Part shown: positions 1 to 64,000 of the stretch, one piece after another
Numbering within the stretch: the first letter of the stretch is position 1
How the letters are laid out: every line of letters begins with the position of its first letter
DNA from: a virus
DNA length: 64,000 bases
Reading direction: 5' to 3' (one strand)
IMG/VR virus record: IMGVR_UViG_3300030419_006654
Span: 1 to 64,000 of that record
The notes under the pieces: model-generated
Databases searched by the model: none
Seen by the model: only the letters and a program-made list of their open reading frames with translations
Told to the model about the DNA's origin: nothing
Made by a program: the position numbers and the translations under genes

Positions 1-89
1 CAGCTAAAGATCCTCCACAATATTCCCATCTAAACAACGGCGTCATTCAGGCTATACACAAGGCACTAAAGGACTTCAGAGAACTATGA
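1..89 (+). CDS. 3' end of an unidentified gene (partial)
   Basis: A reading frame (first full codon at base 3) is open from the window edge to a TGA at 87-89 and encodes 28 visible residues ending in KALKDFREL. Its stop overlaps the next start in an ATGA arrangement, the same coupling seen between many genes here, which supports it being the tail of a real upstream gene. Too little is visible to assign a family. Confidence 0.6.
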   Translation, partial: AKDPPQYSHLNNGVIQAIHKALKDFREL

Positions 90-673
90 AAATCACCAAG
101 CGAGAACTAAAGCAAATAATTAAAGAGGAAATAGGGGGCGTCCTCCGCCAACAACGACGCCTAATGGAGGCACTTGATGATATTACTCCGAAAATGATAG
201 CCCAATTTGCCTGGGAAGACGGAATACGAATTATAGATTTTGGAGATCCCAACAAAGAGCCGAAACTTAGCTACGACGACAGAAAACGCATCGCTCAAAT
301 CATTGCTGATGAAGCCGAAGTTGAGATCGATATGTGGGGAGACGCGACAGATCGCAACATTTCCGGAGATTTTAAAAACTTCGAAAGTAAAGTCTTTTCA
401 GCGTTGTGGCACATGCATAACGAAGAAGCAATGCATCCGGATCCAAACGATTTGGACAACTACGCAGATGAATATGAGCGAATGCACGGAGACCCGATGG
501 ATGAAGATAAAGATTGGATTCAAAAAGCGGTTGATCCCGACCACGAGGGGTACTGCACCCCAATGACAAAGAAGACTTGCACCCCAAAACGCAAGGCTCT
601 CGCTAAGAGATTCAAGAAGGCGGCAAAAAAGAAGGATCGTGAAGGCGGAACAGGTTGGCAAGGAAAGGTCTAA
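86..673 (+). CDS. Candidate internal head protein with N-terminal capsid-targeting-like helix
   Basis: This 195-residue protein is not recognised as a known family. It begins MKITKRELKQIIKEE, a short amphipathic helix found at the same register in several proteins of this window; residues 12-14 (I-K-E) match the [L/I]-x-E site cut by T4-type prohead proteases. The body is acidic (about residues 30-150) and the tail is lysine-rich from about 160, with two cysteines near 152-162. The ATG overlaps the previous stop (ATGA), and its own stop overlaps the next ATG (TAATG), so it is translationally coupled on both sides. Packaging into the head is inferred from the tag and the presence of a gp21-like protease gene downstream. 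It could instead be an early protein that shares only a helix. Confidence 0.65.
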   Translation: MKITKRELKQIIKEEIGGVLRQQRRLMEALDDITPKMIAQFAWEDGIRIIDFGDPNKEPKLSYDDRKRIAQIIADEAEVEIDMWGDATDRNISGDFKNFESKVFSALWHMHNEEAMHPDPNDLDNYADEYERMHGDPMDEDKDWIQKAVDPDHEGYCTPMTKKTCTPKRKALAKRFKKAAKKKDREGGTGWQGKV

Positions 674-1467
674 TGAGGATCTCCGAAGCCAAACTTCGGC
701 AGCTTGTGCGTGAAGAAGCAGAGCTTAGCGTTATAAAGCAGACAATTGCTGAAGTAATTAATGAGATGCATCCTAGCCTCACCAAAGAGCAGCGTCTGAT
801 GTTGGAGGCTTCGGTCTTGGATGTCCTTAAGTCAGCTGCAAGGAAATCCGCTATACCCCTGACGGTGATGGCGGCATTAGCTTTTGGTAGTCAAGCCGCC
901 TCCGATCTACAAGATTTAGAAGGCATTGGTACGACCCCTGCCGCGGCACAACAGATACAAAACGCTGTACAAGCTGCGCAGAATATAAGTCAATCCCGCG
1001 CGAATACCATAGAGAAAGCAATCGAGCGCAGCGCTACTGGTGGTGACGCTCCCGCTGATTTGGCCAAAGGAATCGGCGCCGACGACGCTAAGGATATCGC
1101 CATGGATAGACTTGAAAGTAATTTTGTGAAGAAGGGAGACGTAGAGAGTACCGGTCAAGCCCAAGCCGGATCGGGTTATCTTGTGTATGTTCCATATGAC
1201 AGCCTGCCGGACGGCTACAAGGACACCTTCACTCGCGGCGCTGAGAAAGAAGATCTAAAACAGTATTATCAAACAATGGATATTCAGGCTCTAAAAGATC
1301 TGGTAACTGATTTTAATTCATGGGGCTCTGAGGGTCACGGAGACTTTTATGATTCTGAAGTTGGTCAGCTTCTTCCTGCATCTTGGTCAATTGCATATAA
1401 GGCGCTTCAGGACAAAACCGCAGAACGAAAAGCCAAGGGCAAGAGTTTATATAAAGAAAACGCTTGA
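673..1467 (+). CDS. Candidate internal head/ejection protein, tag plus signal-like segment
   Basis: A 264-residue protein of unknown family. I place the start at ATG 673, coupled to the previous stop (TAATG) with AGGAAAGG just upstream; a TTG at 655 is possible but has no comparable site. It starts MRISEAKLRQLVREE, so V12-R13-E14 falls exactly where the other tagged proteins carry I-x-E. At about residues 57-77 a basic stretch (ARK) is followed by a hydrophobic run and a small-residue region (GSQAAS), resembling an internal Sec signal. The rest is polar and alanine-rich. I infer a head protein trimmed by the prohead protease and perhaps delivered to the envelope on ejection; the second part is speculative. 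Confidence 0.6.
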   Translation: MRISEAKLRQLVREEAELSVIKQTIAEVINEMHPSLTKEQRLMLEASVLDVLKSAARKSAIPLTVMAALAFGSQAASDLQDLEGIGTTPAAAQQIQNAVQAAQNISQSRANTIEKAIERSATGGDAPADLAKGIGADDAKDIAMDRLESNFVKKGDVESTGQAQAGSGYLVYVPYDSLPDGYKDTFTRGAEKEDLKQYYQTMDIQALKDLVTDFNSWGSEGHGDFYDSEVGQLLPASWSIAYKALQDKTAERKAKGKSLYKENA

Positions 1468-1492
1468 CATCTCTGATCTGCGATGATATAGT
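1464..1492 (+). promoter_or_regulatory. Sigma70-type promoter upstream of the SbcDC fusion
   Basis: TTGACA at 1464-1469 and TATAGT at 1487-1492 are separated by exactly 17 bases. The -35 is preceded by GC, giving GCTTGACA, the form shared by the other DNA-metabolism promoters here. It lies directly after the stop of the preceding gene, in the 151-base gap before the nuclease gene. Confidence 0.85.
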
Positions 1493-1514
1493 ATAGATAC
1501 AAGAGGGGGCACGT

Positions 1515-1610
1515 ATGCTTAAGTATGCTTTAAATACACTTGGAAAGGCAATTTTTATTTACACCTCATGGTATGGATTCAACGCTCTCTTTTGGATGAT
1601 GTTTAATTAG
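1515..1610 (+). CDS. 31-residue aromatic/hydrophobic micropeptide
   Basis: A short frame starts at ATG 1515, about 9 bases after a purine-rich AAGAGGGGG site and roughly 15 bases downstream of the predicted transcription start. It encodes 31 residues, mostly hydrophobic or aromatic, with a C-terminal run rich in Phe, Trp and Met (ALFWMMFN) that could insert in a membrane. It ends 8 bases before the GTG of the nuclease gene, so it may be a leader peptide or a small membrane protein. No family is recognised; the call rests on position and the ribosome site. Confidence 0.45.
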   Translation: MLKYALNTLGKAIFIYTSWYGFNALFWMMFN

Positions 1611-1618
1611 GAGAGTTT

Positions 1619-4600
1619 GTGAGCATTAAGATCGCGCACGTATCGGACATCCATGTCCGAAAATTAAAGTACCACAAAGAATACCGTGCAGTATTCGAGC
1701 AGCTTTACGAGAAGCTAAGAGAAGAAAAGCCAGATATTATTGTTAATACCGGCGACACGTTCCACACCAAATTGGATATGTCACCGGAGGCAATTAAGAT
1801 GATGAGTGAGTTGTTTGTAGGATTAGCAGACATAGCTCCGTATCACATGATTCTTGGTAATCACGATATGAATTTAAAGAATAGCGGAAGATTGGATGCT
1901 ATTTCTCCAATCGTAGAGTACCTCGATCATCCCAATATTTATTTCCATAAGTATTCTAGCGTTGTAGAGGTCGCCGAAGGCATAGATTTGCATGTGTTAT
2001 CTATTGTAGATCCCGAAAATTGGCAACCAGAACTTCCAGAAGATCGTGTTAACATCGCCTTGTATCACGGATCGGTGGTTGGATCTGTTACAGATAGCGG
2101 ATGGATGATGACTCACGGTGACATCGATATGGAGACGCTCGAAAAATACGACTACGCATTGCTTGGGGATATCCACAAGACCGACCAGAAAGTGGACAAC
2201 GAAGGTAGGGCAAAATATCCCGGCTCACTTGTGCAACAGAATCATGGTGAATCGAACGACAAGGGATACCTTATTTGGGACATTGTTGACAAAAGCACGT
2301 GGGGAACTAGACACGTTCCTCTGGTTAATCCGAAGCCGTTTATTACTATTGAACTCACTCGCAAAGGGCGAATGCCTAAAAACACGGATATCCCATCCGG
2401 CGCCCGGCTTAGGCTGGTTAGCAACAACAACTTACCGCTGGATATTATGCGCCGCGCCGTTGATATCGCAAAACACAGATTTAAGCCAGAAAGTATATCT
2501 TTTTTGAATCGAGCATCTGGAGAGAGAGGCAGTGTAGAATCACTAACTGATGGTCTAAGAACAGAGAATCTTAGGGATGTCACAATTCAAGAAGAGTTGA
2601 TGGAAGAATATCTTGTGGATTATGAGGTGCCAGAGCACACCATGGAAAAGATATATGATTTAAATCGAAAATACAATAAGCTCGTAGAAGATAATGAGGA
2701 TATTTCTCGAAATATTAATTGGAGATTGGTCAATTTTGAGTTTGATAACTTATTTAATTATGGGGAAGAAAACAGTGTTAACTTTGGTGAACTTGGCGGG
2801 ATTGTCGGGATTTTCGGCAAAAACTTTTCTGGAAAAAGCAGTATTATTGATGCTGTGCTTTGGACTCTTTTTAATTCAACCTCGAAAAATGAGCGCAAGA
2901 ATCTCAATGTTATTAACCAGAATAAGGAATACGGCTCTGGAAAAGTAAAGATTGAGATTGGAGATAAGCTTTACACTGTTGAGAGAAGATCTGATAAATA
3001 TACCAAACGCTTGAAAGGACAAGAAACCCTTGAAGCAAAAACAGAGCTTAATTTTGAAGTCCATGACAGGGTGATGGGAGAGGTAAGATCTCTTAATGGT
3101 CTCACAAGAACACAGACGGATGCAAACATTAGGAAGCAGTTTGGAACCCTGGACGACTTCTCAGTGTCCTCCTTGTCTTCGCAACATGGAGCACTCTCCT
3201 TTATTGATGAGGGCTCAACTCGAAGAAAAGAAATCATTGCCAAATTTTTAGATCTGGAATTTTTTGAACAAAAGTTTAAGTTAGCAAAAGAAGACTCCAC
3301 CGATCTCAAGGGCGCCCTTAAGAGAATGGAGTCTAAAAATTATGATGAAGAAATAGGCAATGCGCTCGCTGAGCTTTCTGGTACGAGAGAAAAGCTCGAA
3401 AAACAACGGAATAGGTGCATGGCTCTAAAAGAGCAGCTTGAAGAACTCAATTCCACGTGTACGCAAACCCAGGAAATGATTGATTCAATTCCGGCTGAAG
3501 TTATCGATATAGCATCAATATCAAATCAAATTAGAAAAAAAGAAAACGAAGTAACAGCACTAAACATTAAGATTGGCGAAGATGAGGGAAGCTTAAAAAC
3601 CAAACAGGGGGTTTATGAAAAAATCATCGGCTTCTTGGGAGACTTCGATTTGCAAAAATTTGAATCTCTACAAAGGCGCATCTTCAAACATCGCGAAGAG
3701 TTGAAAGAAAAGGAAGATAATCTTGACAAATTGTTAGAGATGCATACCAACATCTTAAAGAAGCAGAAATTGCTCAACGAACACAAGTATGATCCGGAGT
3801 GCCACTATTGTTGTGAAAATGAATTTGTTAAGGAAGCTCACTTGGCTGTCGCAAACAAAGGGGGTGTTGAAGAACAACAATCACAAACTCTAAAAGACAT
3901 AGAATCAATATCTGCCGAGATAGACGATCTAAACCCCGTGGATGTCGACACTCAGTTAGACAGGTATCACAAGATGGAAAACAGCAAACACACAGTTTCG
4001 TCAGAGATAGCTGATTTAAATTTGGAAATAGAAAGAAACAAGAACTCTATACACACCATTGAATCTGAACTGGCTGCTTTGACAGCAAAGAGAGATGAGT
4101 ACGAGGAAAACAAGGAGGCAATAGAGAATTTAGAGTCGCTACTGGTTCAACTTAACGAGTGTCACTATAAGATTAAACGAACCAACTCTGCAATTGATAC
4201 ATGCGAGAACTCTACTCTCGAACATGTTAAGATGGTGGGCTCTCTTGAACAAAAAGTGGAAAACGCCCAAAACCAGAAGAAAGAGTACGAGGATTTACAA
4301 GTGGAATACGCCGCATATGACTTATATATGCAGTGCATGCATTCAAATGGGATCGCCTATGATATCATCAAAAAGAAAATCCCAGTTATCAACTCTGAAA
4401 TAGCCAAGGTGTTGGCCAATATTGTAGATTTTGAAGTCTTTTTTGAGGCGTCTGGCAACAAGTTTGACATTTTTATTAAACACCCAAGATACGACGAGCG
4501 CCCTATCGAGATGGCATCAGGAGCAGAGAAGTCACTATCTGCAATCGCTATCCGTCTTGCGCTTTTAGGAGTATCGTCTCTCCCTACCGGAGATATATTT

Positions 4601-4786
4601 GTACTTGACGAGCCCGGTACTGCACTGGATGAAGAAAATATGGAGGGTTTTATTAGGATCTTGGAACTAATTAAAGTGTATTTTAAGAACGTTTTGCTTA
4701 TCTCGCACCTTGATTCGCTCAAAGATTGTGTTGACATGCAAGTAGTAATTGAAAAGAAAGACGGATATGCAAGAGTAAACCAATAG
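1619..4786 (+). CDS. SbcD-SbcC (Mre11-Rad50 / gp47-gp46) fusion nuclease-ATPase
   Basis: One uninterrupted 1055-residue protein carries both subunits of the recombination nuclease that T4 encodes as separate genes 47 and 46. Residues 1-330 are the calcineurin-like phosphoesterase: D10/H12, GD at 45-46, GNHD at 80-83, H150 and GDIH at 183-186 are the metal-binding motifs. Residues 368 onward are the Rad50/SbcC ATPase: Walker A GKNFSGKSS at 400-408, a coiled coil, a zinc hook CHYC at 728-731, the ABC signature SGAEKSLS at 967-974, and Walker B VLDEP at 995-999, then a second coiled coil between hook and head. The GTG start has GGAGAG upstream. It should process DNA ends for replication-coupled recombination, together with UvsX and the gp32-like SSB encoded later. 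A strong promoter precedes it. Confidence 0.93.
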   Translation: MSIKIAHVSDIHVRKLKYHKEYRAVFEQLYEKLREEKPDIIVNTGDTFHTKLDMSPEAIKMMSELFVGLADIAPYHMILGNHDMNLKNSGRLDAISPIVEYLDHPNIYFHKYSSVVEVAEGIDLHVLSIVDPENWQPELPEDRVNIALYHGSVVGSVTDSGWMMTHGDIDMETLEKYDYALLGDIHKTDQKVDNEGRAKYPGSLVQQNHGESNDKGYLIWDIVDKSTWGTRHVPLVNPKPFITIELTRKGRMPKNTDIPSGARLRLVSNNNLPLDIMRRAVDIAKHRFKPESISFLNRASGERGSVESLTDGLRTENLRDVTIQEELMEEYLVDYEVPEHTMEKIYDLNRKYNKLVEDNEDISRNINWRLVNFEFDNLFNYGEENSVNFGELGGIVGIFGKNFSGKSSIIDAVLWTLFNSTSKNERKNLNVINQNKEYGSGKVKIEIGDKLYTVERRSDKYTKRLKGQETLEAKTELNFEVHDRVMGEVRSLNGLTRTQTDANIRKQFGTLDDFSVSSLSSQHGALSFIDEGSTRRKEIIAKFLDLEFFEQKFKLAKEDSTDLKGALKRMESKNYDEEIGNALAELSGTREKLEKQRNRCMALKEQLEELNSTCTQTQEMIDSIPAEVIDIASISNQIRKKENEVTALNIKIGEDEGSLKTKQGVYEKIIGFLGDFDLQKFESLQRRIFKHREELKEKEDNLDKLLEMHTNILKKQKLLNEHKYDPECHYCCENEFVKEAHLAVANKGGVEEQQSQTLKDIESISAEIDDLNPVDVDTQLDRYHKMENSKHTVSSEIADLNLEIERNKNSIHTIESELAALTAKRDEYEENKEAIENLESLLVQLNECHYKIKRTNSAIDTCENSTLEHVKMVGSLEQKVENAQNQKKEYEDLQVEYAAYDLYMQCMHSNGIAYDIIKKKIPVINSEIAKVLANIVDFEVFFEASGNKFDIFIKHPRYDERPIEMASGAEKSLSAIAIRLALLGVSSLPTGDIFVLDEPGTALDEENMEGFIRILELIKVYFKNVLLISHLDSLKDCVDMQVVIEKKDGYARVNQ

Positions 4787-4796
4787 GAGATACTCA

Positions 4797-5936
4797 ATGT
4801 CAGACGAAAACGATAACAATGAATTTGATTTTCTGCCTCCCGCAGAACCACCTCCTGCCTTTGCGCAGGAAAAAGACAGCTACCATGAAGCAGTAGATGC
4901 AGAAGACTTCGGCATGGTTGAGGACTTCGGATTACAGATGGAATACTCTGATGAAGATTTACTCCCCGAGAATACAGCACCCTCATCTATTAATGTTGGT
5001 TTTGTCGGTGTCGGCGGTGGAGGCAATAAAATGGCGAATGCGTTTATTGAACTTGGATTCAACAAAACGCTACTCGTAAATTCAACAGGTAAAGACATTC
5101 CAAAGAATGTAGAAGAGGATCACGTTGTCCTCATCCCCGATTCAGACGGGATTGGAAAAAACGTAGACTATGGAAAAGAGGTATTAAGTCAAAATGGTGC
5201 AATTGTTGAAGATGCTCTCCGCATCAAACTCGGTAAAGTTGATTGGTTATTCGTCCTTGCTGGCGGTGGTGGTGGGACCGGTAGTTCTGTTACCGCTCTT
5301 CACTCTGTCTTTGAGCGTTACATGCGCTCTGTGCAGTCAAGTGGTAAGGTCGTTTATATAGTTTCATGGCCGACCGCACAAGAGAACCTTAACCCCACGA
5401 TCGCTCGTAATGCACTGACGCTGGCAAATGATGTAGCACAGCATCCGCACATTATACTTGATAACGAACGATCCACACGCTTACTACGCGGCAGAATCGG
5501 TATGCTTGGCATGTACCCGGTCGCTAATACACAATTTGCCAAATCGTTAGCCCAAGTTTTAAAACTCTCCACTGAGGATTCACCGATCCAATCTTTCGAT
5601 AGCAAGGATTTGGAAACATGCTTGGGCAATAACGGCAGAGCCTTTATGGGTTCAACCATGATAAAGGATCCAAATACTGCAAAGCTTGGATCGGTGATCC
5701 TCCACAACTGTATGAATCGTTCTGCGTGTCCTCCACCCAAGGGTAAGGCTGCGGCAGGCTCATTAGTGTTGGTTGTGTCAGAAGAGATGGTGGCTGACCC
5801 CAAAGTCAGCAAGAATATTGAGTCGGCAATCGCTTATGTCGGCGGCCGATGCGAGACACTTTTCTCTGGCGTTTATGTCAGAAAGAATGTGCCCGGTCTG
5901 ATTGCGATACTAAGTATGAATGGATTAGCAACATAG
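4797..5936 (+). CDS. Tubulin/FtsZ-superfamily GTPase
   Basis: A 379-residue protein with the full set of FtsZ-like nucleotide loops. After an acidic, probably disordered N-terminal 60 residues come the T1 loop GVGGGGNK at 71-78, the tubulin signature GGGGGTGSS at 156-164 (T4 loop), an N223 in LDNERS matching the FtsZ T6 asparagine, and a T7-like loop with D268 and D271 followed by GRAFMGS, like the FtsZ segment after its catalytic aspartates. It is therefore likely able to polymerise and hydrolyse GTP. Related phage tubulins (PhuZ, TubZ) form filaments that position DNA or capsids. It follows the SbcDC fusion by 10 bases with a good AGGAGA site, so the two are probably co-transcribed. It lacks an obvious membrane tether or a conserved FtsZ tail. 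Confidence 0.9.
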   Translation: MSDENDNNEFDFLPPAEPPPAFAQEKDSYHEAVDAEDFGMVEDFGLQMEYSDEDLLPENTAPSSINVGFVGVGGGGNKMANAFIELGFNKTLLVNSTGKDIPKNVEEDHVVLIPDSDGIGKNVDYGKEVLSQNGAIVEDALRIKLGKVDWLFVLAGGGGGTGSSVTALHSVFERYMRSVQSSGKVVYIVSWPTAQENLNPTIARNALTLANDVAQHPHIILDNERSTRLLRGRIGMLGMYPVANTQFAKSLAQVLKLSTEDSPIQSFDSKDLETCLGNNGRAFMGSTMIKDPNTAKLGSVILHNCMNRSACPPPKGKAAAGSLVLVVSEEMVADPKVSKNIESAIAYVGGRCETLFSGVYVRKNVPGLIAILSMNGLAT

Positions 5937-5946
5937 GAGATTTATA

Positions 5947-6648
5947 ATGGCTATAAGAAAAAACAAGAAGAGAATTGACCCTCGTTATTTTTTAAACGAG
6001 ACAACATACAGAGATCTAAATGAAGAATTAGACGCTGCACAAGCGCAAAATGCAGTTGGTATCGTACTGACCAAATTAAAAGATGCGGCACCAGCCCGCC
6101 AGCGTGAGCCGCAGGGTTTCATATATTCCGGCATAGCATCAGTTGATCCTAGAACCGGTAAGATTGGAGTTAATGTTTCTCCGAAGGCAACTTTTGTTAG
6201 TCATCTCGGCGGACCAAGTAGCAACTACAAGGATGAACAGCGAACAATTAACCCCAATCAAGCAACATCTGAACTTTTTAATCACATGGGATTACAAAGA
6301 GATTTGGAAAAATTTGGCCTATCAATAGGTTCTTTCGATGATGCTGCGCCATTTAAGTTTACATTTGGCGGAGCAATGAACCGTAACAGTGAGTTTGGTG
6401 GCTACGTCATCAAGCCGGCTGGCAACTCGCTCGAAGAGCAGGGAAGCTTCACTACATCTGGTCCTGACAGAGAGTTTGCTCTAACAACAGCACAGGCGAT
6501 GGCAGCACAGGAAGCTGGCATTGATCCGAGATCGGATCTTAAAATGATCTTATTTAGTGCCACCCAAGGACATTCGCAAAAGCATCTCGATGTTTTGAAC
6601 CACCCAGCATTTCAGGAAGATCCGAGAGTTAAGAAGTACGGATATTGA
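5947..6648 (+). CDS. Uncharacterised protein with IDPRYFLNET N-terminus
   Basis: A 233-residue protein of unknown function, 10 bases after the tubulin gene with an AGGAGA ribosome site. Its basic N-terminus (KNKKR) leads into IDPRYFLNET, in which L16-N17-E18 fits the T4 prohead-protease consensus L-N-E. The middle is glycine-, serine- and asparagine-rich with no membrane segment, and the C-terminus is basic. Position among tagged proteins suggests another virion-internal protein, but I do not recognise a fold, and the cleavage site is inferred only from the tripeptide. Confidence 0.6.
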   Translation: MAIRKNKKRIDPRYFLNETTYRDLNEELDAAQAQNAVGIVLTKLKDAAPARQREPQGFIYSGIASVDPRTGKIGVNVSPKATFVSHLGGPSSNYKDEQRTINPNQATSELFNHMGLQRDLEKFGLSIGSFDDAAPFKFTFGGAMNRNSEFGGYVIKPAGNSLEEQGSFTTSGPDREFALTTAQAMAAQEAGIDPRSDLKMILFSATQGHSQKHLDVLNHPAFQEDPRVKKYGY

Positions 6649-6650
6649 AA

Positions 6651-7862
6651 ATGAAAACCGCGGAACAACAGCTTATCGAGATCATTAGAGAGGAGCTTCA
6701 ATTACAACTGCACGAAAACTGGTTGAAAAATGTTGCGAAATCTATGGGCAATATGCTTCAAAAAGTCACTGACGGCAAGAAAGGCAATATGCTGGTCGGA
6801 GATGTCTTGAGGCAAAAATTAGGAATTGAACCCGACACGGGTGCCGGCCAAGAATTGAGAAAGTGTATGCTCCAAGCGGCGCGCCCAGCCGGCGATCTCA
6901 GCCGCGAAATGGGGAAGAAAATCAGAGACAAACCAGAGGAAGTGGGACTTGGTCCGGCCCTTAAAGATCTGGGGGGTGACGCCGTTGACATCGCCACATC
7001 GATGCCCGGGCATTTCGCCGCCGCTGGCAAAGCATATGCTGGGATTTTTAAGTGTCTAATGAATTCACCAGAAGTTGCAAAGAAAAGCAAGTTCGGATTT
7101 GGACCAGATGACATGACTGATGTGAGCGGCGTAACAACTGAGCAGATCATTAGAGAAGAGCTAGAGGCATTAAATTTAACGGAGCAGCAGATTGAAGAGA
7201 TCCTTCCGAAAGCCCTTAAGAAGTGGGGCACCCGAGCCGCGCTGGCCGGCTCCATGCTTGGAGCCATGGGTCCATCTGCCGCCCACGCCGGCGATACTTT
7301 TGACGACTGGCGGTCCCAAGAATCTAGCGAACAAGCCGAAGAAGAAGGAACGGTCAAGGTCACAGATGCCAATGGCGATACATGGAAGATTGATAAGGAG
7401 TCGGGATTTGGAACGCTGTGTAGTGACACTGAATGTCGAGCAAAGCAGTTTAGTCCGCAAGAGATTGCACAACTAACCGGGGGTCCTGCTGCCGTCAAAG
7501 AATATAAAATAAATAAAAAATATCTTATTAAGATTATCAAAGAAGAACTTGAAGCTGCGGGAGACATAGATCTTCAAGCCTTGGAGCCAAAAATTGAGGC
7601 CGCATACAGCGCATTTATGAAAGAGATGCAAAAAGTCCCAGAAGAAGAGCGCGCCATCGTAATGCAGGCTGTGTCTAGCAAGATTAGTGCAGGCGCCGGC
7701 GCCGAGCCACAGTTGGCAGAAAAGAAAAAGTACAAGAAATCTTTCTACAAAGCGAAAGATGACCGAGCAGACTATCTGATATCGAAAGGTGTAGATCCGG
7801 ATGTCGCCTATGGAGTGGCCGACAAACAAATGGCCAAAGCTGGGAAAAAGAAAAAGAAATAA
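6651..7862 (+). CDS. Three-module candidate head polyprotein with repeated I-x-E tags
   Basis: A 403-residue protein. I prefer ATG 6651, directly after the previous stop; TTG 6645 would add two residues. It carries the tag helix three times: IIREE at 11-15 (register I12-R13-E14 as in its relatives), IIREE at 166-170 and IIKEE at 295-299. The second tag is followed by KALKKWGTR, a hydrophobic run and AAHA-G at 210-214, which reads like a Sec signal with a cleavage site. The C-terminal 45 residues are very lysine-rich. The simplest reading is a polyprotein cut by the prohead protease into three parts, one of which carries an exposed signal. No enzyme motif is seen. The prohead-protease link is inference. 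Confidence 0.6.
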   Translation: MKTAEQQLIEIIREELQLQLHENWLKNVAKSMGNMLQKVTDGKKGNMLVGDVLRQKLGIEPDTGAGQELRKCMLQAARPAGDLSREMGKKIRDKPEEVGLGPALKDLGGDAVDIATSMPGHFAAAGKAYAGIFKCLMNSPEVAKKSKFGFGPDDMTDVSGVTTEQIIREELEALNLTEQQIEEILPKALKKWGTRAALAGSMLGAMGPSAAHAGDTFDDWRSQESSEQAEEEGTVKVTDANGDTWKIDKESGFGTLCSDTECRAKQFSPQEIAQLTGGPAAVKEYKINKKYLIKIIKEELEAAGDIDLQALEPKIEAAYSAFMKEMQKVPEEERAIVMQAVSSKISAGAGAEPQLAEKKKYKKSFYKAKDDRADYLISKGVDPDVAYGVADKQMAKAGKKKKK

Positions 7863-7870
7863 GGAAAACA

Positions 7871-8068
7871 ATGACACAAACAAAAGCATTTATCGATACA
7901 TGGTTGTCGAAACTAACATCTCGCAAACTTATGGTATGGGCAACTGCGACCGGCTTAACCCTTGCTGGCCACGTTACCAGTGAGGACTGGGTAATAATTT
8001 CAGCCATATATATCGGCGGCCAAACTGTTATCGATGGTATTGCAAGGTTGCGAGGATATAATGATTAA
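7871..8068 (+). CDS. Small two-helix membrane protein, holin candidate
   Basis: A 65-residue protein with two hydrophobic stretches (about residues 20-33 and 38-52) joined by a short polar turn, a basic N-terminal side and a charged C-terminus (RLRGYND). This is the size and topology of small class II-like phage holins. It starts 9 bases after the previous gene with an AAGGAAAAC site and overlaps the next gene by 8 bases. The two following genes look like spanins, so a lysis role is reasonable, although the endolysin lies far away at 55.4 kb. A membrane-anchoring function unrelated to lysis cannot be excluded. Confidence 0.5.
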   Translation: MTQTKAFIDTWLSKLTSRKLMVWATATGLTLAGHVTSEDWVIISAIYIGGQTVIDGIARLRGYND

Positions 8069-8444
8069 AAAGCAAATTTTAGAATTTGCATTAAAGAATT
8101 GGAAGGCAATTGCCATAATATTGTTGTTGGCAGCCGTGGCAATGAAGAATCGTTATGATTATAGTTTGATGCAAAAAGCATACGAAACTCAAGCTGAGTC
8201 TCATGCTGCACAAATCGATGGCCTCAAAGAAATACATAAGCGTGAACTAAAAGAGAGGCGCCTATTAATGGAGAGCCATCTTGAATCTTTAGCAATAATC
8301 GAAGAAGACTATGAAAAAGCCCTTGAGATGATCGATCAATTAAGAGAAGACAAGAGAGGCAAATATAAAAACAAATTTAACCAAGATAGAGAACAATTAA
8401 TTAAAGACATAGAGACAACCTTCGGGATTCAATATGTTCCTTAA
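8061..8444 (+). CDS. Membrane-anchored coiled-coil protein, inner-membrane spanin candidate
   Basis: A 127-residue protein starting at ATG 8061 after GAGGATATA, overlapping the previous gene by 8 bases. Residues about 14-30 form one transmembrane helix (AIAIILLLAAVAM), followed by a long, highly charged coiled coil to the end. That N-in, helix, periplasmic coiled-coil plan is typical of i-spanins (Rz-like), which bridge the envelope in the final step of lysis of Gram-negative hosts. Its 3' end overlaps the next gene by 11 bases, as is common for spanin pairs. Sequence identity to a named Rz was not tested. Confidence 0.5.
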   Translation: MIKKQILEFALKNWKAIAIILLLAAVAMKNRYDYSLMQKAYETQAESHAAQIDGLKEIHKRELKERRLLMESHLESLAIIEEDYEKALEMIDQLREDKRGKYKNKFNQDREQLIKDIETTFGIQYVP

Positions 8445-8856
8445 GTTCTTATTGATGTTGTCTTTGTCGGCCAACGCAACAGAGCCTTCAAAATTTACCA
8501 TCTTGGAATATAGACAGCCGGCACCCTTTGAGGGAGTCTTATTTGATGGCACCGCAATATCAACCATACTATCAGACTACGATATAGCGGCCTATTCTTG
8601 TCAAATTAAGACCGATTATCAACTTGATAAGCTTCAAGAGAAACATCGGTTCGAATTGGAAAGTTTAAAAATAGAACATCAGTCCTTAACAGATGAATAC
8701 GATTTGTTTATAATGCAGAAAGATAAAGAAATTGGCTTGCTAGCTGATGCACTAAAAAAAACTTCACCCCGCTACAAGTGGTTGTATTTTGCTGGTGGGA
8801 TCCTAGTTGGTACTGCGGCATCATATGGCGTATATAAGGCGGTAAATGAAAGATAA
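8434..8856 (+). CDS. Exported coiled-coil protein with C-terminal membrane helix, spanin-partner candidate
   Basis: A 140-residue protein with an N-terminal signal-like segment (MFLKFLLMLSLSANA, likely cut after ANA), a short segment containing APFEGVLF, a coiled coil at about 65-110, and a C-terminal hydrophobic helix (LYFAGGILVGTAASYGVY) before a basic end. It overlaps the upstream coiled-coil gene by 11 bases and the next gene by 11. The arrangement suggests it pairs with the preceding membrane protein in lysis. It has no lipobox, so it would not be a classical lipoprotein o-spanin; a single-protein membrane-spanning spanin-like role is another option. Confidence 0.45.
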   Translation: MFLKFLLMLSLSANATEPSKFTILEYRQPAPFEGVLFDGTAISTILSDYDIAAYSCQIKTDYQLDKLQEKHRFELESLKIEHQSLTDEYDLFIMQKDKEIGLLADALKKTSPRYKWLYFAGGILVGTAASYGVYKAVNER

Positions 8857-9241
8857 AGATCCAAATCGTATTGCAGCTATCGAAAATGCTATAAGTAAAA
8901 AATATGGCGACGAAGCCGTACAGAACCCTATGGCAAACTGGGACGAAGAAAAGGAAAAAGAATACGCAGAACAAATGAAAGAATTGTATGCTAAGTCTTC
9001 GCAAAATCAGGAATGGCAAGATAAAATTGACCTTAGTGGTATAAAGGTGACAAAAAAACTACTTAATAGAGAATCTATGAAAACATGTTCAATTTGTGGA
9101 AATTTTCCGCAAAGATCGATGGACGATGTTTGTCTTCTAAAATTTGATTGTTGCCACTACTGCTACAGCAAAGAAATAGAAGAAAAGGAATGGTTAAGAG
9201 ATAACACCATAAAAAATTCTAAATCAAAAACGAAAGGATAA
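8846..9241 (+). CDS. Small protein with C-terminal zinc-binding cysteines
   Basis: A 131-residue, highly charged protein. The N-terminal 70 residues are acidic and helical. The C-terminal part contains CSICGNFP and then CCHYC, a four-cysteine (plus His) arrangement that should bind one zinc ion. It overlaps the previous gene by 11 bases. No family is recognised; small zinc proteins of this kind are common in large phages and often bind nucleic acid or host proteins, but nothing here shows which. Confidence 0.55.
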   Translation: MKDKDPNRIAAIENAISKKYGDEAVQNPMANWDEEKEKEYAEQMKELYAKSSQNQEWQDKIDLSGIKVTKKLLNRESMKTCSICGNFPQRSMDDVCLLKFDCCHYCYSKEIEEKEWLRDNTIKNSKSKTKG

Positions 9242-9246
9242 AAACA

Positions 9247-9792
9247 ATGGCAACAATAGAAGAAATCGTAAAAGGGCTCTCCCAAGCCGCTGCAAATGCC
9301 TATGACGGCGCCCTCGATGAAAACGGAGAACCCCTCAAGGCCGGCCTACAAAGAGAAGAGGGAAACCCAATTCTCGACAAGAGGGTGATGGACGGCTTTA
9401 GTGTGAAATTTTACGGAAACATGATGTGTGTCGCATATCAATCAGAAGTCCAATTAAAAGAAGTTTATGGAAAAGGATTTGAATCGGATATGGAACAACG
9501 CGTTTCAGACATTGCATCTTTTCTTAAGTCCGAGTATAAGAAAATTACGGGCAAATCAGTTAGCCTTACCGAAGAGGGAGAGATTGACGTGTATGTAGAG
9601 AGCGCCTCAAGGGTTCGATCTTGGGTGATGGCAAAAATGCATTATAAAGTTGGTGGTTTAAAAGAGGAGATGAGCAACACTCCGGAGTCTACCGACAGTC
9701 TAGAGCCAAGCTGGAAGTCGTTTTTAGATCAAGGTGGCTGGAATGGTAAGGGTGGCACTCGACCCGATAACGATACTAGGAAGAAAGAATAA
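9247..9792 (+). CDS. Uncharacterised cytoplasmic protein
   Basis: A 181-residue protein starting 5 bases after the previous stop with an AAAGGATAA site. It has mixed helix and strand character, no membrane segment, no cysteine cluster, and a low-complexity polar C-terminus (GGTRPDNDTRKKE). Its stop overlaps the next ATG (TAATG), tying it to the tagged protein that follows and to the terminase. I do not recognise a family and assign no function; its position suggests a head- or packaging-associated role. Confidence 0.5.
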   Translation: MATIEEIVKGLSQAAANAYDGALDENGEPLKAGLQREEGNPILDKRVMDGFSVKFYGNMMCVAYQSEVQLKEVYGKGFESDMEQRVSDIASFLKSEYKKITGKSVSLTEEGEIDVYVESASRVRSWVMAKMHYKVGGLKEEMSNTPESTDSLEPSWKSFLDQGGWNGKGGTRPDNDTRKKE

Positions 9793-10589
9793 TGAAAATT
9801 TCTCGTGATAAGCTTTATCGTCTTATTGTTGAAGAATATTTGCTAAGCGAGGGACTGCAGCCCGGAAATCCGGAAGTAGAAGACCTTCTTAGGAGAATAA
9901 TGGGCGACAAATATAGGCCTCCGGAAGAGAGAGATCCCACTCGTTATGCTCGCCATGGCGGCGACACCGCCCCTATGGAAAAACCACATACTGCAGCCGA
10001 CGACACAATGCCTCTTCCCATTGATGACATGCCTCAATACGATGATGAAGGCGTTGACGACGGTGGTGCTTATGATCCGGAGGCAGAGGCCGAAATCTCA
10101 GGCCCGCCCATGGACCAAGGCCCCTTAGAAGATCAGATCGCCGCTCTTGTACAGGGCATGCCTCCAGAAGAGGTGTCAGACTTGTTTCAAGCTGTCTTTA
10201 GTAAGATTCCCGGAGTAGAGCTTGGACCTCCTGAAGATGAGGAACCAGAAAGCCTCTATTCTCCCGGCGCGGAAGGGCGCCCTACAATCAGCTTAGGTCC
10301 GCTCAGAGAAGCAGTCCTTAAAAAGATTTATGAAGGCGCCGGCCTTTCGTACGGTGCCCATTCTATGGCGGGCGTACCCGGAAACAGAGATGAAGAAGAA
10401 CGCTGGCACGACATGGGCGGCGAAGATGAAATGTATAATGTTTTGGATCCACATGGGTTTGAAGAAATGTCTGATGCAGAACTTGTTGACGCGGCACACA
10501 GAGATGGAATAGAAGAGATGATTGTGCTTGATGGCGAAGGCGACTTGGCCAACAGAGAAGAAGTAATAGCGGCCTTGAAAGATGTATGA
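9792..10589 (+). CDS. Acidic tagged protein upstream of terminase, candidate internal head protein
   Basis: A 265-residue, strongly acidic, proline- and glycine-rich protein beginning MKISRDKLYRLIVEEY. I12-V13-E14 sits at the same register as the other tag helices. The remainder is low in hydrophobic residues with many Asp, Glu, Pro and Met, and is probably largely disordered. The start overlaps the preceding stop (TAATG), and its TGA overlaps the terminase ATG (ATGA). Acidic tagged proteins fit a scaffold-core component trimmed during maturation, but the function is inferred only from the tag and position. Confidence 0.6.
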   Translation: MKISRDKLYRLIVEEYLLSEGLQPGNPEVEDLLRRIMGDKYRPPEERDPTRYARHGGDTAPMEKPHTAADDTMPLPIDDMPQYDDEGVDDGGAYDPEAEAEISGPPMDQGPLEDQIAALVQGMPPEEVSDLFQAVFSKIPGVELGPPEDEEPESLYSPGAEGRPTISLGPLREAVLKKIYEGAGLSYGAHSMAGVPGNRDEEERWHDMGGEDEMYNVLDPHGFEEMSDAELVDAAHRDGIEEMIVLDGEGDLANREEVIAALKDV

Positions 10590-12169
10590 GTTTTCAATTA
10601 GACAAAAAACAAAGAGTCAAAGAGATATTGAAGTGCGGTAAAGATCCGTCTTATTTCTTGAATACGTATGCCCGTATATCTCATCCGATGCACGGGCTGA
10701 TTTTGTTTAACACCTATAGCTTTCAAGACGATCTACTTAAAGATTTCAATGACTACCGATTTAACGTTATTTTAAAAGCACGTCAGCTTGGTATTTCAAC
10801 TGTTACTGCAGGCTATATCGTATGGATGATGCTGTTTCATCGAGATAAGGCAATCTTGGTAATGGCTACTAAATTTGCTACCGCCGGAAACCTTGTAAAG
10901 AAAGTTAAAAACATCATGCGAAATTTACCGGACTGGCTGAAGATCGCAACAATTAGCGTCGATAACCGTACATCATTTGAGCTTTCGAACGGGTCCTCTA
11001 TCAAGGCAGCATCTACCTCCGGCGATGCAGGTCGCTCCGAGGCGTTGTCTCTTTTGGTTCTTGATGAGGCCGCCCACATTGATGGCCTTGAGGAACTGTG
11101 GACCGGTCTATATCCCACGCTATCTACAGGTGGTCGCTGTATTGCGCTTTCGACTCCAAACGGAGTCGGTAACTGGTTCCACAAAACCTGTGCAGATGCA
11201 GAATCAGGCGCAAACAACTTCAACCTTACGACCCTGCCTTGGGACGTACATCCAGAGAGGGATGAAGAGTGGTATAAAAAAGAAACTAAGAATATGTCCA
11301 AGCGCCAAATTGCTCAAGAGTTGGCCTGCAACTTCAACACATCAGGAGAAACAGTGATTGATCCGGATTGCATGCAGTGGTTGTTGGAAGGTGTCAAAGA
11401 GCCCAAATATAGAACCGGTTTTGATCGTAATTTTTGGATTTGGGAAGAGTACGACCCTAGCTGTAATTACCTAATGGTGGCTGACGTCGCTCGCGGCGAC
11501 GGTGCGGATTATTCAACGTTCCATATTATAAAGCTTGAAACTTTGGAGATTGTAGGTGAGTACCAAGGAAAGCCCACTTTAGATATGTACGCGAATATGC
11601 TCAATCAAGTCGGGAGAGAATTTGGAAACTGCATGCTTGTTGTGGAAAACAACAACATAGGCTACTCTGTTTTAGATAAATTAACAGAATATGGCTATCC
11701 CAATATTTATTACTCTATTAAGTCGACACACGAATATATTGAACAACACCAAGCAGAGTATAGAACATCGGCGGTACCGGGATTTTCAACCACAATGAAA
11801 ACCAGACCACTGATAGTTGCCAAATTAGAGGAGTTTATCAGAAATAAACTAATTAAAGTATATTCATCTCGCACCATTAACGAGATGAAAACCTTTATTT
11901 GGAGGAATGGCCGCCCAGAAGCAATGAAGGGGTATCATGATGATTTGATAATGGCGCTAGCAATAGCATGTTGGGTTAGGGACACAGCCCTGCAGACCAG
12001 CGCACGCGAACTAAACTATAAAAAAGCGTTTATTGGTTCCATTAAAACTTCAAGAACTATCATGAATACGCAAATAAAAGGTCAACATGGCTATAAAAAA
12101 GATGATATATTTGATAAAATGAGCGAAGCAGAAAAAACATACAGCCAATACAAATGGATTATAAAGTGA
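10586..12169 (+). CDS. Terminase large subunit (gp17-like packaging ATPase-nuclease)
   Basis: A 527-residue DNA-packaging motor. The ATPase domain has the phage-type Walker A ARQLGIST at 65-72 and Walker B LLVLDEA near residue 160. The C-terminal RNase H-like nuclease begins around residue 290 with VADVARGDGADYS (first catalytic Asp), then a conserved ENN segment and a final YHDDLIMALAIA acidic motif. Size and domain order match T4 gp17 without its long extra N-terminal region. It docks on the portal encoded next, cuts concatemers and pumps DNA. ATG 10586 overlaps the upstream stop. A small terminase subunit is not recognised in this window. Confidence 0.95.
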   Translation: MSFQLDKKQRVKEILKCGKDPSYFLNTYARISHPMHGLILFNTYSFQDDLLKDFNDYRFNVILKARQLGISTVTAGYIVWMMLFHRDKAILVMATKFATAGNLVKKVKNIMRNLPDWLKIATISVDNRTSFELSNGSSIKAASTSGDAGRSEALSLLVLDEAAHIDGLEELWTGLYPTLSTGGRCIALSTPNGVGNWFHKTCADAESGANNFNLTTLPWDVHPERDEEWYKKETKNMSKRQIAQELACNFNTSGETVIDPDCMQWLLEGVKEPKYRTGFDRNFWIWEEYDPSCNYLMVADVARGDGADYSTFHIIKLETLEIVGEYQGKPTLDMYANMLNQVGREFGNCMLVVENNNIGYSVLDKLTEYGYPNIYYSIKSTHEYIEQHQAEYRTSAVPGFSTTMKTRPLIVAKLEEFIRNKLIKVYSSRTINEMKTFIWRNGRPEAMKGYHDDLIMALAIACWVRDTALQTSARELNYKKAFIGSIKTSRTIMNTQIKGQHGYKKDDIFDKMSEAEKTYSQYKWIIK

Positions 12170-12177
12170 GAAAATAA

Positions 12178-14172
12178 ATGCCACCAAACAAAAAAAACAA
12201 TCTTAGCGCGAGAAATCCACGGAACACTCAGTCGAATTTATTCAAGTCATTAACTAGGCTCTTCTCCGGACCGATAATTAATTATCGTTCTCAAACCGGT
12301 CGTAAAATCAGAAGACAACACTTGGACAAGTTTTCTAGTCGATTTAGGAGTGCGTCCGGACAACAATTTAAAAAGTCACTTTATAACCCCCTAGATGTAA
12401 TATCTGCAAATGCTATTCAAAACCAACGCAGAGTAGAGAGATATGTTGATTTTGATCAAATGGAATACACACCAGAAATAGCATCTTCGATGGACATATA
12501 TGCAGATGAGATGACAACGTACTCAAACCTGCAACCAATGCTCAACATAAAGTGCCCAAATGAAGAAATAAAGGCGGTTCTTGAAAATCTATATGACAAT
12601 ATTTTGAATCTAGAATATAACTTATTTGGCTGGGCCCGCACAATGTGCAAATATGGAGACTTCTTTTTGTATTTGGATATTGATGATAAGTTCGGAGTAC
12701 AGTCAGTGATATCTTTACCACTGTCGGAAATTGAAAGATTAGAAGGTCAAGATTCCACGAACCCAAACTATATTCAGTACCAATGGAATTCTGCTGGAAT
12801 GACTTTTGAAAATTGGCAAGTCGCGCATTTTCGCATTCTTGGCAACGATAAGCATGCGCCATATGGCACGTCAATACTAGATCCTGCAAGAAGAATATTT
12901 CGTCAATTAACTTTGGTGGAAGATGCCATGATGGCATATCGAGTTATTCGTTCTTCGGAGCGTAGATTATTTAAGATTGATGTTGGAGGCATACCTCCAA
13001 ACGAAGTCGAACAGTATATGGAGAAGATCGTAACACAACTTAAGAGACATTCTGTTGTTGACCAAAAGACCGGCCGAGTTGACTTGCGTTATAATCCTAT
13101 GAGTATCGAAGAAGACTATTTCATCCCTGTCCGACCCGGCACAGCAACAGAGATTAGCAATCTTGCTGGTGGACAAAACACAACAGCTATTGATGATGTT
13201 AAGTATCTCCGTGACAAACTATTCTCAGCACTTAAGATCCCTCAAGCGTATCTTGCGATGGGCGAAGGAGCCGCAGAAGACAAAACGACGTTAGCGCAGA
13301 AAGATATTCGCTTTGCAAGAACTATCCAGAGATTACAAAGGGTTATCATCCATGAATTAGAAAAGATTGGGATTATACATCTCTACACATTAGGGTTTAG
13401 AGGCGACGATCTTATTGGCTTTAAGCTGGCCCTAAACAATCCCTCAAAGATTGCAGAACTACAGGAAATTGAACACTGGAAAGCTAAGTTTGATATTGCA
13501 GCTAGTGCCACGGAAGGATACTTCTCTCGCAGGTGGGTTGCTGATAATATTTTTGGCTTGTCGCATGAGGAATTTATTCGTAATCAATATGAAATGTATT
13601 ATGATCGCAAACATGATGCCGCACTACAACAGGTGGCAGAGCAAGCCGCGGCAGGAGAAACAGCCGGAGCGCTTGGCGGCGGCGATTTGGGTGGCGATCT
13701 TGGAGGTGATCTTGGAGGCGACCTCGGTGGCGACCTCGGGGGTGACATGGGCGGCCCAGAAGAGATGCCGGCCGGCGAAGCGGGCGGAGATGATTCGGCA
13801 CTGCTAGCTGCTCCTCCCGGATCTCGTCCATCGCCCCGATTAACACCGGGCTCCAGAGACAAGGTTTATTACCCCGTTAGAGCCGATAAAAGAAAGGACA
13901 GCGGCCCTCGAATTCGCAGTTATGCCGGCAAGCGAAATGCAGAAAAGAGCAGTGCAACTTTGAGGAATGTGTTTCCCGGTTCTGAGATCAATAGCATACC
14001 GAATATTGCAAAAGGTATTTATGAAGAAAATGAACCTAATTATAAATTAGAAGAGATCAACGAGGAAAACAAATTGTTTAGAATTAACGAATCCGTTAAA
14101 AATCTTATTAGCGGATTGGAAGACAAAGAGAAACTATTAACGGAGCAAAAAGATGAAAATCAAGCACAATAA
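12178..14172 (+). CDS. Portal protein (gp20-like)
   Basis: A 664-residue portal protein, 8 bases downstream of the terminase. T4-like portal features include the N-terminal segment leading to YTPEIASSMDIYADEM near residues 95-110, the conserved RSSERRLFKID segment, the FIPVRPG region and LKIPQAYLAMGEG. These form the dodecameric ring at the packaging vertex. About residues 501-526 are a glycine-aspartate repeat (GGDL units) followed by a proline-rich linker, a flexible C-terminal extension ending in acidic helices with INE tripeptides that may be processed by the prohead protease. Its 3' end overlaps the next gene by 20 bases. Confidence 0.93.
   Translation: MPPNKKNNLSARNPRNTQSNLFKSLTRLFSGPIINYRSQTGRKIRRQHLDKFSSRFRSASGQQFKKSLYNPLDVISANAIQNQRRVERYVDFDQMEYTPEIASSMDIYADEMTTYSNLQPMLNIKCPNEEIKAVLENLYDNILNLEYNLFGWARTMCKYGDFFLYLDIDDKFGVQSVISLPLSEIERLEGQDSTNPNYIQYQWNSAGMTFENWQVAHFRILGNDKHAPYGTSILDPARRIFRQLTLVEDAMMAYRVIRSSERRLFKIDVGGIPPNEVEQYMEKIVTQLKRHSVVDQKTGRVDLRYNPMSIEEDYFIPVRPGTATEISNLAGGQNTTAIDDVKYLRDKLFSALKIPQAYLAMGEGAAEDKTTLAQKDIRFARTIQRLQRVIIHELEKIGIIHLYTLGFRGDDLIGFKLALNNPSKIAELQEIEHWKAKFDIAASATEGYFSRRWVADNIFGLSHEEFIRNQYEMYYDRKHDAALQQVAEQAAAGETAGALGGGDLGGDLGGDLGGDLGGDLGGDMGGPEEMPAGEAGGDDSALLAAPPGSRPSPRLTPGSRDKVYYPVRADKRKDSGPRIRSYAGKRNAEKSSATLRNVFPGSEINSIPNIAKGIYEENEPNYKLEEINEENKLFRINESVKNLISGLEDKEKLLTEQKDENQAQ
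13678..13755 (+). repeat. In-frame 12-base tandem repeat encoding GGDL units
   Basis: Six successive 12-base units in the portal gene encode GGDL-type tetrapeptides, the last being GGDM. The DNA units differ mainly at third positions, so the repeat is maintained at protein level or is old. Slippage here could vary the length of a flexible linker between the portal core and its C-terminal tail. Confidence 0.8.
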
Positions 14173-14983
14173 AAAGCGCAATACGGCATTTGTTTACGAG
14201 GCCCTAGTTCGCGAAGGAACATCGGCTATATTACAAAAAGACGCACCCAGAAGAAACACCATTGTAAAGCTAATAAAAAAACATTTTACTCCAAATAGTT
14301 TACTTCGGAAAGATTTAGAATGTTATCGTTCCCTCTGCAGCAGAGATGGAGTAAGTGAACGAGATTATGCGAGGATCATGCACGAATCATATCGCCAAAA
14401 GAGTATGATAAGTGCCGATGCTTTATTTGCAGAACAAACTGAACTCATTAAGGATATAAACAAAGAACTAGAGCCAGCAGTATTCAACAACTTTGTACCA
14501 AATTACAAATCATTAGCTACAATTTACCAATTATTTTCTCACAACACAAGCCCAAAAGATAGGGTATTGTTAGAGAATATGCTCGTTCAAAGTACGATGC
14601 CGCAAAACACTCCAACAGACACGACTGAAGTTGACGATGTGTTGATAGAAACATTTGTTAAGAAGTTTAATCACAAGTATGATTCAAGCTTGCTTGAGGA
14701 ACAGCGGGTTTTGCTGACTCACTACATTAAATCTTTTATGGATAACGCACTGGAACTTAAGATGTTTGTTAACGAGGAAGTGTCGCGCCTCAAAAACAAG
14801 CTAGTGGAAGCTAAAAGTCTTGAAGTTATCGTTCAAGATAGAGATATGATGGATAAAACAAACAAATTGTTAGAAAAATTGGAAGGCTTCAAGGTCGAAG
14901 GACCCTCCGAAGAAGTGCTGACGACTGTTCTCAAAACCCAATCACTAGTTAAGGAATTATTTGACGATGGCAATCATAATTAA
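14153..14983 (+). CDS. Conserved-looking protein between portal and protease genes
   Basis: A 276-residue, mostly helical protein beginning MKIKHNKKRNTAFVYEALVRE, with a long C-terminal coiled-coil region (about 190-270). It overlaps the portal gene by 20 bases and the next gene by about 17. In T4 the interval between genes 20 and 21 holds the small prohead-core proteins gp67 and gp68; this protein is in the equivalent place but far larger and not recognisably related. A core or portal-associated assembly role is inferred from position only. Confidence 0.6.
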   Translation: MKIKHNKKRNTAFVYEALVREGTSAILQKDAPRRNTIVKLIKKHFTPNSLLRKDLECYRSLCSRDGVSERDYARIMHESYRQKSMISADALFAEQTELIKDINKELEPAVFNNFVPNYKSLATIYQLFSHNTSPKDRVLLENMLVQSTMPQNTPTDTTEVDDVLIETFVKKFNHKYDSSLLEEQRVLLTHYIKSFMDNALELKMFVNEEVSRLKNKLVEAKSLEVIVQDRDMMDKTNKLLEKLEGFKVEGPSEEVLTTVLKTQSLVKELFDDGNHN

Positions 14984-15506
14984 AATCGGAGCGAAAGCAA
15001 ACGAGAAAAAAGTTAGACTTGAATTGAATGCTCGTCAAAGTATATCTGGCGATTTAATGATTTTTGATCATGGGGATATTGATATCATACTGTCGCCCAC
15101 AAATAAAAAAATTACAGTCTTCCCCAAGGAGACGATGAACGATTTGGTATATGGCGCCCAAAACCGGCTCATGACCCACCTTAGAAAAAAGGGAATCATA
15201 GTTCCAGAATCAATTCAAGGGGGCTCCTTTTATGGAGCAATCGAGGGAACAATCCAAGAGTCAGCAAACCCAGAAATCAGTGGCCCCAAATTAGCTTTGA
15301 TTAACATTTCTGCCTTTATCGACGAAGAGCGCCCCTACTTTGAGAATACTGAGGCCATCATTTCGATGAATAACGATGAGTTAACGCACCCAGATAGGGA
15401 AGATTCAACAGAGCTTGGCGAAGTGCCGCAACAAGTTAAACAAGGCTCGATGAATTATGGATATATTAGGGATCCATATTCGTTAAATTACTTATACACA
15501 ATCTAA
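14967..15506 (+). CDS. Uncharacterised protein in the head-assembly cluster
   Basis: A 179-residue protein. ATG 14967 is preferred; a TTG at 14961 would add two residues and lies closer to the AAGGA site. The N-terminal half looks beta-rich (alternating hydrophobic residues through IIIKIGAKAN and IDIILSPTNKKITVFP), followed by an acidic region and a tyrosine-rich C-terminus (YIRDPYSLNYLYTI). No family is recognised. It sits between the portal-adjacent gene and a small membrane protein in a tightly coupled run toward the prohead protease. Confidence 0.55.
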   Translation: MAIIIKIGAKANEKKVRLELNARQSISGDLMIFDHGDIDIILSPTNKKITVFPKETMNDLVYGAQNRLMTHLRKKGIIVPESIQGGSFYGAIEGTIQESANPEISGPKLALINISAFIDEERPYFENTEAIISMNNDELTHPDREDSTELGEVPQQVKQGSMNYGYIRDPYSLNYLYTI

Positions 15507-15516
15507 TGGAGTTATT

Positions 15517-15867
15517 TTGGAGCTTTTAGCATTTATTTTATGCGCGTATGGTTTGACACAGATTTTAGTTTATAGCGATCTTCCATGGCTAGCTAGAATT
15601 AGGCCACCCCGAGATGCAGCCAGAGGTTACGGTAAGGTGTTTCATTGTCCAATGTGCATGGGTTTTCATGTAGGCTGGTTTTTAATGTTGCTTTCACCGT
15701 TTACGGAACTATTTAATTTTGACATATCTCTGGCTAATTTCTTTATTTTGGGTTGGCTGTCATCCGGAACATCTTACGTTCTTAATATGGTATTTGGAGA
15801 TAATGGAGTAAAACATGAACATGAACACAAACGTTTGGACACAGAAGTGGATGCTTCAACCAGTTAG
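15517..15867 (+). CDS. DUF1360-like small membrane protein
   Basis: A 116-residue protein beginning at TTG 15517 after a TGGAG site. It has a hydrophobic N-terminal helix, a central FHCPMCMGFHVGW motif with a CxxC pair next to a glycine-aromatic turn, and two further hydrophobic segments. This matches my memory of the DUF1360 family of small membrane proteins found in phages and Bacillus-type genomes. The C-terminal tail is charged and histidine-rich. Function is unknown. Its position inside the head cluster is curious and may reflect membrane-associated prohead assembly, as in T4, but that is conjecture. Confidence 0.6.
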   Translation: MELLAFILCAYGLTQILVYSDLPWLARIRPPRDAARGYGKVFHCPMCMGFHVGWFLMLLSPFTELFNFDISLANFFILGWLSSGTSYVLNMVFGDNGVKHEHEHKRLDTEVDASTS

Positions 15868-15893
15868 ACATTGTTGCAAAGGGAGTTAACACA

Positions 15894-16319
15894 ATGAAAA
15901 TCACAGAGTCACGATTAAAAGAACTGATCGAAGAAGAGATCGCACAAATGATCGAGAGTGGAGAAATTGATGAAGGAATCTTGGATCGCCTCAAGGCCCG
16001 TGGCGCCGGCGCAATGACCAAGATGAAAGGCGCTGGTCGTGGCATGCTGCAGAAAGGCTTAGGCGCCGTCGCAGGTGCAGCCGGCGAGGAAGAAATGGCT
16101 GCAAAGATGAAAGGCAAAGCTGCCGACACGGCCGCGGCCACAGCCGGGAAAGCCGAAGCTCAGAAAATGCTATCGCTTATGAACTCTCATCTTGCAAATA
16201 TCCAGAAAGATCTCAAGAAATTGGGAATCGATCCCACCACACCGGGAATTAAAGGCGCCCTCACCGCACTGCAAAGAGCAGTCTCAGGCACCATCGCCAA
16301 GAAAGCCGGCGCAGCTTAG
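15894..16319 (+). CDS. Ala/Gly/Lys-rich tagged protein, candidate internal head protein
   Basis: A 141-residue protein starting MKITESRLKELIEEE, with I12-E13-E14 at the shared cleavage register, followed by SGEIDEG. The mature part would be rich in Ala, Gly and Lys (GKAADTAAATAGKAE), low in aromatic residues and basic, which suits a protein packed beside DNA in the head, like T4 internal proteins IPI-IPIII. It directly precedes the prohead protease gene with a GGGAGTTAAC ribosome site upstream. Among the tagged proteins it is the clearest internal-protein candidate. Confidence 0.7.
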   Translation: MKITESRLKELIEEEIAQMIESGEIDEGILDRLKARGAGAMTKMKGAGRGMLQKGLGAVAGAAGEEEMAAKMKGKAADTAAATAGKAEAQKMLSLMNSHLANIQKDLKKLGIDPTTPGIKGALTALQRAVSGTIAKKAGAA

Positions 16320-16330
16320 GGGGAAACGGA

Positions 16331-16948
16331 ATGGCCAAGGTTCTTTTGCGAGAATATTATGAATTATGTGAAGGTGGTGTTTGTCAGGACTTGTTAACTG
16401 AGGCCGAAAAACACTTTGTCGCTAGCGGCGGCATGATTTTGTCGGGAATTATGCAAAAATCCGACACGCAAAACGGAAATGGACGAGTTTATCCTCATCG
16501 TGTTTTAATGAGAGAAGTGGAAAACTACAAGAAGTTAGTAAAAGAACGCCGAGCCCTAGGCGAATTAGATCATCCAGAAGATTCAGTCATCAATCTTAAG
16601 AATGCCTCCCACATGGTTACTGATGTGTGGTGGAACGGCAAAGATGTGATGGGAAAAGTACAAGTATTAAACACTCCATCTGGCAACATTCTTCGCTCGC
16701 TTGTAGAGTCTGGCGTTAAGCTGGGAATCTCTTCACGCGGAATGGGCTCAGTTAGTGAGGGCAATGGCTCCACAATGGTGGAAGACGATTTTCAGTTAAT
16801 TTGTTTTGATTTTGTGTCTGAACCCTCGACGCCCGGCGCTTTTATGATGAAAGAGGCCAAAGATCTAAAAAGTCCAAACATTTTTACAAAGGCAGACAAA
16901 ATTAATAGACTACTTAATGATATAGTGGGAGAAGCTTCAGATGAGTAA
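16331..16948 (+). CDS. Prohead core protease (gp21-like)
   Basis: A 205-residue serine protease of the T4 gp21/herpesvirus-assemblin type. The catalytic set is visible: H81 in ELDHPE, S135 in GISSRGMGS and D160 in CFDFVSEPS, with the conserved NGNGRVYP segment near residue 50. These enzymes are built into the prohead core, activate after shell assembly, and cut scaffold, capsid and tagged internal proteins at [L/I]-x-E sites. The surrounding genes encode several proteins with that tripeptide at their N-termini. The gene overlaps the next by 8 bases. Length is close to T4 gp21 (212 residues). Confidence 0.95.
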   Translation: MAKVLLREYYELCEGGVCQDLLTEAEKHFVASGGMILSGIMQKSDTQNGNGRVYPHRVLMREVENYKKLVKERRALGELDHPEDSVINLKNASHMVTDVWWNGKDVMGKVQVLNTPSGNILRSLVESGVKLGISSRGMGSVSEGNGSTMVEDDFQLICFDFVSEPSTPGAFMMKEAKDLKSPNIFTKADKINRLLNDIVGEASDE

Positions 16949-19574
16949 AAAGAAAACACGCATTTCTAAAGCGCGTGCACAGCAATTGATACAAGAAAAA
17001 CTTACGGCACGACTTGGGAAAGCAAATGCAAGCCCTAAGCCCAAGCGACATGCCTCGAAAGATGAGGCAGAGAAGCTGATTCGTGAATTTTTGAGTACTC
17101 GAATCAAAAACAAGAAAATCTTGAATGAATATGAGCGTTTGCGCGAAAATAGAGAGGATTTCTATAGTCGTGTGGCATTAAATGTTGCGGAACAGGTCGC
17201 TGGAAAGTCTTTAGACAAGAACATGCTCAATGAAGGTGTTTGGGACTCTGTTAAGAACTTTTTTAGCCGTAGTGATAACGCCAACACCGCTGAAGTAAGC
17301 CCGAAATTACAAAAAGCACTTGAAGATGAGTCTGCAAAATTAGCAAAACAGATGTTTTCGGATTTTAAGAGAGATTTCCAAGGATTCCCCAACGTAAAAG
17401 ATCAAGAAGTGTTCGAAAAAGGCATGGTCGCCTTGGGGGTTATGTATAACTCGATATACTCGGCAGCCATGGAAGGCCAGATGCCTGTTCCTGTGGCTAA
17501 CAGCATTATTCAAAGCCTTAAAGAGTATACTGAGGCCTCGTTGGGTGACTTGTCCACTGTATATAAGTTTATGAAAGAGGAAGAAGGCGCCAATGTTGTA
17601 ATAGAAGAAGCAGTTGGGGACCTAGAAAAAGTAGTACCCTTAGAAAAAATAATGAAATATAAAGGCGCCGGCAAATTCGCGGATCTCGGCGACATGCCCC
17701 TAGACACTCTTCCTGCTAATGTCACCTTGAATAAGGTAAAGGAATTATATCGCGCAAGACTGGCACACTCGGCCGGCGAACTCCAAGGTAAGGCCTTTAA
17801 CGACCACACTCTTGATAAAGACTGGAAAGGTTTGATGAAGCGCCTGTACGGAGATCCTGCAGACCCTAACTTAAGTAAACTCCAACGGAAAGCGGCACAT
17901 GATGCGTCGACTCTGGGTATCGGAGGCTGGGATCTGGATGCATCCGCAGGGATCAACTCCCAAGTGGGCGGCGGCGGCAAAAAAGCACAAAAAATTCACA
18001 ACTGGCTCAGGAAACAAGTTAAAGCAGATAACGAGGCAATTCAGAATAACGAGATAATTCCGTCTTTAGGTCGCTACAGCGATATCAGCCCGGGCATTAA
18101 ATCGGTTGATCCCAACGGTATTGAGCGGGTCTTGGATGACGGTACAAGAGTCCTTTCGGGCGGCGAACGAGTTATGGATCCAACGGCGGGCCTTAAAGGT
18201 TTTGATGCTTCGAAACTTGATACCGGCCCCGACGCTGCTGGCGTTGCCAAAAAAGCCGCCAAAAAAGCTGCCGGAGGAAAGGCTGCAGGCGCCGCTGGCG
18301 CTGGTGATGCTGCGGCGGGCGCTGGTGATGCTGCTGCAGGCACGCCGAGAATCGGCGGTGGCCAAGCGCCCGGCGATAGCATGGATATAGCAAAAGGATT
18401 TGAACAAGGTCAACAGAGCATGACCGGAAAGATGGGTCCAGATGCCGCAACAGTTGGTCAGTTTGCACGCGATGTAAGCAAGGCCACTCGCGTTGGCGAC
18501 ATTGCTGGAGTAACCTCGATACCAAAACTGTACCACGCCGCAGGTTCATATAGTGGATTAATGAATTGGCTATATCCCGGAATGAAAACTGCTGCCGCAT
18601 CGAAAGCGATGATGGGCAGCTTAGCATTGGTTGGTATTCCGGCTGTTTTAGCCGGCGCAACCATTGCACTGGCTGCAAAGAAGTGGATGGGTCACTCACG
18701 CCAAGGAGGCCTTAAAGAACTTGCCGGCACAATGGTTGAAGTAGACCCAGCGAAAGCACTTCCATATAGTCCCGAAAAAGCAGAAGAGGCTTCCGAGCAA
18801 TCTCAAGCGCTTGCAACGGGAGACGTCGAGCGAGCAGAAGAAATACAAACCCAAGTTGAAACACGCGCGGTCGATACCGCAATTCAGCAAGTTCAACAGG
18901 CGCCACAAGGCGCTCAAGTTGTGCAGCAAACTGGTGGAGTATTGGAAAAACTTCTTGGAGCACAAACTGCCCAAGCCTTCGTAGATGTTGCAAATGGAAA
19001 GCGCAACATGGAGAACTTAACCCCAGTCGAGCAGGATATTGTTAAGGCAGTATTAAAGAATTTCCAACGCGGCGCCACAGAAGAAGAAGCAGAAAAGGCT
19101 GCAGACACCGTTGAGCAAATAGCCCCAGCCGTCGAAGATATCAAAGCAGCCGAAGAGGATCCCGAGGCCGCCGCCGCTGAAGAGCCGGCCGAAGAGCCCA
19201 AAGCTGAGCCCGCCGCCACTGAGCCTCCGGCTGACGATGCAGCCGCACAAAAGGCCGCCGACGCTGAGTCAGATTTGGACACCGTTAGCCCCGCTGCTGC
19301 GGCAAAGAAAGCTCCTGAGAAGGAACCCGGCGCGCCAGCGGCGAAGGCTGCTGGTCCACAACAGCCAGTTGCTGGCACCACGCAAGGTGGCATGGCTGCC
19401 ATGGCTCAGGCTGCAGGTGTGCCGCCCGCAACTCCAGCCGCGGCTGACGCTGAGTCACCACCAGAGGAAGAGAAAGAAGATGAACCGCAGAAGAAGAAAG
19501 TTGCAGAACAAAAGATTAACGAAACCTTTGGTAGATGGAAGAAAATAGCAGGAATCATTCGAGGTAATTCGTGA
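16941..19574 (+). CDS. Large Ala-rich tagged protein with multiple L-N-E sites, head core or ejection protein candidate
   Basis: An 877-residue protein overlapping the protease gene. The tag is shifted by five residues: TRISKARAQQLIQE ends at I17-Q18-E19, and a second LIRE follows at 46-49. L-N-E tripeptides occur at 61-63 and 96-98, and I859-N-E861 lies near the end, so cutting by the protease could release several pieces. Residues about 430-460 are Ala/Gly/Lys repeats, about 555-585 form a hydrophobic Ala-rich helix pair, and 690-850 are acidic Ala/Glu/Pro-rich. The C-terminus FGRWKKIAGIIRGNS resembles the end of the gp22-like scaffold (QDRMKRLAGIK). A core or ejection protein is likely; no enzyme motif is seen. 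Confidence 0.65.
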   Translation: MSKKKTRISKARAQQLIQEKLTARLGKANASPKPKRHASKDEAEKLIREFLSTRIKNKKILNEYERLRENREDFYSRVALNVAEQVAGKSLDKNMLNEGVWDSVKNFFSRSDNANTAEVSPKLQKALEDESAKLAKQMFSDFKRDFQGFPNVKDQEVFEKGMVALGVMYNSIYSAAMEGQMPVPVANSIIQSLKEYTEASLGDLSTVYKFMKEEEGANVVIEEAVGDLEKVVPLEKIMKYKGAGKFADLGDMPLDTLPANVTLNKVKELYRARLAHSAGELQGKAFNDHTLDKDWKGLMKRLYGDPADPNLSKLQRKAAHDASTLGIGGWDLDASAGINSQVGGGGKKAQKIHNWLRKQVKADNEAIQNNEIIPSLGRYSDISPGIKSVDPNGIERVLDDGTRVLSGGERVMDPTAGLKGFDASKLDTGPDAAGVAKKAAKKAAGGKAAGAAGAGDAAAGAGDAAAGTPRIGGGQAPGDSMDIAKGFEQGQQSMTGKMGPDAATVGQFARDVSKATRVGDIAGVTSIPKLYHAAGSYSGLMNWLYPGMKTAAASKAMMGSLALVGIPAVLAGATIALAAKKWMGHSRQGGLKELAGTMVEVDPAKALPYSPEKAEEASEQSQALATGDVERAEEIQTQVETRAVDTAIQQVQQAPQGAQVVQQTGGVLEKLLGAQTAQAFVDVANGKRNMENLTPVEQDIVKAVLKNFQRGATEEEAEKAADTVEQIAPAVEDIKAAEEDPEAAAAEEPAEEPKAEPAATEPPADDAAAQKAADAESDLDTVSPAAAAKKAPEKEPGAPAAKAAGPQQPVAGTTQGGMAAMAQAAGVPPATPAAADAESPPEEEKEDEPQKKKVAEQKINETFGRWKKIAGIIRGNS

Positions 19575-19978
19575 AAAAATCAGATTTAAAGGAACTCATT
19601 AAACCTCTCGTTAAGGAATGTATTCATGAAGTCCTTATCGAAGAAGGTCTTTTATCCAACGTTGTCTCAGAGGTTGCGAAAGGCATGCAAGGCGGCATAG
19701 TTGTCGAATCTGCGCGCCCGCCGAGAGAAAACACACCGACGCTGCAAGAACAGAGGAGCAGTTCCAACGAAAAAGCGCAGGCATCTCGAAAGAGGCTGAT
19801 GGATGCCATCGGGGCAGATGCTTATAATGGCGTTAACTTGTTTGAAGGGACTGAGCCAATGCAACAGCGCGCCGAACCCCGCGCAGGCGCAGTAGATCTA
19901 GGGAGCCCATCTGACGCAGGAGTCGACATCAGTTCTTTAATTGGTGGAGCTTCGCGGATGTGGGACGCAATGAAATAG
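19571..19978 (+). CDS. Tagged small protein, candidate core/internal head protein
   Basis: A 135-residue protein starting at GTG 19571, overlapping the previous stop (GTGA). It begins MKKSDLKELIKPLVKE, giving V14-K15-E16, and then HEVLIEEG with L22-I23-E24, either of which fits the prohead-protease site. The remaining 100 residues are polar, glycine- and serine-rich and likely disordered, ending SLIGGASRMWDAMK. Its position directly after the large tagged protein suggests a related role. No known family is recognised. Confidence 0.6.
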   Translation: MKKSDLKELIKPLVKECIHEVLIEEGLLSNVVSEVAKGMQGGIVVESARPPRENTPTLQEQRSSSNEKAQASRKRLMDAIGADAYNGVNLFEGTEPMQQRAEPRAGAVDLGSPSDAGVDISSLIGGASRMWDAMK

Positions 19979-19991
19979 AAGCAGAAAAAGT

Positions 19992-20237
19992 ATGGCCAAA
20001 AAAAAAGCAAATGTTCTTGTGACCTCCAAGGAGTGTAGGGGCAATCACGAAAGAATGATCCGAAGATTCTTAAAAAAGACAAAGAAAGAAAAAATAGTTG
20101 AGCAAGTTAAAGACAAGAGATATTACAAGAAACCTTCAATAGCAAAGAAAGAGAAGCGCGAACGTGCCGCAAGACTAAGGGCGAGACAAGAATTAAAACG
20201 AGCTAAAGCAAGACAAAGACGTAATAGAAAAAAGTAA
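19992..20237 (+). CDS. bS21-like ribosomal protein homologue
   Basis: An 81-residue, extremely basic protein. The order of an RRFLKK element, a helix, RYYKKPS and then AKKEKRERAARLRAR matches bacterial ribosomal protein bS21 (an RRFKR-type element, REFYEKP, then a basic helix rich in Lys and Arg). Ribosomal protein S21 genes are known from several environmental phages. bS21 sits next to the anti-Shine-Dalgarno region of 16S rRNA, so a phage copy could bias initiation toward phage messages. It lies in the head cluster just before a proposed late promoter. A virion DNA-binding role is an alternative, since basic small proteins also fit there. Confidence 0.7.
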   Translation: MAKKKANVLVTSKECRGNHERMIRRFLKKTKKEKIVEQVKDKRYYKKPSIAKKEKRERAARLRARQELKRAKARQRRNRKK

Positions 20238-20240
20238 AGA

Positions 20241-20249
20241 CTATTTACA
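20241..20249 (+). promoter_or_regulatory. Proposed late-promoter element CTATTTACA
   Basis: CTATTTACA directly after the bS21-like gene and 31 bases upstream of the next virion gene. It is one of about ten copies of CTA[T/C/G]TTA[C/T] in gaps before late genes. No good -35 hexamer accompanies it. Confidence 0.5.
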
Positions 20250-20280
20250 TTGAAACAGTTTATTTGGAGGTTTTTTAAAA

Positions 20281-20703
20281 ATGGCAAACTTTAAACCCAC
20301 AGGGTGGCACATGGAGGTGGGCCTAAATCACGTAGGCGCATATCAGGTGAGCGGCAAACCGTTCGCAAAGCAAGTCAACGCACACAGTCTTACCCATGTA
20401 GCTTTCCCCAATGTTACTAGATGGGTTCAGATATATAATCATGATGTAACTAACGAATTGAAAGTCGGATTCTCCTCGCGCGGCATTTCATCGGAAAGCA
20501 ATTACTTTACTATCGCTCCCGTTGGTAGCGGCAGCGTCAGTGGTCGGACATCCGTGATCGGCCCTCTTGAGTTAAAAGTAACCCAACTTTGGCTTTCTGG
20601 TTCGGATAGTGTTTCTATCGTTGCGGGCCTAACTAGCATAGAGCCAGACAAGGCTAAAACTTCCGACGGCGAGAACTGGTCAGGCTCTGCAGGGGTCGGT
20701 TAG
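20281..20703 (+). CDS. Probable virion surface or decoration protein
   Basis: A 140-residue protein starting with a strong TTTGGAGG site. It looks all-beta: alternating hydrophobic and polar residues, many Ser, Thr, Gly and Val, and few charges. The N-terminus reads GWHMEVGLNHVGAYQVSG. No catalytic motif is visible. Its position between head-core genes and fibre-like proteins suggests a capsid decoration or head-fibre base protein, but I do not recognise a named family. It is followed after 2 bases by the next structural gene. Confidence 0.6.
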   Translation: MANFKPTGWHMEVGLNHVGAYQVSGKPFAKQVNAHSLTHVAFPNVTRWVQIYNHDVTNELKVGFSSRGISSESNYFTIAPVGSGSVSGRTSVIGPLELKVTQLWLSGSDSVSIVAGLTSIEPDKAKTSDGENWSGSAGVG

Positions 20704-20705
20704 TA

Positions 20706-21410
20706 ATGGCGCACGGTACCTTTGGATGGGCATATGTAGATTGCTCAGGATCAGGGGCCCCGCAAGGACACGGCCCCACTGGTTCTATACAATTCATGAC
20801 TGGCTCCGGAAATACTTCCGGCTCGGCCAAGTTTATGTTCCACACAGGGGCCCATGGAGGCTACCAAGCCAACACTGTGGTTTTAGAGGGAACTCTTCAT
20901 GTTTCTGGCGTAATATCCGCTAGTCATTATCACATTGAAAATGTTATTGAGACTACCGAATTTGGTTCGACATATTTCGGAAACTCTAATGACGACGATC
21001 ACGTACGAACAGGTAGCTTTACCGTAGCGAATGCCGCGGCCGTTAAATTATTTGACGTTGATGTGGGCAGCACAACCTCTTCGTTCAAAACTTCTGTATA
21101 TTTAAGCGGCGCAGTGTCCCACAAGCGCTACGCGACAAATTCAAACTATACGGTAACCACTTCAGATTACTATGTCGGTGTTGGCTCCGCTTCTAGTGGC
21201 ATCACTATAACCTTGCCTGCTGCCAGCACCACAACAGATGGGCAGACATTTATTATAAAAGATGAATTTGGCCACGCACAGACAAATAATATTACTATAA
21301 ATCGCGCAGGTTCAGATACAATTGACGGTCAAAATTCAGTAGTTTTAGAATCAGATTATGCATCTGTGTCACTTTATTGTAACGGCTCAAATAAATATTT
21401 CGTTTTCTAA
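20706..21410 (+). CDS. Fibre-like structural protein with shared C-terminal domain
   Basis: A 234-residue Gly/Ser/Thr-rich, probably beta-structured protein. The C-terminal 90 residues contain ITITLPAAS, then a glycine- and asparagine-rich segment, then SVVLESDYASVSLYCNGSNKYFVF. The same pattern (TLP or TMP, DNxx, LESxYAxVS, aromatic end) recurs at the end of the next protein and, more weakly, in the protein at 26110. This looks like a trimeric fibre or head-fibre tip domain reused in several proteins. It starts 2 bases after the previous gene. Receptor or glycan binding is plausible but not shown. Confidence 0.6.
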   Translation: MAHGTFGWAYVDCSGSGAPQGHGPTGSIQFMTGSGNTSGSAKFMFHTGAHGGYQANTVVLEGTLHVSGVISASHYHIENVIETTEFGSTYFGNSNDDDHVRTGSFTVANAAAVKLFDVDVGSTTSSFKTSVYLSGAVSHKRYATNSNYTVTTSDYYVGVGSASSGITITLPAASTTTDGQTFIIKDEFGHAQTNNITINRAGSDTIDGQNSVVLESDYASVSLYCNGSNKYFVF

Positions 21411-21431
21411 TCCTGCGCATCCTTTAGCACA

Positions 21432-21440
21432 CTATTTATA
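21432..21440 (+). promoter_or_regulatory. Proposed late-promoter element CTATTTATA
   Basis: CTATTTATA in a 47-base gap, 17 bases before the start of the repeat-rich fibre-like gene and just ahead of its GGCGGAGGG ribosome site. A member of the proposed late motif family. Confidence 0.5.
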
Positions 21441-21457
21441 GGCGGAGGGTTTTATAT

Positions 21458-22624
21458 ATGTCATATAAATATACATCTGGTGCAACGATTTTGTCGGGTG
21501 CACTAATCGTTCAGGGTTCGATTGAATCAGCGAATCCCGGCGATCAAAGTCAACTGATTCAAGTTGATGGCACAACAGTCATCGACAAAGACCAAAAGGT
21601 AATTGCCTCTTCGGTGACGTCTTCTGGGGCCGGCGGCTTCCAGAGTATCGACATTCATGGTGGCGTTGCTTCGTGGGCAAATAATGGTAACATCACCGCC
21701 GCGGCAGTTCAGGGCACGAACATCTCTGGCTCCGGAGTCGGTGCTTTTCAAACTTTAGCAATTAACGGCAACCATGCTGCAATTGATGCTAATGGTGCTG
21801 CGACTGTTCGCGAACTTACAGCATCTGCTGGCATTAAAGCTGTCACGGTGTCCGGTTCTGGTCAAGGTTCTTTCGAGAACATAAGCATTGGCGGCGGTAC
21901 ATCAACCATTAACAATGCTGGCGCAATCGTTGGTGCCTCAGTTTCTGCATCCGCAGCGGGTGGTTTTCAAACTTTAGCAATTAACGGTAACCGTGCTGCA
22001 ATTGATGCTAACGGCGCCGCGAATTTCCGTGAGATTACTTGCTCTGCTGGTATTCTGGCAGTCTCAGTATCTGGTTCAGGTACTGGTGCGTTCCAAGCGC
22101 TCGAAATCCACGGTGGTGTGGGCGGTATTGATAACGCTGGTGTTTTCACTGGTACTGGGTTAACTCTTGGTTCTGCTGCAATTGTTGAAGCAGAATTGGA
22201 AATGATTGATGGTATCACTGCTGGTACTGCTCTTGCCTCAAAGGCCGTTGTTCTTGGTGCTCAGAAAGATATCACCGGAATTAACGCAATCACCGCCTCT
22301 GCATTCAGGGGAGATGGTAGTGGTCTAACTGGCGTCACAGCCGGCACAACGGTTTCCAACCTTACTCATAATGTAGTACTTAGCACTGGTTACAACTACA
22401 TGACCGGTACAACAAATGTTACATGTACGATGCCTTCTGGCTCGAACACAGACGTTGTTCACATCAAAGCTGGTAACTTAGCTTCAGGTCACAAAGTTAC
22501 AATCCAAACAGCAAGTGCACAACAGATTGACAACAGCAATGGTCCAATTACTTTGGAATCACCATACGCTGCTGTTTCTATGTTCTATGTTGCTGGAACT
22601 ATCAACGCCTGGTTCATTGTCTAA
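21458..22624 (+). CDS. Repeat-containing fibre-like structural protein
   Basis: A 388-residue protein built of repeated motifs of about 35-40 residues (for example GAFQTLAINGN followed by AAIDANGAA), rich in Gly, Ala, Ser and Ile with almost no charge, consistent with a beta-helical or beta-roll shaft. After the repeats come a RGDGSGLTGV motif, common in phage fibre and chaperone-linked tip regions, and a C-terminal domain ending LESPYAAVSMFYVAGTINAWFIV that parallels the previous protein. It is preceded by a strong ribosome site and followed by a strong terminator. I read it as a fibre or head-fibre protein; the precise virion location is unknown. Confidence 0.65.
   Translation: MSYKYTSGATILSGALIVQGSIESANPGDQSQLIQVDGTTVIDKDQKVIASSVTSSGAGGFQSIDIHGGVASWANNGNITAAAVQGTNISGSGVGAFQTLAINGNHAAIDANGAATVRELTASAGIKAVTVSGSGQGSFENISIGGGTSTINNAGAIVGASVSASAAGGFQTLAINGNRAAIDANGAANFREITCSAGILAVSVSGSGTGAFQALEIHGGVGGIDNAGVFTGTGLTLGSAAIVEAELEMIDGITAGTALASKAVVLGAQKDITGINAITASAFRGDGSGLTGVTAGTTVSNLTHNVVLSTGYNYMTGTTNVTCTMPSGSNTDVVHIKAGNLASGHKVTIQTASAQQIDNSNGPITLESPYAAVSMFYVAGTINAWFIV
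21745..22021 (+). repeat. Two near-identical 58-base repeats inside the fibre-like gene
   Basis: Bases 21745-21802 and 21964-22021 differ at only a handful of positions and are exactly 219 bases apart (73 codons), so they are in frame and encode the same AINGN...AIDANGAA unit. Recombination between them could delete or add one 73-residue module of the fibre shaft. Confidence 0.8.
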
Positions 22625-22657
22625 TATAGATTTAAATCCAATTTAGTTATACTTTTT

Positions 22658-22690
22658 CGATGCCCCCACACCGGGGGCATCGTTTTTTTT
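22658..22690 (+). terminator. Rho-independent terminator after the fibre-like gene
   Basis: A perfect 10-base-pair stem (CGATGCCCCC with GGGGGCATCG) with a 5-base loop is followed by eight T residues. It lies 34 bases after the fibre-like gene stop and separates it from the scaffold and capsid genes. Confidence 0.93.
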
Positions 22691-22718
22691 ATATTAGGGT
22701 ATTTACGTGTTTTTGACA

Positions 22719-22727
22719 CTATTTACC
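22719..22727 (+). promoter_or_regulatory. Proposed late-promoter element CTATTTACC before scaffold/capsid genes
   Basis: CTATTTACC lies 28 bases after a strong terminator and 30 bases before the scaffold start, where a new promoter is needed for the most highly expressed virion genes. This placement is among the best evidence that the motif is a promoter element. Confidence 0.55.
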
Positions 22728-22757
22728 ATTGTATTAGTGCCACTAGGAGAACAAAAT

Positions 22758-24077
22758 ATGTCCAATCTGCTTAATGAAGCCATTGTTGACGCAAAAGCCT
22801 TGAGAGAGGCCGCATTGAAAAATGCAGAAACCATCGTAATCGAGAAGTATTCTGATGAAGTTAGGCAAACTATTGAGAAGCTTCTGGAACAAGAAGAAGA
22901 TCTTGGATTAGATCCAGCCGCGGCCCCCGCAGAAGGAGAAGCTGCAGCCGATCCGTTAGCCGATCCCGCCGCAGCCGACCCATTGGCCGATCCTGCAGCC
23001 ATGACGATGGAGGAAGGCGAAGGGGAGCAAGAGGAAATCACAGAAGACGATATTCCCTTGGCCGCAACTGATGACTTTGCGGATCTTGATGGAAAGAACT
23101 TAGGACAACTGCCTTCGAGTGGCGAAGAAGTTGAACTTAACCTTAATTTAGGCGCCCTTCAGGAGTCTGTTTCAAAATTGATGGAAGAAACCGAAGAGGA
23201 ATACGATATAAATGAAGAGACCATAGCTGCAATTCTGTCAGAAGAGGGCTGCCCTTCGGATGAAGAAGAGCTTTATGAAGAAGACAAGTCAGACGACGAT
23301 GAAGATGCCATCGACGCGGCCTCTGCAGACGCCAAGAAGACTCCATGGTTTGATCGCAGTCCCGAACAACACGCAGCGACGGCGGCAAAATACAAAAAGG
23401 ACAACCCCGGGGGCATTCCCAGAGGAACAGATTACGACCCTGAGACAGAAAAACCACAGCGATACAAGGGCTCAAGCGATAGAATGCGCGGCCGCCTTAA
23501 GGAAGACGATGATTCTCTTGAAGAGATGGTCGACGCTATTGTGGAAAAACTTACTGTCGATATGGGTGCCGACCTTTCTGGTTGGGCCGGCCGTTCATCG
23601 GAAGATTTGAAATATCAAATCGAAAAAGAATTGGCCCATCGTCGTAGCACTGATGTGCAAGAAGATTTAGAAGATTTGAAGAAAGCTCAAGAAGAGTTAG
23701 TTTTCGAAAATAACCAACTCACAGAGCGAAACAATCAATATAAGCAAGCATTGCAAGAGTTGAAAGAGAGTTTGCAAGATGTAAACCTCTCTAATGCTCG
23801 CTTGCTTTATACGAACCGTGTATTGAGAAATACCTCCCTGAATGAGCGACAAAAAGAAAAGATTGTCGAAGCTATTTCCAGCGCCGGTTCAGTAGCAGAA
23901 GCGAGAACGATCTATGAAACGCTTCAAAGCACAGTGGAGGCCGCTCCTCGGAAAAGCCCACAATCACTGAGCGAGGCAATTGGTCGTCGGTCTACTGTAT
24001 TAAGGGCTACTCGTAAAGAGGCGCCTTCAAATGATCCCTTTCAGGATCGTATGAAAAGATTAGCTGGAATAAAATAA
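22758..24077 (+). CDS. Prohead core scaffolding protein (gp22-like)
   Basis: A 439-residue protein from ATG 22758 (AGGAGAAC upstream; the in-frame ATG at 22707 overlaps the promoter region and is unlikely). It is highly acidic with Ala/Pro/Glu-rich low complexity at about 45-90, and its C-terminal half (about residues 280-400) is a coiled coil. It ends QDRMKRLAGIK, like T4-type scaffolds, which finish in a short basic motif. It sits immediately before the major capsid gene as gp22 does in T4. It should form the inner prohead core around which gp23 assembles and then be digested by the protease. Confidence 0.85.
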   Translation: MSNLLNEAIVDAKALREAALKNAETIVIEKYSDEVRQTIEKLLEQEEDLGLDPAAAPAEGEAAADPLADPAAADPLADPAAMTMEEGEGEQEEITEDDIPLAATDDFADLDGKNLGQLPSSGEEVELNLNLGALQESVSKLMEETEEEYDINEETIAAILSEEGCPSDEEELYEEDKSDDDEDAIDAASADAKKTPWFDRSPEQHAATAAKYKKDNPGGIPRGTDYDPETEKPQRYKGSSDRMRGRLKEDDDSLEEMVDAIVEKLTVDMGADLSGWAGRSSEDLKYQIEKELAHRRSTDVQEDLEDLKKAQEELVFENNQLTERNNQYKQALQELKESLQDVNLSNARLLYTNRVLRNTSLNERQKEKIVEAISSAGSVAEARTIYETLQSTVEAAPRKSPQSLSEAIGRRSTVLRATRKEAPSNDPFQDRMKRLAGIK

Positions 24078-24101
24078 TAAGCAAACAAATAATCATTATA
24101 T

Positions 24102-24113
24102 AAAGGAGGTGAT
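24102..24113 (+). promoter_or_regulatory. Extended Shine-Dalgarno site of the major capsid gene
   Basis: AAAGGAGGTGAT is an essentially complete complement of the 3' end of bacterial 16S rRNA and lies ahead of the capsid ATG at 24120. Such a long match fits the very high expression needed for the capsid protein. Confidence 0.85.
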
Positions 24114-24119
24114 TTTAAA

Positions 24120-25925
24120 ATGTCTAGCATTATTGAAAGATTGACCGAAGGTATGGTCAATCGTGATATGCGCGCCGAAGGACATGCTCTTCTTTCCAAG
24201 TGGGAGAAGACCGGTCTTCTTGAGGGTCTTGGTCAAGATCGTCAGAAGCAGTCCATGGCTCGCTTGCTTGAAAACCAAGCAAAAGAACTACTCCGCGAAA
24301 GCTCTTCTATGCAAGCTGGAGACGTTGAGGGCTTTGCAGCCGTCGCGTTCCCCATTGTGCGTCGTGTTTTCGCCGGCTTAATCGCCAACGATCTCGTTAG
24401 CGTACAGCCAATGAGCCTACCAAGTGGTCTCATTTTCTTCCTTGACTTCGTGTTCTCGGGAGATCTGGGGGCATCTAGCTCACAGAGTGATCGCCATGGT
24501 AACACGGCCAATGATTCCATTTATGGTACCAACCGTGTTGGTTCAGGAATCACAGGCGGTGTGGATCTTGTGGCTTCAGATAGGTCTGACCTCTCTGGTC
24601 CGCGTACATCCGCCCGTGGTTACTCATATGGCTCGCCCACTGGCTCGCTCAGTGTGACGGCCTCTTGTGTAACGGCTTCTGGTTGGCTGATCGGAAATGG
24701 TACTGAGGCACAAAACAAGTCGATCGGATTTGATCCTGATCTTCTTGCTCTTAGTGGCTCTGGTTATTATGTCCTCACACTGGAGATTGACAAGAACATT
24801 CTTGGCCAAACTGGCCTTGGCTCTCAACTCGACTATGACAACTTGTCAGCGTTTAGTTGTTCGTTCAACACCCTTGACGACATGCTCACCACGGCACACA
24901 CGGCGGTAAACACACGACAAGTTCGTCGACTTACCACTGTGAGTACAGGTAGTAATGGTCTCAGTTCAGGCCGTCGCAACGGATATCTTAACATGCACTG
25001 GGTTACCACTGTAGATGTTTCGTCTGTCGACACCGCCGGAGCTTCAACCTTCAACCTGACGGGTGCTATTGTTGACGATATCGTCGCAGGTAGTTCTGTT
25101 GGTTCTGTTGTCGGTCAAACTGACTGGGGACTTGAGGCAGAAGAGAAGATCCCTGAGATCGACATCAAGGTGGACAGCATTGCTGTTACCGCACAAACCA
25201 AGAAGCTCAAGGCTAAGTGGACTCCGGAGTTAGGTCAAGACCTTAACGCCTACCACAACCTTGATGCGGAAGTTGAGTTGACCAGCATTCTCTCTGAGCA
25301 AATTGCTCTTGAGATTGACCGTGAGATCCTTGCTGATCTTGTTAACGGTGCAAAAGCTGCAACCTACTACTGGTCTCGTGCACCCGGCCTCTTTGTTCAC
25401 AAGGAGAACGGTACTGAACTCGGCGCTAGCTCTGCTGCTCCCGACTTCACTGGTACAGTCAGCGAATGGTATGAGACTCTTGTTGAGACCATTAACGACG
25501 TATCTGCACAAATCCACCGCAAGACTCTGCGTGGTGGCGCTAACTTCATCGTCTGCGGACCTGAAGTTGCCAACATTCTTGAGTTCACTGCTGGATTCCG
25601 TGCTTCCGTCACGCATGATGATGAGACCGGTTCTGTCGGTGCCGTCAAGGCTGGCTCACTGAGCAAGAAGTTCGATGTCATTGTTGACCCGTACTTCCTC
25701 CGCAATGTGATCCTCGTTGGTCGTCGCGGATCCTCTTTCCTTGAAAGCGGATATGTGTACGCACCGTACGTGCCACTGCAAACTACACCTACAATCTTCG
25801 GACCTGAAGATTTCGTGCCCCGTAAGGGAGTCATGACTCGCTATGCGAAGAAGATGGTCCGTCCTGATATGTACGGTCTGGTTATTGTACGCGGTCTACT
25901 CGGCGAAGCCGGCGCAACTAGCTAA
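24120..25925 (+). CDS. Major capsid protein (gp23-like)
   Basis: A 601-residue HK97-fold capsid protein of the T4 type. The N-terminal region has LLEGLGQDRQKQSMARLLENQ, a close match in pattern to the gp23 delta domain, and FPIVRRVFAGLIANDLVSVQPM near residues 77-98 matches the gp23 signature after the cleavage site. Leu58-Arg-Glu60 fits the prohead-protease consensus and is close to T4 cleavage after residue 65. The C-terminus carries conserved DVIVDPY and PTIFGPEDFVPRKGVMTRYAKK segments. Length exceeds T4 gp23 (521) because of an Ser/Gly/Thr-rich insert at about 120-270. Codons here are visibly enriched in C- and G-ending forms, consistent with high expression. A separate gp24 vertex gene is not seen. 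Confidence 0.96.
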   Translation: MSSIIERLTEGMVNRDMRAEGHALLSKWEKTGLLEGLGQDRQKQSMARLLENQAKELLRESSSMQAGDVEGFAAVAFPIVRRVFAGLIANDLVSVQPMSLPSGLIFFLDFVFSGDLGASSSQSDRHGNTANDSIYGTNRVGSGITGGVDLVASDRSDLSGPRTSARGYSYGSPTGSLSVTASCVTASGWLIGNGTEAQNKSIGFDPDLLALSGSGYYVLTLEIDKNILGQTGLGSQLDYDNLSAFSCSFNTLDDMLTTAHTAVNTRQVRRLTTVSTGSNGLSSGRRNGYLNMHWVTTVDVSSVDTAGASTFNLTGAIVDDIVAGSSVGSVVGQTDWGLEAEEKIPEIDIKVDSIAVTAQTKKLKAKWTPELGQDLNAYHNLDAEVELTSILSEQIALEIDREILADLVNGAKAATYYWSRAPGLFVHKENGTELGASSAAPDFTGTVSEWYETLVETINDVSAQIHRKTLRGGANFIVCGPEVANILEFTAGFRASVTHDDETGSVGAVKAGSLSKKFDVIVDPYFLRNVILVGRRGSSFLESGYVYAPYVPLQTTPTIFGPEDFVPRKGVMTRYAKKMVRPDMYGLVIVRGLLGEAGATS

Positions 25926-25950
25926 ATCCTAGCAGCGTAATAAAATATAA

Positions 25951-25980
25951 AGCCCTCGTCTTTGACGAGGGCTTTTGTTT
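25951..25980 (+). terminator. Rho-independent terminator after the major capsid gene
   Basis: A perfect 10-base-pair stem (AGCCCTCGTC with GACGAGGGCT) with a TTT loop and a T-rich tail follows the capsid stop by 25 bases. Confidence 0.95.
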
Positions 25981-25989
25981 GTCCATACA

Positions 25990-25998
25990 CTACTTATA
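25990..25998 (+). promoter_or_regulatory. Proposed late-promoter variant CTACTTATA
   Basis: CTACTTATA starts 10 bases after the capsid terminator, 111 bases upstream of the next gene. The 112-base leader contains GTGAACGAATTAGTTCAC, an inverted repeat that could form a hairpin. It is a one-base variant of the main motif, so less certain. Confidence 0.35.
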
Positions 25999-26109
25999 CG
26001 TGAACGAATTAGTTCACACCAAAGTTATCGGGTAGACTTCGAGCTACCCCCTAGTATCGCTGAAACAAATCGATACAGGGACATGATTATAAAAGGAGGG
26101 TTTTTAACT

Positions 26110-26682
26110 ATGGGAACGAAAAGAGTAGGCCTCGCGAGAATTGAGGCATTAATGGAAAACTTGAAGAGAGAATTAAACATGAACGGGGCAACGTGGAAAG
26201 GCACTAGGCGCCCAGTTACAACAATTACTGCGACCAAGTCGGATCTTGCAGTCGGAGATTCGGGTACGATGTATTTGCTTGATGCAGCCGACGAAACCGG
26301 CGCAGTGACGATTACGTTGCCACAATTGTCGACGGCGCTAGTGGGCACAACTTATACTTTTTGTGTCACCGATCCGTCTGATTCGGGATTCCTAATCCAG
26401 ACAGGCGATCTTACCGACACTACTGGCGATATGTACATCGGCGGCATAACCCTGTCTTCGGACGCAGTAAGCTCCACCAGTAACGCCCCTAACGGTCGAA
26501 TTGTCGCACCGGGTGCTAATGATGCTGTTATCCATCTTGATGGAAACCTTGCAAACAGCGGCGGCGAGGTTGGAACAACCATCACCGTAACTGCGGTTAG
26601 TGCTACACAGTGGTATGTCGAAGGTGTCGTGGTCACAGACGACGCTGATTCGAACGGTACCGCACTCTTCCAGAACAACTAA
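26110..26682 (+). CDS. Small virion-associated protein, head-fibre-like
   Basis: A 190-residue protein from ATG 26110, which has a clear AAAAGGAGGG site; upstream in-frame codons belong to the leader. The N-terminal 25 residues form a basic amphipathic helix (RVGLARIEALMENLKRELNMNG), and the remainder is a Thr/Ser/Gly/Asp-rich beta domain containing VTITLPQLS, similar to the TLP element of the fibre-like proteins at 20.7-22.6 kb. It stands alone between two strong terminators next to the capsid gene, implying separate control. A decoration or head-fibre protein is likely; identity is unknown. Confidence 0.6.
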   Translation: MGTKRVGLARIEALMENLKRELNMNGATWKGTRRPVTTITATKSDLAVGDSGTMYLLDAADETGAVTITLPQLSTALVGTTYTFCVTDPSDSGFLIQTGDLTDTTGDMYIGGITLSSDAVSSTSNAPNGRIVAPGANDAVIHLDGNLANSGGEVGTTITVTAVSATQWYVEGVVVTDDADSNGTALFQNN

Positions 26683-26704
26683 TATTAAGATTGTTTTGTT
26701 TTTA

Positions 26705-26730
26705 AAAACCCCCGCCTTGGCGGGGGTTTT
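26705..26730 (+). terminator. Rho-independent terminator
   Basis: AAAACCCCCGC, a CTTG tetraloop and GCGGGGGTTTT form a strong hairpin with flanking A and T runs, 22 bases after the preceding stop. Confidence 0.95.
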
Positions 26731-26755
26731 GTTTATATAAATTCGGGCCTTGTGT

Positions 26756-26761
26756 TATAAT
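26756..26761 (+). promoter_or_regulatory. Possible -10 element before the oxygenase gene
   Basis: TATAAT lies 26 bases after the terminator and about 20 bases before the GTG start. The -35 position has only TTTATA or TTATAT, so the promoter is weak or needs an activator. Confidence 0.35.
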
Positions 26762-26780
26762 AAAAAATCTTGGAGAATCC

Positions 26781-27470
26781 GTGGCAAAAATAAAAAGCAA
26801 GCTAATAAGACCTTTCGGGCCGTCAATCGGTAAATTTACTTTGCCGAAGCAGGTTGTCGAAGACTTCAACGAGGTCTGCGACCTAATATCGGAAAGTGAA
26901 CAACTTTCCAGCGCACTCGATCATTCACAGATATTGGTGGGTAAAGTTAGACAAGAATTAACAATCCCTCAAGAAGTTCTGGAATCCCACGCCGGCTATT
27001 TTAATCAACTGGTTTCGGCATACTTAAAAGAAATTAATCGCCTACCAGCATGCATTGAAAATAACAAACCCGGCGGTGCAATTTTACCCTTAGACGCCCG
27101 CATAGGATCCCACATCAGATCAGGATGGATAGTTAGATCCTTTGCGGGAGATTATAACCCAATTCATATGCATCCAGATGCGGTAATTTCTTGTGCCGGC
27201 TTTTTAAAGGTTCCCGATTGGGAAGAGGAACTAAAAGAAGATAAAAATGATCATTATGGTTTAACGCATGGGTGTTTGACTTTTTCATACGGCGACGTCT
27301 CCGCCCTGTCACAAAATAGTTATGTGATTCGCCCCAAAGTCGGAGATATATACATGTTTCCCGGTTGGCTGCAGCATGCCGTATATCCATTTAGATCTGC
27401 CGGCGAAAGAAGGTCCTTTTCACTGAATATCGTCACACAAATACAGAAGAAAAATTCTGAATTCAAGTAA
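26781..27470 (+). CDS. 2-oxoglutarate/Fe(II)-dependent oxygenase-like protein
   Basis: A 229-residue protein starting at GTG 26781 after a TTGGAGA site. The double-stranded beta-helix motifs are visible: HMHPD (His and Asp metal ligands, residues about 131-135), then GDIYMFPGWLQHAVYPF with the distal His, and ERRSFSLNI with the arginine that binds 2-oxoglutarate. This pattern matches the putative 2OG-Fe(II) oxygenase family often found in marine phages. The substrate is unknown; hydroxylation of a capsid or tail protein, or of a nucleic acid, are options. It sits alone between terminators and the neck genes, so it is probably expressed with late genes. Confidence 0.8.
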   Translation: MAKIKSKLIRPFGPSIGKFTLPKQVVEDFNEVCDLISESEQLSSALDHSQILVGKVRQELTIPQEVLESHAGYFNQLVSAYLKEINRLPACIENNKPGGAILPLDARIGSHIRSGWIVRSFAGDYNPIHMHPDAVISCAGFLKVPDWEEELKEDKNDHYGLTHGCLTFSYGDVSALSQNSYVIRPKVGDIYMFPGWLQHAVYPFRSAGERRSFSLNIVTQIQKKNSEFK

Positions 27471-27543
27471 AAGTCTAAAAAAGCCGATCTGCCAAATTTT
27501 TTCGCCGGTAAAATTTTGAGATTTTCGGTTTTGTAAAAATAAA

Positions 27544-27552
27544 CTAGTTATC
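27544..27552 (+). promoter_or_regulatory. Proposed late-promoter variant CTAGTTATC
   Basis: CTAGTTATC, 20 bases before the start of the basic protein at 27573 and in the 102-base gap after the oxygenase gene. A one-base variant of the main motif, also seen before the tail tube gene. Confidence 0.35.
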
Positions 27553-27572
27553 ACATAACACAGGAGTTACCA

Positions 27573-27890
27573 ATGGGTAAAAAAAGACGGCTGAACTCAG
27601 CCAAAGCAAAATTTGCTTTAAAACACTCATCCCATCCGAGGATGAAGGCCTTGATGGCAGAAGAGGACGCGGTCCAAGAGCTTCCGGATCCGGTTATAGA
27701 ACTTAAGGCAGAAGAAGTCGTAGTGGAAGCGAAACCAGAGGCCCCAGAGCCAGAGCCGGCAAAAGAAGTTAAAGCGAAGGCCACAATAAAGGCAAAACCA
27801 GCGACTACACGGAAAAAGAAGGCAACAACCACAGCCAGAAAAACAAGAAGTCGCACCACAAAAAGAAAATCTACGAACGCTTCCGCATAA
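27573..27890 (+). CDS. Histone H1-like Lys/Ala/Thr-rich protein
   Basis: A 105-residue low-complexity protein. The first 30 residues are basic (GKKRRLNSAKAKFALKHSSH), the middle is acidic and proline-rich (PEAPEPEPAKE), and the last 45 residues are lysine/arginine/threonine repeats such as TTRKKKATTTARKTRSRTTKRK, like bacterial histone-H1 tails. It should bind DNA nonspecifically and may be packaged or act in DNA condensation. The start follows an AGGAG site. Low-complexity composition prevents a firm family assignment. Confidence 0.6.
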   Translation: MGKKRRLNSAKAKFALKHSSHPRMKALMAEEDAVQELPDPVIELKAEEVVVEAKPEAPEPEPAKEVKAKATIKAKPATTRKKKATTTARKTRSRTTKRKSTNASA

Positions 27891-27947
27891 AATCTTCCTT
27901 CTTTGATAATAAGGCCACAGCAAGTCTGGGGTTTTAGGTTTATAAAA

Positions 27948-27956
27948 CTATTTACA
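27948..27956 (+). promoter_or_regulatory. Proposed late-promoter element CTATTTACA before the neck genes
   Basis: CTATTTACA in an 83-base gap, 17 bases before the neck gene start, followed by a GAGAGGAGG ribosome site. Identical to the copy at 20241. Confidence 0.5.
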
Positions 27957-27973
27957 GAGAGGAGGAATAATGC

Positions 27974-29245
27974 GTGCCCACGAACTTAAATCCAAAATCG
28001 CAAACAAGTGCGGTAATCTTAACTTCAACAGGATCTACAGATGATGTAGCCAATGCGGTACCATTCGGTGTTTATACTGGATCTAGTGATTTTCTTGCCG
28101 GAGCATCTCTACAGGTATCATATGTCTATAAAAAGCTCGGTGGAGATGTTATTGATATCGAACTTACGACTGCCAACGTGTACTCTTCTTACGAAGAGGC
28201 TTGTTTAGAATATTCGTATATTATAAACTTACATCAGAGTAAAAATGCCCTATCGGACGCCTTGGGCGATACGACTGGCACATTTGATCACTTGGGTGGT
28301 CTAATTGCTGGCCCGGGTAACGCGAATCTAAAATATCCGAGATTTAAGGTTTCTTATGCCCGAAGAGTTGGTGACGGTTTGGCCACATTGGGTGGATTCG
28401 GGGGAACAACGCCTATATATTCAGCTTCGTTCGCGCCAGAGACGGATAAGCAAGATTATGATCTTCAGGCTATAGTCGAAAAAGCAGCAAACGACGGTAC
28501 AGATAGCGGAGGGAACACCGTAAACTTTAGTGGCGCCGTGGGAGACAAAAGGATCTATGTTACTCAGGTGTATTACAGATCCCCCAGAGCAATGTGGCGC
28601 TTTTATGGTTATTATGGTGGCGTGGGTGTTGTGGGCAATTATTCGACATATGGTCAATTTGCCGATGATTCCACTTTTGAAATTATTCCAACTTGGCAGA
28701 ATAAAATGCAAGCGATCATGTATGAGGATTCAATTTATACACGCACCTCACATTACGCATATGAAATAAAGAACAACAACATAAGACTTTTCCCAACTCC
28801 TAGCAATTGGGGAATGTCGGACAATGACAGAATTTGGTTTAAATTTTATGTTGATTCCGACTCGACCGGCAGCTACAGTGGCTATGACGATCGAAAAGAT
28901 GGTGTAAACAACATGAACACATTGCCATATGACAATATTCCATATAAGAATATAAACTCGATCGGAAAACAATGGATTAGGAAATATTCTTTAGCTCTTT
29001 GCAAAGAAATGCTGGGTCAGATTCGAGGAAAGTTTACAACAATTCCAATTCCGGGCGAAAGCGTAACACTAAATCATTCCGAACTGCTGACTCAAGCAAA
29101 AGAAGAACAAACTCAACTTAGAGATAAACTGACAGAGATGCTCAAAGAGATGGAATATTCCGAACTTGTCAAGAAAGACGCTGAAAAAACGGAGGCAGTG
29201 GAGAAGACATTTAAATCTTCGCCTTTGCCAATATTTGTGGGGTAA
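27974..29245 (+). CDS. Neck/head-completion protein (gp13-like candidate)
   Basis: A 423-residue protein starting at GTG 27974, 8 bases after GGAGG. An ATG at 27970 in another frame is closer to the ribosome site but opens only 24 codons. The protein has an N-terminal domain including YSSYEEACLEYSYIIN, a central aromatic region, and a C-terminal helical part with IGKQWIRKYSLALCKEMLGQIRGKF and TIPIPGESVTLN, a pattern I associate with neck/adaptor proteins of T4-like marine phages. Position just before the gp14-like and gp15-like genes matches the T4 order 13-14-15-18-19. It should seal the portal after packaging. Confidence 0.7.
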   Translation: MPTNLNPKSQTSAVILTSTGSTDDVANAVPFGVYTGSSDFLAGASLQVSYVYKKLGGDVIDIELTTANVYSSYEEACLEYSYIINLHQSKNALSDALGDTTGTFDHLGGLIAGPGNANLKYPRFKVSYARRVGDGLATLGGFGGTTPIYSASFAPETDKQDYDLQAIVEKAANDGTDSGGNTVNFSGAVGDKRIYVTQVYYRSPRAMWRFYGYYGGVGVVGNYSTYGQFADDSTFEIIPTWQNKMQAIMYEDSIYTRTSHYAYEIKNNNIRLFPTPSNWGMSDNDRIWFKFYVDSDSTGSYSGYDDRKDGVNNMNTLPYDNIPYKNINSIGKQWIRKYSLALCKEMLGQIRGKFTTIPIPGESVTLNHSELLTQAKEEQTQLRDKLTEMLKEMEYSELVKKDAEKTEAVEKTFKSSPLPIFVG

Positions 29246-29251
29246 TAAAAA

Positions 29252-29740
29252 GTGGCCAATGATTGGAAAAGACCAGAACAGCCGCCTCCACCACTCTTTT
29301 TAGGGAAAAAAGAGCGCGACTTAGTAAAACAGGTAAATGACGAACTTATTGAAAAGGTCATTGGCCAACAGATATTATATTATCCCATAGATATGGAAAG
29401 AACCAATTTTCACGATCTTTACGGCGAGGCTGTCGAAAAAACCTACCTACCACCAGTCAGAGTTTATGCACTCGTAGAGTGGAAGACGGATACTACGGAT
29501 TATCTAGAAGGCGCCGGTATTGACAGGCAGTGGGAAATTGTAGTCCATTTTCACAGAAGAAGATTGACGGAAGATCAAGATTTGTTCGTACGCGAAGGTG
29601 ATTTTGTTTTATACAATAATCATTATTACGAGATAGTTAATACATCTGAACCAAAATTATTGTTTGGCCAAGCCGGCCGAGACTTTGAAATTATGGCAAC
29701 TTGCAAGAGAGCAAGAAAGGGACTATTTGATGCTACCTGA
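29252..29740 (+). CDS. Neck protein (gp14-like)
   Basis: A 162-residue protein from GTG 29252. KKERDLVKQVNDELIEKVIGQ followed by YYPIDMERTNFHDLYGEAVEK is the conserved N-terminal pattern of T4 gp14-type neck proteins, and the rest is a beta-rich domain (WEIVVHFHRR, FVLYNNHYYEIV). With the preceding protein it should form the collar through which the tail attaches. It overlaps the next gene by 11 bases. T4 gp14 is longer (256 residues), so this is a compact form. Confidence 0.8.
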   Translation: MANDWKRPEQPPPPLFLGKKERDLVKQVNDELIEKVIGQQILYYPIDMERTNFHDLYGEAVEKTYLPPVRVYALVEWKTDTTDYLEGAGIDRQWEIVVHFHRRRLTEDQDLFVREGDFVLYNNHYYEIVNTSEPKLLFGQAGRDFEIMATCKRARKGLFDAT

Positions 29741-30623
29741 TAACTTTGATTTTGCAATGCTGCCGGATCTTCCAAGAACCGGATCGGTGGGTCTAAAAGA
29801 AATTGGTTTGATGCGATCGTCAATTGAGAGTATTGATTACGCTATAACTTCGTGGTTAAAAGAAGATTTAAAACTTCATGCGATCACCAACGAGGGCCGC
29901 ACAAGGGTGCCTGTTTTGTGGCAGACTCCGGAACGCGCCTACCAGCTAAAAAACGAAAAAGATTTGCGAGATGACGTGGGAGCACTAAAATTACCACTCA
30001 TCAGCATAGAGAGGACCGGGATCACAAAAGATCCGGCTAGAAAAGGAGCATATCAGGCCCACATATATTCAGGCGACGGCGATGGAAGAACCGGCCGGAT
30101 GACCATAGCTAAAAGAATAGTAGAAGACAAAACGCGCAACTTCGCGGCCGCCGCGGGCTTGAGGAAACTCCCAGTAGAGGGAAAACCAAGCGGACACCAA
30201 CAATGGTACCCTAGAATTAATAAAAAGGTGGTAATACAGACTCTCTCGATTCCTATTCCCGTATATGTTGATGTCGATTATAAAATTACGATAAAAACTG
30301 AGTACCAACAACAGATGAACGATCTGGTTGAGCCATTTATAGGAAGAACAGGCCAAATCAATTCATTTGTGCTAAGAAGACAGGGGCACTTATACGAAGC
30401 TTTCATACAACAGGATTTTTCACACAACAATAATGTGGCAAGTTTAAATGAGGATTCTAGAATGTTTTCGACCGATATAACCATAAAAGTTCTTGGATAT
30501 TTGATTGGTGAGGGAGAAAACGATGATCGCCAACTTGTTAAAATAGAAGAAAATGTAGTAGAAATCACATTTCCAAGGGAAAGAGTTGCACTTCCGGGCG
30601 ATTCGGAGTTATTGCCCGATTAG
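29730..30623 (+). CDS. Tail sheath stabiliser/completion protein (gp15-like)
   Basis: A 297-residue protein. ATG 29730 is preferred because AAAGG precedes it and it overlaps the previous gene by only 11 bases. Features in order: an N-terminal helix, a RVPVLWQTPERAYQLKN segment, LPLISIERTG, then PIPVYVDVDYKITIKTEYQQQMNDLVEPFIG and a final domain. This parallels T4 gp15 (R-x-P near the start, LP-x-I, and the QI-EQ-PYF region). gp15 caps the finished tail and links it to the neck. Length is near T4 gp15 (272). Confidence 0.72.
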   Translation: MLPDNFDFAMLPDLPRTGSVGLKEIGLMRSSIESIDYAITSWLKEDLKLHAITNEGRTRVPVLWQTPERAYQLKNEKDLRDDVGALKLPLISIERTGITKDPARKGAYQAHIYSGDGDGRTGRMTIAKRIVEDKTRNFAAAAGLRKLPVEGKPSGHQQWYPRINKKVVIQTLSIPIPVYVDVDYKITIKTEYQQQMNDLVEPFIGRTGQINSFVLRRQGHLYEAFIQQDFSHNNNVASLNEDSRMFSTDITIKVLGYLIGEGENDDRQLVKIEENVVEITFPRERVALPGDSELLPD

Positions 30624-30680
30624 TTCCTGAACTCAAGCCAAAATTATTTGTTTAACCGGAGACTTTTGGAAATGCTTCAA

Positions 30681-30689
30681 CTATTTATT
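30681..30689 (+). promoter_or_regulatory. Proposed late-promoter element CTATTTATT before tail sheath
   Basis: CTATTTATT in a 113-base gap, 47 bases before the sheath start. The remainder of the gap shows no convincing terminator or other element. Confidence 0.45.
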
Positions 30690-30736
30690 GATGATTGAAA
30701 GTCATTTCTAATGAACTATAAAGAGGAACCTTCAAG

Positions 30737-33700
30737 ATGTCAGTAAAAAACTTTAAGTTTGTATCACCCGGCGTTTTTATCAATGAGATTGATAATTCAT
30801 TTCGCCCCAAGCGTCCAGAGAACATTGGACCAGTTGTAATCGGCCGCTCCAGCAGAGGCATGGCCATGGAGCCAGTTAAGGTCGAAGCTTACAGCGAATT
30901 TATTAATTTATATGGAGATACGGTCCCCGGCAACGGTGGTGGAGATGTGTATCTCGATGGCAACAACCAGTCTCCGATGTACGGAACGTTCGCCGCTAAA
31001 GCGTTCATGAACGCCAATGTTGCCCCTCTTACATACCTACGACTTCTTGGGCAGCAAACCAGTACCGGAAAAGCCGCCGGCGGAGATGCCGCGGCAGGCT
31101 GGAAAACCGACAATATCGCACCAGCCACGGCGACTGACGATAATTCTGGCAACACGAATGGTGGAGCCTACGGCCTCTTCTTGTTCAAGTCAGGCTCTCA
31201 GGGCACTGGCAGTATCGGTGGCACAAAGGCCACAGGTATCATTAAATTCGCCAGCGCACCAACAACCGGTTCAGTTATCTTTCTTACATCTTCACTTCGC
31301 TCTCTTGACGGCGACGGAAACCTCCTTACAATTACAAAGACAATTAAGGGATACGTTGCGGCAACAGCATCTACTGGCATGACGGTAGGTGGCCTTAACA
31401 CCAGTAGTCATGTTCTATACCACCACGGTAAAGCCGGTGTCGCTGAGGCAGATAGGCCCGCATCAGCCATCGAATCCTTGAGAGAGGCAATCAATTCGGC
31501 AAACGGCCACAACGGCGGCACAATAGATTCTGTTTTCGAGCTTCACCACGTAACAGGCTCTGACAGCCTTAACCTAACTGCTTCTGTTGCCGGCACAGGC
31601 TCCAATGAAACAATTATCACCAAGGGCGCCGGCGCAACTATCACAGTATCTGGTATGAGTGGCGGCGAAGAGCAAGAGCCCCAGCAGAGCAGATTCGGCG
31701 GTAACCTCGGCACAGGCTCTCTTGCTGCGATTTGGTACCTGCACAACGGGAAAATCCAGCTTAGTGGAAACGTCTGGGGTAAAGCCGGCTCCGGTCAGGT
31801 CGCGAACACGGCCTCCGCGTATGCATTTATTAACTCAGACAGTAACGGTAACTATCAGATGGTTATTTCTGGCACTGCTCAGGGCTCAGAGACATTTACG
31901 TTCAACTTTAACGATAATAGCGAAAACTTCATTCGCAACCAGTTTAACACAAACCCACAACTTAAGAGCAGCAACACGAAGACCTTCTTCCCTGCTGCCA
32001 CTCAAGTAGATTACTGGCTTGGCGAGACATTTGAACAAAATGTTCGTAACGACGGCTTTGCGGCCGCAACCTCCAGTGTGGGCATCATCATGGCACTGAA
32101 CTCTTCATCGGCCGATTCGATAAACCTCGGCAACATGAAGAAGCAGGCCGCTCGCGAAGGAAGAACCAGTTGGTTCATCGGTCAAGATCTCGGTGTTGCC
32201 ACCTCCTTCAAGCCGCAGAATCAGCAAAAGCTATTCCGGCTTATTGGCCGCGGCCACGGTGAATGGCTACACAGAAACCTTAAGGTCTCAATTGAGAGAA
32301 TCAGACAATCGAATACAAACACCAGTGCATTTGGTTCATTCTCGGTTGTTATTAGAAAAATTATGGACACGGACGCAAAGGTTGAAGTTGTTGAAAGATT
32401 TGACAACCTAAACTTAGATCCGACGTCTCCAAACTTTGTCGCCAGAAAGATTGGCGATATGTACACCAGTTGGGATTCAACCAACAAGAGGCTTCGGTAC
32501 TATGGTGAATATGCCAACCTGTCAAAATACGTCCGCGTTGAGATGAACACGGATGTTGAAGCAGGCGCAACTGATCCTGCACTTCTGCCCTTCGGCTACT
32601 TTGGTCCGCCAAAAATCAAAGCCACGAACATGGTCAGCGGAAGATCGATCCTGTCTAACATTCTTAGTGCGTCATATGTTGAAGCAAGCGGCTCTTATGC
32701 CGGCGGCCATGGCACCGGCCAACTGCAGCAACTCTTGGGAGGTACCGCACAAGCAGGTGGTGTTACCGCCTCGTTCGACTTCCCAACTGATCTGTTGCGT
32801 TCAGCCTCTACTGATGGTGGAATAACGGATCCCACAAATGCTTACTTTGGTTGGCGCACCACGCGCACCGCAACGTCGAACACACCCGACGCAAGTGTTG
32901 CCAATAAGCACAGACTTCTTTATCCGGATTTCCCGGCTGATCCGACGACCGCTGAAGATGCATGCGGGAGAGGCGTCGATAGTTGGGGTTACGTCTTTAG
33001 TTTGGACGATGTCCAAAAAGATGGCGCCACTAGCGTGTATTACTATAGATCCGGTTCCCGCGCAGAAGGCGTCTCTGTTTCTGCCGGCAATACGTACAAG
33101 ACTCTTCTTGATGCGAATTATAACCGCTTTACGGCACCGTTCTGGGGTGGTTTCGATGGTTTCGACATCACGAAGCCTGATCCACTGGCGAACTCCCTGA
33201 TGAGTGATTCTTCCACAGAAGACAATAGTTATGTATATCACACCTTTAAGCGCGCCATGCAGACATTGGCAGATCCAAGCTTGATAGATTTCAACTTGCT
33301 CGTTACTCCGGGGCTCACCCACGCGGGCTTAACAGAATACGCAATTCAGCTTTGTGAAGATCGCGCTGACGCCTTGACGATTGTTGACCTGCCTACCGTC
33401 TATACTCCAATGCACGAAGAGTATAAAGACAAAGCAGAACGACCTCAAAAGGACACTGTCGCCGCGGCCAATAGCCTGAAAGATAGAAGAATTGACTCCA
33501 GTTATGGTTGTACATTCTATCCATGGGTTCAGACTCGCGACGGTAATACCGGCCAGCTTGTTTGGGTACCGCCCTCTGTTGCGATGATGGGTGTTTTAGC
33601 CTCTTCGGAATCCAAGTCCGATGTCTGGTTCGCACCTGCTGGGTTCAACCGCGGCGGCCTTACGGAAGGTGCAGCCGGAATTCCGATTACAAATGTGTCC

Positions 33701-34144
33701 GAGAGACTTTCATCTAAGGAGCGCGATACTCTTTATGACGCGAGAATCAACCCAATTGCTTCATTCCCATCTAGTGGAATCGTAGTGTTCGGACAGAAGA
33801 CGCTTCAAGAGCGCCCATCTGCTCTCGATAGAATTAACGTGCGACGTCTGGTGATTTTCCTTAAGAAGCAAATCTCGGTCTTGTCTACACAAATTCTCTT
33901 TGAGCAGAATGTTCAAGCGACTTGGGATAGGTTTAAGGGCCTCGTCGAACCGTTCCTCGCGAACGTTAAGACTAGATTTGGTATCTCTGATTACCGCTTG
34001 ATTCTTGACGAATCAACAACCACCCCTGATCTCATTGATCAGAATATTATGTATGCTAAGATTCTTATCAAGCCTGCACGCGCCATCGAGTTCATTGCGA
34101 TTGACTTCGTGATTCTTTCAACTGGTGCATCTTTCGATGACTAA
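30737..34144 (+). CDS. Tail sheath protein (gp18-like), enlarged
   Basis: A 1135-residue contractile sheath subunit. The N-terminus KFVSPGVFINEID and IGPVVIGRSSRG, and the C-terminal segment INPIASFPSSGIVVFGQKTLQ through ALDRINVRRLVIFLKKQI, are the conserved ends of T4-type sheath proteins that form the handshake between subunits. T4 gp18 has 659 residues; the extra 450 or so lie mainly in a Gly/Ser/Thr-rich insertion in the N-terminal half (about 100-400), probably surface-exposed domains. It is followed after 46 bases by the tail tube gene. The AAAGAGGAAC site precedes the ATG. Confidence 0.93.
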   Translation: MSVKNFKFVSPGVFINEIDNSFRPKRPENIGPVVIGRSSRGMAMEPVKVEAYSEFINLYGDTVPGNGGGDVYLDGNNQSPMYGTFAAKAFMNANVAPLTYLRLLGQQTSTGKAAGGDAAAGWKTDNIAPATATDDNSGNTNGGAYGLFLFKSGSQGTGSIGGTKATGIIKFASAPTTGSVIFLTSSLRSLDGDGNLLTITKTIKGYVAATASTGMTVGGLNTSSHVLYHHGKAGVAEADRPASAIESLREAINSANGHNGGTIDSVFELHHVTGSDSLNLTASVAGTGSNETIITKGAGATITVSGMSGGEEQEPQQSRFGGNLGTGSLAAIWYLHNGKIQLSGNVWGKAGSGQVANTASAYAFINSDSNGNYQMVISGTAQGSETFTFNFNDNSENFIRNQFNTNPQLKSSNTKTFFPAATQVDYWLGETFEQNVRNDGFAAATSSVGIIMALNSSSADSINLGNMKKQAAREGRTSWFIGQDLGVATSFKPQNQQKLFRLIGRGHGEWLHRNLKVSIERIRQSNTNTSAFGSFSVVIRKIMDTDAKVEVVERFDNLNLDPTSPNFVARKIGDMYTSWDSTNKRLRYYGEYANLSKYVRVEMNTDVEAGATDPALLPFGYFGPPKIKATNMVSGRSILSNILSASYVEASGSYAGGHGTGQLQQLLGGTAQAGGVTASFDFPTDLLRSASTDGGITDPTNAYFGWRTTRTATSNTPDASVANKHRLLYPDFPADPTTAEDACGRGVDSWGYVFSLDDVQKDGATSVYYYRSGSRAEGVSVSAGNTYKTLLDANYNRFTAPFWGGFDGFDITKPDPLANSLMSDSSTEDNSYVYHTFKRAMQTLADPSLIDFNLLVTPGLTHAGLTEYAIQLCEDRADALTIVDLPTVYTPMHEEYKDKAERPQKDTVAAANSLKDRRIDSSYGCTFYPWVQTRDGNTGQLVWVPPSVAMMGVLASSESKSDVWFAPAGFNRGGLTEGAAGIPITNVSERLSSKERDTLYDARINPIASFPSSGIVVFGQKTLQERPSALDRINVRRLVIFLKKQISVLSTQILFEQNVQATWDRFKGLVEPFLANVKTRFGISDYRLILDESTTTPDLIDQNIMYAKILIKPARAIEFIAIDFVILSTGASFDD

Positions 34145-34158
34145 AAAAAATATGTCAA

Positions 34159-34167
34159 CTAGTTATG
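34159..34167 (+). promoter_or_regulatory. Proposed late-promoter variant CTAGTTATG before tail tube
   Basis: CTAGTTATG, 23 bases before the tube gene start and just before TATATAAAGGGAG, which includes the ribosome site. A one-base variant of the main motif. Confidence 0.35.
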
Positions 34168-34190
34168 TTATATAAAGGGAGAAAATAACA

Positions 34191-34784
34191 ATGCCATTCT
34201 GGTCCACAGCTTTTAAGGAAAATGTTGCCTTAAAAGATCCAAAAAGAAAATTTAGGTTTACCGTACAATTCACAGGAATTAACGCCTCTAATGGTGGTTC
34301 AGTACTTTGGTATGCTAAAACCGCGTCAAAGCCGAAGTTTACCATCGAAACCACAGAACATACCTTTTTAAATCACGCATTCCACTATCCGGGCTCGGTT
34401 AAGTGGGAAGATGTTTCGGTAACCTTGGTCGATCCGGGCGGCGATATTGATGTTGCAGCCTCATTGTCAGCAATTGTGCAAGCAGCCGGCTACACTCCCC
34501 CTACCGATGCAACAAACGAAAACTTAACCAGCCTTTCTAAAGCAAAAGCAGTTGGCGCTTTGGGGCAGGTTCTTATTACGCAGATTGATGCGGATGGAAA
34601 CCCAATCGAAACTTGGACGCTCTGGAATGGCTTTATTACCGGTGTGGAATTCGGAGATCTCGCTTATGGTGAGGACGACTTGAACGAGCTTACGGTAACG
34701 ATTAAGTATGACTGGGCTCGCCTTCAGACTACTGTTCCCGGCGCCGCAATTGTCGACGAAGGCACCGAATATTTTAATATTTAA
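34191..34784 (+). CDS. Tail tube protein (gp19-like)
   Basis: A 197-residue protein with the gp19 pattern: a basic N-terminal segment (LKDPKRKFRFTVQF), the conserved WYAKTASKPKFTIETTEHTFLNHAFHYPGSV region, VKWEDVSVTLVDP, and a C-terminal strand ELTVTIKYDWARLQ. These proteins stack as hexameric rings inside the sheath. Its size is close to T4 gp19 (163), slightly longer. It follows the sheath as in T4. Confidence 0.92.
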   Translation: MPFWSTAFKENVALKDPKRKFRFTVQFTGINASNGGSVLWYAKTASKPKFTIETTEHTFLNHAFHYPGSVKWEDVSVTLVDPGGDIDVAASLSAIVQAAGYTPPTDATNENLTSLSKAKAVGALGQVLITQIDADGNPIETWTLWNGFITGVEFGDLAYGEDDLNELTVTIKYDWARLQTTVPGAAIVDEGTEYFNI

Positions 34785-34830
34785 GAATTTTAATTTATAG
34801 TGTATAATATAAAAAACAGAGAGGTATACA

Positions 34831-35694
34831 TTGTCACGAAATAGAGATCGATTGGGCATCGAAAAAGAAACTAAACCAGCAGATGCTCCGATTCCGCAAG
34901 TGACGAATGACGCGACAGAAGACAACCCGTTTTCCTTTGTCGTTCCCACAGAGTTCGTCGACTTGCCATCACAGGGGTTATACTACCCAGAAAATCATCC
35001 GCTACACAAGCAGGATACAATTGAAATTAAGCAAATGACCGCCAAGGAAGAAGATATTCTCACTTCTAGATCTTTATTGAGAAAAGGGGTGGCTATTGAG
35101 AGAGTGATCCAGAGCTTAATCATGGATAAACGAATTGATCCAAACACCTTGCTTGTTGGCGACAGAAACGCCATTCTTCTCAGCGCTCGCGTATCTGGCT
35201 ATGGAAACGAATATACCACAAAAGTGGAATGTCCAAGCTGCGGTACTGCACAGGAATACACATTTGATCTGAATGATGCTGGAATTCTAAAAGGCGCCGA
35301 CGACGAAGACGTGAAGCTACAGAGGAACTCGGATGGCACTTTCAACACCACTCTTCCGCGTACGAATCTGACTGTCACCATACGTCTTCTGAATGGATAT
35401 GACGAGAAAAATATCACGGGCGCCGCCAAAAGAAAAAACCCCAACAAACCAGATAAACTTATCACAAATCAATTAAAGCAAATCATGGTTGCAGTTAACG
35501 GAAATGACACAGATGAAGCAATTGATTATGTGGCCACAAATCTTCCCTCAAAAGATTCATCATATCTTCGAAAAGCCTACAAGAGTATTGCTCCCAATGT
35601 CGATCTGACACAACATTTTGCGTGTTCATCGTGCGAGTATGAGAGCGCCATGGAGGTGCCGCTTAACGCGGAGTTTTTTTGGCCTGACGCCTGA
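34831..35694 (+). CDS. Baseplate hub assembly protein (gp26-like) with zinc ribbon
   Basis: A 287-residue protein starting at TTG 34831 after AGAGAGG. FVDLPSQGLYYP followed by IEIKQMTAKEEDILTS matches the LPS-x-G-x-xYP and DE-L motifs of T4 baseplate gp26-type proteins. The C-terminal half has two CxxC pairs, ECPSCG at about 132-135 and CSSCEY near 265-270, suggesting zinc binding. Such proteins help assemble the baseplate hub and are often found near the tape measure gene, as here. No ATG start is available nearby. Confidence 0.8.
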   Translation: MSRNRDRLGIEKETKPADAPIPQVTNDATEDNPFSFVVPTEFVDLPSQGLYYPENHPLHKQDTIEIKQMTAKEEDILTSRSLLRKGVAIERVIQSLIMDKRIDPNTLLVGDRNAILLSARVSGYGNEYTTKVECPSCGTAQEYTFDLNDAGILKGADDEDVKLQRNSDGTFNTTLPRTNLTVTIRLLNGYDEKNITGAAKRKNPNKPDKLITNQLKQIMVAVNGNDTDEAIDYVATNLPSKDSSYLRKAYKSIAPNVDLTQHFACSSCEYESAMEVPLNAEFFWPDA

Positions 35695-35698
35695 TTAC

Positions 35699-35932
35699 AT
35701 GGAACAGGTATATGAGGTATTTTTCTTTCTGAAGTATTCGGGAGGCTGGTCATTTAGCGAGGCATACAGTCTTCCAATCGGTCTCAGGAACTGGTTTGCT
35801 GAGCGGCTATTAAAGCAACTAAAAGACGAGAGTGAAGCGATGTCTCGCTCTTCCAAGGGCTCTAACCCCAACTCTCAAACATTATCAAGGTTTAATCAAC
35901 CAAGCATACCACAGCAATTTGCACCCAAGTGA
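35699..35932 (+). CDS. Small tail-assembly protein downstream of gp26-like gene
   Basis: A 77-residue protein from ATG 35699, four bases after the previous stop. It begins MEQVYEVFFFLKYSGGWSFSEAYSLPIGLRNWFAERL and ends in a serine/asparagine-rich tail. In T4-like genomes a short protein (gp51-like or a tail chaperone) often follows the gp26 gene in this place; the aromatic helical core and the RNWFAERL motif are consistent with that group. It precedes the tape measure, so it may act as its assembly chaperone. Identity is uncertain. Confidence 0.6.
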   Translation: MEQVYEVFFFLKYSGGWSFSEAYSLPIGLRNWFAERLLKQLKDESEAMSRSSKGSNPNSQTLSRFNQPSIPQQFAPK

Positions 35933-35959
35933 AGCTCAAAAACTAGTTTTTTGAGCTTC
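35931..35959 (+). terminator. Hairpin between small tail gene and tape measure
   Basis: GAAGCTCAAAAA and TTTTTGAGCTTC form a perfect 12-base-pair inverted repeat with a short loop (CTAGT). The T run is inside the stem rather than after it, so it is a bidirectional or weak terminator, or an RNA-processing hairpin. Confidence 0.65.
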
Positions 35960-35961
35960 TA

Positions 35962-35970
35962 CTATTTACT
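35962..35970 (+). promoter_or_regulatory. Proposed late-promoter element CTATTTACT before tape measure
   Basis: CTATTTACT starts 3 bases after the hairpin and 19 bases before the tape measure start, with GATGAGGAAA as the ribosome site between. Confidence 0.5.
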
Positions 35971-35989
35971 ATGATGAGGAAAATTTATT

Positions 35990-38614
35990 GTGGCACGTGC
36001 AACCTTAGACGACATTAAAGCCGTTCTTGAGGAAATTCGAGATCAGACTGGAGCCGGCCGCGGTGGTGGTGGTGCTGCCGGTGGAGCCGGAGGCGCTGGC
36101 GTACCCCCTGAACAGCGTTTGGCCACAGAACAAGCAATCATTGATGCACTAGAACAACAGCGTGAAATCCTCCGAGAGTCCGCCACATCTGCGCAGCAAA
36201 AAATTGATGCAGAAAAGCGTATTGCGGAGTTAATGGATAGACAAAACAAGCTGAGAGAAGATCACAAAGAAGCTGAAGAAGAAGTCGGCGAAGTCATAGG
36301 CGCCAATCTCGCAATGGTTCGAGATATGGGCGAAGAGATTGGAGGTATCGGCCAAGAAATGGACGATATTGTCGCTAAAGGCAAGAAGGGTGGCGGATTC
36401 GCGAATTTCTTAGCCGGCGGCTTAGAGAAGCTTGGTAACTTAGCTGGCCAATTGGGGATGAATTTTCTCAAAACAGTAGACGAAATGCAGAAACTCCGCG
36501 GCGAATTCCGAAGAACAACAGGAGCTTCCGCACAACTTGGAACTGTGATGTCGTCCACATATGACTCCTTTAAGGGCTATGGCGTCTCGTTAGAGGAAGC
36601 CCAAGGCTCAACAAAAACCCTAATGGAAGGTATGAGCGATTTTACGATGCTTTCCGGAAAGCAGCAAAAGGCTCTAGCTGGAACGTCAGCAGTATTGGGC
36701 GAATTAGGGGTTAGTAACGAAGATTTTGCGACAAGTGTTCAAAATGCGACAAAAGGTTTGGGTGTGTCGGTTGATGACGCAGATGATATGATGCGAAATC
36801 TTAAAGCAACGTCGATAGATCTAGGTATCCCTACTGCTGAACTGACTAGAAATTTTGCACAAATGTCCGGACAGCTAGCTAAACTTGGGGACAACGGAGT
36901 GAAGGCATTTAAAGATCTTGCACGCACAAGTAAGATTACCGGTATTGAAATGAACAGATTGCTCCAAATAACTGACAAGTTTGATACTTTTGAAGGGGCT
37001 GCCTCGTCGGCTGGTCAATTAAACGCTGCACTGGGGGGCAATTTTGTAAACGCAATGGAACTGATGGAAGAGACCGATCCTGCGAAGAGATTTGAGATGA
37101 TTCGCAGCGCAATTCAGGATGCCGGCTTAGAATTTACAGATATGGGGTATTATCAAAAGAAATTCATTGCTGAGGCCGCAGGAATGCAGGACGCCGGCGA
37201 GTTGGCTAAAGCCTTGAGCGGAGATATGGGTTCTTTAAGCGACAAACAAGGAAAAACGTCAGATAGTATGGAATCCATGGCCGCGGCCGCCAGAGACTTA
37301 AGGAGTGTCACCGAAAGATTGGCCCTCCAATTGAAAGCTGCAGAGCCATCGGTGACAGAATTTGATGCAAAAACAAGAGATGCGCAAGAAGCCGCGCTAG
37401 GGTGGACAGCTAAAATTTCAAAATTCTTTGCCGAACTTTGGAAAGGAAACGAAGTGCTTGTTATTGTGTTGAGTCAGGTTGTAGGGTTTATTACACAGTT
37501 TAAGTTATGGGGCCATGTCGGTACCGGAGTGAAAAAGATGTTTTCAGGCCTCATTAAGACAGGTAAATTTCTAGGCAAGAACGTTTTTACTATGTTATAT
37601 AAATCTGTTGTGCGCATTCCACAATTATTCGGCAATATGCACAAAAGTGCCGACAAACTAGCAACGACGTTAGGAACGAAGGTTGGCGGAAAACTTGGAG
37701 TTTTCGTTAAAAAGATCCCCTTGATTGGTGGTGTTGTTAGTGGCCTAATGAACGCATGGGATCAGCTTGTGCTGTCGTTCGAAGCATTTTCCCAAGGAAA
37801 TATTGCTGAAGGAATCGGAAACATATTCGGAGCAGTCTTTAAGTTTGCAGATGGATTCTTATCTGCTGTGCCGGGATTCTTTGTCTGGATTGGCCAGCTT
37901 TTTGGTTGGGTTGACGAAGATGTCGACGCAAACTCACTGATATCGTCATTGCTTGGGCCAATATTCGACGGATTGATGGGTAGTTGGTTGGCGTTTATTG
38001 AAAACTTTGAAGGATTTGGTTCTGATTTTGCAAATATTCTAAAAGAAATTCCGGGATTTTTGTGGGACATGTTTAAAGATTTGGTAATGATAGTTCCGAC
38101 TTTAATAGACAGTGTATTGGCCGCATTTGGGTTTGACACTTTTGCTAAAGATCTCTATACGGGCCTGTTCGAGAGTTTTGAATCAGGGTTTAACAAGGCT
38201 ATAGCGTTTGTAAAAAATCTTTTAGGAATTGCTTCTGATTCAAAGGTGTTTGCAGAGATTGGGGGATTTATGGTCGACGGACTTCTTGCCCCATTCAGAA
38301 ATTTTGGAAAACTCTTAAACGAGTTGATTGCAGCCGGCATGGATATGTTGCCTGCCCCAATGAAAGCGGCTGTAAAATTCTTAACCGACAATGCTGGTAA
38401 GTCAGTGTTCAGTGCCGGAGCATCCCTTGCTGGTGCTGCTGTCAACCGAGCCGGCGCCGGTACAGAGGCACTTTCGGGGCTTGTTCAGGATATTCAGGAC
38501 TCTAAGGATCCGTATGTTCTGAATTTAGCTATGAATATGGATGGTAAAGAAATTGGCAACAAGGTAGTTAATGTAATAGGCGGCATGGCCAACGAAGCCT
38601 TAAACGGAGAATAA
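35990..38614 (+). CDS. Tail tape measure protein (gp29-like)
   Basis: An 874-residue protein starting at GTG 35990. The first 120 residues are helical with a Gly/Ala-rich stretch at 20-40 and a coiled coil. The middle contains long helical segments with many Met, Gly and Ala, and residues about 480-760 hold several hydrophobic helices (for example VLVIVLSQVVGFITQF and IGNIFGAVFKFADGFLSAVPGFFVWIGQLFGW), typical of tape measures that insert in the inner membrane during ejection. It lies between the tube and baseplate genes. Tape length of about 870 residues predicts a tail of roughly 130 nm by the usual 1.5 angstrom per residue rule. Confidence 0.87.
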   Translation: MARATLDDIKAVLEEIRDQTGAGRGGGGAAGGAGGAGVPPEQRLATEQAIIDALEQQREILRESATSAQQKIDAEKRIAELMDRQNKLREDHKEAEEEVGEVIGANLAMVRDMGEEIGGIGQEMDDIVAKGKKGGGFANFLAGGLEKLGNLAGQLGMNFLKTVDEMQKLRGEFRRTTGASAQLGTVMSSTYDSFKGYGVSLEEAQGSTKTLMEGMSDFTMLSGKQQKALAGTSAVLGELGVSNEDFATSVQNATKGLGVSVDDADDMMRNLKATSIDLGIPTAELTRNFAQMSGQLAKLGDNGVKAFKDLARTSKITGIEMNRLLQITDKFDTFEGAASSAGQLNAALGGNFVNAMELMEETDPAKRFEMIRSAIQDAGLEFTDMGYYQKKFIAEAAGMQDAGELAKALSGDMGSLSDKQGKTSDSMESMAAAARDLRSVTERLALQLKAAEPSVTEFDAKTRDAQEAALGWTAKISKFFAELWKGNEVLVIVLSQVVGFITQFKLWGHVGTGVKKMFSGLIKTGKFLGKNVFTMLYKSVVRIPQLFGNMHKSADKLATTLGTKVGGKLGVFVKKIPLIGGVVSGLMNAWDQLVLSFEAFSQGNIAEGIGNIFGAVFKFADGFLSAVPGFFVWIGQLFGWVDEDVDANSLISSLLGPIFDGLMGSWLAFIENFEGFGSDFANILKEIPGFLWDMFKDLVMIVPTLIDSVLAAFGFDTFAKDLYTGLFESFESGFNKAIAFVKNLLGIASDSKVFAEIGGFMVDGLLAPFRNFGKLLNELIAAGMDMLPAPMKAAVKFLTDNAGKSVFSAGASLAGAAVNRAGAGTEALSGLVQDIQDSKDPYVLNLAMNMDGKEIGNKVVNVIGGMANEALNGE

Positions 38615-38619
38615 TATAA

Positions 38620-39792
38620 ATGGCAGGCGACGAAAAAGACAAGTTTAAAAAAGGCGACAAATTTTACGATACCGATTTTTTCTGGAATAGTAAATACAAA
38701 GCTAATAGGACCGGCAAGCATGGCTATATTTCAAATTATGTTGATGGATCGGATGCTCTGGCAAATGCGGGATTTGTAGTTTCTTTCTATCACATTCCTT
38801 CTGGAAAAAGTGTGTTTTTTAAGGCATTTATTACAACTTTTTCTGAAAACTTTACGAGCGATTGGAAGCCAGCACCTGTTTTTGGTAGAACCGATCCGGT
38901 CTATTCGTTTGGCAACACTAGTCGTACTATAACTTTGGCCTTCAAAATTCCGGCTGGATCTGAGGGCGAGGCCTATGAAAACTTGGGAAGAGTGCAACTT
39001 TTGACGCAATTTCTATATCCCGCCTATTCCTCGACGTCTAGGCCGGATGCACAACTGATCAGCCAAGGCCCGCTGGTGAGAATGAGCGTGATGAACCTTG
39101 TCCAGAAGCAGGAAGGCACCATGGATGAGCCCGGAGCCATGTGGAACCAGATGGGCAAAGAACAGCACCTCACCAGAGAAGACCTATATCAATCCTATAA
39201 AGCGCATGCCGGCCCAGAAAATGGCCTCCTTGGTGCAATAACTAGCTGCACTGTCGTTCACAACATTGAGCGTTCCGACTCGGGTGTTTTTGAAAAAGGC
39301 GGCCCAATATCAAAAAATTCAGCAATCAGAGATGATCCTGCGCCGGGTACAATTTTGCCGAAATTGATTGACGTCAATCTAAGTTTTAATGCGATCCACG
39401 AAACCACGATCGGATGGAAAAGCGATGGAACATCGATGTCTCCGTCGTTCCCATATGGAGTGACCTTGAAAGAGCCAAGTAAGGTCGAACAAGGACAAAA
39501 ATTTAATCAAAGAGTGGCAGCAATACAGAAAGACGAAAGAGATAGAAATCTAAGCCAAGCGATGATTGATAATGCAAAAGCTCGATATGCAGACACGTTA
39601 TTTACTAATGGTCAAAAGCGGTACGAGAGGGATCTTAAAAAATTAGCCAAGGGCAAGGGCAGCGAATATATCGCCGGCGCAGTTGCTGGTCAGCAAGCTA
39701 TCGCCGCTGGTTACGAGGAAGGCGGGATTGACAGCGAAGAATCAGCCAAAATGCACGCTGCAGCCGACGCCGCTTATACGGGTGGTGATTAA
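38620..39792 (+). CDS. Baseplate or tail-tube junction protein
   Basis: A 390-residue protein following the tape measure by 5 bases. The core (about residues 40-200) contains FKAFITTFSENFTSDWKPAP and VFGRTDPVYSFGNTSRTI, with LTQFLYPAY, a pattern of tube-initiator or tube-cap proteins that resemble a tube subunit and sit on the baseplate (T4 gp48/gp54 role). The C-terminal 100 residues are charged and helical. I infer the role from pattern and position between tape measure and the LysM baseplate gene; homology to gp48 itself was not tested. Confidence 0.6.
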   Translation: MAGDEKDKFKKGDKFYDTDFFWNSKYKANRTGKHGYISNYVDGSDALANAGFVVSFYHIPSGKSVFFKAFITTFSENFTSDWKPAPVFGRTDPVYSFGNTSRTITLAFKIPAGSEGEAYENLGRVQLLTQFLYPAYSSTSRPDAQLISQGPLVRMSVMNLVQKQEGTMDEPGAMWNQMGKEQHLTREDLYQSYKAHAGPENGLLGAITSCTVVHNIERSDSGVFEKGGPISKNSAIRDDPAPGTILPKLIDVNLSFNAIHETTIGWKSDGTSMSPSFPYGVTLKEPSKVEQGQKFNQRVAAIQKDERDRNLSQAMIDNAKARYADTLFTNGQKRYERDLKKLAKGKGSEYIAGAVAGQQAIAAGYEEGGIDSEESAKMHAAADAAYTGGD

Positions 39793-39794
39793 TT

Positions 39795-40130
39795 ATGCCG
39801 AGATATAGAAGAACAAAGAAGTTTTCAAATTCAGAGAAATATTACAAATATTTGCGAAGAAAGAGGAATATAAAAAAAGTTATTCACTACGAAACGCCAA
39901 TACTCAAAAATCCCTCAGTCATTGAACGTGCCACGATAGTGACGGATACGTATATCTGGAAATATGGCGATCGATATTACAACTTAGCCACAAAATACTA
40001 TGGTAGTCCGAAATATTGGTGGATTATAGCGTGGTATAACGGCGCGCCAACAGAAGCAGATGTCGATCCCGGGGATTTAATAGAAATACCAATTAATTTA
40101 GAAAAAACGTTATCACTTTTGGGAGCATAG
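39795..40130 (+). CDS. LysM-domain baseplate wedge protein (gp53-like)
   Basis: A 111-residue protein whose C-terminal half is a LysM-like domain: KYGDRYYNLATKYYGSPKYWWIIAWYN followed by DVDPGDLIEIP. The preceding 45 residues are strongly basic. T4 gp53 is a LysM-containing baseplate protein, and similar short LysM proteins clamp the hub or bind peptidoglycan in other contractile systems. It starts 2 bases after the previous gene and is followed after 1 base by the next, so it is co-translated with the baseplate genes. Confidence 0.82.
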   Translation: MPRYRRTKKFSNSEKYYKYLRRKRNIKKVIHYETPILKNPSVIERATIVTDTYIWKYGDRYYNLATKYYGSPKYWWIIAWYNGAPTEADVDPGDLIEIPINLEKTLSLLGA

Positions 40131-40131
40131 A

Positions 40132-43100
40132 ATGCCAGATCCAGATCAGCCATCATATATGTCGTTTACAGTGTCCAAAGACACTGATTTGGACGACAAA
40201 TCAACTAGATCTAGTACCGCCTCCGCCGCCGCATCGGCGTACCAGAAGGCCATGGATCACTACATAAAGAACGACACAAAGACAAAGTGGGTTTATATCG
40301 GGTCGCAGGACACGTCAAGTCCCGGCAATATGAACAACTTCATGCAAAGAACGAAAGACGACACATACTACACAGATCTTAGATTGAAAATGTTTGACAA
40401 GCAGAATGCGTTCTATAAAATGTCCGCAGAGGAACTTAGGGCGGCTCTAGGTGATCCGGTAAATATGCAGAAGTTTGCCGAAAAAGCATATGCTGAATTT
40501 CTTGCAGATAAGGCTGTTGCAGATGCCTTCAGAGAAAAAGGGATGCAGCCTCCCGCTACAGATCCAAGAAACCCAGCAAAAGCAGATGTTGATGCTCTCT
40601 CTGATGAACAAAAAGCCGCGCGCGAAGCCGCAGCCAAAGAGGCATTGAAGGAGGGGCAACAAAAAGCCGCTGAAGTTATTCAGACCATCCCAAAGGCAAG
40701 ATCGGTCAAGTTTAAAGAACAATGTTTCTTGTTGGCTAAGATATTTCAACTAGTAAGATATAAGATTGAAGATATAGAAAGCGAAAAAGGTGGAGAGCAA
40801 AAGCCACTGCCATATTTGAGTGGAAACGGAAACGCATGCCTTATGGTGCACAGCGATCCGTTTGCTTTCATCAACAGGATGGCAGTGTACAACTCCCAAA
40901 AGGAACTTTTACAACTCCCAACTCAGGAAATTTCGAATTTGCAACCGAAAATTAGACTCTTCAAGGTTGTTGAGAATGATCGCGGAGATGAGATGGAACA
41001 GGAATATAGATTTGCTGGAAATGCCGGCGAGGATTTAGAGAACCTACTAAAAAGCAAAGATAAAAGAGGCTTTGGTACAGGAATAGAGAGCTTTGATTTA
41101 ACCTTTGAGGGGGGAGATCCTTTCGCTGCCAAGAGAATGATTAAGGGTCGTTTAGTGCTGCATGCCAATAGTTTCGATGAGATACTAAAAATTAGAGGCA
41201 CAGGAAGAGGCTCTGTTCCCTATTCATATGCTGATTTGGCTCTTAAAACTGGCGGCACCGGATATAAGAATATTAAACAAAAGATAAATGTCCATGCTCA
41301 CGGACAAAACATCGGCGATCCCTATTCTTTGGATTTTAGGTTGAAGGCGGTCGTTGGATACGCCACCCCATCTAGCTTTGTCGGAGACAGCTTTAGCGAT
41401 GCCATCAACAACTCGTTTTTTACCGTTAATTTGATACCAACTACTCACGAATTTAAATTCCAAGAAGACGGCACCATGAAATTCATAATCAATTATCAAG
41501 CCTATACGGAAACCTTTTTCAACCAAAGCGGATTTTCAGTATTCACAGGAGATAAAAAGACAAATACCAACATCATGGGTAGAAAACTCAAACTTCAAGA
41601 TTTGAATGAAACTTGTGACGCCAAAGCTGTTGCGAAATTTAAAAAGGAAGAATTAAATGCAGTTAAAACCGATCGGCGATCGGTGATAAGCTCTATTGTT
41701 GGTAATTTATTTAGTGAGCAAAAAATCAGATTTATACAGTTGCCGCCATCGCAATTGAAAAAGTTTAACACCGAAGGTCCTTTTTACGAGCTAAAGAATG
41801 AAAAATTAAAAATTGGCACTTTACCCTCCTCCGAGACAACAAAAGACGATGTTAAAAAAGATAACAATAAAAAGGAAAAAGATGACAACAATAAAAAGGT
41901 GCGCAAAAAGGCTTCTAATCCAAGTGGCAATTATATAAGTTTTTTCTATCTTAGTGATCTTGTTGATATTGTGCTCAAGGGAATGGAATCAAAACTAGCA
42001 AACTATAGCGAAATCGTCCAAGTCGCAGCGAAAGGCAACAAAGTAAATCCATACTTAATGCACAATGAGTTAGTCCGCGGCGAAAAATACTATAATGAAT
42101 TTAGAAAACTCAGGCTAGTCTTGGGCCCAATAGAGATTGTAAACCCCTCAGACCCATCAGAGACCATTGTAGTAAGCTTGGGAGATCTACCAGTATCGAT
42201 AAAATATTTTACAGCATGGCTAGCCTCGGAGACTGTAGAGAAAGATAGGAGAGATTTTAATCTATCGTCATTCATGAAAAAGTTGGTCACTAAATTATTG
42301 AATTCGTTTATCAACGATGATTCTTGTTTTTCTTCGACTGCCAAGCAGTCAGTAAAACTTAGAGAGACGGTCTTTACGGCGTATAACAATGATCCTGACT
42401 TTCCTTCTGATACTGTGACTCAACTAATAAGTGAGCTTAGAAATGCCAAACCGGCGAATCCATATATATCTAGATTATTTACAGAGGTTGGTAACGCCGC
42501 GGGCATGCGCCCAATACTAAATGTTGGCGGCGCCGAAAATTCCCCAATTTACGGTGATCTCAAAGATGAGGTTAATTATTTGATTTTCTATGCATCTCGC
42601 ACCAAGCCCATGGGCCTACTAACGGGTATTTATGAAGATGATTTGAGCATGGGGGTTCACCACTATACAATAGGCTCAGATCGGGGAATTGTAAAAACTA
42701 TCCAACTGGATCGCGACACAAGAGTTTCCGCCAAGGAGGCCAGATTTGAACAAGAAGGGTACGATGGACTACAGCAGTTGAGGGAAATATATCACGCAAA
42801 TGTCGAATGTTATGCAAATCCTCACATATATCCCGGAGAGTATATATTCATAGATCCAAAGGGTTGGGTACCCTACTTGGATCCAGAAATCTCAGAGAGA
42901 CTAAATGTCAGCAATCTAACTGATTTTGGTATTGGTGGATATTACATGGTAGTAAACGCAGAACACAGCTATGGCATCGCGAATGCCACAACAAAGTTTA
43001 GGGCCGTTTGGGTCGCACAAATAACAAGAGATTCCGAAGAGCCGCAAAAGCGCCTCACAAGCCCACAGAAAAAAAAGGCGGCTGCCGCGAAGTGCGCAAT

Positions 43101-43263
43101 TGCCGGCGGAAAGGCAAAAGATGACAAGTTAGCAAAGAAAGAAGAGCCATCAGAGGTGTCGGCCGGCCGCCTTGCGGGATTGGCTTTTGTGCAAGATTTA
43201 ATGATAGGAGATTCCGAGACAGCCCCACCGCCATCGGGAAATCCAGAGGCAGGAATTAATTAA
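40132..43263 (+). CDS. Large baseplate protein, hub-like C-terminal domain
   Basis: A 1043-residue protein, not assigned to a named family. The N-terminal 220 residues are helical and Ala/Lys-rich. Middle portions contain beta-rich domains. Residues about 820-970 include ANPHIYPGEYIFIDPKGW and TDFGIGGYYMVVNAEHSYG followed by FRAVWVAQ, similar in pattern to the gp27/GpD-type hub domain (a loading tube-like domain with Gly-Tyr-Tyr-x-Val). The tail is Lys/Ala-rich and acidic at the end. It overlaps the next gene by one base (TAATG). A central hub function is likely but unproven; no lysozyme domain was recognised. Confidence 0.6.
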   Translation: MPDPDQPSYMSFTVSKDTDLDDKSTRSSTASAAASAYQKAMDHYIKNDTKTKWVYIGSQDTSSPGNMNNFMQRTKDDTYYTDLRLKMFDKQNAFYKMSAEELRAALGDPVNMQKFAEKAYAEFLADKAVADAFREKGMQPPATDPRNPAKADVDALSDEQKAAREAAAKEALKEGQQKAAEVIQTIPKARSVKFKEQCFLLAKIFQLVRYKIEDIESEKGGEQKPLPYLSGNGNACLMVHSDPFAFINRMAVYNSQKELLQLPTQEISNLQPKIRLFKVVENDRGDEMEQEYRFAGNAGEDLENLLKSKDKRGFGTGIESFDLTFEGGDPFAAKRMIKGRLVLHANSFDEILKIRGTGRGSVPYSYADLALKTGGTGYKNIKQKINVHAHGQNIGDPYSLDFRLKAVVGYATPSSFVGDSFSDAINNSFFTVNLIPTTHEFKFQEDGTMKFIINYQAYTETFFNQSGFSVFTGDKKTNTNIMGRKLKLQDLNETCDAKAVAKFKKEELNAVKTDRRSVISSIVGNLFSEQKIRFIQLPPSQLKKFNTEGPFYELKNEKLKIGTLPSSETTKDDVKKDNNKKEKDDNNKKVRKKASNPSGNYISFFYLSDLVDIVLKGMESKLANYSEIVQVAAKGNKVNPYLMHNELVRGEKYYNEFRKLRLVLGPIEIVNPSDPSETIVVSLGDLPVSIKYFTAWLASETVEKDRRDFNLSSFMKKLVTKLLNSFINDDSCFSSTAKQSVKLRETVFTAYNNDPDFPSDTVTQLISELRNAKPANPYISRLFTEVGNAAGMRPILNVGGAENSPIYGDLKDEVNYLIFYASRTKPMGLLTGIYEDDLSMGVHHYTIGSDRGIVKTIQLDRDTRVSAKEARFEQEGYDGLQQLREIYHANVECYANPHIYPGEYIFIDPKGWVPYLDPEISERLNVSNLTDFGIGGYYMVVNAEHSYGIANATTKFRAVWVAQITRDSEEPQKRLTSPQKKKAAAAKCAIAGGKAKDDKLAKKEEPSEVSAGRLAGLAFVQDLMIGDSETAPPPSGNPEAGIN

Positions 43264-44549
43264 TGTCTGAATATTACGTAAAAGATAACACAGAGAATGC
43301 AAGAAACACATTCAACAAGAAAGCTTTTTATAAGATAGATACGGCCAATGAATTTTACACAAATTTGGTGGATTTCAATTTTGCAGAAAAACAACTTTAC
43401 GGACGCGTCGATCGAAATTTTGTGCCAATGGTAGTAAGAAATTACGTTTTACAGCTAAAGCGTGTTATCGAAGTAGATGATCCAAAAGAAGATGTGCGCG
43501 CACTAAATTTTGTAGCGGACGCGTTCAATAATTTGGCCCAGTATTTTAAAAAAAGCAACCTCAATAGAAAAATTGACACAGGAGATAAATATCTAGCACA
43601 ACTTAAGGGATTTAAAGGTTACGACAACACAAAAAAGAACTATAGAGCACATTCGCAACAATATATGCAAGCGCTTGAAGAAATGTTTCAAGATGATGAT
43701 GTTAAGTTTATTTCATTTGAAAAATTCATATATTTGGTATTGCCTTATATATTACAAGCCGGCCGCAAAAGACCCTTCACGTTGCCGGCATACGTAAAGA
43801 GTCACTACTGCTCAGCAAAAAATTCAGGACTTGTTATCGAAATTTCTGATCTTGATCCTTCAAATGATGAAGCAAAGATTGAGCTTTTTTATAATAGCAA
43901 GAATTGGGAATTTTTTCTAAATGCTTGTGCCACTTTTGGGTTTATGGTTGACAAGAATATTCCATGGCGACTGGTGGCGGACGTTGGTTCTCCACAAATG
44001 TTGAAGTATGCCGAAAAATATGGTATCATGGAAACAGATCAGATTATCGCAACAGCTTACGAAAAGGCTAGCTCAATTTATTTTGCCAACTTTAAGAGGC
44101 AACTTTTTGAGGCTTACAACAGATTAAAAACTCCGCAATATTTCGAAATGACCGACGTGAGGCCGTACGAGAGTACGAGAACCATCACAAGAACGCCAAT
44201 CGAATATAGCCAAGAAGAGTTTTTCTCTATCTTTGGTGACTCTTATTTCGTAAATTTATACTGCAGAATTCGTTTCGCTGAGGAAGAATCAGACTATTCT
44301 ATAGAAAAACAAGAAAAAATCATTGACAACACGATTGAATTATGTAAAACTAATCTTGAGAAGGGCTTAACTTCTTTTGAAATTCTTTTGAATAAACCAT
44401 TTGACTATATCGGTTCATTGACTTATATTAGTAATAGAATAGAACAAATAGAAAAAGATCCTCGTCCGGATGACACGCCGGATGTCCAGACTATCACAGA
44501 ACCAATCGAAGAGTTTATCGACGACGATGGCGCAATGGAAGAAATTTAG
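43263..44549 (+). CDS. Uncharacterised structural protein at end of the tail cluster
   Basis: A 428-residue protein rich in Phe, Tyr, Asn and Lys, with mixed helical and strand segments and no membrane helix. The C-terminus is acidic (EEFIDDDGAMEEI). Coupling to the large baseplate gene (TAATG overlap) and the short 6-base gap to the following polymerase gene place it as the last gene of the tail module. Aromatic-rich content fits a virion protein. I do not recognise a family. Confidence 0.55.
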   Translation: MSEYYVKDNTENARNTFNKKAFYKIDTANEFYTNLVDFNFAEKQLYGRVDRNFVPMVVRNYVLQLKRVIEVDDPKEDVRALNFVADAFNNLAQYFKKSNLNRKIDTGDKYLAQLKGFKGYDNTKKNYRAHSQQYMQALEEMFQDDDVKFISFEKFIYLVLPYILQAGRKRPFTLPAYVKSHYCSAKNSGLVIEISDLDPSNDEAKIELFYNSKNWEFFLNACATFGFMVDKNIPWRLVADVGSPQMLKYAEKYGIMETDQIIATAYEKASSIYFANFKRQLFEAYNRLKTPQYFEMTDVRPYESTRTITRTPIEYSQEEFFSIFGDSYFVNLYCRIRFAEEESDYSIEKQEKIIDNTIELCKTNLEKGLTSFEILLNKPFDYIGSLTYISNRIEQIEKDPRPDDTPDVQTITEPIEEFIDDDGAMEEI

Positions 44550-44555
44550 CAGAAA

Positions 44556-45746
44556 ATGTATTTTCAATCAATAGACGACAAACAAGAATGTGTCGGCATC
44601 TATAAGGACGGAATTCTACACTTTGATGAAATGCCGACAGAACTCAACAGAACATGGAAATACTCAGCTTCCGACAGCAGGGGCGAGGCTGAATATGCTT
44701 GGCTGTACTGTGGCGGCATGCCCTTAGAGGCAGTTTGTCCCGAAGAATTACAAGAGGATTTAAAAAATATCCAAAAAAGAATGCGCGCATACAAAAAATC
44801 TTTTAAAATTGCAAAGCTTGATTTTCGCCAACATTGTTTTTTTGATTTGGTTCCGCATGATTTTTTGATTAGATTTTTGGAAATAAAAAACTTAATCACA
44901 CAACACGTTTTTGAAAATTACGAGAAACCAAAAAACTATGCACACCTTTGTGGCGCTCAAAAATTGTTACACAAGATAAAGCACCAAGAGCTTAACTTAA
45001 ATAATGAAGATTGTCGCAGTCTGTTCGTTTCTTCGATACATCGCAACTCTGCCAAGAGACTGCTCAACGGGCCCAAGCACATTGACTATAACCTATTTGG
45101 AACAGTTACCGGCCGACTGACTACCGGCAATAATTGTTTTTCTATTTTGACTATCAATAGGCAATTGCGAAAATTAATCAAGCCCAAAAACGATTGGTTT
45201 TTGTCTTTGGATTACAACGGCGCGGAAATTAGAACATTCTTAGCGCTGTCTGGCAAAGAACAGCCCGAATATGACATACACATGTGGAATGTAAATAATA
45301 TTTTTAAAAATAGACCCAACATGAATCGAGAATCTGCAAAAACGCTCCTATTTTCATGGCTTTATAATGCAGAATCAAAAGACTTAGACACAGAATATTA
45401 TGATCGTGATGCTATAGTAGACCAATATTATGAGGACGGCCACATCAATACGATTTTCGGCCGCAAAATAAAAGTTGACGAACGCCGAGCATTCAATTAT
45501 ATTATACAAAGCACTACAAGCGATTTGGTAATGGACAGGGCAGTGGAGATCGATAAAATACTAAAAAATAAGAAATCATTTGTTTCTCACATGATGCACG
45601 ATGAGTTAGTTATAGATTTGTGCGATTCTGAGCGCGATTTGGCCCCTGTTCTCAAGGAAGTGTTCGCAAAAAACAGGCTGGATAGATTTGTGGTCAACAC
45701 AAAGGCCGGCCAAAATTATTACGACATGGAGTCTCTGAAAGTATGA
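44556..45746 (+). CDS. Short A-family DNA polymerase (polymerase domain only)
   Basis: A 396-residue PolA-type protein with no 3'-5' exonuclease domain. Visible motifs in order: TGRLT at 185-189, motif A LDYNGAEIR at 218-226 (D219 catalytic; the usual SQIE is NGAE), DIHMWNVNNIF at 240-250, motif B region from R258 and K262 to Y270, GRKIKVDERRAFNYIIQST at 302-320, and motif C MMHDELVID at 346-354 with H348, D349 and E350. All catalytic positions are present, though motif B (AKTLLFSWLYN) and motif A are divergent. Start ATG 44556 is 6 bases after the tail cluster. A gap-filling or specialised polymerase role is likely, since a full DnaE is encoded at 58.6 kb. Confidence 0.9.
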   Translation: MYFQSIDDKQECVGIYKDGILHFDEMPTELNRTWKYSASDSRGEAEYAWLYCGGMPLEAVCPEELQEDLKNIQKRMRAYKKSFKIAKLDFRQHCFFDLVPHDFLIRFLEIKNLITQHVFENYEKPKNYAHLCGAQKLLHKIKHQELNLNNEDCRSLFVSSIHRNSAKRLLNGPKHIDYNLFGTVTGRLTTGNNCFSILTINRQLRKLIKPKNDWFLSLDYNGAEIRTFLALSGKEQPEYDIHMWNVNNIFKNRPNMNRESAKTLLFSWLYNAESKDLDTEYYDRDAIVDQYYEDGHINTIFGRKIKVDERRAFNYIIQSTTSDLVMDRAVEIDKILKNKKSFVSHMMHDELVIDLCDSERDLAPVLKEVFAKNRLDRFVVNTKAGQNYYDMESLKV

Positions 45747-46606
45747 TCTCGGTCGTAGGAATCGGCAATGCGGCATCTGCAATTGCTGAAAAATTCAAAC
45801 AACAAAAAAACTATAATGTCTATCTGCTCAACAATAAAGTCGAGAGAAACAGCAAATATAAATATAAACTGAAGGTTTTTGATAAGCCAGAGGAATACGA
45901 ACAAAACATTCCAGATCTAAAGAAGTTTTTCGCGGACCTGAATGATCATGTGCAGGTTTTTGTTGTAGGAGCCTCGTATAGTTCAAACTATTCTCTGGGA
46001 ATATTACAGCAAATCAAGAACAAGAAGATCGATCTGTTTTATATTAAGCCGGATATTGAACTTATTACCGGCATACCAAGATTATTGGAAAACATAGCGT
46101 TTGGCGTCCTGCAAGAATACGCAAGATCGGCCCTATTCAATACAATTACCATAGTCTCTAACCTAGAAATAGAAAAAAACATACAAAACATCTCGATTAA
46201 GAGCTATTATGATTCTTTGAACAGCACTATTTTTTCCGCCGTGCATTACCTAAACTTTTTCAATCACACTGAACCTGAAATTGGTCAGGTTTCTAGACCG
46301 CCGGAATCGAATCGAATTCGCTCAATTGGCATGTTAGATCCAAAAAGTCTTAAAGAAAAATGGTTTTTTGAGCTTGACATGCCTCGCAATATATGTTATT
46401 ATTTATGTATAAATGAGGAAAAATTAGAGAACGAAACTGGCTTACATAAGCGCATTGTAGATGTTTTAAAGGAAAAGCCTCGCAATGCATTCAAGAAAAT
46501 TTCATATGCAATATATGGAACACACTTACAAGACTTTGGGTTTTGCGTTGCCCACACTAACGCAATACAACAACAAAAAACTCTTGACAAGCTAGAGCAA
46601 GAGTGA
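45743..46606 (+). CDS. Degenerate tubulin/FtsZ-like protein
   Basis: A 287-residue protein I read as a divergent relative of FtsZ. It begins VVGIGNAASAIAEKF, like the T1 strand-loop-helix, and VFVVGASYSSNYSLGILQQI at about 72-91 aligns with the T4 region but has lost the Gly-rich GGGTGSG signature. FYIKPD at 99-104 corresponds to the FtsZ VTKPF strand, N140 to the T6 asparagine, and YYDSLNSTIFSAVHYL at 155-170 to the AFGAANDVL-AVQGI helix. The loss of the glycine loop implies it no longer binds GTP in the standard way. It overlaps the PolA gene by 4 bases. An accessory or capping partner of the GTPase at 4.8 kb is one idea. Fold prediction would be decisive. Confidence 0.55.
   Translation: MISVVGIGNAASAIAEKFKQQKNYNVYLLNNKVERNSKYKYKLKVFDKPEEYEQNIPDLKKFFADLNDHVQVFVVGASYSSNYSLGILQQIKNKKIDLFYIKPDIELITGIPRLLENIAFGVLQEYARSALFNTITIVSNLEIEKNIQNISIKSYYDSLNSTIFSAVHYLNFFNHTEPEIGQVSRPPESNRIRSIGMLDPKSLKEKWFFELDMPRNICYYLCINEEKLENETGLHKRIVDVLKEKPRNAFKKISYAIYGTHLQDFGFCVAHTNAIQQQKTLDKLEQE
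46374..46402 (+). promoter_or_regulatory. Internal sigma70-type promoter upstream of the SSB gene
   Basis: GCTTGACA (TTGACA at 46374-46379) and TATTAT at 46397-46402 are 17 bases apart inside the 3' part of the tubulin-like gene. It would give an upstream start for the SSB gene. Coding constraint may explain part of the match. Confidence 0.5.
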
Positions 46607-46612
46607 TACATT
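46584..46612 (+). promoter_or_regulatory. Sigma70-type promoter of the SSB gene
   Basis: CTTGACA (TTGACA at 46584-46589) and TACATT at 46607-46612 are 17 bases apart, spanning the stop of the previous gene. The leader to the SSB start is about 45 bases. Confidence 0.75.
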
Positions 46613-46614
46613 AG

Positions 46615-46635
46615 ATATCAAGGAAAGCTTGATAT
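46615..46635 (+). promoter_or_regulatory. Inverted repeat at the SSB transcription start
   Basis: ATATCAAG and CTTGATAT flank a GAAAG loop, a perfect 8-base-pair inverted repeat beginning 3 bases after the -10 box. It overlaps the expected transcription start, so it could be an operator or, in transcripts from the upstream promoter, an RNA hairpin. Confidence 0.55.
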
Positions 46636-46664
46636 ACTTTACAAAACAATAGGAGAAAAAACTA

Positions 46665-47435
46665 ATGTCAATCAATATGGAACTAATGAGAAAGAAGCTT
46701 GCCACACTTCGTGGTGAGGGAGATAGAGGAGAAAATTCGGTTTGGTTCAAGCCCGATGAAGGCGAACAAGTAGTTCGCATCGTGCCCACCAAGGACGGAG
46801 ATCCCCTCAAGGAGATGTATTTCCACTATAACGTAGGGGAACACAGAGGCGGCATTCCATGCCCCAAGCGCAACTTCGGAGAGAAGTGCCCAATTTGTGA
46901 ATTTGCATCTTCCGTTTGGAAGGAAGGCGTAGACAACAATGATGAGGAAAGCAAGAAGCTAGCTAAGTCGTTATTTGTGCGTGCGCGATTCTTTTCCCCT
47001 GTAATCGTTCGTGGCCGCGAAGAAGAGGGAGTCAAAATGTACGGCTACGGAAAACGAGCATACGAATTACTTTTGGGGTATATTCTAGATCCAGAATACG
47101 GAGATATTACTGACATCATGGAAGGCACCGATATCTCCCTTACATATACGAAACCCACTACCCCCGGTGCCTATCCGCAGACAAGCCTCAAGATGCGCAG
47201 AAACTCTTCGCCCCTATTGGAAGATGAAGAGGCCATCCCCGCCCTCCTCGATGGCATCCCTGAGTTCAACACTCTCTTCGAAAGGAAGACACCAGAAGAG
47301 ATTGATGCAATTCTTGATGAGCAACTATCTGGAAATCTTAGCGCCGAACAGCGCTCCTCAGAGACAACACGCTATGATAGCGCTGATTCAACTAGCGCAG
47401 TAGACAAGGCGTTCGATGAGTTGATGGCCAACTAG
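46665..47435 (+). CDS. Single-stranded DNA-binding protein (gp32-like)
   Basis: A 256-residue protein of the T4 gp32 plan. A basic N-terminal cooperativity-like segment (ELMRKKLATLRG) precedes an OB-fold region with WFKPDEGEQVVRIVP, and a zinc module GIPCPKRNFGEKCPICEFA (C at about 66, 75 and 78 plus a His upstream) replaces the gp32 zinc site. The C-terminal 50 residues are acidic and end AFDELMAN, the tail used for protein contacts. It should coat ssDNA in replication and recombination and work with UvsX encoded 1 kb downstream. It starts after AGGAGAAAAAAC and is followed by a pseudoknot. A strong promoter and inverted repeat precede it. Confidence 0.92.
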   Translation: MSINMELMRKKLATLRGEGDRGENSVWFKPDEGEQVVRIVPTKDGDPLKEMYFHYNVGEHRGGIPCPKRNFGEKCPICEFASSVWKEGVDNNDEESKKLAKSLFVRARFFSPVIVRGREEEGVKMYGYGKRAYELLLGYILDPEYGDITDIMEGTDISLTYTKPTTPGAYPQTSLKMRRNSSPLLEDEEAIPALLDGIPEFNTLFERKTPEEIDAILDEQLSGNLSAEQRSSETTRYDSADSTSAVDKAFDELMAN

Positions 47436-47453
47436 TAGCTAAGCTTGCATAGA

Positions 47454-47493
47454 AGCCGATGGCACCCCGGCTGAAATTGGGTGCCGCAATTTT
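47454..47493 (+). ncRNA. H-type pseudoknot element, copy 1 (terminator-like)
   Basis: AGCCG (47454-47458) pairs with CGGCT (47468-47472), and GGCACCC (47461-47467), lying in the loop of that stem, pairs with GGGTGCC (47479-47485). This is the interleaved order of an H-type pseudoknot with 2- and 6-base connecting loops, then GCAATTTT. The GGCACCC/GGGTGCC hairpin alone plus the T run could also act as a terminator. It lies between the SSB stop and the ribosome site of the next small gene. Confidence 0.65.
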
Positions 47494-47514
47494 CTATACG
47501 AGAAGGAGAATGTT

Positions 47515-47745
47515 ATGGAATGGTTAAAGTCACAATTGGCTAGTTGGAAAGTGAGGATCGCCCTCGTTGGAGGGGTCGTAGTGGTAGCAACCGCTTTCGG
47601 AACCTGCAGCTTTGATCCGAGCGCGGTCTCAAACAACACAACAACTGAAACCACACCGACTACAGAGACAGTCGAAGTTTCTTCGGTTACCGAAACTACC
47701 GGTACCACAGAGACCACCAATTCTACCGACACACCCAGCGAGTAG
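47515..47745 (+). CDS. Small exported or membrane-anchored Thr-rich protein
   Basis: A 76-residue protein with a strong GAAGGAGAAT ribosome site. After MEWLKSQLASWKVR it has a hydrophobic helix (IALVGGVVVVATAFGTC) ending in FGTC, which resembles a lipobox with the cysteine at residue 31, followed by 45 residues of Thr/Glu/Ser/Val repeats (TTETTPTTETVE). The tail is probably an extended, surface-exposed linker. The gene is flanked on both sides by nearly identical pseudoknot elements, making a cassette between SSB and recombination genes. An envelope-anchored moron-like role, such as superinfection exclusion, is possible but unsupported. Confidence 0.6.
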   Translation: MEWLKSQLASWKVRIALVGGVVVVATAFGTCSFDPSAVSNNTTTETTPTTETVEVSSVTETTGTTETTNSTDTPSE

Positions 47746-47750
47746 TAAAA

Positions 47751-47790
47751 AGCCGATGGCACCCCGGCTGAAATAGGGTGCCGCATTTTT
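47751..47790 (+). ncRNA. H-type pseudoknot element, copy 2 (terminator-like)
   Basis: Identical to copy 1 through its first 24 bases: AGCCG (47751-47755) with CGGCT (47765-47769), and GGCACCC (47758-47764) with GGGTGCC (47776-47782), then GCATTTTT. Both stems are conserved; differences fall only in the second loop and the tail. It sits 6 bases after the Thr-rich gene and just before the ribosome site of the next. Confidence 0.65.
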
Positions 47791-47801
47791 AAGAGGAAGG
47801 C

Positions 47802-48389
47802 GTGTCTAAGGCACAGGACAACATAAGAGAAGATCTACAAAAAGAACTGTTTGGTCTCAAGGGCGAACATCGACGAGATCAAAGTCACGATGCTTCGTAT
47901 AAGATGCCCATTGAACTGAAAACCAAGCATGCATCCAAAGGCTGCACGACCAAAAGAAGATATAGAAAAGATCCTTTCGCAGATAAAGTTCTTGTTGTTT
48001 CCAACTATAAAGACAGAAAAACCCTGTCGGATGATCATTGGATTATTTTCCCACCAGCCCTCAGAGAGTGGAGAGAGGAGCAAGAAAGAAAATTAAACTT
48101 TGACAACGGTACACTAGCGTGTTACAATGATATAGAAGTCATCAGAAGTTTCCTGTCAGATGATGCTGCCTGCGAAGAGATTTTGAAAAAATTTGAAAAT
48201 CAGATTCATCGCAACGATCCGGCAATTCCGAAAAGTTTTTTTGATACAAATGGCGAGTATACGTCAATTAACAAAAAAAGAGTAAAAGTTAAATATTCAG
48301 AGTATATGTTTAAGGTTCCGGAAAACGTTGACGAAGCAGAATTTTTAAGGGAAAAAATTAATTGGTATCTTTCCAACAAGGAGAAATAA
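47802..48389 (+). CDS. Uncharacterised basic protein upstream of UvsX
   Basis: A 195-residue protein starting at GTG 47802 after AAGAGGAAGG. It is basic in the first 70 residues (MPIELKTKHASKGCTTKRRYRKD) and contains IELKTK, which could be the E-x-K half of a PD-(D/E)XK nuclease core, but I see no convincing partner acidic residue upstream. The rest is helical with FEN and DEAEFLREK segments. Its stop overlaps the UvsX start by one base (TAATG), so it is co-translated with the recombinase and may be a recombination accessory factor. Family unknown. Confidence 0.55.
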   Translation: MSKAQDNIREDLQKELFGLKGEHRRDQSHDASYKMPIELKTKHASKGCTTKRRYRKDPFADKVLVVSNYKDRKTLSDDHWIIFPPALREWREEQERKLNFDNGTLACYNDIEVIRSFLSDDAACEEILKKFENQIHRNDPAIPKSFFDTNGEYTSINKKRVKVKYSEYMFKVPENVDEAEFLREKINWYLSNKEK

Positions 48390-49519
48390 TGGCAAGAAAA
48401 AACAATAAAGACGCCAAAGCCGGCCGAGTTTCGATGCAAGATTTAATGACTCTTGTTAACAAAAAGGCCGGCCGCAATGTCGCTCATGATCTAACAGGTG
48501 ATAACCCCACAGAAGTAAAAGAGTGGATCCCCACAGGATCACGCTGGCTGGATTCCATCATCTGTAAGGGACAGGTAGCGGGTATTCCAGTAGGAAAGGT
48601 CACAGAACTCGCCGGCCTTGAAAGTACCGGTAAGTCTTACATGGCCGCACAAGTTGCCGCAAATGCCCAGAAAACGGGCAAGATGGTCGTTTATTTTGAT
48701 TCTGAGTCTGCTATCGACCCAAGCTTTTTGGAACGAGCAGGATGCGATCTAGAAAGACTAATGTATGTTCAGGCGTCCTCTGTTGAATTTGTGCTGGAAA
48801 CCGTTGAGGAATTGCTGGGAGCCACAGATGAGCAGTTATTGTTTATCTGGGATTCTTTAGCGCTGACGCCATCGATATCTGATGTAGAGGGAGATTTCAA
48901 TCCTCAATCCTCGATGGCGGTAAAAGCTCGCATTCTTGCCAAGGGGATGTCAAAGTTGATCATCCCTATTGCAGACAAGCAGGCAACCTTCCTCGTGCTG
49001 AACCAGCTTAAGACTAATATCCCAAGCGGCCCCAACGCCCGCATTGTGGCCATGACAACCCCATACATGACACCCGGCGGCAAGGCGATGCACTATTCTT
49101 ACTCGCTTCGTATCTGGCTTACGGGACGAAAGGCTAAGTCTGCCTTTATCGAGGATGATAAGGGTTTTCGAATCGGCTCCGAAGTTAAGGTAAAATTAGA
49201 GAAGTCTCGCTTTGGAACACAAGGCCGCACATGTGCCTTTAGGATTTTGTGGGGAAGTGACGACATCGGAATTAGAGATGAGGAGTCGTGGTTTGAAGCT
49301 ATCAAGGGTTCCGATTACCTTAAGAGCGCCGGCGCATGGTATACCCTCACAATGCCAGATGGCTACGAGAAAAAGTTTCAACCATCAAAATGGACGCAGA
49401 TCATTCAATCAGATGAAGAATTCCGCGCAAATGTGTTAAAGTTGATGGACGAAGAAGTCGTGCGCAAGTTCGACAAGAGGGAAGGTTCCGCAGAACAATT
49501 TTATTCTGATCCTGAATAA
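48389..49519 (+). CDS. UvsX-like RecA-family recombinase
   Basis: A 376-residue strand-exchange ATPase starting at ATG 48389 with AAGGAGAAAT upstream, coupled to the previous stop. Walker A GLESTGKS lies at 76-83; VVYFDSESAID follows, with Walker B-type LLFIWDSLA near 150 and the RecA L2-region segment LVLNQLKTNI near 203. C-terminal domain length is close to T4 UvsX (391). It forms filaments on ssDNA, catalyses strand invasion and drives recombination-dependent replication with the gp32-like SSB, the SbcDC fusion and the helicase here. A sigma70-type promoter begins right after its stop. Confidence 0.93.
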   Translation: MARKNNKDAKAGRVSMQDLMTLVNKKAGRNVAHDLTGDNPTEVKEWIPTGSRWLDSIICKGQVAGIPVGKVTELAGLESTGKSYMAAQVAANAQKTGKMVVYFDSESAIDPSFLERAGCDLERLMYVQASSVEFVLETVEELLGATDEQLLFIWDSLALTPSISDVEGDFNPQSSMAVKARILAKGMSKLIIPIADKQATFLVLNQLKTNIPSGPNARIVAMTTPYMTPGGKAMHYSYSLRIWLTGRKAKSAFIEDDKGFRIGSEVKVKLEKSRFGTQGRTCAFRILWGSDDIGIRDEESWFEAIKGSDYLKSAGAWYTLTMPDGYEKKFQPSKWTQIIQSDEEFRANVLKLMDEEVVRKFDKREGSAEQFYSDPE

Positions 49520-49524
49520 AGCGC

Positions 49525-49553
49525 TTGACAGCCCGTATGCGATGGGTTATAAT
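49525..49553 (+). promoter_or_regulatory. Sigma70-type promoter of the UV-endonuclease gene
   Basis: GCTTGACA (TTGACA at 49525-49530) and a perfect TATAAT at 49548-49553, 17 bases apart. This is the best match to the bacterial consensus in the window. Confidence 0.92.
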
Positions 49554-49579
49554 AACATATAAACTTGTAGGAGGGTTTT

Positions 49580-50533
49580 ATGCGTAACTATGGCTATGCC
49601 TGTATCAATCAAGGCTTTTCGTCGCTGCCAAAAACGCAGCGCATCACAACCAACCGTACGATGATCAAACGTACGTTTCACGATCGCGGCATCGAGTATG
49701 CGTCAGAGTTGGCGCTACAGAATCTACGCGATCTACGTAAGATTCTTGAGTGGAATCTTGAGCACGATATTTACTTTTATCGCCTGTCATCCGATATTAT
49801 CCCGTGGGCCAGTGAGTACGACCTACAGGATATGCCCAATTTCGGTGCTATCCATGCTGCAGCACTTTCTGCCGGCAATTTCGCACGCCAGCATAACATG
49901 CGCCTTACGTCACATCCGGGACCCTTTAACAAGCTCGCATCACCCAAGGAGCGTGTGTTTCAGCTTACCAAGACTGATTTGTCTGTACACGGCGATTTGT
50001 TCGACCTTATCGGCTTGCCGCGCACACCATACGCTAAGTTAAATATTCACGTCGGTGCCGCTTATGGAGATAAGCCCTTCGCCCTCGATAACTTCTGTCG
50101 CAATTTCGAACGCCTGCCTGACAACGTACGTACGCGGCTCACGGTTGAGAACGATGACAAGGTCTCACTGTACTCTACCAAAGAGTTATACGACGGAGTA
50201 TACAAGCGCATTGGCATTCCAATTGTGTTTGACTATCACCACCATATGTTGCACCCCGGCGGCCAGTCTGAGCAAGAAGCTCTTGAACTAGCGCTGTCTA
50301 CATGGGGTGATGTCAAGCCGGTTGTTCACTACGCAGAGTCCCGCTCTGTCGAACACAACAATCCCAAGATTAAGCCACAGGCTCACTCCGACATGATTCG
50401 CAACCCCTTCGACGACTACGGCCATGATCTCGATGTGATGATCGAAGCTAAGCACAAAGAAATAGCACTTTTGGAATATCGCAACACCATGCACCAAGAG
50501 AAAACAGAATCACCCGATTGGTGGATGGCGTAA
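49580..50533 (+). CDS. UV damage endonuclease (UvsE/UVDE family)
   Basis: A 317-residue TIM-barrel endonuclease of the UVDE type. The start MRNYGYACINQGF, the segment IIPWASEYDL, LTSHPGPFNKLASP, LNIHVGAAYGDK, LTVENDDK and IVFDYHHHMLHPGG contain the conserved His, Glu and Asp residues of the metal-binding site, with HYAESR near the C-terminus. The enzyme nicks 5' to pyrimidine dimers and other lesions; T4 uses the unrelated DenV. It has its own strong promoter and a GTAGGAGGG site and is coupled to the exonuclease gene that follows, which could remove the nicked strand. Codon choice looks somewhat more G/C- and CGT/CGC-rich than neighbours, perhaps reflecting later acquisition. Confidence 0.93.
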   Translation: MRNYGYACINQGFSSLPKTQRITTNRTMIKRTFHDRGIEYASELALQNLRDLRKILEWNLEHDIYFYRLSSDIIPWASEYDLQDMPNFGAIHAAALSAGNFARQHNMRLTSHPGPFNKLASPKERVFQLTKTDLSVHGDLFDLIGLPRTPYAKLNIHVGAAYGDKPFALDNFCRNFERLPDNVRTRLTVENDDKVSLYSTKELYDGVYKRIGIPIVFDYHHHMLHPGGQSEQEALELALSTWGDVKPVVHYAESRSVEHNNPKIKPQAHSDMIRNPFDDYGHDLDVMIEAKHKEIALLEYRNTMHQEKTESPDWWMA

Positions 50534-51504
50534 TGACTAAAACTGATATGAAACGAGTATTAATTATTGATGCTCTCAATCTTTATTTGAGAGCATATAT
50601 TATGGATCCGAGCCTAACTATGCAGGGAGAACCCTGCGGTGGTATCAAGGGCTCGCTGAAAATTATCCAGAAGCTGGTTAGAGAATCGAAGCCTGATGAG
50701 ATCGTTATAGCATGGGATGGTCCAAATGGCTCCCAAAAGCGTAAATCGCTGAATAAGAACTACAAGGCCGGCCGCAAGCCTATTCGATTAAATCGTAGCG
50801 TGAAGAATCTTACGGAAGACGAAGAGATACAAAACAAGGTGTGGCAACAAATGCGCCTCATGGAGTATCTAAACGAAATGCCAATTGTGCAGGTGATTAT
50901 TCCGGAAGTGGAGGCGGATGACGTTATTTCATATTTGACGAGAATGCGATACTATGATGGATGGCAAAAAATAATCGTCTCAAACGACAAGGATTTTTAT
51001 CAACTGTGTGATGAAGAGACTGTTGTTTATCGGCCGACAAGCAAGACGGTGTATAACAAAAATCGCTTGGTGGAAGAATTAGGAGTCCACCCTAGAAACA
51101 TGGCTTTGGCGCGCGCCTTGGTAGGAGATGCCTCAGACAATCTACCGGGAATTAAATCCGTGGGATTTAAAACTATCCAAAAGAGATTGGGGTTTCTAGC
51201 CGCCGACAAAGATTACACAATTCCAGAAATTATTTCTTATTGCCAGAAAATTGAAAATCCATTGAAATTTCATGACAATATTGTGCAAGGCGAGAAAATT
51301 ATTGAGCACAATTACAAGATGATGCAGCTATATTCTCCCATGCTTTCCCCACAGTCCAAAGACTTTATTAGGAACGCAATAGAGAACTTTGAGTGCAATT
51401 TCAACAAGATAGAGATCATGAAGAAAATGCGCGACGATGGCTTTGGAGAATTGAACTGGAAAGACTTAGAATTGCACCTAAATAAAATTTCGATGGACCG
51501 TTAA
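50533..51504 (+). CDS. 5'-3' exonuclease/flap endonuclease (T4 RNase H-like)
   Basis: A 323-residue FEN-family nuclease. ATG 50533 overlaps the previous stop (TAATG). Motifs are VLIIDALNLYLRAY (first Asp), IAWDGPNGSQKRKSLNKNYKAGR, PEVEADDVISYLT (acidic pair), IVSNDKDFYQL and LVGDASDNLPGIKSVGFKTIQKRLG (the helix-hairpin-helix plus GDxSDNxPG). It should remove RNA primers and flaps during replication and can act after UVDE incision in repair. Size is near T4 RNase H (305). A sigma70-type promoter follows directly after its stop. Confidence 0.93.
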   Translation: MTKTDMKRVLIIDALNLYLRAYIMDPSLTMQGEPCGGIKGSLKIIQKLVRESKPDEIVIAWDGPNGSQKRKSLNKNYKAGRKPIRLNRSVKNLTEDEEIQNKVWQQMRLMEYLNEMPIVQVIIPEVEADDVISYLTRMRYYDGWQKIIVSNDKDFYQLCDEETVVYRPTSKTVYNKNRLVEELGVHPRNMALARALVGDASDNLPGIKSVGFKTIQKRLGFLAADKDYTIPEIISYCQKIENPLKFHDNIVQGEKIIEHNYKMMQLYSPMLSPQSKDFIRNAIENFECNFNKIEIMKKMRDDGFGELNWKDLELHLNKISMDR

Positions 51505-51509
51505 AATGC

Positions 51510-51537
51510 TTGACTTTCAGTCAGATTTTGTTATATT
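51510..51537 (+). promoter_or_regulatory. Sigma70-type promoter of the replicative helicase gene
   Basis: GCTTGACT (TTGACT at 51510-51515) and TATATT at 51532-51537, 16 bases apart, directly upstream of the helicase gene. The predicted start of transcription falls at about 51544. Confidence 0.8.
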
Positions 51538-51563
51538 TATAAGTGAGCTTAGGGGGGTGCCAA

Positions 51564-52937
51564 TTGTCTGAAAGCGCAAGTCTAGGCAAATACGGGAAGT
51601 CTTTTCAGGAGGGCCTGATTCAACTTATCTACGAGGATCGGCCCTTCGCAGATCAAATTACTGAAGTTCTGGATATAAGTTTTTTAGAACTGGAATATCT
51701 CCGCGTATTTGTCAGCAAGATTATAAACTATAGAGAGCGCTATGGCACGCATCCTTCTGCTGAGGCCGTGATCACTATTTTGCGCACGGATCTGGAAACA
51801 GAAGATGCTGTGATATGTAAGCAAGTTAGGGACTATTTCGCGAGAATCTCCACGAAAGATATAACGGATGCGGCATATATCAAAGAACAATCTCTTGATT
51901 TTTGTCGTAAACAAAAACTGAAAGAGGCAATGCTTAAGTCGGTTGGTCTTCTTCAAAGTTGTTCGTTTGATGAGATCTCTAAAGTTATCAATGACTCTTT
52001 GAAGTTGGGATCCGACAACAACTTTGGATACGACTATTTCGTTGATTTTGAAAAAAGATTTATACCGAAACATAGGCTCCCGATTACCACTGGCTGGCCA
52101 GAAATTGATACAATTTGTGGCGGCGGCCTCGGAAAGAGTGAATTGGGAGTGGTGATTGCTCCGACGGGTGCTGGAAAGTCATTTTGTTTGGTGCACCTTG
52201 GCGCCGAAGCCCTAAAAGACGAAAAGGTTGTAGTGCACTACACTTTAGAACTGCAAGACACAACCATCGCCAATAGATACGATAGTTGCTTAACAGGATA
52301 CCCTCTTTCTGATATTATTAACTTCAAAGAAGAGGTTTACGAAGAAGTTAAGAACATTAACGGAAAATTGATTATTAAAGAATATCCCACCAAATCTGCG
52401 ACAACTAACACCATCAGATCCCACCTTACCAAGTTGTTAAAGAGAGGCATCAAGCCGGGGATGATAATCGTTGATTATGCTGATCTCTTAAGACCGGTTG
52501 TTGTAAGAAAAGAGAAGAGAAACGAATTGGAATCTATCTACGAAGAACTACGTGCAATATCTACTGAGTTTGCTTGTCCTGTATGGACCGCTTCGCAAAC
52601 CAACAGATCAGGACTTAATGCCGAAGTGATCACGATGGAGCAAATTTCGGAAGCATTCAATAAATGCTTTGTTGCCGACTTTATTTTTTCAGTCTCTCGT
52701 ACAGTCGAAGATAAGCAAAACAATCAAGGAAAAATTTTTATTGCAAAGAATAGAAATGGACCCGATGGTATGATTTATGACATATTCATGGATCTTTCCA
52801 ACGCGTGTATTAAAGTAATGCCTAAATCTGCCGCCCATCAAGGTGCAATACCACTAAATCCGGTAGCCTTAAGCGCTAGCATGCAAAAAAACTTGTTGCA
52901 AAACAAATATGAAAAATTTAGAAATAGGAAACCATAA
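51564..52937 (+). CDS. Replicative DNA helicase (DnaB/gp41-like)
   Basis: A 457-residue RecA-core helicase. I place the start at TTG 51564, six bases after AGGGGGG; an upstream GTG at 51543 would lie at the predicted transcription start and is less likely. The N-terminal helical domain is followed by the motor: Walker A APTGAGKS at 199-206, HYTLELQD, Walker B IIVDYADLLRP at about 301-311, TASQTNRSG with the arginine-sensor region, and a C-terminal strand with KNRNGPDG. It should unwind DNA as a ring at the fork, working with the DnaE-like polymerase. No primase was recognised in the window. Confidence 0.92.
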   Translation: MSESASLGKYGKSFQEGLIQLIYEDRPFADQITEVLDISFLELEYLRVFVSKIINYRERYGTHPSAEAVITILRTDLETEDAVICKQVRDYFARISTKDITDAAYIKEQSLDFCRKQKLKEAMLKSVGLLQSCSFDEISKVINDSLKLGSDNNFGYDYFVDFEKRFIPKHRLPITTGWPEIDTICGGGLGKSELGVVIAPTGAGKSFCLVHLGAEALKDEKVVVHYTLELQDTTIANRYDSCLTGYPLSDIINFKEEVYEEVKNINGKLIIKEYPTKSATTNTIRSHLTKLLKRGIKPGMIIVDYADLLRPVVVRKEKRNELESIYEELRAISTEFACPVWTASQTNRSGLNAEVITMEQISEAFNKCFVADFIFSVSRTVEDKQNNQGKIFIAKNRNGPDGMIYDIFMDLSNACIKVMPKSAAHQGAIPLNPVALSASMQKNLLQNKYEKFRNRKP

Positions 52938-52940
52938 CAA

Positions 52941-54908
52941 ATGAGAACAATTGAAAATATTCGCAGATTTAGACTATCAGATACCTTTATTGAACCATAT
53001 AAAGAAGCAGAGGTACCATGGGGCCCTTTGGGGTATGTAACCTTTAAACGAACATACTCACGCAGACTTAATGAATTTGATCCAGAGGCTACCGGTAGTG
53101 AGGAATGGTGGCACACATGCCGCCGCGTTGTCGAGGGTATGTTTAACATGCAAAAACAGCATGTGTTCCAGCTTGGATTGGAGTGGAACGATGGAAAAGC
53201 GCAAAAGACAGCGAAAGAAGCATATGACCGTCTTTTTAATTTAAAGTGGACCCCACCCGGCCGCGGCTTGTGGATGATGGGTACCAAATTTATTGAGGAA
53301 CGCACTGCGGCCGGCCTATTTAATTGTGCCTTCCGCTCTACCCGGGATCTTGCTACGAAGGGTGGGTATCTTTTTGCGTGGATGATGGATGCACTAATGG
53401 TTGGTGTTGGCGTCGGGTTTGACACAGAAGGTGCCGGCGCGATAACAATTCAGGAGCCACAATATACTAACGACACTCTCGTTATTGATGATTCTCGCGA
53501 AGGCTGGGTAGATTCGGTTCATATGTTATTGGACGGATTCTTTTTTGGCGGAAAGGTGCCCAAGTTTGATTATTCTGCGATTAGGCCATATGGTGCCGAA
53601 ATTAAGGGTTTCGGCGGAACCTCCTCCGGGGCAGATCCCTTGATTGAACTACACAAAAGCCTAAGAGAGCTATATTCTGCCAAGATTGGAGAACCCATAA
53701 CTTCGGTAGATATCGTTGATACTGAAAATCTTATTGGTCGGTGTGTTGTTTCTGGCAATGTACGCAGATCTGCTGCTCTTGCTATGGGTCGACACGATGA
53801 TCGATATTATTTGGAAATGAAGAACGATCAGGAGAAACTGTATCATCACCGATGGGGGTCTAACAACTCTTTCCATGCTGTGGTGGGCATGGATTACACA
53901 TGGCATGCCCAACAGAGTCAGAAGAACGGCGAACCCGGATATATCTGGCTGGATAACGCTAGAACCAGAGGCAGATTTAAGGACGGGCCACGATATGATG
54001 ACATTAATGTTGCCGGATTTAATCCTTGCGTAGAGCAACAGTTGGAAGATGCAGAATTGTGTTGCTTGGTCGAGACATACCCCGCAAAACACGAAGATCT
54101 TGATGATTATCTACGTACCCTGAAGATTGCATATCTATATGGGAAAACAATCACGCTTTCCAACACCCACTGGCCAGAAACCAATGCCAAGATGCTGAAG
54201 AATAGACGAATTGGTCTCTCACAATCGGGAGTTGTTCAGGCATTTAATAAATTTGGCCGCAGAGAAATGTATCAGTGGTGTGACAAGGCGTACGAACACG
54301 TAAAGCAGCTAGACGAAGAATATTCAAACTGGCTATGTATACCCAAGTCAGTTAGAATGACATCTATAAAGCCTTCGGGCACCGTATCTTTGTTGAATGG
54401 TTCCACTCCGGGTATACACTTTCCGGAAAGCGAATACTATATTCGTAGAATCAGGTTTGCAAAGGATTCCAAACTTATTGACAACTTAAAAGAAGCAGGT
54501 TATACTATTGAAGATGATAAATATTCTCCGAACACTGTTGTTGTTGAGTTTCCTATCCATGAGCCCTATTATGCGAAGGGAAAGCGAGATGTGGGACTTT
54601 GGGAGCAACTTGAGATTGCAGCCCAGTATCAACATTATTGGGCCGATAACTCAGTGTCTATTACAGTCACTTTTAAACCAGAGGAAGCATCTGAGATTAA
54701 AGGTGCTCTTGAACTCTATGAGACGAGGTTGAAGGCAGTTTCGTTTTTGAAATTTGAAGAAACAGGTTATGAGCAAGCACCGTATGAGCCAATCACTAAA
54801 AAGAAATATGAAAAAATGAAGAGCAAGATCAGAGAACTGACAAAGCTTGTAGATAGCCAAGGCGGTGCAGGAACAAAATTTTGCACCAACGATTCATGTA
54901 CAATTTAG
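52941..54908 (+). CDS. Class II (adenosylcobalamin-dependent) ribonucleotide reductase
   Basis: A 655-residue enzyme of the monomeric RTPR type. The cysteines match Lactobacillus RTPR spacing: C129 in FNCAFRS, C363 in FNPCVEQ (thiyl radical position) with C374 eleven residues later, and a C-terminal pair C648/C653 in FCTNDSCTI that re-reduces the site. NVRRSA and KPSGTVSLLNGSTPGIHFPESEYYIRR are class II signatures. It makes deoxynucleotides without a separate radical subunit, but needs host-supplied B12. It follows the helicase by 3 bases, and a thioredoxin that could reduce it is encoded at 63.2 kb. Class II enzymes are common in marine phages. Confidence 0.93.
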   Translation: MRTIENIRRFRLSDTFIEPYKEAEVPWGPLGYVTFKRTYSRRLNEFDPEATGSEEWWHTCRRVVEGMFNMQKQHVFQLGLEWNDGKAQKTAKEAYDRLFNLKWTPPGRGLWMMGTKFIEERTAAGLFNCAFRSTRDLATKGGYLFAWMMDALMVGVGVGFDTEGAGAITIQEPQYTNDTLVIDDSREGWVDSVHMLLDGFFFGGKVPKFDYSAIRPYGAEIKGFGGTSSGADPLIELHKSLRELYSAKIGEPITSVDIVDTENLIGRCVVSGNVRRSAALAMGRHDDRYYLEMKNDQEKLYHHRWGSNNSFHAVVGMDYTWHAQQSQKNGEPGYIWLDNARTRGRFKDGPRYDDINVAGFNPCVEQQLEDAELCCLVETYPAKHEDLDDYLRTLKIAYLYGKTITLSNTHWPETNAKMLKNRRIGLSQSGVVQAFNKFGRREMYQWCDKAYEHVKQLDEEYSNWLCIPKSVRMTSIKPSGTVSLLNGSTPGIHFPESEYYIRRIRFAKDSKLIDNLKEAGYTIEDDKYSPNTVVVEFPIHEPYYAKGKRDVGLWEQLEIAAQYQHYWADNSVSITVTFKPEEASEIKGALELYETRLKAVSFLKFEETGYEQAPYEPITKKKYEKMKSKIRELTKLVDSQGGAGTKFCTNDSCTI

Positions 54909-54916
54909 GAGGAAAA

Positions 54917-55144
54917 ATGAACTTTAATCATCTAATGGAAGCGCATATGATAAAAAGGCGCTGTTCCGCGACAAACAACGAATGCTACTTCATACCGGCA
55001 GGAAATGTTAGGTCTACGCAAGGCGAGAACGTGCATATGACCATGTACTGTAAAAAATGCGGGAAAAGAGAAGATATATTTCTCAGCAAACACGACTACG
55101 AAGTGCAAGAAATGCTGATTATGAGGGAGATTTCGCATGCTTAA
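54917..55144 (+). CDS. Small zinc-ribbon-like protein
   Basis: A 75-residue protein from ATG 54917, preceded by a strong TAGGAGGAAAA site. It has CSATNNEC near residues 16-23 and MYCKKCGKRE near 44-53, giving two Cys pairs that could form one zinc site, and ends in a short helix. It overlaps the next gene by 8 bases. No specific family is recognised; small zinc ribbons in phages often modulate RNA polymerase or nucleases, but nothing here selects among these. Confidence 0.6.
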   Translation: MNFNHLMEAHMIKRRCSATNNECYFIPAGNVRSTQGENVHMTMYCKKCGKREDIFLSKHDYEVQEMLIMREISHA

Positions 55145-55412
55145 ACCATTGAACAGGTATATTTTGATTGATTTGCCACAAAGCCCAGAACAGGAAACCG
55201 ATTCTCTAATTGTATTGCCAGAGGAGTACAAGCCCAAAGAAGAAGAAAGGTATGTGCAAGTTAGGGCAGTTTGTGCCGCCCCAGATGCGAGATTTAATTT
55301 GTCAGAGGGTGTAAATTTGGTGGTTGATCGCTCTATGATTGAAGAAATAAGCATTGGAGCAACTATTTATAATGTCATTTTGGACAATTATGTTGTTGGA
55401 ATGATTGAATAA
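55137..55412 (+). CDS. GroES-like co-chaperonin (gp31-type)
   Basis: A 91-residue protein with the GroES layout: LKPLNRYILIDLPQSP at the start, SLIVLPEEYKP in the mobile-loop region, and a C-terminal YNVILDNYVVGMIE strand. T4 gp31 is the precedent: it replaces GroES so that GroEL can fold the large capsid protein gp23. With a 601-residue gp23-like capsid encoded at 24 kb, the same job is likely here. The mobile loop lacks the GG-I-L motif of GroES, so its partner contact must differ. It overlaps the preceding gene by 8 bases. Confidence 0.82.
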   Translation: MLKPLNRYILIDLPQSPEQETDSLIVLPEEYKPKEEERYVQVRAVCAAPDARFNLSEGVNLVVDRSMIEEISIGATIYNVILDNYVVGMIE

Positions 55413-55426
55413 GGGAGCCACCATGC

Positions 55427-56335
55427 ATGGACAAACATTTTTACAACGAAGCTTCCGCCAAGAAGCTGGGCTGGGAACCGAGTTGGTTCGGTGAAAAGTA
55501 TTTCGACGACAAGCTAGTAAGAGCCATCAAGAAGTGGCAAAAGGCACACGGCTTGGCTGCCGATGGTCTTTGTGGTCCAATGACTTTCCGCAGGTTGTGG
55601 ACCGAGAGGCAGGAAGTGGTGGGCGATTACTGCAAAGATGAGCCGACTAGCTATTCTAATTACATTGTATACAATGGGGAGTTTCATCCAATTGAGTGGG
55701 ACAAGTTTGTGCTTTGGTCAGAGGAAGGCGGCATAGAAGCCAAGCGCGGGAGCTACTATGACTATTCAGGCCGACCCCAACGCAAGATTCGCTATTTTGT
55801 TAATCACTGGGATGTTTGCTTATCTTCCAAGTCTTGTCAAAGTGTGCTCGACAAGCGTGGAATCTCGGTACATTTCTTGATAGATAATGATGGTACAATA
55901 TATCAAACTCTTGATATGCAGCATGCGGCATGGCATGCCGGCTCTTCCCGCACAAATCGACCTTCAGTTGGTGTTGAAATAACAAACGCATATTATCCAA
56001 AATATCAGGATTGGTATATTAAGAATGGCTTTGGTGAGCGCCCGTTAGTGGAGGATGCTTGGGTGCACGGGAAGAAATTGGACCCTTTTATGGGTTTTTA
56101 TCCGGAGCAAATCAAAGCCCTAAAGGCGCTATGGAAAGCGATACATGGTGCAACGGGAATCCCATATATCACACCCACAAGCCAATTTGGCAAGACATCC
56201 ACCAAATACGTACAAGACGTCGCGTATGGAAATTTTTCAGGATTTGTAAGTCATTATCACATAAACAAAGGCAAGATAGATTGTGCGGGACTTGATATTG
56301 ACTCCCTACTGAGAGAGACAGAAAACGAAGAATAG
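55427..56335 (+). CDS. Endolysin: peptidoglycan-binding domain plus N-acetylmuramoyl-alanine amidase
   Basis: A 302-residue lytic enzyme. Residues 1-60 are a PG_binding_1-type domain (FDDKLVRAIKKWQKAHGLAADGLCGPMTFRRLW). The amidase follows: H127 in FVNHWD, AAWHAG at 167-172, and HYHINKGKIDCAG at 276-288, where H278 and C286 have the eight-residue spacing of T7 lysozyme zinc ligands H122 and C130. It should cleave the bond between muramic acid and L-alanine. ATG 55427 is used; an overlapping ATG at 55423 is in another frame. It is separated from the holin/spanin-like genes by 46 kb. No signal peptide is seen, so release needs a holin. Confidence 0.92.
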   Translation: MDKHFYNEASAKKLGWEPSWFGEKYFDDKLVRAIKKWQKAHGLAADGLCGPMTFRRLWTERQEVVGDYCKDEPTSYSNYIVYNGEFHPIEWDKFVLWSEEGGIEAKRGSYYDYSGRPQRKIRYFVNHWDVCLSSKSCQSVLDKRGISVHFLIDNDGTIYQTLDMQHAAWHAGSSRTNRPSVGVEITNAYYPKYQDWYIKNGFGERPLVEDAWVHGKKLDPFMGFYPEQIKALKALWKAIHGATGIPYITPTSQFGKTSTKYVQDVAYGNFSGFVSHYHINKGKIDCAGLDIDSLLRETENEE

Positions 56336-56344
56336 GAGTAGCAC

Positions 56345-56353
56345 CTACTTATA
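56345..56353 (+). promoter_or_regulatory. Possible late-promoter variant CTACTTATA
   Basis: CTACTTATA, the same variant as after the capsid terminator, but only 2 bases before the annotated start of the metalloprotease. If it is a promoter, that gene would need a later start codon or be read from a leaderless message, so this copy is doubtful. Confidence 0.2.
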
Positions 56354-56355
56354 GT

Positions 56356-56892
56356 GTGCGCATTTTCCTATTGCTTTTCCTGTCTTGTTTCGCCATAGAA
56401 AGAGAACATTATTACGAACATCAGTCGGAAGTTTATCCAGCAATTGTTTTATCAAAACCAGTTCAAAAGGGGAAGTGGCAGACAAAACCAAATGTGAGAA
56501 TATGTCCAGACACAGGGATTAGCCCAGCCCGCGTTTCGAGGGCAATGAACTATTGGAAAAGATTGGGATATGAATTTGGTAATATAATAATTGAAAAAGA
56601 CATGTATAATTGTTTAATGCCTCCGCCTCTTAGAAGAGAAATTCTCATCACTTTGCCGCACCAAGAATTTAATGAAAAACATCTTGCGGCTACCAAGATC
56701 TCCACACACAGAATAACAGGAGAAATAGTGAAAGCAAATATTTACATAACCCCAAGAAATTCTGAGCGGGAAAGGATCTTAGAGCATGAATTTGGTCACG
56801 CTCTCGGATGGAATCACTATCCACAAAGGGACCACATTATGAATCCTGAATGGGAATTTGGCGGTTACAATAGCTACGGGCTGAGAAGGTAG
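56356..56892 (+). CDS. Secreted metzincin-type zinc metalloprotease
   Basis: A 178-residue protein starting at GTG 56356. HEFGHALGWNH at 144-154 is the HExxHxxGxxH zinc motif and M162 in IMNP is the Met-turn, together diagnostic of metzincins such as matrixins. The N-terminus MRIFLLLFLSC is hydrophobic and ends in a Cys at 11, so it may be a signal peptide or lipoprotein-like anchor. Between them, the N-terminal domain is basic. It lies right after the endolysin gene. Such a protease could degrade envelope or surface proteins to aid lysis, or act on virion proteins. The ribosome site (AGGAG) is 17 bases upstream, unusually far. Confidence 0.85.
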   Translation: MRIFLLLFLSCFAIEREHYYEHQSEVYPAIVLSKPVQKGKWQTKPNVRICPDTGISPARVSRAMNYWKRLGYEFGNIIIEKDMYNCLMPPPLRREILITLPHQEFNEKHLAATKISTHRITGEIVKANIYITPRNSERERILEHEFGHALGWNHYPQRDHIMNPEWEFGGYNSYGLRR

Positions 56893-56893
56893 T

Positions 56894-57826
56894 TTGATTT
56901 TTCAGTATGATGAGATAGTTGTGGGCAGTTCATTACCTGCGGTTTTATATGCCTTTAACAAGAATTTGCCGATTTTTTTCACCAGCCCGCGGCGGCCTTT
57001 TAGATTTGACTATTTGGAGTCAGAATTGGACTTGTCATGTCTAAAGCTAGATGCACGAGTAAAAAGTTTAACGACGTTTGAGGGTAAAAAGAAAATTGGA
57101 ATTCAAAAAGAATTGTTATGGGAAAGGTTGCTTTTTTTGTTGTCTTTGGACGGCAAAGTTCCGCTATCTGGGTTGGGCACTACAATGAGATATGATGGGA
57201 AAAGTGTTGTTTGCTCAAATGAATATTCTAAAATAATGGAATTTAATTTTGGTGAGTGTCACTATTTTGGGGATGATAACAGCATCGGTTTCGCCGGCAA
57301 AAAAACGCTTGACGATGATATTTATATATGTTATGATTATATTGCATTCAATAAAGGAGGCAAGCATGAAATCGACCTTATACACACAGGCGATGATTTT
57401 ATCAGCGAGATATGGTTTTATTCTTCCGACCGTATTGATGGAAATACTCCTATTAGAGATGCTTGTGCGGTATCAAAATTAACAGCCGCTCAATTATTAG
57501 ACTTTGAATATTCCGAAACGATGGCACGCTTTAAGGTGGTCCACGAAATGGAAAAGAGAGGAATGAAAGGTCCATTTGCACATGGTTACACAAAATCAGG
57601 AAAGCCAAAACATTACAAATTTAGAACAAATAGCATCAATCGCAAAACGCATAAGTGCGCAGATGAATTCAGATCGAAGGCCGGCAATATATTACTTCCG
57701 AAAGTTAACGAAAAAAGCCTGCTTAAAGGTATACAACCAGCTATCGTGGCCTACGATAGATTTTTGAGAGAATATGAGCAAGCTACACTTAGCGGGTATA
57801 GTCCCAATTGCCAACTCAAAAACTGA
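56894..57826 (+). CDS. Uncharacterised protein with Rossmann-like N-terminus
   Basis: A 310-residue protein beginning at TTG 56894, one base after the previous stop. The first 30 residues, YDEIVVGSSLPAVLYAF followed by NLPIFFTS, read as a beta-alpha-beta nucleotide-binding start, with G-S-S in place of G-x-G. Middle and C-terminal parts are mixed and end in a basic helix (RFLREYEQ). No catalytic residues stand out. It overlaps the following gene by 53 bases, and the next protein looks like a nucleotidyltransferase, so the two may act together in sugar or nucleotide-sugar chemistry. Function unknown. Confidence 0.5.
   Translation: MIFQYDEIVVGSSLPAVLYAFNKNLPIFFTSPRRPFRFDYLESELDLSCLKLDARVKSLTTFEGKKKIGIQKELLWERLLFLLSLDGKVPLSGLGTTMRYDGKSVVCSNEYSKIMEFNFGECHYFGDDNSIGFAGKKTLDDDIYICYDYIAFNKGGKHEIDLIHTGDDFISEIWFYSSDRIDGNTPIRDACAVSKLTAAQLLDFEYSETMARFKVVHEMEKRGMKGPFAHGYTKSGKPKHYKFRTNSINRKTHKCADEFRSKAGNILLPKVNEKSLLKGIQPAIVAYDRFLREYEQATLSGYSPNCQLKN
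57366..57482 (+). CDS. Possible nested small membrane protein inside the 56894 gene
   Basis: In a different frame inside the gene at 56894, ATG 57366 follows a perfect AAAGGAGG at 57353-57360 and, upstream, TTGACG and TATGAT 17 bases apart (57309-57337). The 38-residue product has a hydrophobic segment (FILPTVLMEILLLEMLV) that could span a membrane. Both promoter and ribosome site may be by-products of the overlapping codons (Lys-Gly-Gly), so this is tentative. Confidence 0.3.
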   Translation: MKSTLYTQAMILSARYGFILPTVLMEILLLEMLVRYQN

Positions 57827-58649
57827 ATTCGAACTGCCCGTTCCCGATTGCTTAATACCTGTGGCGCCCGGGTTCACAGCGATTCAAAAATCAGTTTTTG
57901 AGTGCGCTATGGCGGGATGTAATACGATTTGGATTGTTGCTAATGACGACTTGGCGCCGATTATTCGCAAAGTGATCGGCGAGTGGATATATGATCCTGT
58001 ATACTACAGACGCCCATCAAAATTTAGCTCGGAAGAACGAAAAGAGATACCTATTTATTATGTACCAATTCATCCGAAAGATCGCGACCGCCGAGATTCG
58101 TATGGTTGGTCAGTTTTATATGGGATATACTCTGCGTGGAGAACTGCTTACAAGGTTTCGCACTGGATAGTGCCTGAGAAGTACTTTGTTTCATTTCCGT
58201 TTGGGGTTTATGATATTTACAGTATTAGAGAACATCGACGCAATATATCCGATAGACAGAATAATTTGTTTTTCTCCTACGAGGGAAAAACTGTAAAAGA
58301 CAATTTACCATTACCATTCACAATGACAGGAGAAGATTTTAAATTATGTCGAAGAGCAGTAAACAAAAAGACCACAAAGGAATATTTACCCCCTTCACCA
58401 GACCAACAGTACCCAAGCCAGAAGTTGCCCCTCCACCAGCGGTGGTCAGCGCGCCAGTTCGATTTCGTGGATATTTTTGGGCAAGTTAGTGATGAAAAAT
58501 GCGAAAAGGTCGATTTATCTTGGTTTAGCGACATTTCTAGTTGGGCTGGATATCGGGATTTTTTTGCATCAGATAATACCATAGAGAGACCAGAGAAAGA
58601 CTTGACAACACCCCGCGCACATGTTAAATTACCATATACAAAGGAGTAA
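57774..58649 (+). CDS. Nucleotidyltransferase-like (GT-A fold) protein
   Basis: A 291-residue protein whose start, LAGIVPIANSKTEFELPVPDCLIPVAPGFTAIQKSVFECAMAGCNTIWIVAND, has the order of a nucleotidyl- or sugar-phosphate nucleotidyltransferase: beta strand, proline-rich substrate loop, then the helix and strand of the GT-A fold. The G-x-G-T-R-x(6)-PK loop of the classical family is absent, so activity is uncertain. Later segments are rich in Arg, Tyr and Trp. It overlaps the previous gene by 53 bases, and a strong promoter for the DnaE gene lies within its last 50 bases. Sugar modification of DNA or virion is an idea only. Confidence 0.55.
   Translation: MSKLHLAGIVPIANSKTEFELPVPDCLIPVAPGFTAIQKSVFECAMAGCNTIWIVANDDLAPIIRKVIGEWIYDPVYYRRPSKFSSEERKEIPIYYVPIHPKDRDRRDSYGWSVLYGIYSAWRTAYKVSHWIVPEKYFVSFPFGVYDIYSIREHRRNISDRQNNLFFSYEGKTVKDNLPLPFTMTGEDFKLCRRAVNKKTTKEYLPPSPDQQYPSQKLPLHQRWSARQFDFVDIFGQVSDEKCEKVDLSWFSDISSWAGYRDFFASDNTIERPEKDLTTPRAHVKLPYTKE
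58602..58630 (+). promoter_or_regulatory. Sigma70-type promoter of the DnaE gene
   Basis: CTTGACA (TTGACA at 58602-58607) and TAAATT at 58625-58630, 17 bases apart. It overlaps the end of the preceding coding region and is followed by an AAGGAGTAAC ribosome site. Confidence 0.8.
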
Positions 58650-58651
58650 CA

Positions 58652-61600
58652 ATGAATCGAATCGATTCCAAGATTAAGTTTGTTGGACTGCACGCCCACA
58701 GCGTGGCAGGTTCTATTTTTGACGCTATCGGATATCCACAGGCTCATATGGATTTTGCATATGAGAATGGCTGCGATGCTTTGGCTCTCACCGATCATGG
58801 AAACATGAATGGCTTGGCATATCAAGTTTTGCATGCCAAGAAGATGCAAGAGGCAGGCAAAGAGTTTAAGCCCATCTTTGGCTGCGAGGCATATTTTACC
58901 CCCTCTATCGCAGAATGGCGCGAGGCCTATGATCAAGCGATGGAAGACAAGAAGAAAGCCCGGGCCATCAAGAGAGATGCCCAATCTGGCGCCACTGTTG
59001 AGGATGAAGGCGACAGCAAGAAGACTCAAGGCATTCTCAAGCGTCGTCGTCATCTGGTTTTGCTGGCACAGAATCAAACGGGCCTGAACAACCTATTTAA
59101 GCTGGTGTCGGAATCATATCAGCCCGAGAACTTTTACCGATATCCACGTATTGATTATGCGCTTCTTAAGAAATATAATGAAGGTATCATTGCTTCCTCT
59201 GCTTGTCTTGGCGGGGTGTACGCTGGAAACTATTGGGAAAATAGAGAAGAGGGCTCTGAAGCAGTGCTCAACGCTATGCGTGAGTCAACACGACGTATGG
59301 TCGATATTTTCGGTGATAGGTGGTATGCCGAGATACAATGGAACAACATCGAAGAGCAGCACGAACTTAACCAATATGTGATTCAAGTTGCTCAAGAATT
59401 TGGCGTTGGACTGGTCACTACAGCCGACAGTCATTACCCCAACCCTGACGCTTGGAAGGACAGAGAGCTTTACAAGCGTCTTGGTTGGCTTGGTAAAGGT
59501 CGACCCTCATGGGCCGAGGAAGAATCTCAACTCCCCGAGGGTGTTGAGGAAATTGGATATGAATTGTATCCAAAAAATGGTGACCAGATCTGGGAAAGCT
59601 ACAAGCAGTACTCACAATCCACGGGGTTTGAGTATGATGACGATGTAGTCTTGAAAAGTATTGAGGAATCTCACAGGATCGCTTTCGAGCGGATTGAGTC
59701 ATTCCTGCCCGACAATACAGTTCGCCTTCCCGAATTCGTAGTGCCAGCCGGCTTTACAGCAACACAGGCGCTGGTAAATTACGCACTCGAAGGACTCAAA
59801 GACAAAGGCCTGCACACCAATAAGGAATACACAGACCGCCTCAAACAAGAACTAAACGTTATTGATGACCGCGGCTTTTCCAAGTACTTCCTGACAATGA
59901 AGTCCATTGTCGATGTTGCAACAGACATGATGCTTCCGGGCCCCGGCCGCGGCTCAGCAGCCGGCTCACTGGTGGCATATGCCCTAAACATCACTCAGGT
60001 AGATCCCATTAGGCACGGCCTTCTGTTTTCTCGCTTCCTACGCTCGGACGCCACGGACTATCCCGATATTGACTACGATGTGTCGGACAGCATGGCGCTC
60101 AAAGAAAAGCTGGTAGAGATGTGGGGCGAAGATTGTGTTGCGCCCATCTCTAACTGGAACACCCTCCAGTTAAAGTCTTTAATTAAGGATATTTCCAAGC
60201 TGTATAATGTAGAGTTTACAGAGGTCAACACAGTTACATCTATTATGATTCGCGAAGCAACCCCAGAGGCCAAGCGCAAGCACGGTATCAAGGCTGGCGT
60301 ATATGCTCCAACATGGGAAGAGGTGATGGAATTCTCGCCCACGTTGCAGGCATACCTTAACAAATACCCCGCAGTCAAAACACACGTTGAGGGTCTAGTC
60401 GGTCAGGTTCGCTCTTGTTCGCGACATGCAGGCGGTGTCGTTATCGCAGAAAACCTAGACAAGAGCATGCCGCTGATTAATTCAGGTGGAGTGCGTCAGG
60501 CGCCGTGGTCTGAGGGTCAAAACGTTCGACATCTTGAACCAATGGGTTTCATCAAATTTGATTTGCTCGGACTTTCTACACTCAAGATGATGGAAGGTGC
60601 AATCTATCACATTCTCAGAAGACATCACAATATTGAAGATCCGACATTTACACAGATTCGAGAATATTATGATAAGCACTTGCATCCCGATGTGATCGAT
60701 CTAAATGATCAGGAAGTTTACAGAAACATTTTTCACACAGGTAAATGGGCAGGGGTTTTCCAATTCACAGAGCAAGGAGCCCAGCAGTTCTGCGTACGCG
60801 CCAAGCCAACCAATATCATTGATGTGTCTGCTATCACGGCTATCTACCGGCCCGGGCCCTTGGCGGCAAACGTGCACGATGAATACGTAGAAGCCAAAGA
60901 AAACCCACACTACATCAAATATTTGAACGACGATGCGCATGATATTACACAAGAGACGTTCGGATTCCTTATTTTTCAGGAGCAGATAGCACTGTTGGCA
61001 CACAAGCTTGGCGGCCTGACTCTTGACGAAGGTAATATGCTCCGCAAGGTCTTGACCAAGAAGGGCACCGGCAAAGGCTCCGTTAAGGGTAAGCTGCACG
61101 ACAAGTTTATTACAGGATGTGCTAAGAACGGGATTGCTCGCGATTCCGCACAAGCACTGTGGGATAAGTTTGAATACTTCTCAGGATACGGCTTCAACAA
61201 GTCACACGCTGTGTCCTATTCAATTATCTCGTTTCAATGTGCATGGCTGTGGAATTATTATCCTGCAGAGTGGATGGCTGCATTCTTGGACAAGGAGCCT
61301 GAGAGTCGCAAAGAGAAGGCAATCAATATCGCTAAGAAATTTGGCTTTGACATTGAGCCCCTTGACGTTAATAAATCTGGCACCGTGTGGGAGATTAGCG
61401 ACGATGGAAAGACACTCATCCAACCTCTCACCTCTATTAAGGGCTTGGGCCTCGCAGCCATCGAGCAGGTTCTAGAAAATAGGCCGTTCATGAATGCTGA
61501 AGACCTGCTTTTCCGCGAAGAGGTCTCATACAGCAAGCTAAACAAAAAAGCATTGGATGCTTTGTGTCGCGGCGGCGCTCTAGATTTGATCGTTGATGAT

Positions 61601-62083
61601 AGATTCACAGGGAGAAAGCATTTTTGGTCCACCTGTATTGTGGATCGGCCAAAGAGTCTCAAGAAGTTTCAAGAAAATCTAGAACTTTATCGACCCGAAG
61701 GAGACTTCTCAGAAGAAGAGATCATTCAATTTAAAACAGATTTAACGGGTATGTTTCCGATGAATTTGGTTATTAGTCCAGAAACCATCGAAAAGTTGCA
61801 AGAAAAATTTGTCCCACCGATATCGGAATTTGATCCATCGTTACAACTTTGCTGGTTTATCCCCCGCAAGATTGTACCCAAGAAGACCAAGAATGGAAAG
61901 CTTTATTGGATTGTTGAAGTAATCGATTCCAACAACGAATCAACTAGAATAAGATGCTGGGGTGTCAAGCCAGAGAAAGATCGAATTCATCTTAATAGGC
62001 CGTACATGGCTAACTTAAAATATGATCCCAATTGGGGATTTAGCACGTACGCTATTGGAAAAACATTTAGGCAATTAGGATAA
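58652..62083 (+). CDS. dnaE: C-family DNA polymerase III alpha subunit (DnaE-like)
   Basis: An 1143-residue replicative polymerase with the full DnaE plan. The PHP domain has H14 and H16 in LHAHS and D48-H49 in LTDHGN. The polymerase core has GPGRGSAAG at 430-438 and the catalytic aspartates in PDIDYD (472, 474) and KFDLLGL (D637). A helix-hairpin-helix region around 965-990 and an OB fold near the C-terminus (LYWIVEVIDSNNESTRIRCWGVK) complete the protein. Length is close to E. coli DnaE (1160). The C-terminal tau-binding region of the host enzyme seems shortened. It is probably the main replicase of this phage, since no B-family polymerase is in the window. It has its own promoter. Confidence 0.95.
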   Translation: MNRIDSKIKFVGLHAHSVAGSIFDAIGYPQAHMDFAYENGCDALALTDHGNMNGLAYQVLHAKKMQEAGKEFKPIFGCEAYFTPSIAEWREAYDQAMEDKKKARAIKRDAQSGATVEDEGDSKKTQGILKRRRHLVLLAQNQTGLNNLFKLVSESYQPENFYRYPRIDYALLKKYNEGIIASSACLGGVYAGNYWENREEGSEAVLNAMRESTRRMVDIFGDRWYAEIQWNNIEEQHELNQYVIQVAQEFGVGLVTTADSHYPNPDAWKDRELYKRLGWLGKGRPSWAEEESQLPEGVEEIGYELYPKNGDQIWESYKQYSQSTGFEYDDDVVLKSIEESHRIAFERIESFLPDNTVRLPEFVVPAGFTATQALVNYALEGLKDKGLHTNKEYTDRLKQELNVIDDRGFSKYFLTMKSIVDVATDMMLPGPGRGSAAGSLVAYALNITQVDPIRHGLLFSRFLRSDATDYPDIDYDVSDSMALKEKLVEMWGEDCVAPISNWNTLQLKSLIKDISKLYNVEFTEVNTVTSIMIREATPEAKRKHGIKAGVYAPTWEEVMEFSPTLQAYLNKYPAVKTHVEGLVGQVRSCSRHAGGVVIAENLDKSMPLINSGGVRQAPWSEGQNVRHLEPMGFIKFDLLGLSTLKMMEGAIYHILRRHHNIEDPTFTQIREYYDKHLHPDVIDLNDQEVYRNIFHTGKWAGVFQFTEQGAQQFCVRAKPTNIIDVSAITAIYRPGPLAANVHDEYVEAKENPHYIKYLNDDAHDITQETFGFLIFQEQIALLAHKLGGLTLDEGNMLRKVLTKKGTGKGSVKGKLHDKFITGCAKNGIARDSAQALWDKFEYFSGYGFNKSHAVSYSIISFQCAWLWNYYPAEWMAAFLDKEPESRKEKAINIAKKFGFDIEPLDVNKSGTVWEISDDGKTLIQPLTSIKGLGLAAIEQVLENRPFMNAEDLLFREEVSYSKLNKKALDALCRGGALDLIVDDRFTGRKHFWSTCIVDRPKSLKKFQENLELYRPEGDFSEEEIIQFKTDLTGMFPMNLVISPETIEKLQEKFVPPISEFDPSLQLCWFIPRKIVPKKTKNGKLYWIVEVIDSNNESTRIRCWGVKPEKDRIHLNRPYMANLKYDPNWGFSTYAIGKTFRQLG

Positions 62084-62088
62084 AAAGC

Positions 62089-62117
62089 TTGACTTTGCCA
62101 TTTAAAGGTGTTATATT
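62089..62117 (+). promoter_or_regulatory. Sigma70-type promoter after the DnaE gene
   Basis: GCTTGACT (TTGACT at 62089-62094) and TATATT at 62112-62117, 17 bases apart, six bases after the DnaE stop. It drives the run of small genes that ends at the window edge. Confidence 0.82.
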
Positions 62118-62141
62118 TTATGAGTAACAAAGGAGGGCTTA

Positions 62142-62402
62142 ATGGCCACAACAAACAACCAGAAGAGACAATATGTCAAGGAGTATATTCGCTCCCTTAA
62201 AGCAATCGAAGATTGTATCGAACCCTATCAAGAGCAAAAGCGGGAATTGCGCGCCGAATTTCGCAATAATGGGTGGTTAAACACCGATGAAATTCGAGCC
62301 GCTGTAAAGGCTTATCGCCTCTATAGAGGAAAGGTAAACATCGATGAAGTCGTAGAGAATTTCAACATTCTTTCAGGAGAAGAAAACAATGAGGCTAGTT
62401 AG
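62142..62402 (+). CDS. Small helical protein, possibly GapR/DUF2312-like
   Basis: An 86-residue protein starting with an AAAGGAGGG site. It is a single long helix with KEYIRSLKAIEDCIEPYQEQKRELRAEFRNNGW followed by DEIRAAVKAYRLYRGK, reminiscent of the GapR/DUF2312 pattern (an ER-IE-EEKK helix, a G, then a RL-R helix) found in alphaproteobacteria and their phages. GapR binds overtwisted DNA ahead of forks. The match is only a pattern of charge and length, so the assignment is weak. It overlaps the next small gene by 14 bases. Confidence 0.4.
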   Translation: MATTNNQKRQYVKEYIRSLKAIEDCIEPYQEQKRELRAEFRNNGWLNTDEIRAAVKAYRLYRGKVNIDEVVENFNILSGEENNEAS

Positions 62403-62517
62403 GGAATATTTTCAGCAATTGAAGACTAACGTTAGCGTGTGGTTGTGGAATACAAAATTTATTCAAGGCTTGGTCCGCGAGTATAGCGACAATGATTGTG
62501 GAGCGTGCGATGAATAG
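62389..62517 (+). CDS. 42-residue protein overlapping two neighbours
   Basis: A short frame starting at ATG 62389 after TCAGGAGAAG, overlapping the 86-residue gene by 14 bases and the methylase gene by 8. It encodes a basic N-terminal helix with VWLWNTKF and an acidic, cysteine-containing end (NDCGACDE). The coupled overlaps at both ends and the good ribosome site make translation likely. No family is recognised; the Cys-x-x-Cys could bind metal. Confidence 0.55.
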   Translation: MRLVREYFQQLKTNVSVWLWNTKFIQGLVREYSDNDCGACDE

Positions 62518-62983
62518 AGAAACGCAGGTGGTTCTTTTTTCATCCAAGACTGGTGAGTGGGCCACTCCCCAAGAATTTTTCGACAAATTAAATTGGAGAT
62601 TTGGGCCCTTTGATTTAGATCCTTGCGCCGATCCCACGAACACCAAGTGTGCAAACTTCTTCACAGAAGCAGAGGATGGTCTGTCTAAAAGCTGGGAGGG
62701 TTTTAATAGTTTTATTAATCCTCCTTATGGCCGCGGAATTCAAAAATGGATTAAAAAGGCTTACGACGAATCTCGCAAAAAGGACACAAGCGCCGTCATG
62801 CTGATTCCGGCCCGCACTGATACTAAATATTGGCACGAATATGTTATGAAAGCGGATGAAGTATATTTTGTCAAGGGAAGGCTTAAGTTTGGCGATAGTG
62901 AAAATAGCGCCCCCTTCCCTTCCGCCGTCGTGGTATTTTATGGTTCAAGCGATCGCCAGATATTTGGAGCCATGAATAGATGA
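62510..62983 (+). CDS. dam: DNA N6-adenine methyltransferase (phage Dam family)
   Basis: A 157-residue protein. ATG 62510 follows GTGGAG at 62497-62502; an ATG at 62492 is possible. WATPQEFFDKLNWRFGPFDLDPCAD is the phage Dam signature, followed by KCANFFTEAEDGLSKSW and the catalytic motif FINPPYGRGI (N-P-P-Y). It should transfer methyl groups to adenine, probably to protect phage DNA from host restriction. It overlaps the next gene by 4 bases. Length fits the single-domain phage family. Confidence 0.9.
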   Translation: MNRETQVVLFSSKTGEWATPQEFFDKLNWRFGPFDLDPCADPTNTKCANFFTEAEDGLSKSWEGFNSFINPPYGRGIQKWIKKAYDESRKKDTSAVMLIPARTDTKYWHEYVMKADEVYFVKGRLKFGDSENSAPFPSAVVVFYGSSDRQIFGAMNR

Positions 62984-63258
62984 ATAGATCCCAGCGCCGC
63001 GCCATTGAAAAGAAAATGGGCAAGGCCGCCGCTAAAAATCTTTCCGAAAAAATTTCTCAGTTTAGCCAACTTCCCGAAGCTTGCAACACATGCCAAAAGG
63101 AGTTCGATAAAAAGAACAAGACCATGGTGCAGTCGTGGTCGGTTGTTGTTAGACAAGAGGTGGTAAGATTATTCTGCCCAGATTGCATAAAAAAGACACA
63201 GGAGATATTAGATGCCAGTACAGAGACTTTCGATCGACGCACTAGAGATGATTCTTAG
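62980..63258 (+). CDS. Small four-cysteine zinc protein
   Basis: A 92-residue protein. A basic N-terminal helix (NRSQRRAIEKKMGKAAAKNL) leads to CNTCQKEF and, after a beta hairpin, FCPDCIKK, a zinc-ribbon arrangement. It ends in a charged helix. It overlaps the methylase gene by 4 bases and the thioredoxin gene by 47, the longest overlap in this module. Proteins of this type are frequent in environmental phages, but I know of no assigned function. Confidence 0.6.
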   Translation: MNRSQRRAIEKKMGKAAAKNLSEKISQFSQLPEACNTCQKEFDKKNKTMVQSWSVVVRQEVVRLFCPDCIKKTQEILDASTETFDRRTRDDS

Positions 63259-63586
63259 CGGCCAAGTTAAAGAAGCCGCAACTTGCGTGGTTAAGTTTTA
63301 TTCAAACAATTGCCACTTATGTCACAACTTGAGAGAATATTACGCAGACATTTCAGATTACGAAAGATACAGTAGGTTAAAGTTTTTCGCTTTTAATGTG
63401 GACGATCATCCACAAATTGAAAAGACAATGAAATTCAGCGGAGTGCCATCGATTGTTGTTATTCATACAAATATCGGCAACCGCCGCCCAACGACAAGAC
63501 TATTGCCTGAGCCAGAAGAGCCAAATGATAGCACTTGGTACAGGGTAAGAGAGATTACTAGTTTCATAGACAGGGAGGCTTTATGA
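63212..63586 (+). CDS. Thioredoxin-like protein
   Basis: A 124-residue thioredoxin-fold protein. CVVKFYSNNCHLCHNL places the redox motif C34-H-L-C37 after a beta strand, and SGVPSIVVI has the cis-proline that packs against it. AFNVDDHP resembles the usual V-D strand. The C-terminus has a Pro/Glu-rich loop (LLPEPEEPND) that is longer than in E. coli thioredoxin. It can reduce the class II ribonucleotide reductase (C648/C653), which needs such a donor. It starts after AGGAGATATT and overlaps the previous gene by 47 bases and the next by 4. Confidence 0.85.
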   Translation: MPVQRLSIDALEMILSGQVKEAATCVVKFYSNNCHLCHNLREYYADISDYERYSRLKFFAFNVDDHPQIEKTMKFSGVPSIVVIHTNIGNRRPTTRLLPEPEEPNDSTWYRVREITSFIDREAL

Positions 63587-64000
63587 GGCGCACATTGTGT
63601 TATGATGATGTCCTCTTAATACCGAAATATTCCGATATTCGCTCCAGAAGCGAAATTGATATTTCTGTTGACTTGGGCAAGCAAGTCGTTCTGGACGTCC
63701 CAATCATTGCCTCCCCCATGGATACCATATCTGAAAAAGAGATGGCGGCCGCCATGTCAGATTGTGGTGGCGTGGCGGTAATTCATCGATACAACACCAT
63801 TGAAGAACAAGCGAGGCTCATAAATGAGGCAAAAGACGCTTCATCTAATTTGAAGATCGGCGCAGCGATAGGAATCAGTGGAGACTATCTTAATAGAGCC
63901 GCCGTATTGAACGCTTTAGGGGTGGATTTCATTTGTGTGGATGTGGCTCATGGTCATCATCTTTCGATGAAGGAATCCTTAGTAGCGCTACGCTCTCTCC
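63583..64000 (+). CDS. IMP dehydrogenase/GMP reductase family enzyme (5' part, cut by window end)
   Basis: The first 139 residues of a TIM-barrel enzyme. After MRRTLCYDDVLLIPKYSDIRSRSEIDIS it reads VPIIASPMDTISEKEMAAAM, CGGVAVIHRYN and FICVDVAHGH, all hallmarks of the IMPDH/GMPR family. The catalytic cysteine loop and any CBS domains lie beyond the window, so GuaB and GuaC cannot be told apart. The start overlaps the thioredoxin stop (ATGA), with GGGAGG upstream. It would shift host purine pools toward guanine nucleotides or away from them, which fits the nucleotide-supply module of RNR and thioredoxin. Confidence 0.88.
   Translation, partial: MRRTLCYDDVLLIPKYSDIRSRSEIDISVDLGKQVVLDVPIIASPMDTISEKEMAAAMSDCGGVAVIHRYNTIEEQARLINEAKDASSNLKIGAAIGISGDYLNRAAVLNALGVDFICVDVAHGHHLSMKESLVALRSL

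Follow-up and report, generated by a model that had tools for sequence, protein, structure and literature searches.

Virion genes and candidate late promoters in the window

The window, i.e., the entire stretch of 64,000 nucleotides that was analysed, carries a scaffold-like gene, a gp23-type major capsid gene, and neck, tail sheath and tail tube genes, and the gaps in front of several of these contain the word CTATTTA, which an earlier note had proposed as a late-promoter motif. The six exact copies that it placed at 20241, 21432, 22719, 27948, 30681 and 35962 are indeed present, as are the four variants at 25990 (CTACTTAT), 27544 (CTAGTTAT), 34159 (CTAGTTAT) and 56345 (CTACTTAT). A seventh exact gap copy, absent from that list, lies at 55363 before the endolysin gene. 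The fuller motif is ACTA[T/A/C]TTA, with a leading A that is 86% conserved. The putative elements and their surroundings are as follows.

15708–15715, + strand: candidate intragenic ACTATTTA with +1 G, 186 nt before gene 15894 and the protease gene; score 21.4; window only
20240–20247, + strand: ACTATTTA, putative -10-like late-promoter element before gene 20281 (140 aa); candidate +1 A 20253; motif in orthologous gaps of 13/16 loci
21431–21438, + strand: ACTATTTA before gene 21458 (388 aa); candidate +1 G 21444; orthologues 6/10
22658–22690, + strand: intrinsic terminator upstream of the 22718 promoter candidate; 10-bp stem, T8
22718–22725, + strand: ACTATTTA before the scaffold-like gene 22758, which precedes the major capsid gene; candidate +1 G 22731; orthologues 60/61
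24120–25925, + strand: gp23-type major capsid gene, without a motif of its own (phrog_138, E 1.2e-70)
25969–25976, + strand: upstream element GGGCTTTT, coinciding with the 3' end of terminator 25949–25976; its T-run begins 16 nt upstream of the A at -13
25989–25996, + strand: ACTACTTA before gene 26110; PWM score 21.1; candidate +1 G 26002
27543–27550, + strand: ACTAGTTA variant before gene 27573; score 12.7; motif in 8/12 orthologues
27928–27935, + strand: upstream element GGGGTTTT belonging to the promoter candidate at 27947; its T-run begins 15 nt upstream of the A at -13
27947–27954, + strand: ACTATTTA before the neck/head-tail adaptor gene 27974; score 22.4; candidate +1 A 27960; orthologues 61/72
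30663–30667, + strand: upstream element CTTTT at conserved spacing, no hairpin listed there
30680–30687, + strand: ACTATTTA before tail sheath gene 30737; best PWM hit on both strands (22.7); candidate +1 G 30693; orthologues 50/50
30737–34144, + strand: tail sheath gene (phrog_23, E 1e-57)
34158–34165, + strand: ACTAGTTA variant before tail tube gene 34191; score 13.1; orthologues 26/38
34191–34784, + strand: tail tube gene (phrog_4542, E 3.3e-23)
35961–35968, + strand: ACTATTTA before gene 35990 (874 aa); score 15.7; candidate +1 A 35974; orthologues 10/18
49525–49553, + strand, for contrast: consensus sigma70 promoter TTGACA-N17-TATAAT before endonuclease gene 49580 (replication module)
55362–55369, + strand: candidate ACTATTTA 65 nt before endolysin gene 55427; score 14.0; orthologues only 1/6; uncertain

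The major capsid gene is presumably read from the 22718 promoter, upstream of which lies GGGTATTT. The 55362 candidate overlaps the end of a small ORF (55137–55412), and the 56345 variant is doubtful, since its first base is C instead of A and the GTG of ORF 56356 follows after only 11 nt. The proposal that the motif directly follows strong terminators holds for the hairpins with T-runs at 22658–22690 and 25949–25976, but less well for 35931–35959, where the hairpin adjoins the motif and has a poor T tail.

The 25 upstream gaps of the window total 2,523 nt, and not the 600 bases assumed before, and contain CTATTTA seven times in sense and never in antisense orientation, versus 0.34 copies expected under a first-order Markov model (P = 8e-8). 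Over the whole window the word is found 11 times for 10.0 expected, so it is position and not count that carries the signal; the earlier statement that the word is far above chance in the gaps stands. A position weight matrix (PWM) trained without the window, searched on both strands, had all of its ten best hits on the + strand, and seven of these lie in gaps. The strand bias over the whole contig (17 + to 0 -) was set aside as promoter evidence, because the reverse complement TAANTAGT has stops in two frames and is avoided by coding sequence. A megablast comparison of 24.5 kb with GenBank phages gave zero matches.

Gene class and register of the motif in related phages

Motif discovery over the gaps of relatives, a check proposed along with the motif, returned ACTATTTA as the top 8-mer of 591 upstream gaps from 81 loci (212 gaps versus 6.7 expected). 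In these gaps CTATTTA occurs 248 times in sense and 6 times in antisense orientation, at a density of 4.6/kb versus 0.06/kb in coding sequence, and the T4 word TATAAATA is found only 6 times in sense. Across 161 related loci, ACTA[T/A/C]TTA lies upstream of the genes for sheath (50/50), scaffold (60/61), neck (61/72) and gp6 (5/5), versus 1/79 for primase, 0/73 for SbcCD and 0/34 for other replication genes, and permuted control words gave about 1 or fewer per labelled gene class. With 'late' and 'replication' labels assigned by homology and not by expression, the motif is present in 281 of 313 late gaps and in 1 of 106 replication gaps. This supports the suggested late promoter before virion genes and differs clearly from the equal frequency before early genes that the earlier note had named as evidence against it. 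The major capsid gene has the motif in only 2 of 80 gaps of relatives, and the very short gaps before terL, portal and the next gene have none (0/121); late expression of these packaging genes would therefore need read-through or intragenic sites such as 15708. A search for relatives with the baseplate protein G033 returned only itself.

Counted from the first base of the motif, purines peak exactly 13 nt downstream. Among 149 distinct sites, all 45 nt or more away from the start codon, this position is a purine in 124 (83% versus 55% at neighbouring positions, P = 2e-13) and G in 60% (versus 20%, P = 1e-26); as a control, the same position is a purine in 12 of 14 TATAAATA sites of T4. ACTA[T/A/C]TTA would thus be a -10-like element at -13 to -6 of predicted start sites, the register occupied by TATAAATA in T4, [A/G]CTAAATA in Aeh1 and ACTATTTA in the clade of the window. 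This same-strand register of the T4 family is the useful comparison, in place of the reverse complement that was considered earlier. The statement that the motif is not simply the T4 signal proved correct; it agrees with TATAAATA at 4 of 8 positions.

In about a third of the sites, GG[C/G]TTTT is also present at the constant position -33 to -26, with TTTT beginning 16–17 nt upstream in 133 of 508 distinct sites versus about 8 for each other offset. The window sites at 25969–25976, 27928–27935 and 30663–30667 are at, or within 1 nt of, the spacing that relatives conserve sharply. The absence of a -35 element asserted by the earlier note is therefore wrong for this part of the set. We rejected the explanation that these T-runs and G-runs are only terminators, as a simple test, which imperfect hairpins could escape, found hairpins in just 56 of 183 such sites (19 expected) and none in 127. 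In some cases, the element doubles as the end of the preceding terminator. No compensation was seen between the upstream element and the -9 variant.

A gp55-like sigma factor and other possible readers of the motif

A search for a gp55-like sigma factor, also suggested earlier, found one gp55-family (phrog_234) gene each in 31 of 36 long relatives (E down to 7.6e-9); the record of the window is a 65-kb fragment that ends short of this gene, which in the complete genome would be expected some 40 kb upstream of the primase gene. The protein matches Sigma70_r2 with E 0.002–0.03 (0.0045 for T4 gp55 in the same search), and is the sole such match in 11 of 14 clade genomes. Its identity to T4 gp55 is 14%, and a PDB search by sequence alone gave no match. 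The structure model (pLDDT 81) matches T4 gp55 best (7d7c_F, 119 aligned residues, rmsd 4.8) with Z 10.7, a value within the range reachable by unrelated helical proteins; the remaining rows of the fold search are nearly all sigma factors. As to the C-terminal clamp-binding tail of the gp55 family, the clade proteins end in a different, helical domain of about 90 residues, in which Pfam detects no Sigma70_r4 and for which the fold search gave weak hits of differing kinds (SRP54 M domain, Z 5.4; SigA region 4, Z 5.0). Profiles of gp33 and gp45 (phrog_254 and phrog_223) gave a clear match in T4 alone among 16 records, although divergent homologues could escape them. Several clade genomes encode a separate small region-4 sigma protein (10 of 41 records). 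It was rejected as the reader of the upstream element, with which its presence does not correlate (34/119 versus 16/44 sites, P = 0.35).

Very probably, ACTA[T/A/C]TTA is the late-promoter element of a large uncultured clade of aquatic T4-superfamily myoviruses that includes the window, and is read with the phage gp55-like sigma. Early and replication genes would be transcribed from TTGACA-17-TATAAT promoters by the RNA polymerase of the host together with the host sigma70; at later times, the host core polymerase with the gp55-like sigma would open the DNA at ACTATTTA and start at the purine 13 nt from the first base of the element, thereby reading the baseplate, scaffold-capsid, neck, sheath and tube operons. 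The motif, its orientation, gene class and spacing, the +1 purine and the gp55 homologue of relatives are read directly from the sequences, and we infer the pairing of sigma and motif, the timing and the start sites.

It is improbable that the motif is instead a -10 element for a primary or alternative sigma of the host, perhaps with a phage activator, and that the gp55-like protein has another role. Replication genes clearly have host-type sigma70 promoters (59 of 106 gaps versus 8 in shuffles), and the Microcystis myovirus Ma-LMM01 uses host SigA-like promoters alone at all stages (PMC5780444). Yet ACTATTTA is without the TAnnnT signature of a sigma70 -10, sigma70-like pairs (TTGACA and TATAAT, 15–19 nt apart) are found in late gaps only at the level of shuffles (21 of 313 versus 18), the clade keeps a gp55-family sigma that is absent from Ma-LMM01, and the spacing to +1 is the same as in T4. 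A signal of another kind at the RNA or DNA level (an mRNA processing site, a translation element or part of a terminator) would fit the frequent location after a terminator and shortly before a ribosome binding site, but appears highly unlikely given that the motif may stand anywhere from about 12 to over 200 nt before the start codon, that many sites have no terminator, and that the +1 purine peak and the sense orientation suit a promoter. Some phage polymerases use short promoters with a single element; use of the motif by a phage-encoded RNA polymerase as its own promoter is nevertheless extremely unlikely here, as 18 genomes contain no Rpb1-type domain of a multisubunit enzyme and single-subunit RNA_pol matches in only 3 of them, all below the cut-off. 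An artefact of chance or composition, for which the chance-level count in the whole window could speak, is excluded for practical purposes by the gap statistics of the window (P = 8e-8) and of the relatives (212 versus 6.7) together with the permuted controls.

Relation to known late promoters

Late promoters of T4 consist of the 8-bp element TATAAATA at -13 to -6 and depend on gp55, gp33 and gp45 (PMC2988020, PMC7892883). A promoter of this type has its element one helical turn before a purine start and no conserved -35 element. The clade has in common with T4 an 8-bp element in this position, a +1 purine at the same distance, the placement before late genes and an encoded gp55-family sigma. 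It differs from T4 in the word itself, in the upstream element of a third of its sites, in having no detected gp33 or gp45 (16 records) and in the roughly 90 extra C-terminal residues of the sigma. Judged by sequence, the motif is a late promoter of T4-type layout with a different sequence. Aeromonas phage Aeh1, with late promoter [A/G]CTAAATA and a diverged gp55 (PMC1524935, PMC2988020), departs from T4 at -13/-12 as the clade does, with C at -12; its -9/-8 is AA, where the clade has TT (or AT, CT), and 6 of 8 positions are equal. Two relatives by capsid gene, Flavobacterium phage immuto and Rhodothermus phage RM378, have gap-enriched words (CTATTTAT/TATTTATA and TTATTTAA, respectively) that share the core TATTTA with the clade. 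Immuto, which is in culture (Flavobacterium sp. LMO8), is the nearest phage available. Its motif goes along with a homologous gp55-like protein, but most of its sites have no fixed C at -12 and no GG[C/G]TTTT element; RM378 has a different sigma (phrog_1740). Split sigma factors are known from SPO1 (gp34/gp33) and Bacillus (SigO/RsoA). Several clade genomes likewise encode a region-2 sigma and a separate small region-4 protein, which would be a hypothetical pair; the small protein is present in just 10 of 41 records without tracking the upstream element.

Among the hits listed in a literature search, with subscription literature mostly outside its scope, none describes ACTATTTA or CTATTTA as a late promoter of a phage. 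Very probably, the motif switches on the late genes in a large group of T4-like phages from aquatic habitats. This provides a usable rule for these widespread uncultured myoviruses, ACTA[T/A/C]TTA with a +1 purine 13 nt on, by which late operons and start sites can be predicted from metagenome contigs. As the changed late-promoter sequence is paired with a changed gp55-like sigma, the choice of DNA by gp55-type proteins becomes testable across T4, Aeh1, immuto and the clade. More speculatively, and in our view rather unlikely, the late promoter may comprise two elements (GG[C/G]TTTT at -33 to -26 and ACTATTTA at -13 to -6) used by a sigma with its own C-terminal DNA-binding domain or a small region-4 partner, with late transcription independent of the gp33/gp45 clamp; if so, an older system with two elements would have given rise to the clamp-driven T4 late promoter without a -35 as one of its derived forms. 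Given the fixed upstream element and the apparent absence of gp33 and gp45, one may ask whether activation by the sliding clamp, as in T4, is general or derived.

Distribution of the motif in the window phage and its relatives

Gene calls and PHROG scans of the window, which belongs to an IMG/VR record of 65,458 b, identify the phage as a T4-superfamily myovirus, with the following genes detected by the scans:

10586, terminase
12178, portal
16331, protease
24120, gp23-type capsid
27974, neck
30737, sheath
34191, tube
34831, hub

The hub is followed by genes for SSB, UvsX, DnaB, RNR and a DnaE-type DNA polymerase. GenBank yielded no close relative, the nearest annotated capsid genes being those of uncultured jumbo phages, Flavobacterium phage immuto, Rhodothermus phage RM378 and Microcystis phage Mel-JY01, and at least 599 relatives are present in IMG/VR. 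Two near-identical copies of AAGCCGATGGCACCCCGGCTGAAATWGGGTGCCGCA (47453-47488 and 47750-47785) flank a small ORF; each can form a pseudoknot-like stem pair (GCCG/CGGC, GGCACCC/GGGTGCC) followed by T-rich sequence, and neither has an Rfam match.

The ten words that an earlier note had proposed as a late-promoter motif, CTATTTA[C/T], before virion genes are all present at the positions it listed, the site at 56345 being doubtful. Counted across the whole window CTATTTA is not enriched; the upstream gaps hold seven sense and no antisense copies versus 0.34 expected (P = 8e-8), which upholds the claim of an excess far above chance in gaps, the gap total being 2,523 nt and not the 600 b assumed. 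Using a PWM trained on other contigs only, with the window record left out, the ten top matches on both strands of the record all lie on the plus strand, seven of them within gaps. The other three (4666, 9058 and 15708) are intragenic and could represent intragenic late promoters, the one at 15708 possibly serving the protease block. Some of these three precede the protease and packaging genes, which have no gap promoters.

Among 591 upstream gaps from 81 loci, ACTATTTA is the top enriched 8-mer (212 gaps versus 6.7 expected), CTATTTA occurs 248 times in sense and 6 times in antisense orientation, and the motif profile reads A(86%) C T A [T63 A19 C13] T T A. Its distribution by gene class is as follows.

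Loci with the motif before each gene class (161 loci, not counting overlaps with contigs retrieved in full)
Sheath: 50/50
Scaffold: 60/61
Neck: 61/72
gp6: 5/5
bp2: 53/71
Orthologues of window gene 20281: 13/16
Tube: 26/38
Capsid gene itself: 2/80
Hub: 0/31
Primase: 1/79
SbcCD: 0/73
SSB/UvsX/5'exonuclease/DnaB/RNR: 0/34

As the capsid and hub gaps lack the motif, both genes would be transcribed from a promoter farther upstream. In two long relatives, G042 (146 kb) and G052 (190 kb), gap sites begin at gp6 and continue across the virion genes, and none was found among the labelled replication genes.

The earlier note held that equal frequency before early genes would speak against a late promoter; when only gaps of at least 35 nt are compared, the motif occurs in 281 of 313 gaps of late-labelled genes versus 1 of 106 of replication genes, and the idea survives. 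Sigma70-like pairs are at shuffled level in the late-labelled gaps (21/313 versus 18 in shuffles), and such promoters occur in 59 of the 106 replication-gene gaps (8 in shuffles), mostly with a 17-nt spacing, as in the TTGACA-N17-TATAAT before the window's endonuclease gene (49580). The canonical form also appears as the early/replication promoter of the clade in primase and SbcCD gaps (relatives' loci L207-L286). Bacteroidota promoters differ from this form, and its presence argues against a Bacteroidota host for the clade, unlike immuto.

Putative start-site register and upstream element

The position of the putative +1 was assessed at sites at least 45 nt from the start codon, which excludes interference from the ribosome binding site. 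The base 13 nt past the first A of the motif is a purine in 124 of 149 distinct sites versus 55% at neighbouring positions (P = 2e-13), and a G in 89 versus 20% (P = 1e-26); the equivalent T4 position, taken as control, is a purine in 12/14 sites. The T4 late promoter carries TATAAATA from -13 to -6 (PMC1524935), and that of Aeh1 reads [A/G]CTAAATA when aligned to it (PMC1524935, PMC2988020); in this alignment ACTATTTA of the window clade falls in the same register. That the motif is the reverse complement of the T4 word, as remarked earlier, is arithmetically correct, yet the sense-strand register accounts for more. Immuto gaps are enriched in CTATTTAT/TATTTATA, and those of RM378 in TTATTTAA (9 gaps versus 0.5 expected). 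RM378 also encodes a sigma factor of phrog_1740 adjoining its capsid gene, and the two together are possibly a further version of the late-promoter system.

The motif had been described as having no -35 element, which does not hold for every site: 133 of 508 distinct sites have a TTTT run whose first T lies precisely 16 or 17 nt upstream of the -13 A, versus typically about 8 at other offsets. The upstream consensus, GG[C/G]TTTT at roughly -33 to -26, recurs across gaps that are not orthologous to one another (neck, scaffold, sheath, tube and unlabelled) and was not found at T4 or immuto-type sites; when sites are scored by a fixed rule, it is present in 174 of 531, versus 2-34 at shifted positions. 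It could be either a promoter element or a by-product of close terminator-promoter packing. Some copies form the tail of a genuine terminator (window 25949-25976). Hairpins accompany 56 of 183 upstream-element sites (19 expected), none being detected at the other 127.

Candidate sigma factors

T4 gp55 belongs to phrog_234, a family that also matches immuto26A_153, to which a Mel-JY01 homologue is ~38% identical. Synteny places the expected sigma gene upstream of the baseplate genes, outside the window record on its left side. The search for a gp55-like factor, suggested by the earlier note, was fruitful in long contigs of relatives retrieved via primase alignment, 31 of 36 carrying a single phrog_234 ORF of ~240 aa (E 7.6e-9 to 2e-4). 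This gene is the sole Sigma70_r2 match in 11 of 14 clade genomes, with an E-value like that of T4 gp55. In an AlphaFold model (47 sequences, pLDDT 81), residues 19-148 align best with T4 gp55 in 7d7c (Z 10.7, 119 residues, rmsd 4.8), followed almost exclusively by sigma factors (Z 8-9.6); the predicted sigma-domain-2 fold is thus well supported, and its being closest to gp55 among sigma factors modestly so. Unlike T4 gp55, the clade protein has a helical domain at residues ~149-237, which, modelled alone (pLDDT 90), has weak and divided fold matches, SigA region 4 (Z 5.0) scoring slightly below the SRP54 M domain (Z 5.4).

Clear matches to the gp33 and gp45 families were obtained in T4 only among 16 records; searches of 18 genomes gave no multisubunit phage RNA polymerase, and all single-subunit matches were below cut-off. 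The window encodes a DnaE-type DNA polymerase III alpha subunit (58652-62083, phrog_405) in a T4-superfamily phage whose relatives have no detected gp45 clamp family; it may borrow the host beta clamp.

A separate small protein combines a cluster of five conserved cysteines with a clear region-4 helix-turn-helix (MTLRQIGDRLGISFARVKQ; Sigma70_r4 E 3.8e-11 in G042; by sequence it also matches RpoD region 4 in the PDB). It occurs in 10 of 41 records, many others being fragments that perhaps end before the locus. The window record encodes it just past the 64-kb window (64922-65134, equivalent to 2922-3134 of locus L125), its frame entering an N run at 65118-65127. The gene adjoins an IMP dehydrogenase-like gene in several of the ten relatives. 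The presence of the small protein does not correlate with the upstream element; as a lead, it may act together with the gp55-like sigma.

A probable late-transcription scheme

The sequences show the cis-elements, the class of genes that they precede, their geometry and a sigma gene in relatives; that this sigma recognizes the motif, as well as the timing and the start sites, we infer. Early and replication genes would be transcribed by the host polymerase with sigma70, which the gp55-like protein would later replace on the core polymerase, steering it to ACTATTTA upstream of virion operons. Late promoters that depend on gp55 are already known and vary among T4 relatives; no prior description of the ACTATTTA late promoter of this clade was found in the literature searched. 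A larger difference from the T4 system may lie in the upstream element, the C-terminal domain of the sigma and the undetected clamp partners.

Follow-up and report, generated by a model that had tools for sequence, protein, structure and literature searches.

A predicted degenerate tubulin-fold protein encoded between the DNA polymerase and single-stranded DNA-binding protein genes of uncultured marine T4-like phages

The stretch of DNA analyzed here, referred to as the window, comprises positions 1 to 64,000 of the 65,458-base uncultured virus record IMGVR_UViG_3300030419_006654, which encodes T4-type terminase, portal, capsid, and sheath proteins. A real gene at positions 45743–46606 (X, or P0001) starts with ATG and encodes a 287-residue-long protein; this gene with its loops, residues, and domains given below, the adjoining polymerase and SSB genes, and the gene of P0002 with its loops lie on the plus strand. 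X is preceded by the gene of a compact, 396-residue-long family-A DNA polymerase (polA; 44556–45746; Pfam DNA_pol_A PF00476, 2.8e-17), the end of which it overlaps by four nucleotides, and is followed after 58 nucleotides by the gene of a gp32-like single-stranded DNA-binding protein (SSB; 46665–47435; Pfam gp32 PF08804, 5.9e-14; phrog_1192, 7.3e-25). The polymerase apparently lacks exonuclease domains. The conserved gene upstream of polA (43263–44549) encodes 428 residues and matches no known family. The replication and repair region of the window also includes a UvdE-type UV endonuclease (49580–50533; Pfam UvdE, 6.5e-58), and a second, large DNA polymerase, probably of the DnaE type according to its size, is encoded at 58652–62083 (phrog_405, 9.3e-230).

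Relatives of X were found in 394 stretches in a first scan of IMG/VR and in at least 548 stretches in a later one, in which 548 of the 599 pattern-matched viral stretches listed encode a relative. The uncultured marine phages that carry them are T4-like and form a large group. The relatives that were examined are 47–80% identical; after the removal of duplicates, 158 unique full-length relatives and the window protein formed an alignment of 159 sequences. The dN/dS ratio of X is ~0.05 (eight pairs), and the gene is under purifying selection. The gene of polA is located upstream of X at every locus with a readable neighbor (212 loci and four minus-strand copies), and that of SSB is located downstream at every such locus (230 and four minus-strand copies). 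The stop of polA and the start of X overlap by exactly four nucleotides in 215 of 216 loci. The ATGA start context of X provides no evidence, because it is forced by Met-Ile; however, the position of the polA stop does count. The median identities to the window are 59% for X and 56% for polA, and two genes upstream of polA diverge faster, with 31–37% identity. The relatives in 548 of the 599 listed stretches, the low dN/dS ratio, and the invariant order of the neighbors place the open reading frame far beyond chance. X is a replication-module gene, which agrees with the tie to DNA metabolism that had been proposed from its two neighbors in the window. A caveat to the role proposed for X is that many unrelated functions share such an operon position.

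Searches for X returned no match by tblastn among 50,697 annotated phage records, in the GTDB genome contigs (one genome per bacterial or archaeal species), or in PHROGs. No Pfam or NCBIfam family scored above its curated cut-off, and a search of the X profile against PDB sequences gave nothing significant, with a best E-value of 0.21.

The structure of X has been predicted by AlphaFold2 from a single alignment with 40 relatives (Neff ~2.4), with a pLDDT of 88 and a pTM of 0.87. The order of secondary structure elements in the model, S1-H1-S2-S3-H3-S4-H4-S5-H5-S6-H6-H7-S7-S8-H10-S9-S10, is that of tubulin and FtsZ. The C-terminal tubulin domain, assigned by DSSP of the model, includes S7, S8, H10, S9, and S10 but lacks H9 (residues 192–272; 46316–46558). 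The best 50 Foldseek matches of the model in the PDB are all FtsZ or TubZ and span its whole length, with a best E-value of 1.4e-11 and TM-scores by query length of 0.62–0.71. In the viral library BFVD, five matches have E-values of at most 0.001, and two of these carry the name of FtsZ or of a cell-division protein. The profile of the N-terminal domain of X aligned in register with ten FtsZs across 161 columns (hhalign, P 0.009). Among 200 column-shuffled FtsZ profiles, one reached the same score and none did so over a comparable length; the column shuffle is the control that was counted, as the reversed and shifted control gave a single constant score. The pairwise hhalign comparison of X with FtsZ has a low probability and is not independent proof. 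By its predicted fold and element order, X is a member of the tubulin/FtsZ superfamily, as the preliminary description had proposed.

A fold that is clearly not that of tubulin, such as a simple Rossmann dehydrogenase, had been named as the outcome that would speak against this assignment. A plain Rossmann dehydrogenase or reductase without kinship to tubulin could be read from two weak matches under the curated cut-offs, one to F420_oxidored in the first 40 residues (0.11) and one to GARS_N in residues 2–118 (0.0045). However, there are no dehydrogenases among the best 50 PDB fold matches, which are all FtsZ or TubZ, and the tubulin element order extends into the C-terminal half of X. The dehydrogenase reading is thus refuted as far as prediction reaches, and we regard it as extremely improbable. 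A weak partial match to CARF (PADLOC, 5.9e-4, residues 38–106) was rejected, because it spans a Rossmann-like piece only, whereas the full fold of X is that of tubulin.

The T1 glycine, the T4 signature, the T5 proline, the T6 asparagine, and the T7 asparagine or aspartate are common to FtsZ and tubulin (PMC8456036). In FtsZ, T4 contacts the phosphates, T5 the ribose, and T6 together with H7 the guanine base (PMC8456036). Equivalences between X and FtsZ are based on sequence alignment and DSSP order. The segments on which the comparison with FtsZ had originally been based, VVGIGNAAS (residues 4–12), VFVVGASYSSNYS (residues 72–84), FYIKPD (residues 99–104), N140, and a helix at residues 155–175 identified as H7, were all found at their places in X. 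The T1-loop equivalent is GIGNAA (residues 6–11; 45758–45775), aligned by hhalign to VIGVGGGGGN of FtsZ, and its glycine G8 is invariant in all 159 sequences. The T3 region is shortened in the alignment to FtsZ. In place of GGGTGSG, the T4-loop equivalent has the sequence GASYSSNY (residues 76–83; 45968–45991), aligned to GMGGGTGTGAAP of Escherichia coli (Ec) FtsZ; G76 is invariant and residue 80 is serine or threonine in 157 of the 159 sequences. Column counts over the 159 sequences contain no glycine-rich loop, so that the loss of the glycine signature, noted previously for the window protein, extends to the whole alignment. The T5-loop equivalent is PDIELITGIPR (residues 103–113; 46049–46081; alignment counts and hhalign). 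P103, D104, and G110 are invariant, and residue 113 is lysine or arginine in 148 of the 159 sequences. G110 and R113 align to G139 and R142 of Ec FtsZ, and P103 is two residues off the T5 proline P135 in the computed alignment.

Two asparagines that may read the guanine base are present in all 159 sequences: N140 (46160–46162), the T6 asparagine corresponding to N165 of Ec FtsZ, and N160 (46220–46222) in the core helix H7, corresponding to N186 of Ec FtsZ and D187 of Sa FtsZ, both according to the hhalign register. The invariance of this putative base-reading pair had been overlooked in the preliminary description. By contrast, the stretch where T7 and H8 are expected (residues 176–191; 46268–46315) has no helix H8 in the model between the end of H7 at residue 175 and the start of S7 at residue 192, and no invariant aspartate or asparagine occurs at the T7 site in alignment columns 174–191 of the 159 sequences. 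The subunit interface of tubulin, FtsZ, and phiKZ TubZ is composed of T7, the base of H8, and S9 (PMC3678025). Because T4, T7, and H8 are lost, X is not a canonical member of the family, and the model makes it unlikely that it forms ordinary protofilaments.

A second tubulin-related protein, P0002, is encoded at positions 4797–5936 of the window. Its 379 residues match PF00091 (1.4e-7), TIGR00065 (9.1e-12), and FtsZ in the PDB (3.1e-10), and we conclude from its sequence that it is a genuine CetZ/FtsZ-like GTPase of the tubulin family, and a candidate partner of X. The alignment of its relatives has an invariant T4 glycine loop, GGGGGTGSS (5262–5288), within AGGGGGTGSS. The T7 loop SFDSKDL (5592–5612), aligned to NLDFADV of FtsZ, contains the invariant aspartates D268 and D271, and the base-reading asparagines N223 and N244 are also invariant. 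The AlphaFold2 model of P0002, based on a shallow alignment, has a pLDDT of 55.5, and its best fold match is still CetZ (3zid); because of the low confidence, no details are drawn from it. The conservation of P0002, with 85–98% identity, is unusually high among phage proteins and includes an N-terminal extension of ~60 residues; the median for the adjoining nuclease is ~60%. This nuclease, encoded directly upstream by a single 1055-residue open reading frame (1619–4786), is a fusion of SbcD-like (residues 1–335) and SbcC-like (residues 372–1054) parts and thus combines the functions of T4 gp47 and gp46.

The genes of X and P0002 are both present in all nine contigs spanning the two sites (the window, G007, G009, G010, G011, G017, G018, G023, and G028, with G017 counted across its contig ends), and X is located ~39–43 kb downstream of P0002 in contig coordinates. 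PF00091 matches exactly one gene in each of eight of those contigs and never X. The remaining contigs end at or before the place where the second site is expected. The intact tubulin-family GTPase that the preliminary description had noted in the window therefore accompanies X in the other contigs as well. In G017, a 195,459-base contig of L152, the two genes have their usual spacing only when it is counted across the contig ends; this suggests an almost complete genome of ~195 kb with circular permutation. A profile search, which distant forms could escape, detected neither gene in five phages or phage genomes whose capsid or terminase genes are related. The profiles of X and P0002 have no significant similarity in hhalign, and an origin of X by duplication of P0002 is therefore not claimed.

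We propose that X is a degenerate tubulin/FtsZ-fold protein that binds guanine nucleotide without hydrolyzing it and serves as a monomeric or single-contact accessory at the replication machinery, and consider the chances of this reading to be evenly balanced. X would be translated together with the compact polymerase, just before the phage SSB. It may have kept the guanine-base-reading part of the pocket, N140 and N160 and probably a T5 contact, while by prediction and sequence comparison it has lost T4, the loop for the phosphates, and a portion of T3, together with the catalytic loop T7 and H8. Such a protein could still bind guanine nucleotide but would not hydrolyze it, and would not form ordinary protofilaments. 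Acting alone or through a single contact, it would instead serve the polymerase/SSB module as an accessory or adaptor that depends on nucleotide, and one of its faces could possibly dock onto P0002. The basis of the proposed nucleotide binding is a small number of residues, and invariant residues can be structural.

The possible docking leads to P0002 as a partner. The preliminary description had envisaged a two-component cytoskeleton in which X is the catalytically dead partner of P0002, which can be pictured as a filament in which X, as an inactive subunit, alternates with P0002. The tubulin folds of the two proteins and the co-occurrence of their genes are consistent with such an arrangement; however, X lacks T7 and H8, which together with S9 build the interface (PMC3678025), P0002, with both T4 and T7 of its own, should be able to polymerize without a partner, and the similarity of the two profiles is not significant. 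The loss of T7 and H8 in particular makes an alternating filament very unlikely. A nucleotide-binding protein at the replisome, or a partner for one filament end, fits better. The two-component cytoskeleton is retained as a hypothesis in an altered, one-ended form, in which X would serve at the replicating phage genome to nucleate or cap a P0002 filament at one end, or to anchor that end. The nucleotide-bearing face of X would then bind the T7 face of P0002, comparable to gamma-tubulin or a TubR-type adaptor. Only one end of X could dock, because the T7/H8 face is missing and the base-reading residues are kept, and a partner that forms filaments is consistent with the intact T4 and T7 of P0002. 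The joint presence of the two genes in nine of nine contigs and their joint absence from the five related phage genomes also fit; nevertheless, this co-occurrence is weak evidence, because both may be core genes of one clade. T3 and T4 of X are altered, although both loops contribute to the docking face, and P0002 is nearly frozen (85–98%), whereas X varies freely (down to 47%). We therefore regard the one-ended partnership as rather doubtful. Its most specific version, a phage 'gamma-tubulin' in which a non-hydrolyzing X, made together with the polymerase, seeds or anchors the end of a phage tubulin filament on replicating DNA, is improbable.

It is also possible that X has put the tubulin fold to a new use that involves no nucleotide, such as that of a replisome scaffold, either structural or binding DNA or protein. 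The loss of the phosphate loops is in agreement with this, as are conserved residues beyond the pocket, namely W207, R215, H235, K243, and D264–G266. However, the invariance of G8, N140, N160, and G110 in 159 sequences exceeds the needs of a vestigial pocket, and a nucleotide-free scaffold is an unlikely explanation. The non-hydrolyzing guanine-nucleotide binder at the replication machinery is the reading that we prefer.

X shares with FtsZ (TIGR00065; PF00091) and TubZ the order of strands and helices, the T1 glycine, the T6 and H7 asparagines, and the T5 glycine and lysine or arginine. It differs from them in the absence of the GGGTGSG loop T4, T7, H8, and H9, and in the shortened T3, and its identity to them is ~10%. 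A cellular precedent is the FtsZ of Nitrosopumilus maritimus, which has neither the GTP-binding motif nor the T7 loop and does not polymerize (PMC3684127). Like X, it is a degenerate relative of FtsZ in which both motifs are missing; however, it is a thaumarchaeal protein encoded outside phages and replication operons, and it is likened to X by features alone. The phage tubulins that have been reviewed, such as PhuZ and TubZ, are filament-forming GTPases, and PhuZ is an intact one that centers the phage nucleus (PMC3678025, PMC13282480). X resembles PhuZ and phiKZ TubZ as a tubulin-fold protein encoded by a phage; by contrast, their catalytic and interface parts are missing from it. P0002 and gp138 of Bacillus phage G belong, like X, to the tubulin superfamily and have invariant base-reading asparagines. 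Unlike X, P0002 still has the glycine loop T4 and the aspartates of T7, and it has no significant similarity to X.

No prior report of a degenerate phage tubulin was found in the open-licence literature, and the predicted structure suggests that X and its relatives form a new family of proteins with a degenerate tubulin fold, encoded in a replication operon. If this is correct, the tubulin fold has been reused beside or inside the replisome of a widespread group of marine phages. X and P0002 provide a small, well-defined pair for asking whether phages have evolved distinct tubulins for nucleation or capping. If X were to act as a phage 'gamma-tubulin', it would link replication to a cytoskeleton in phages other than those that form a nucleus.
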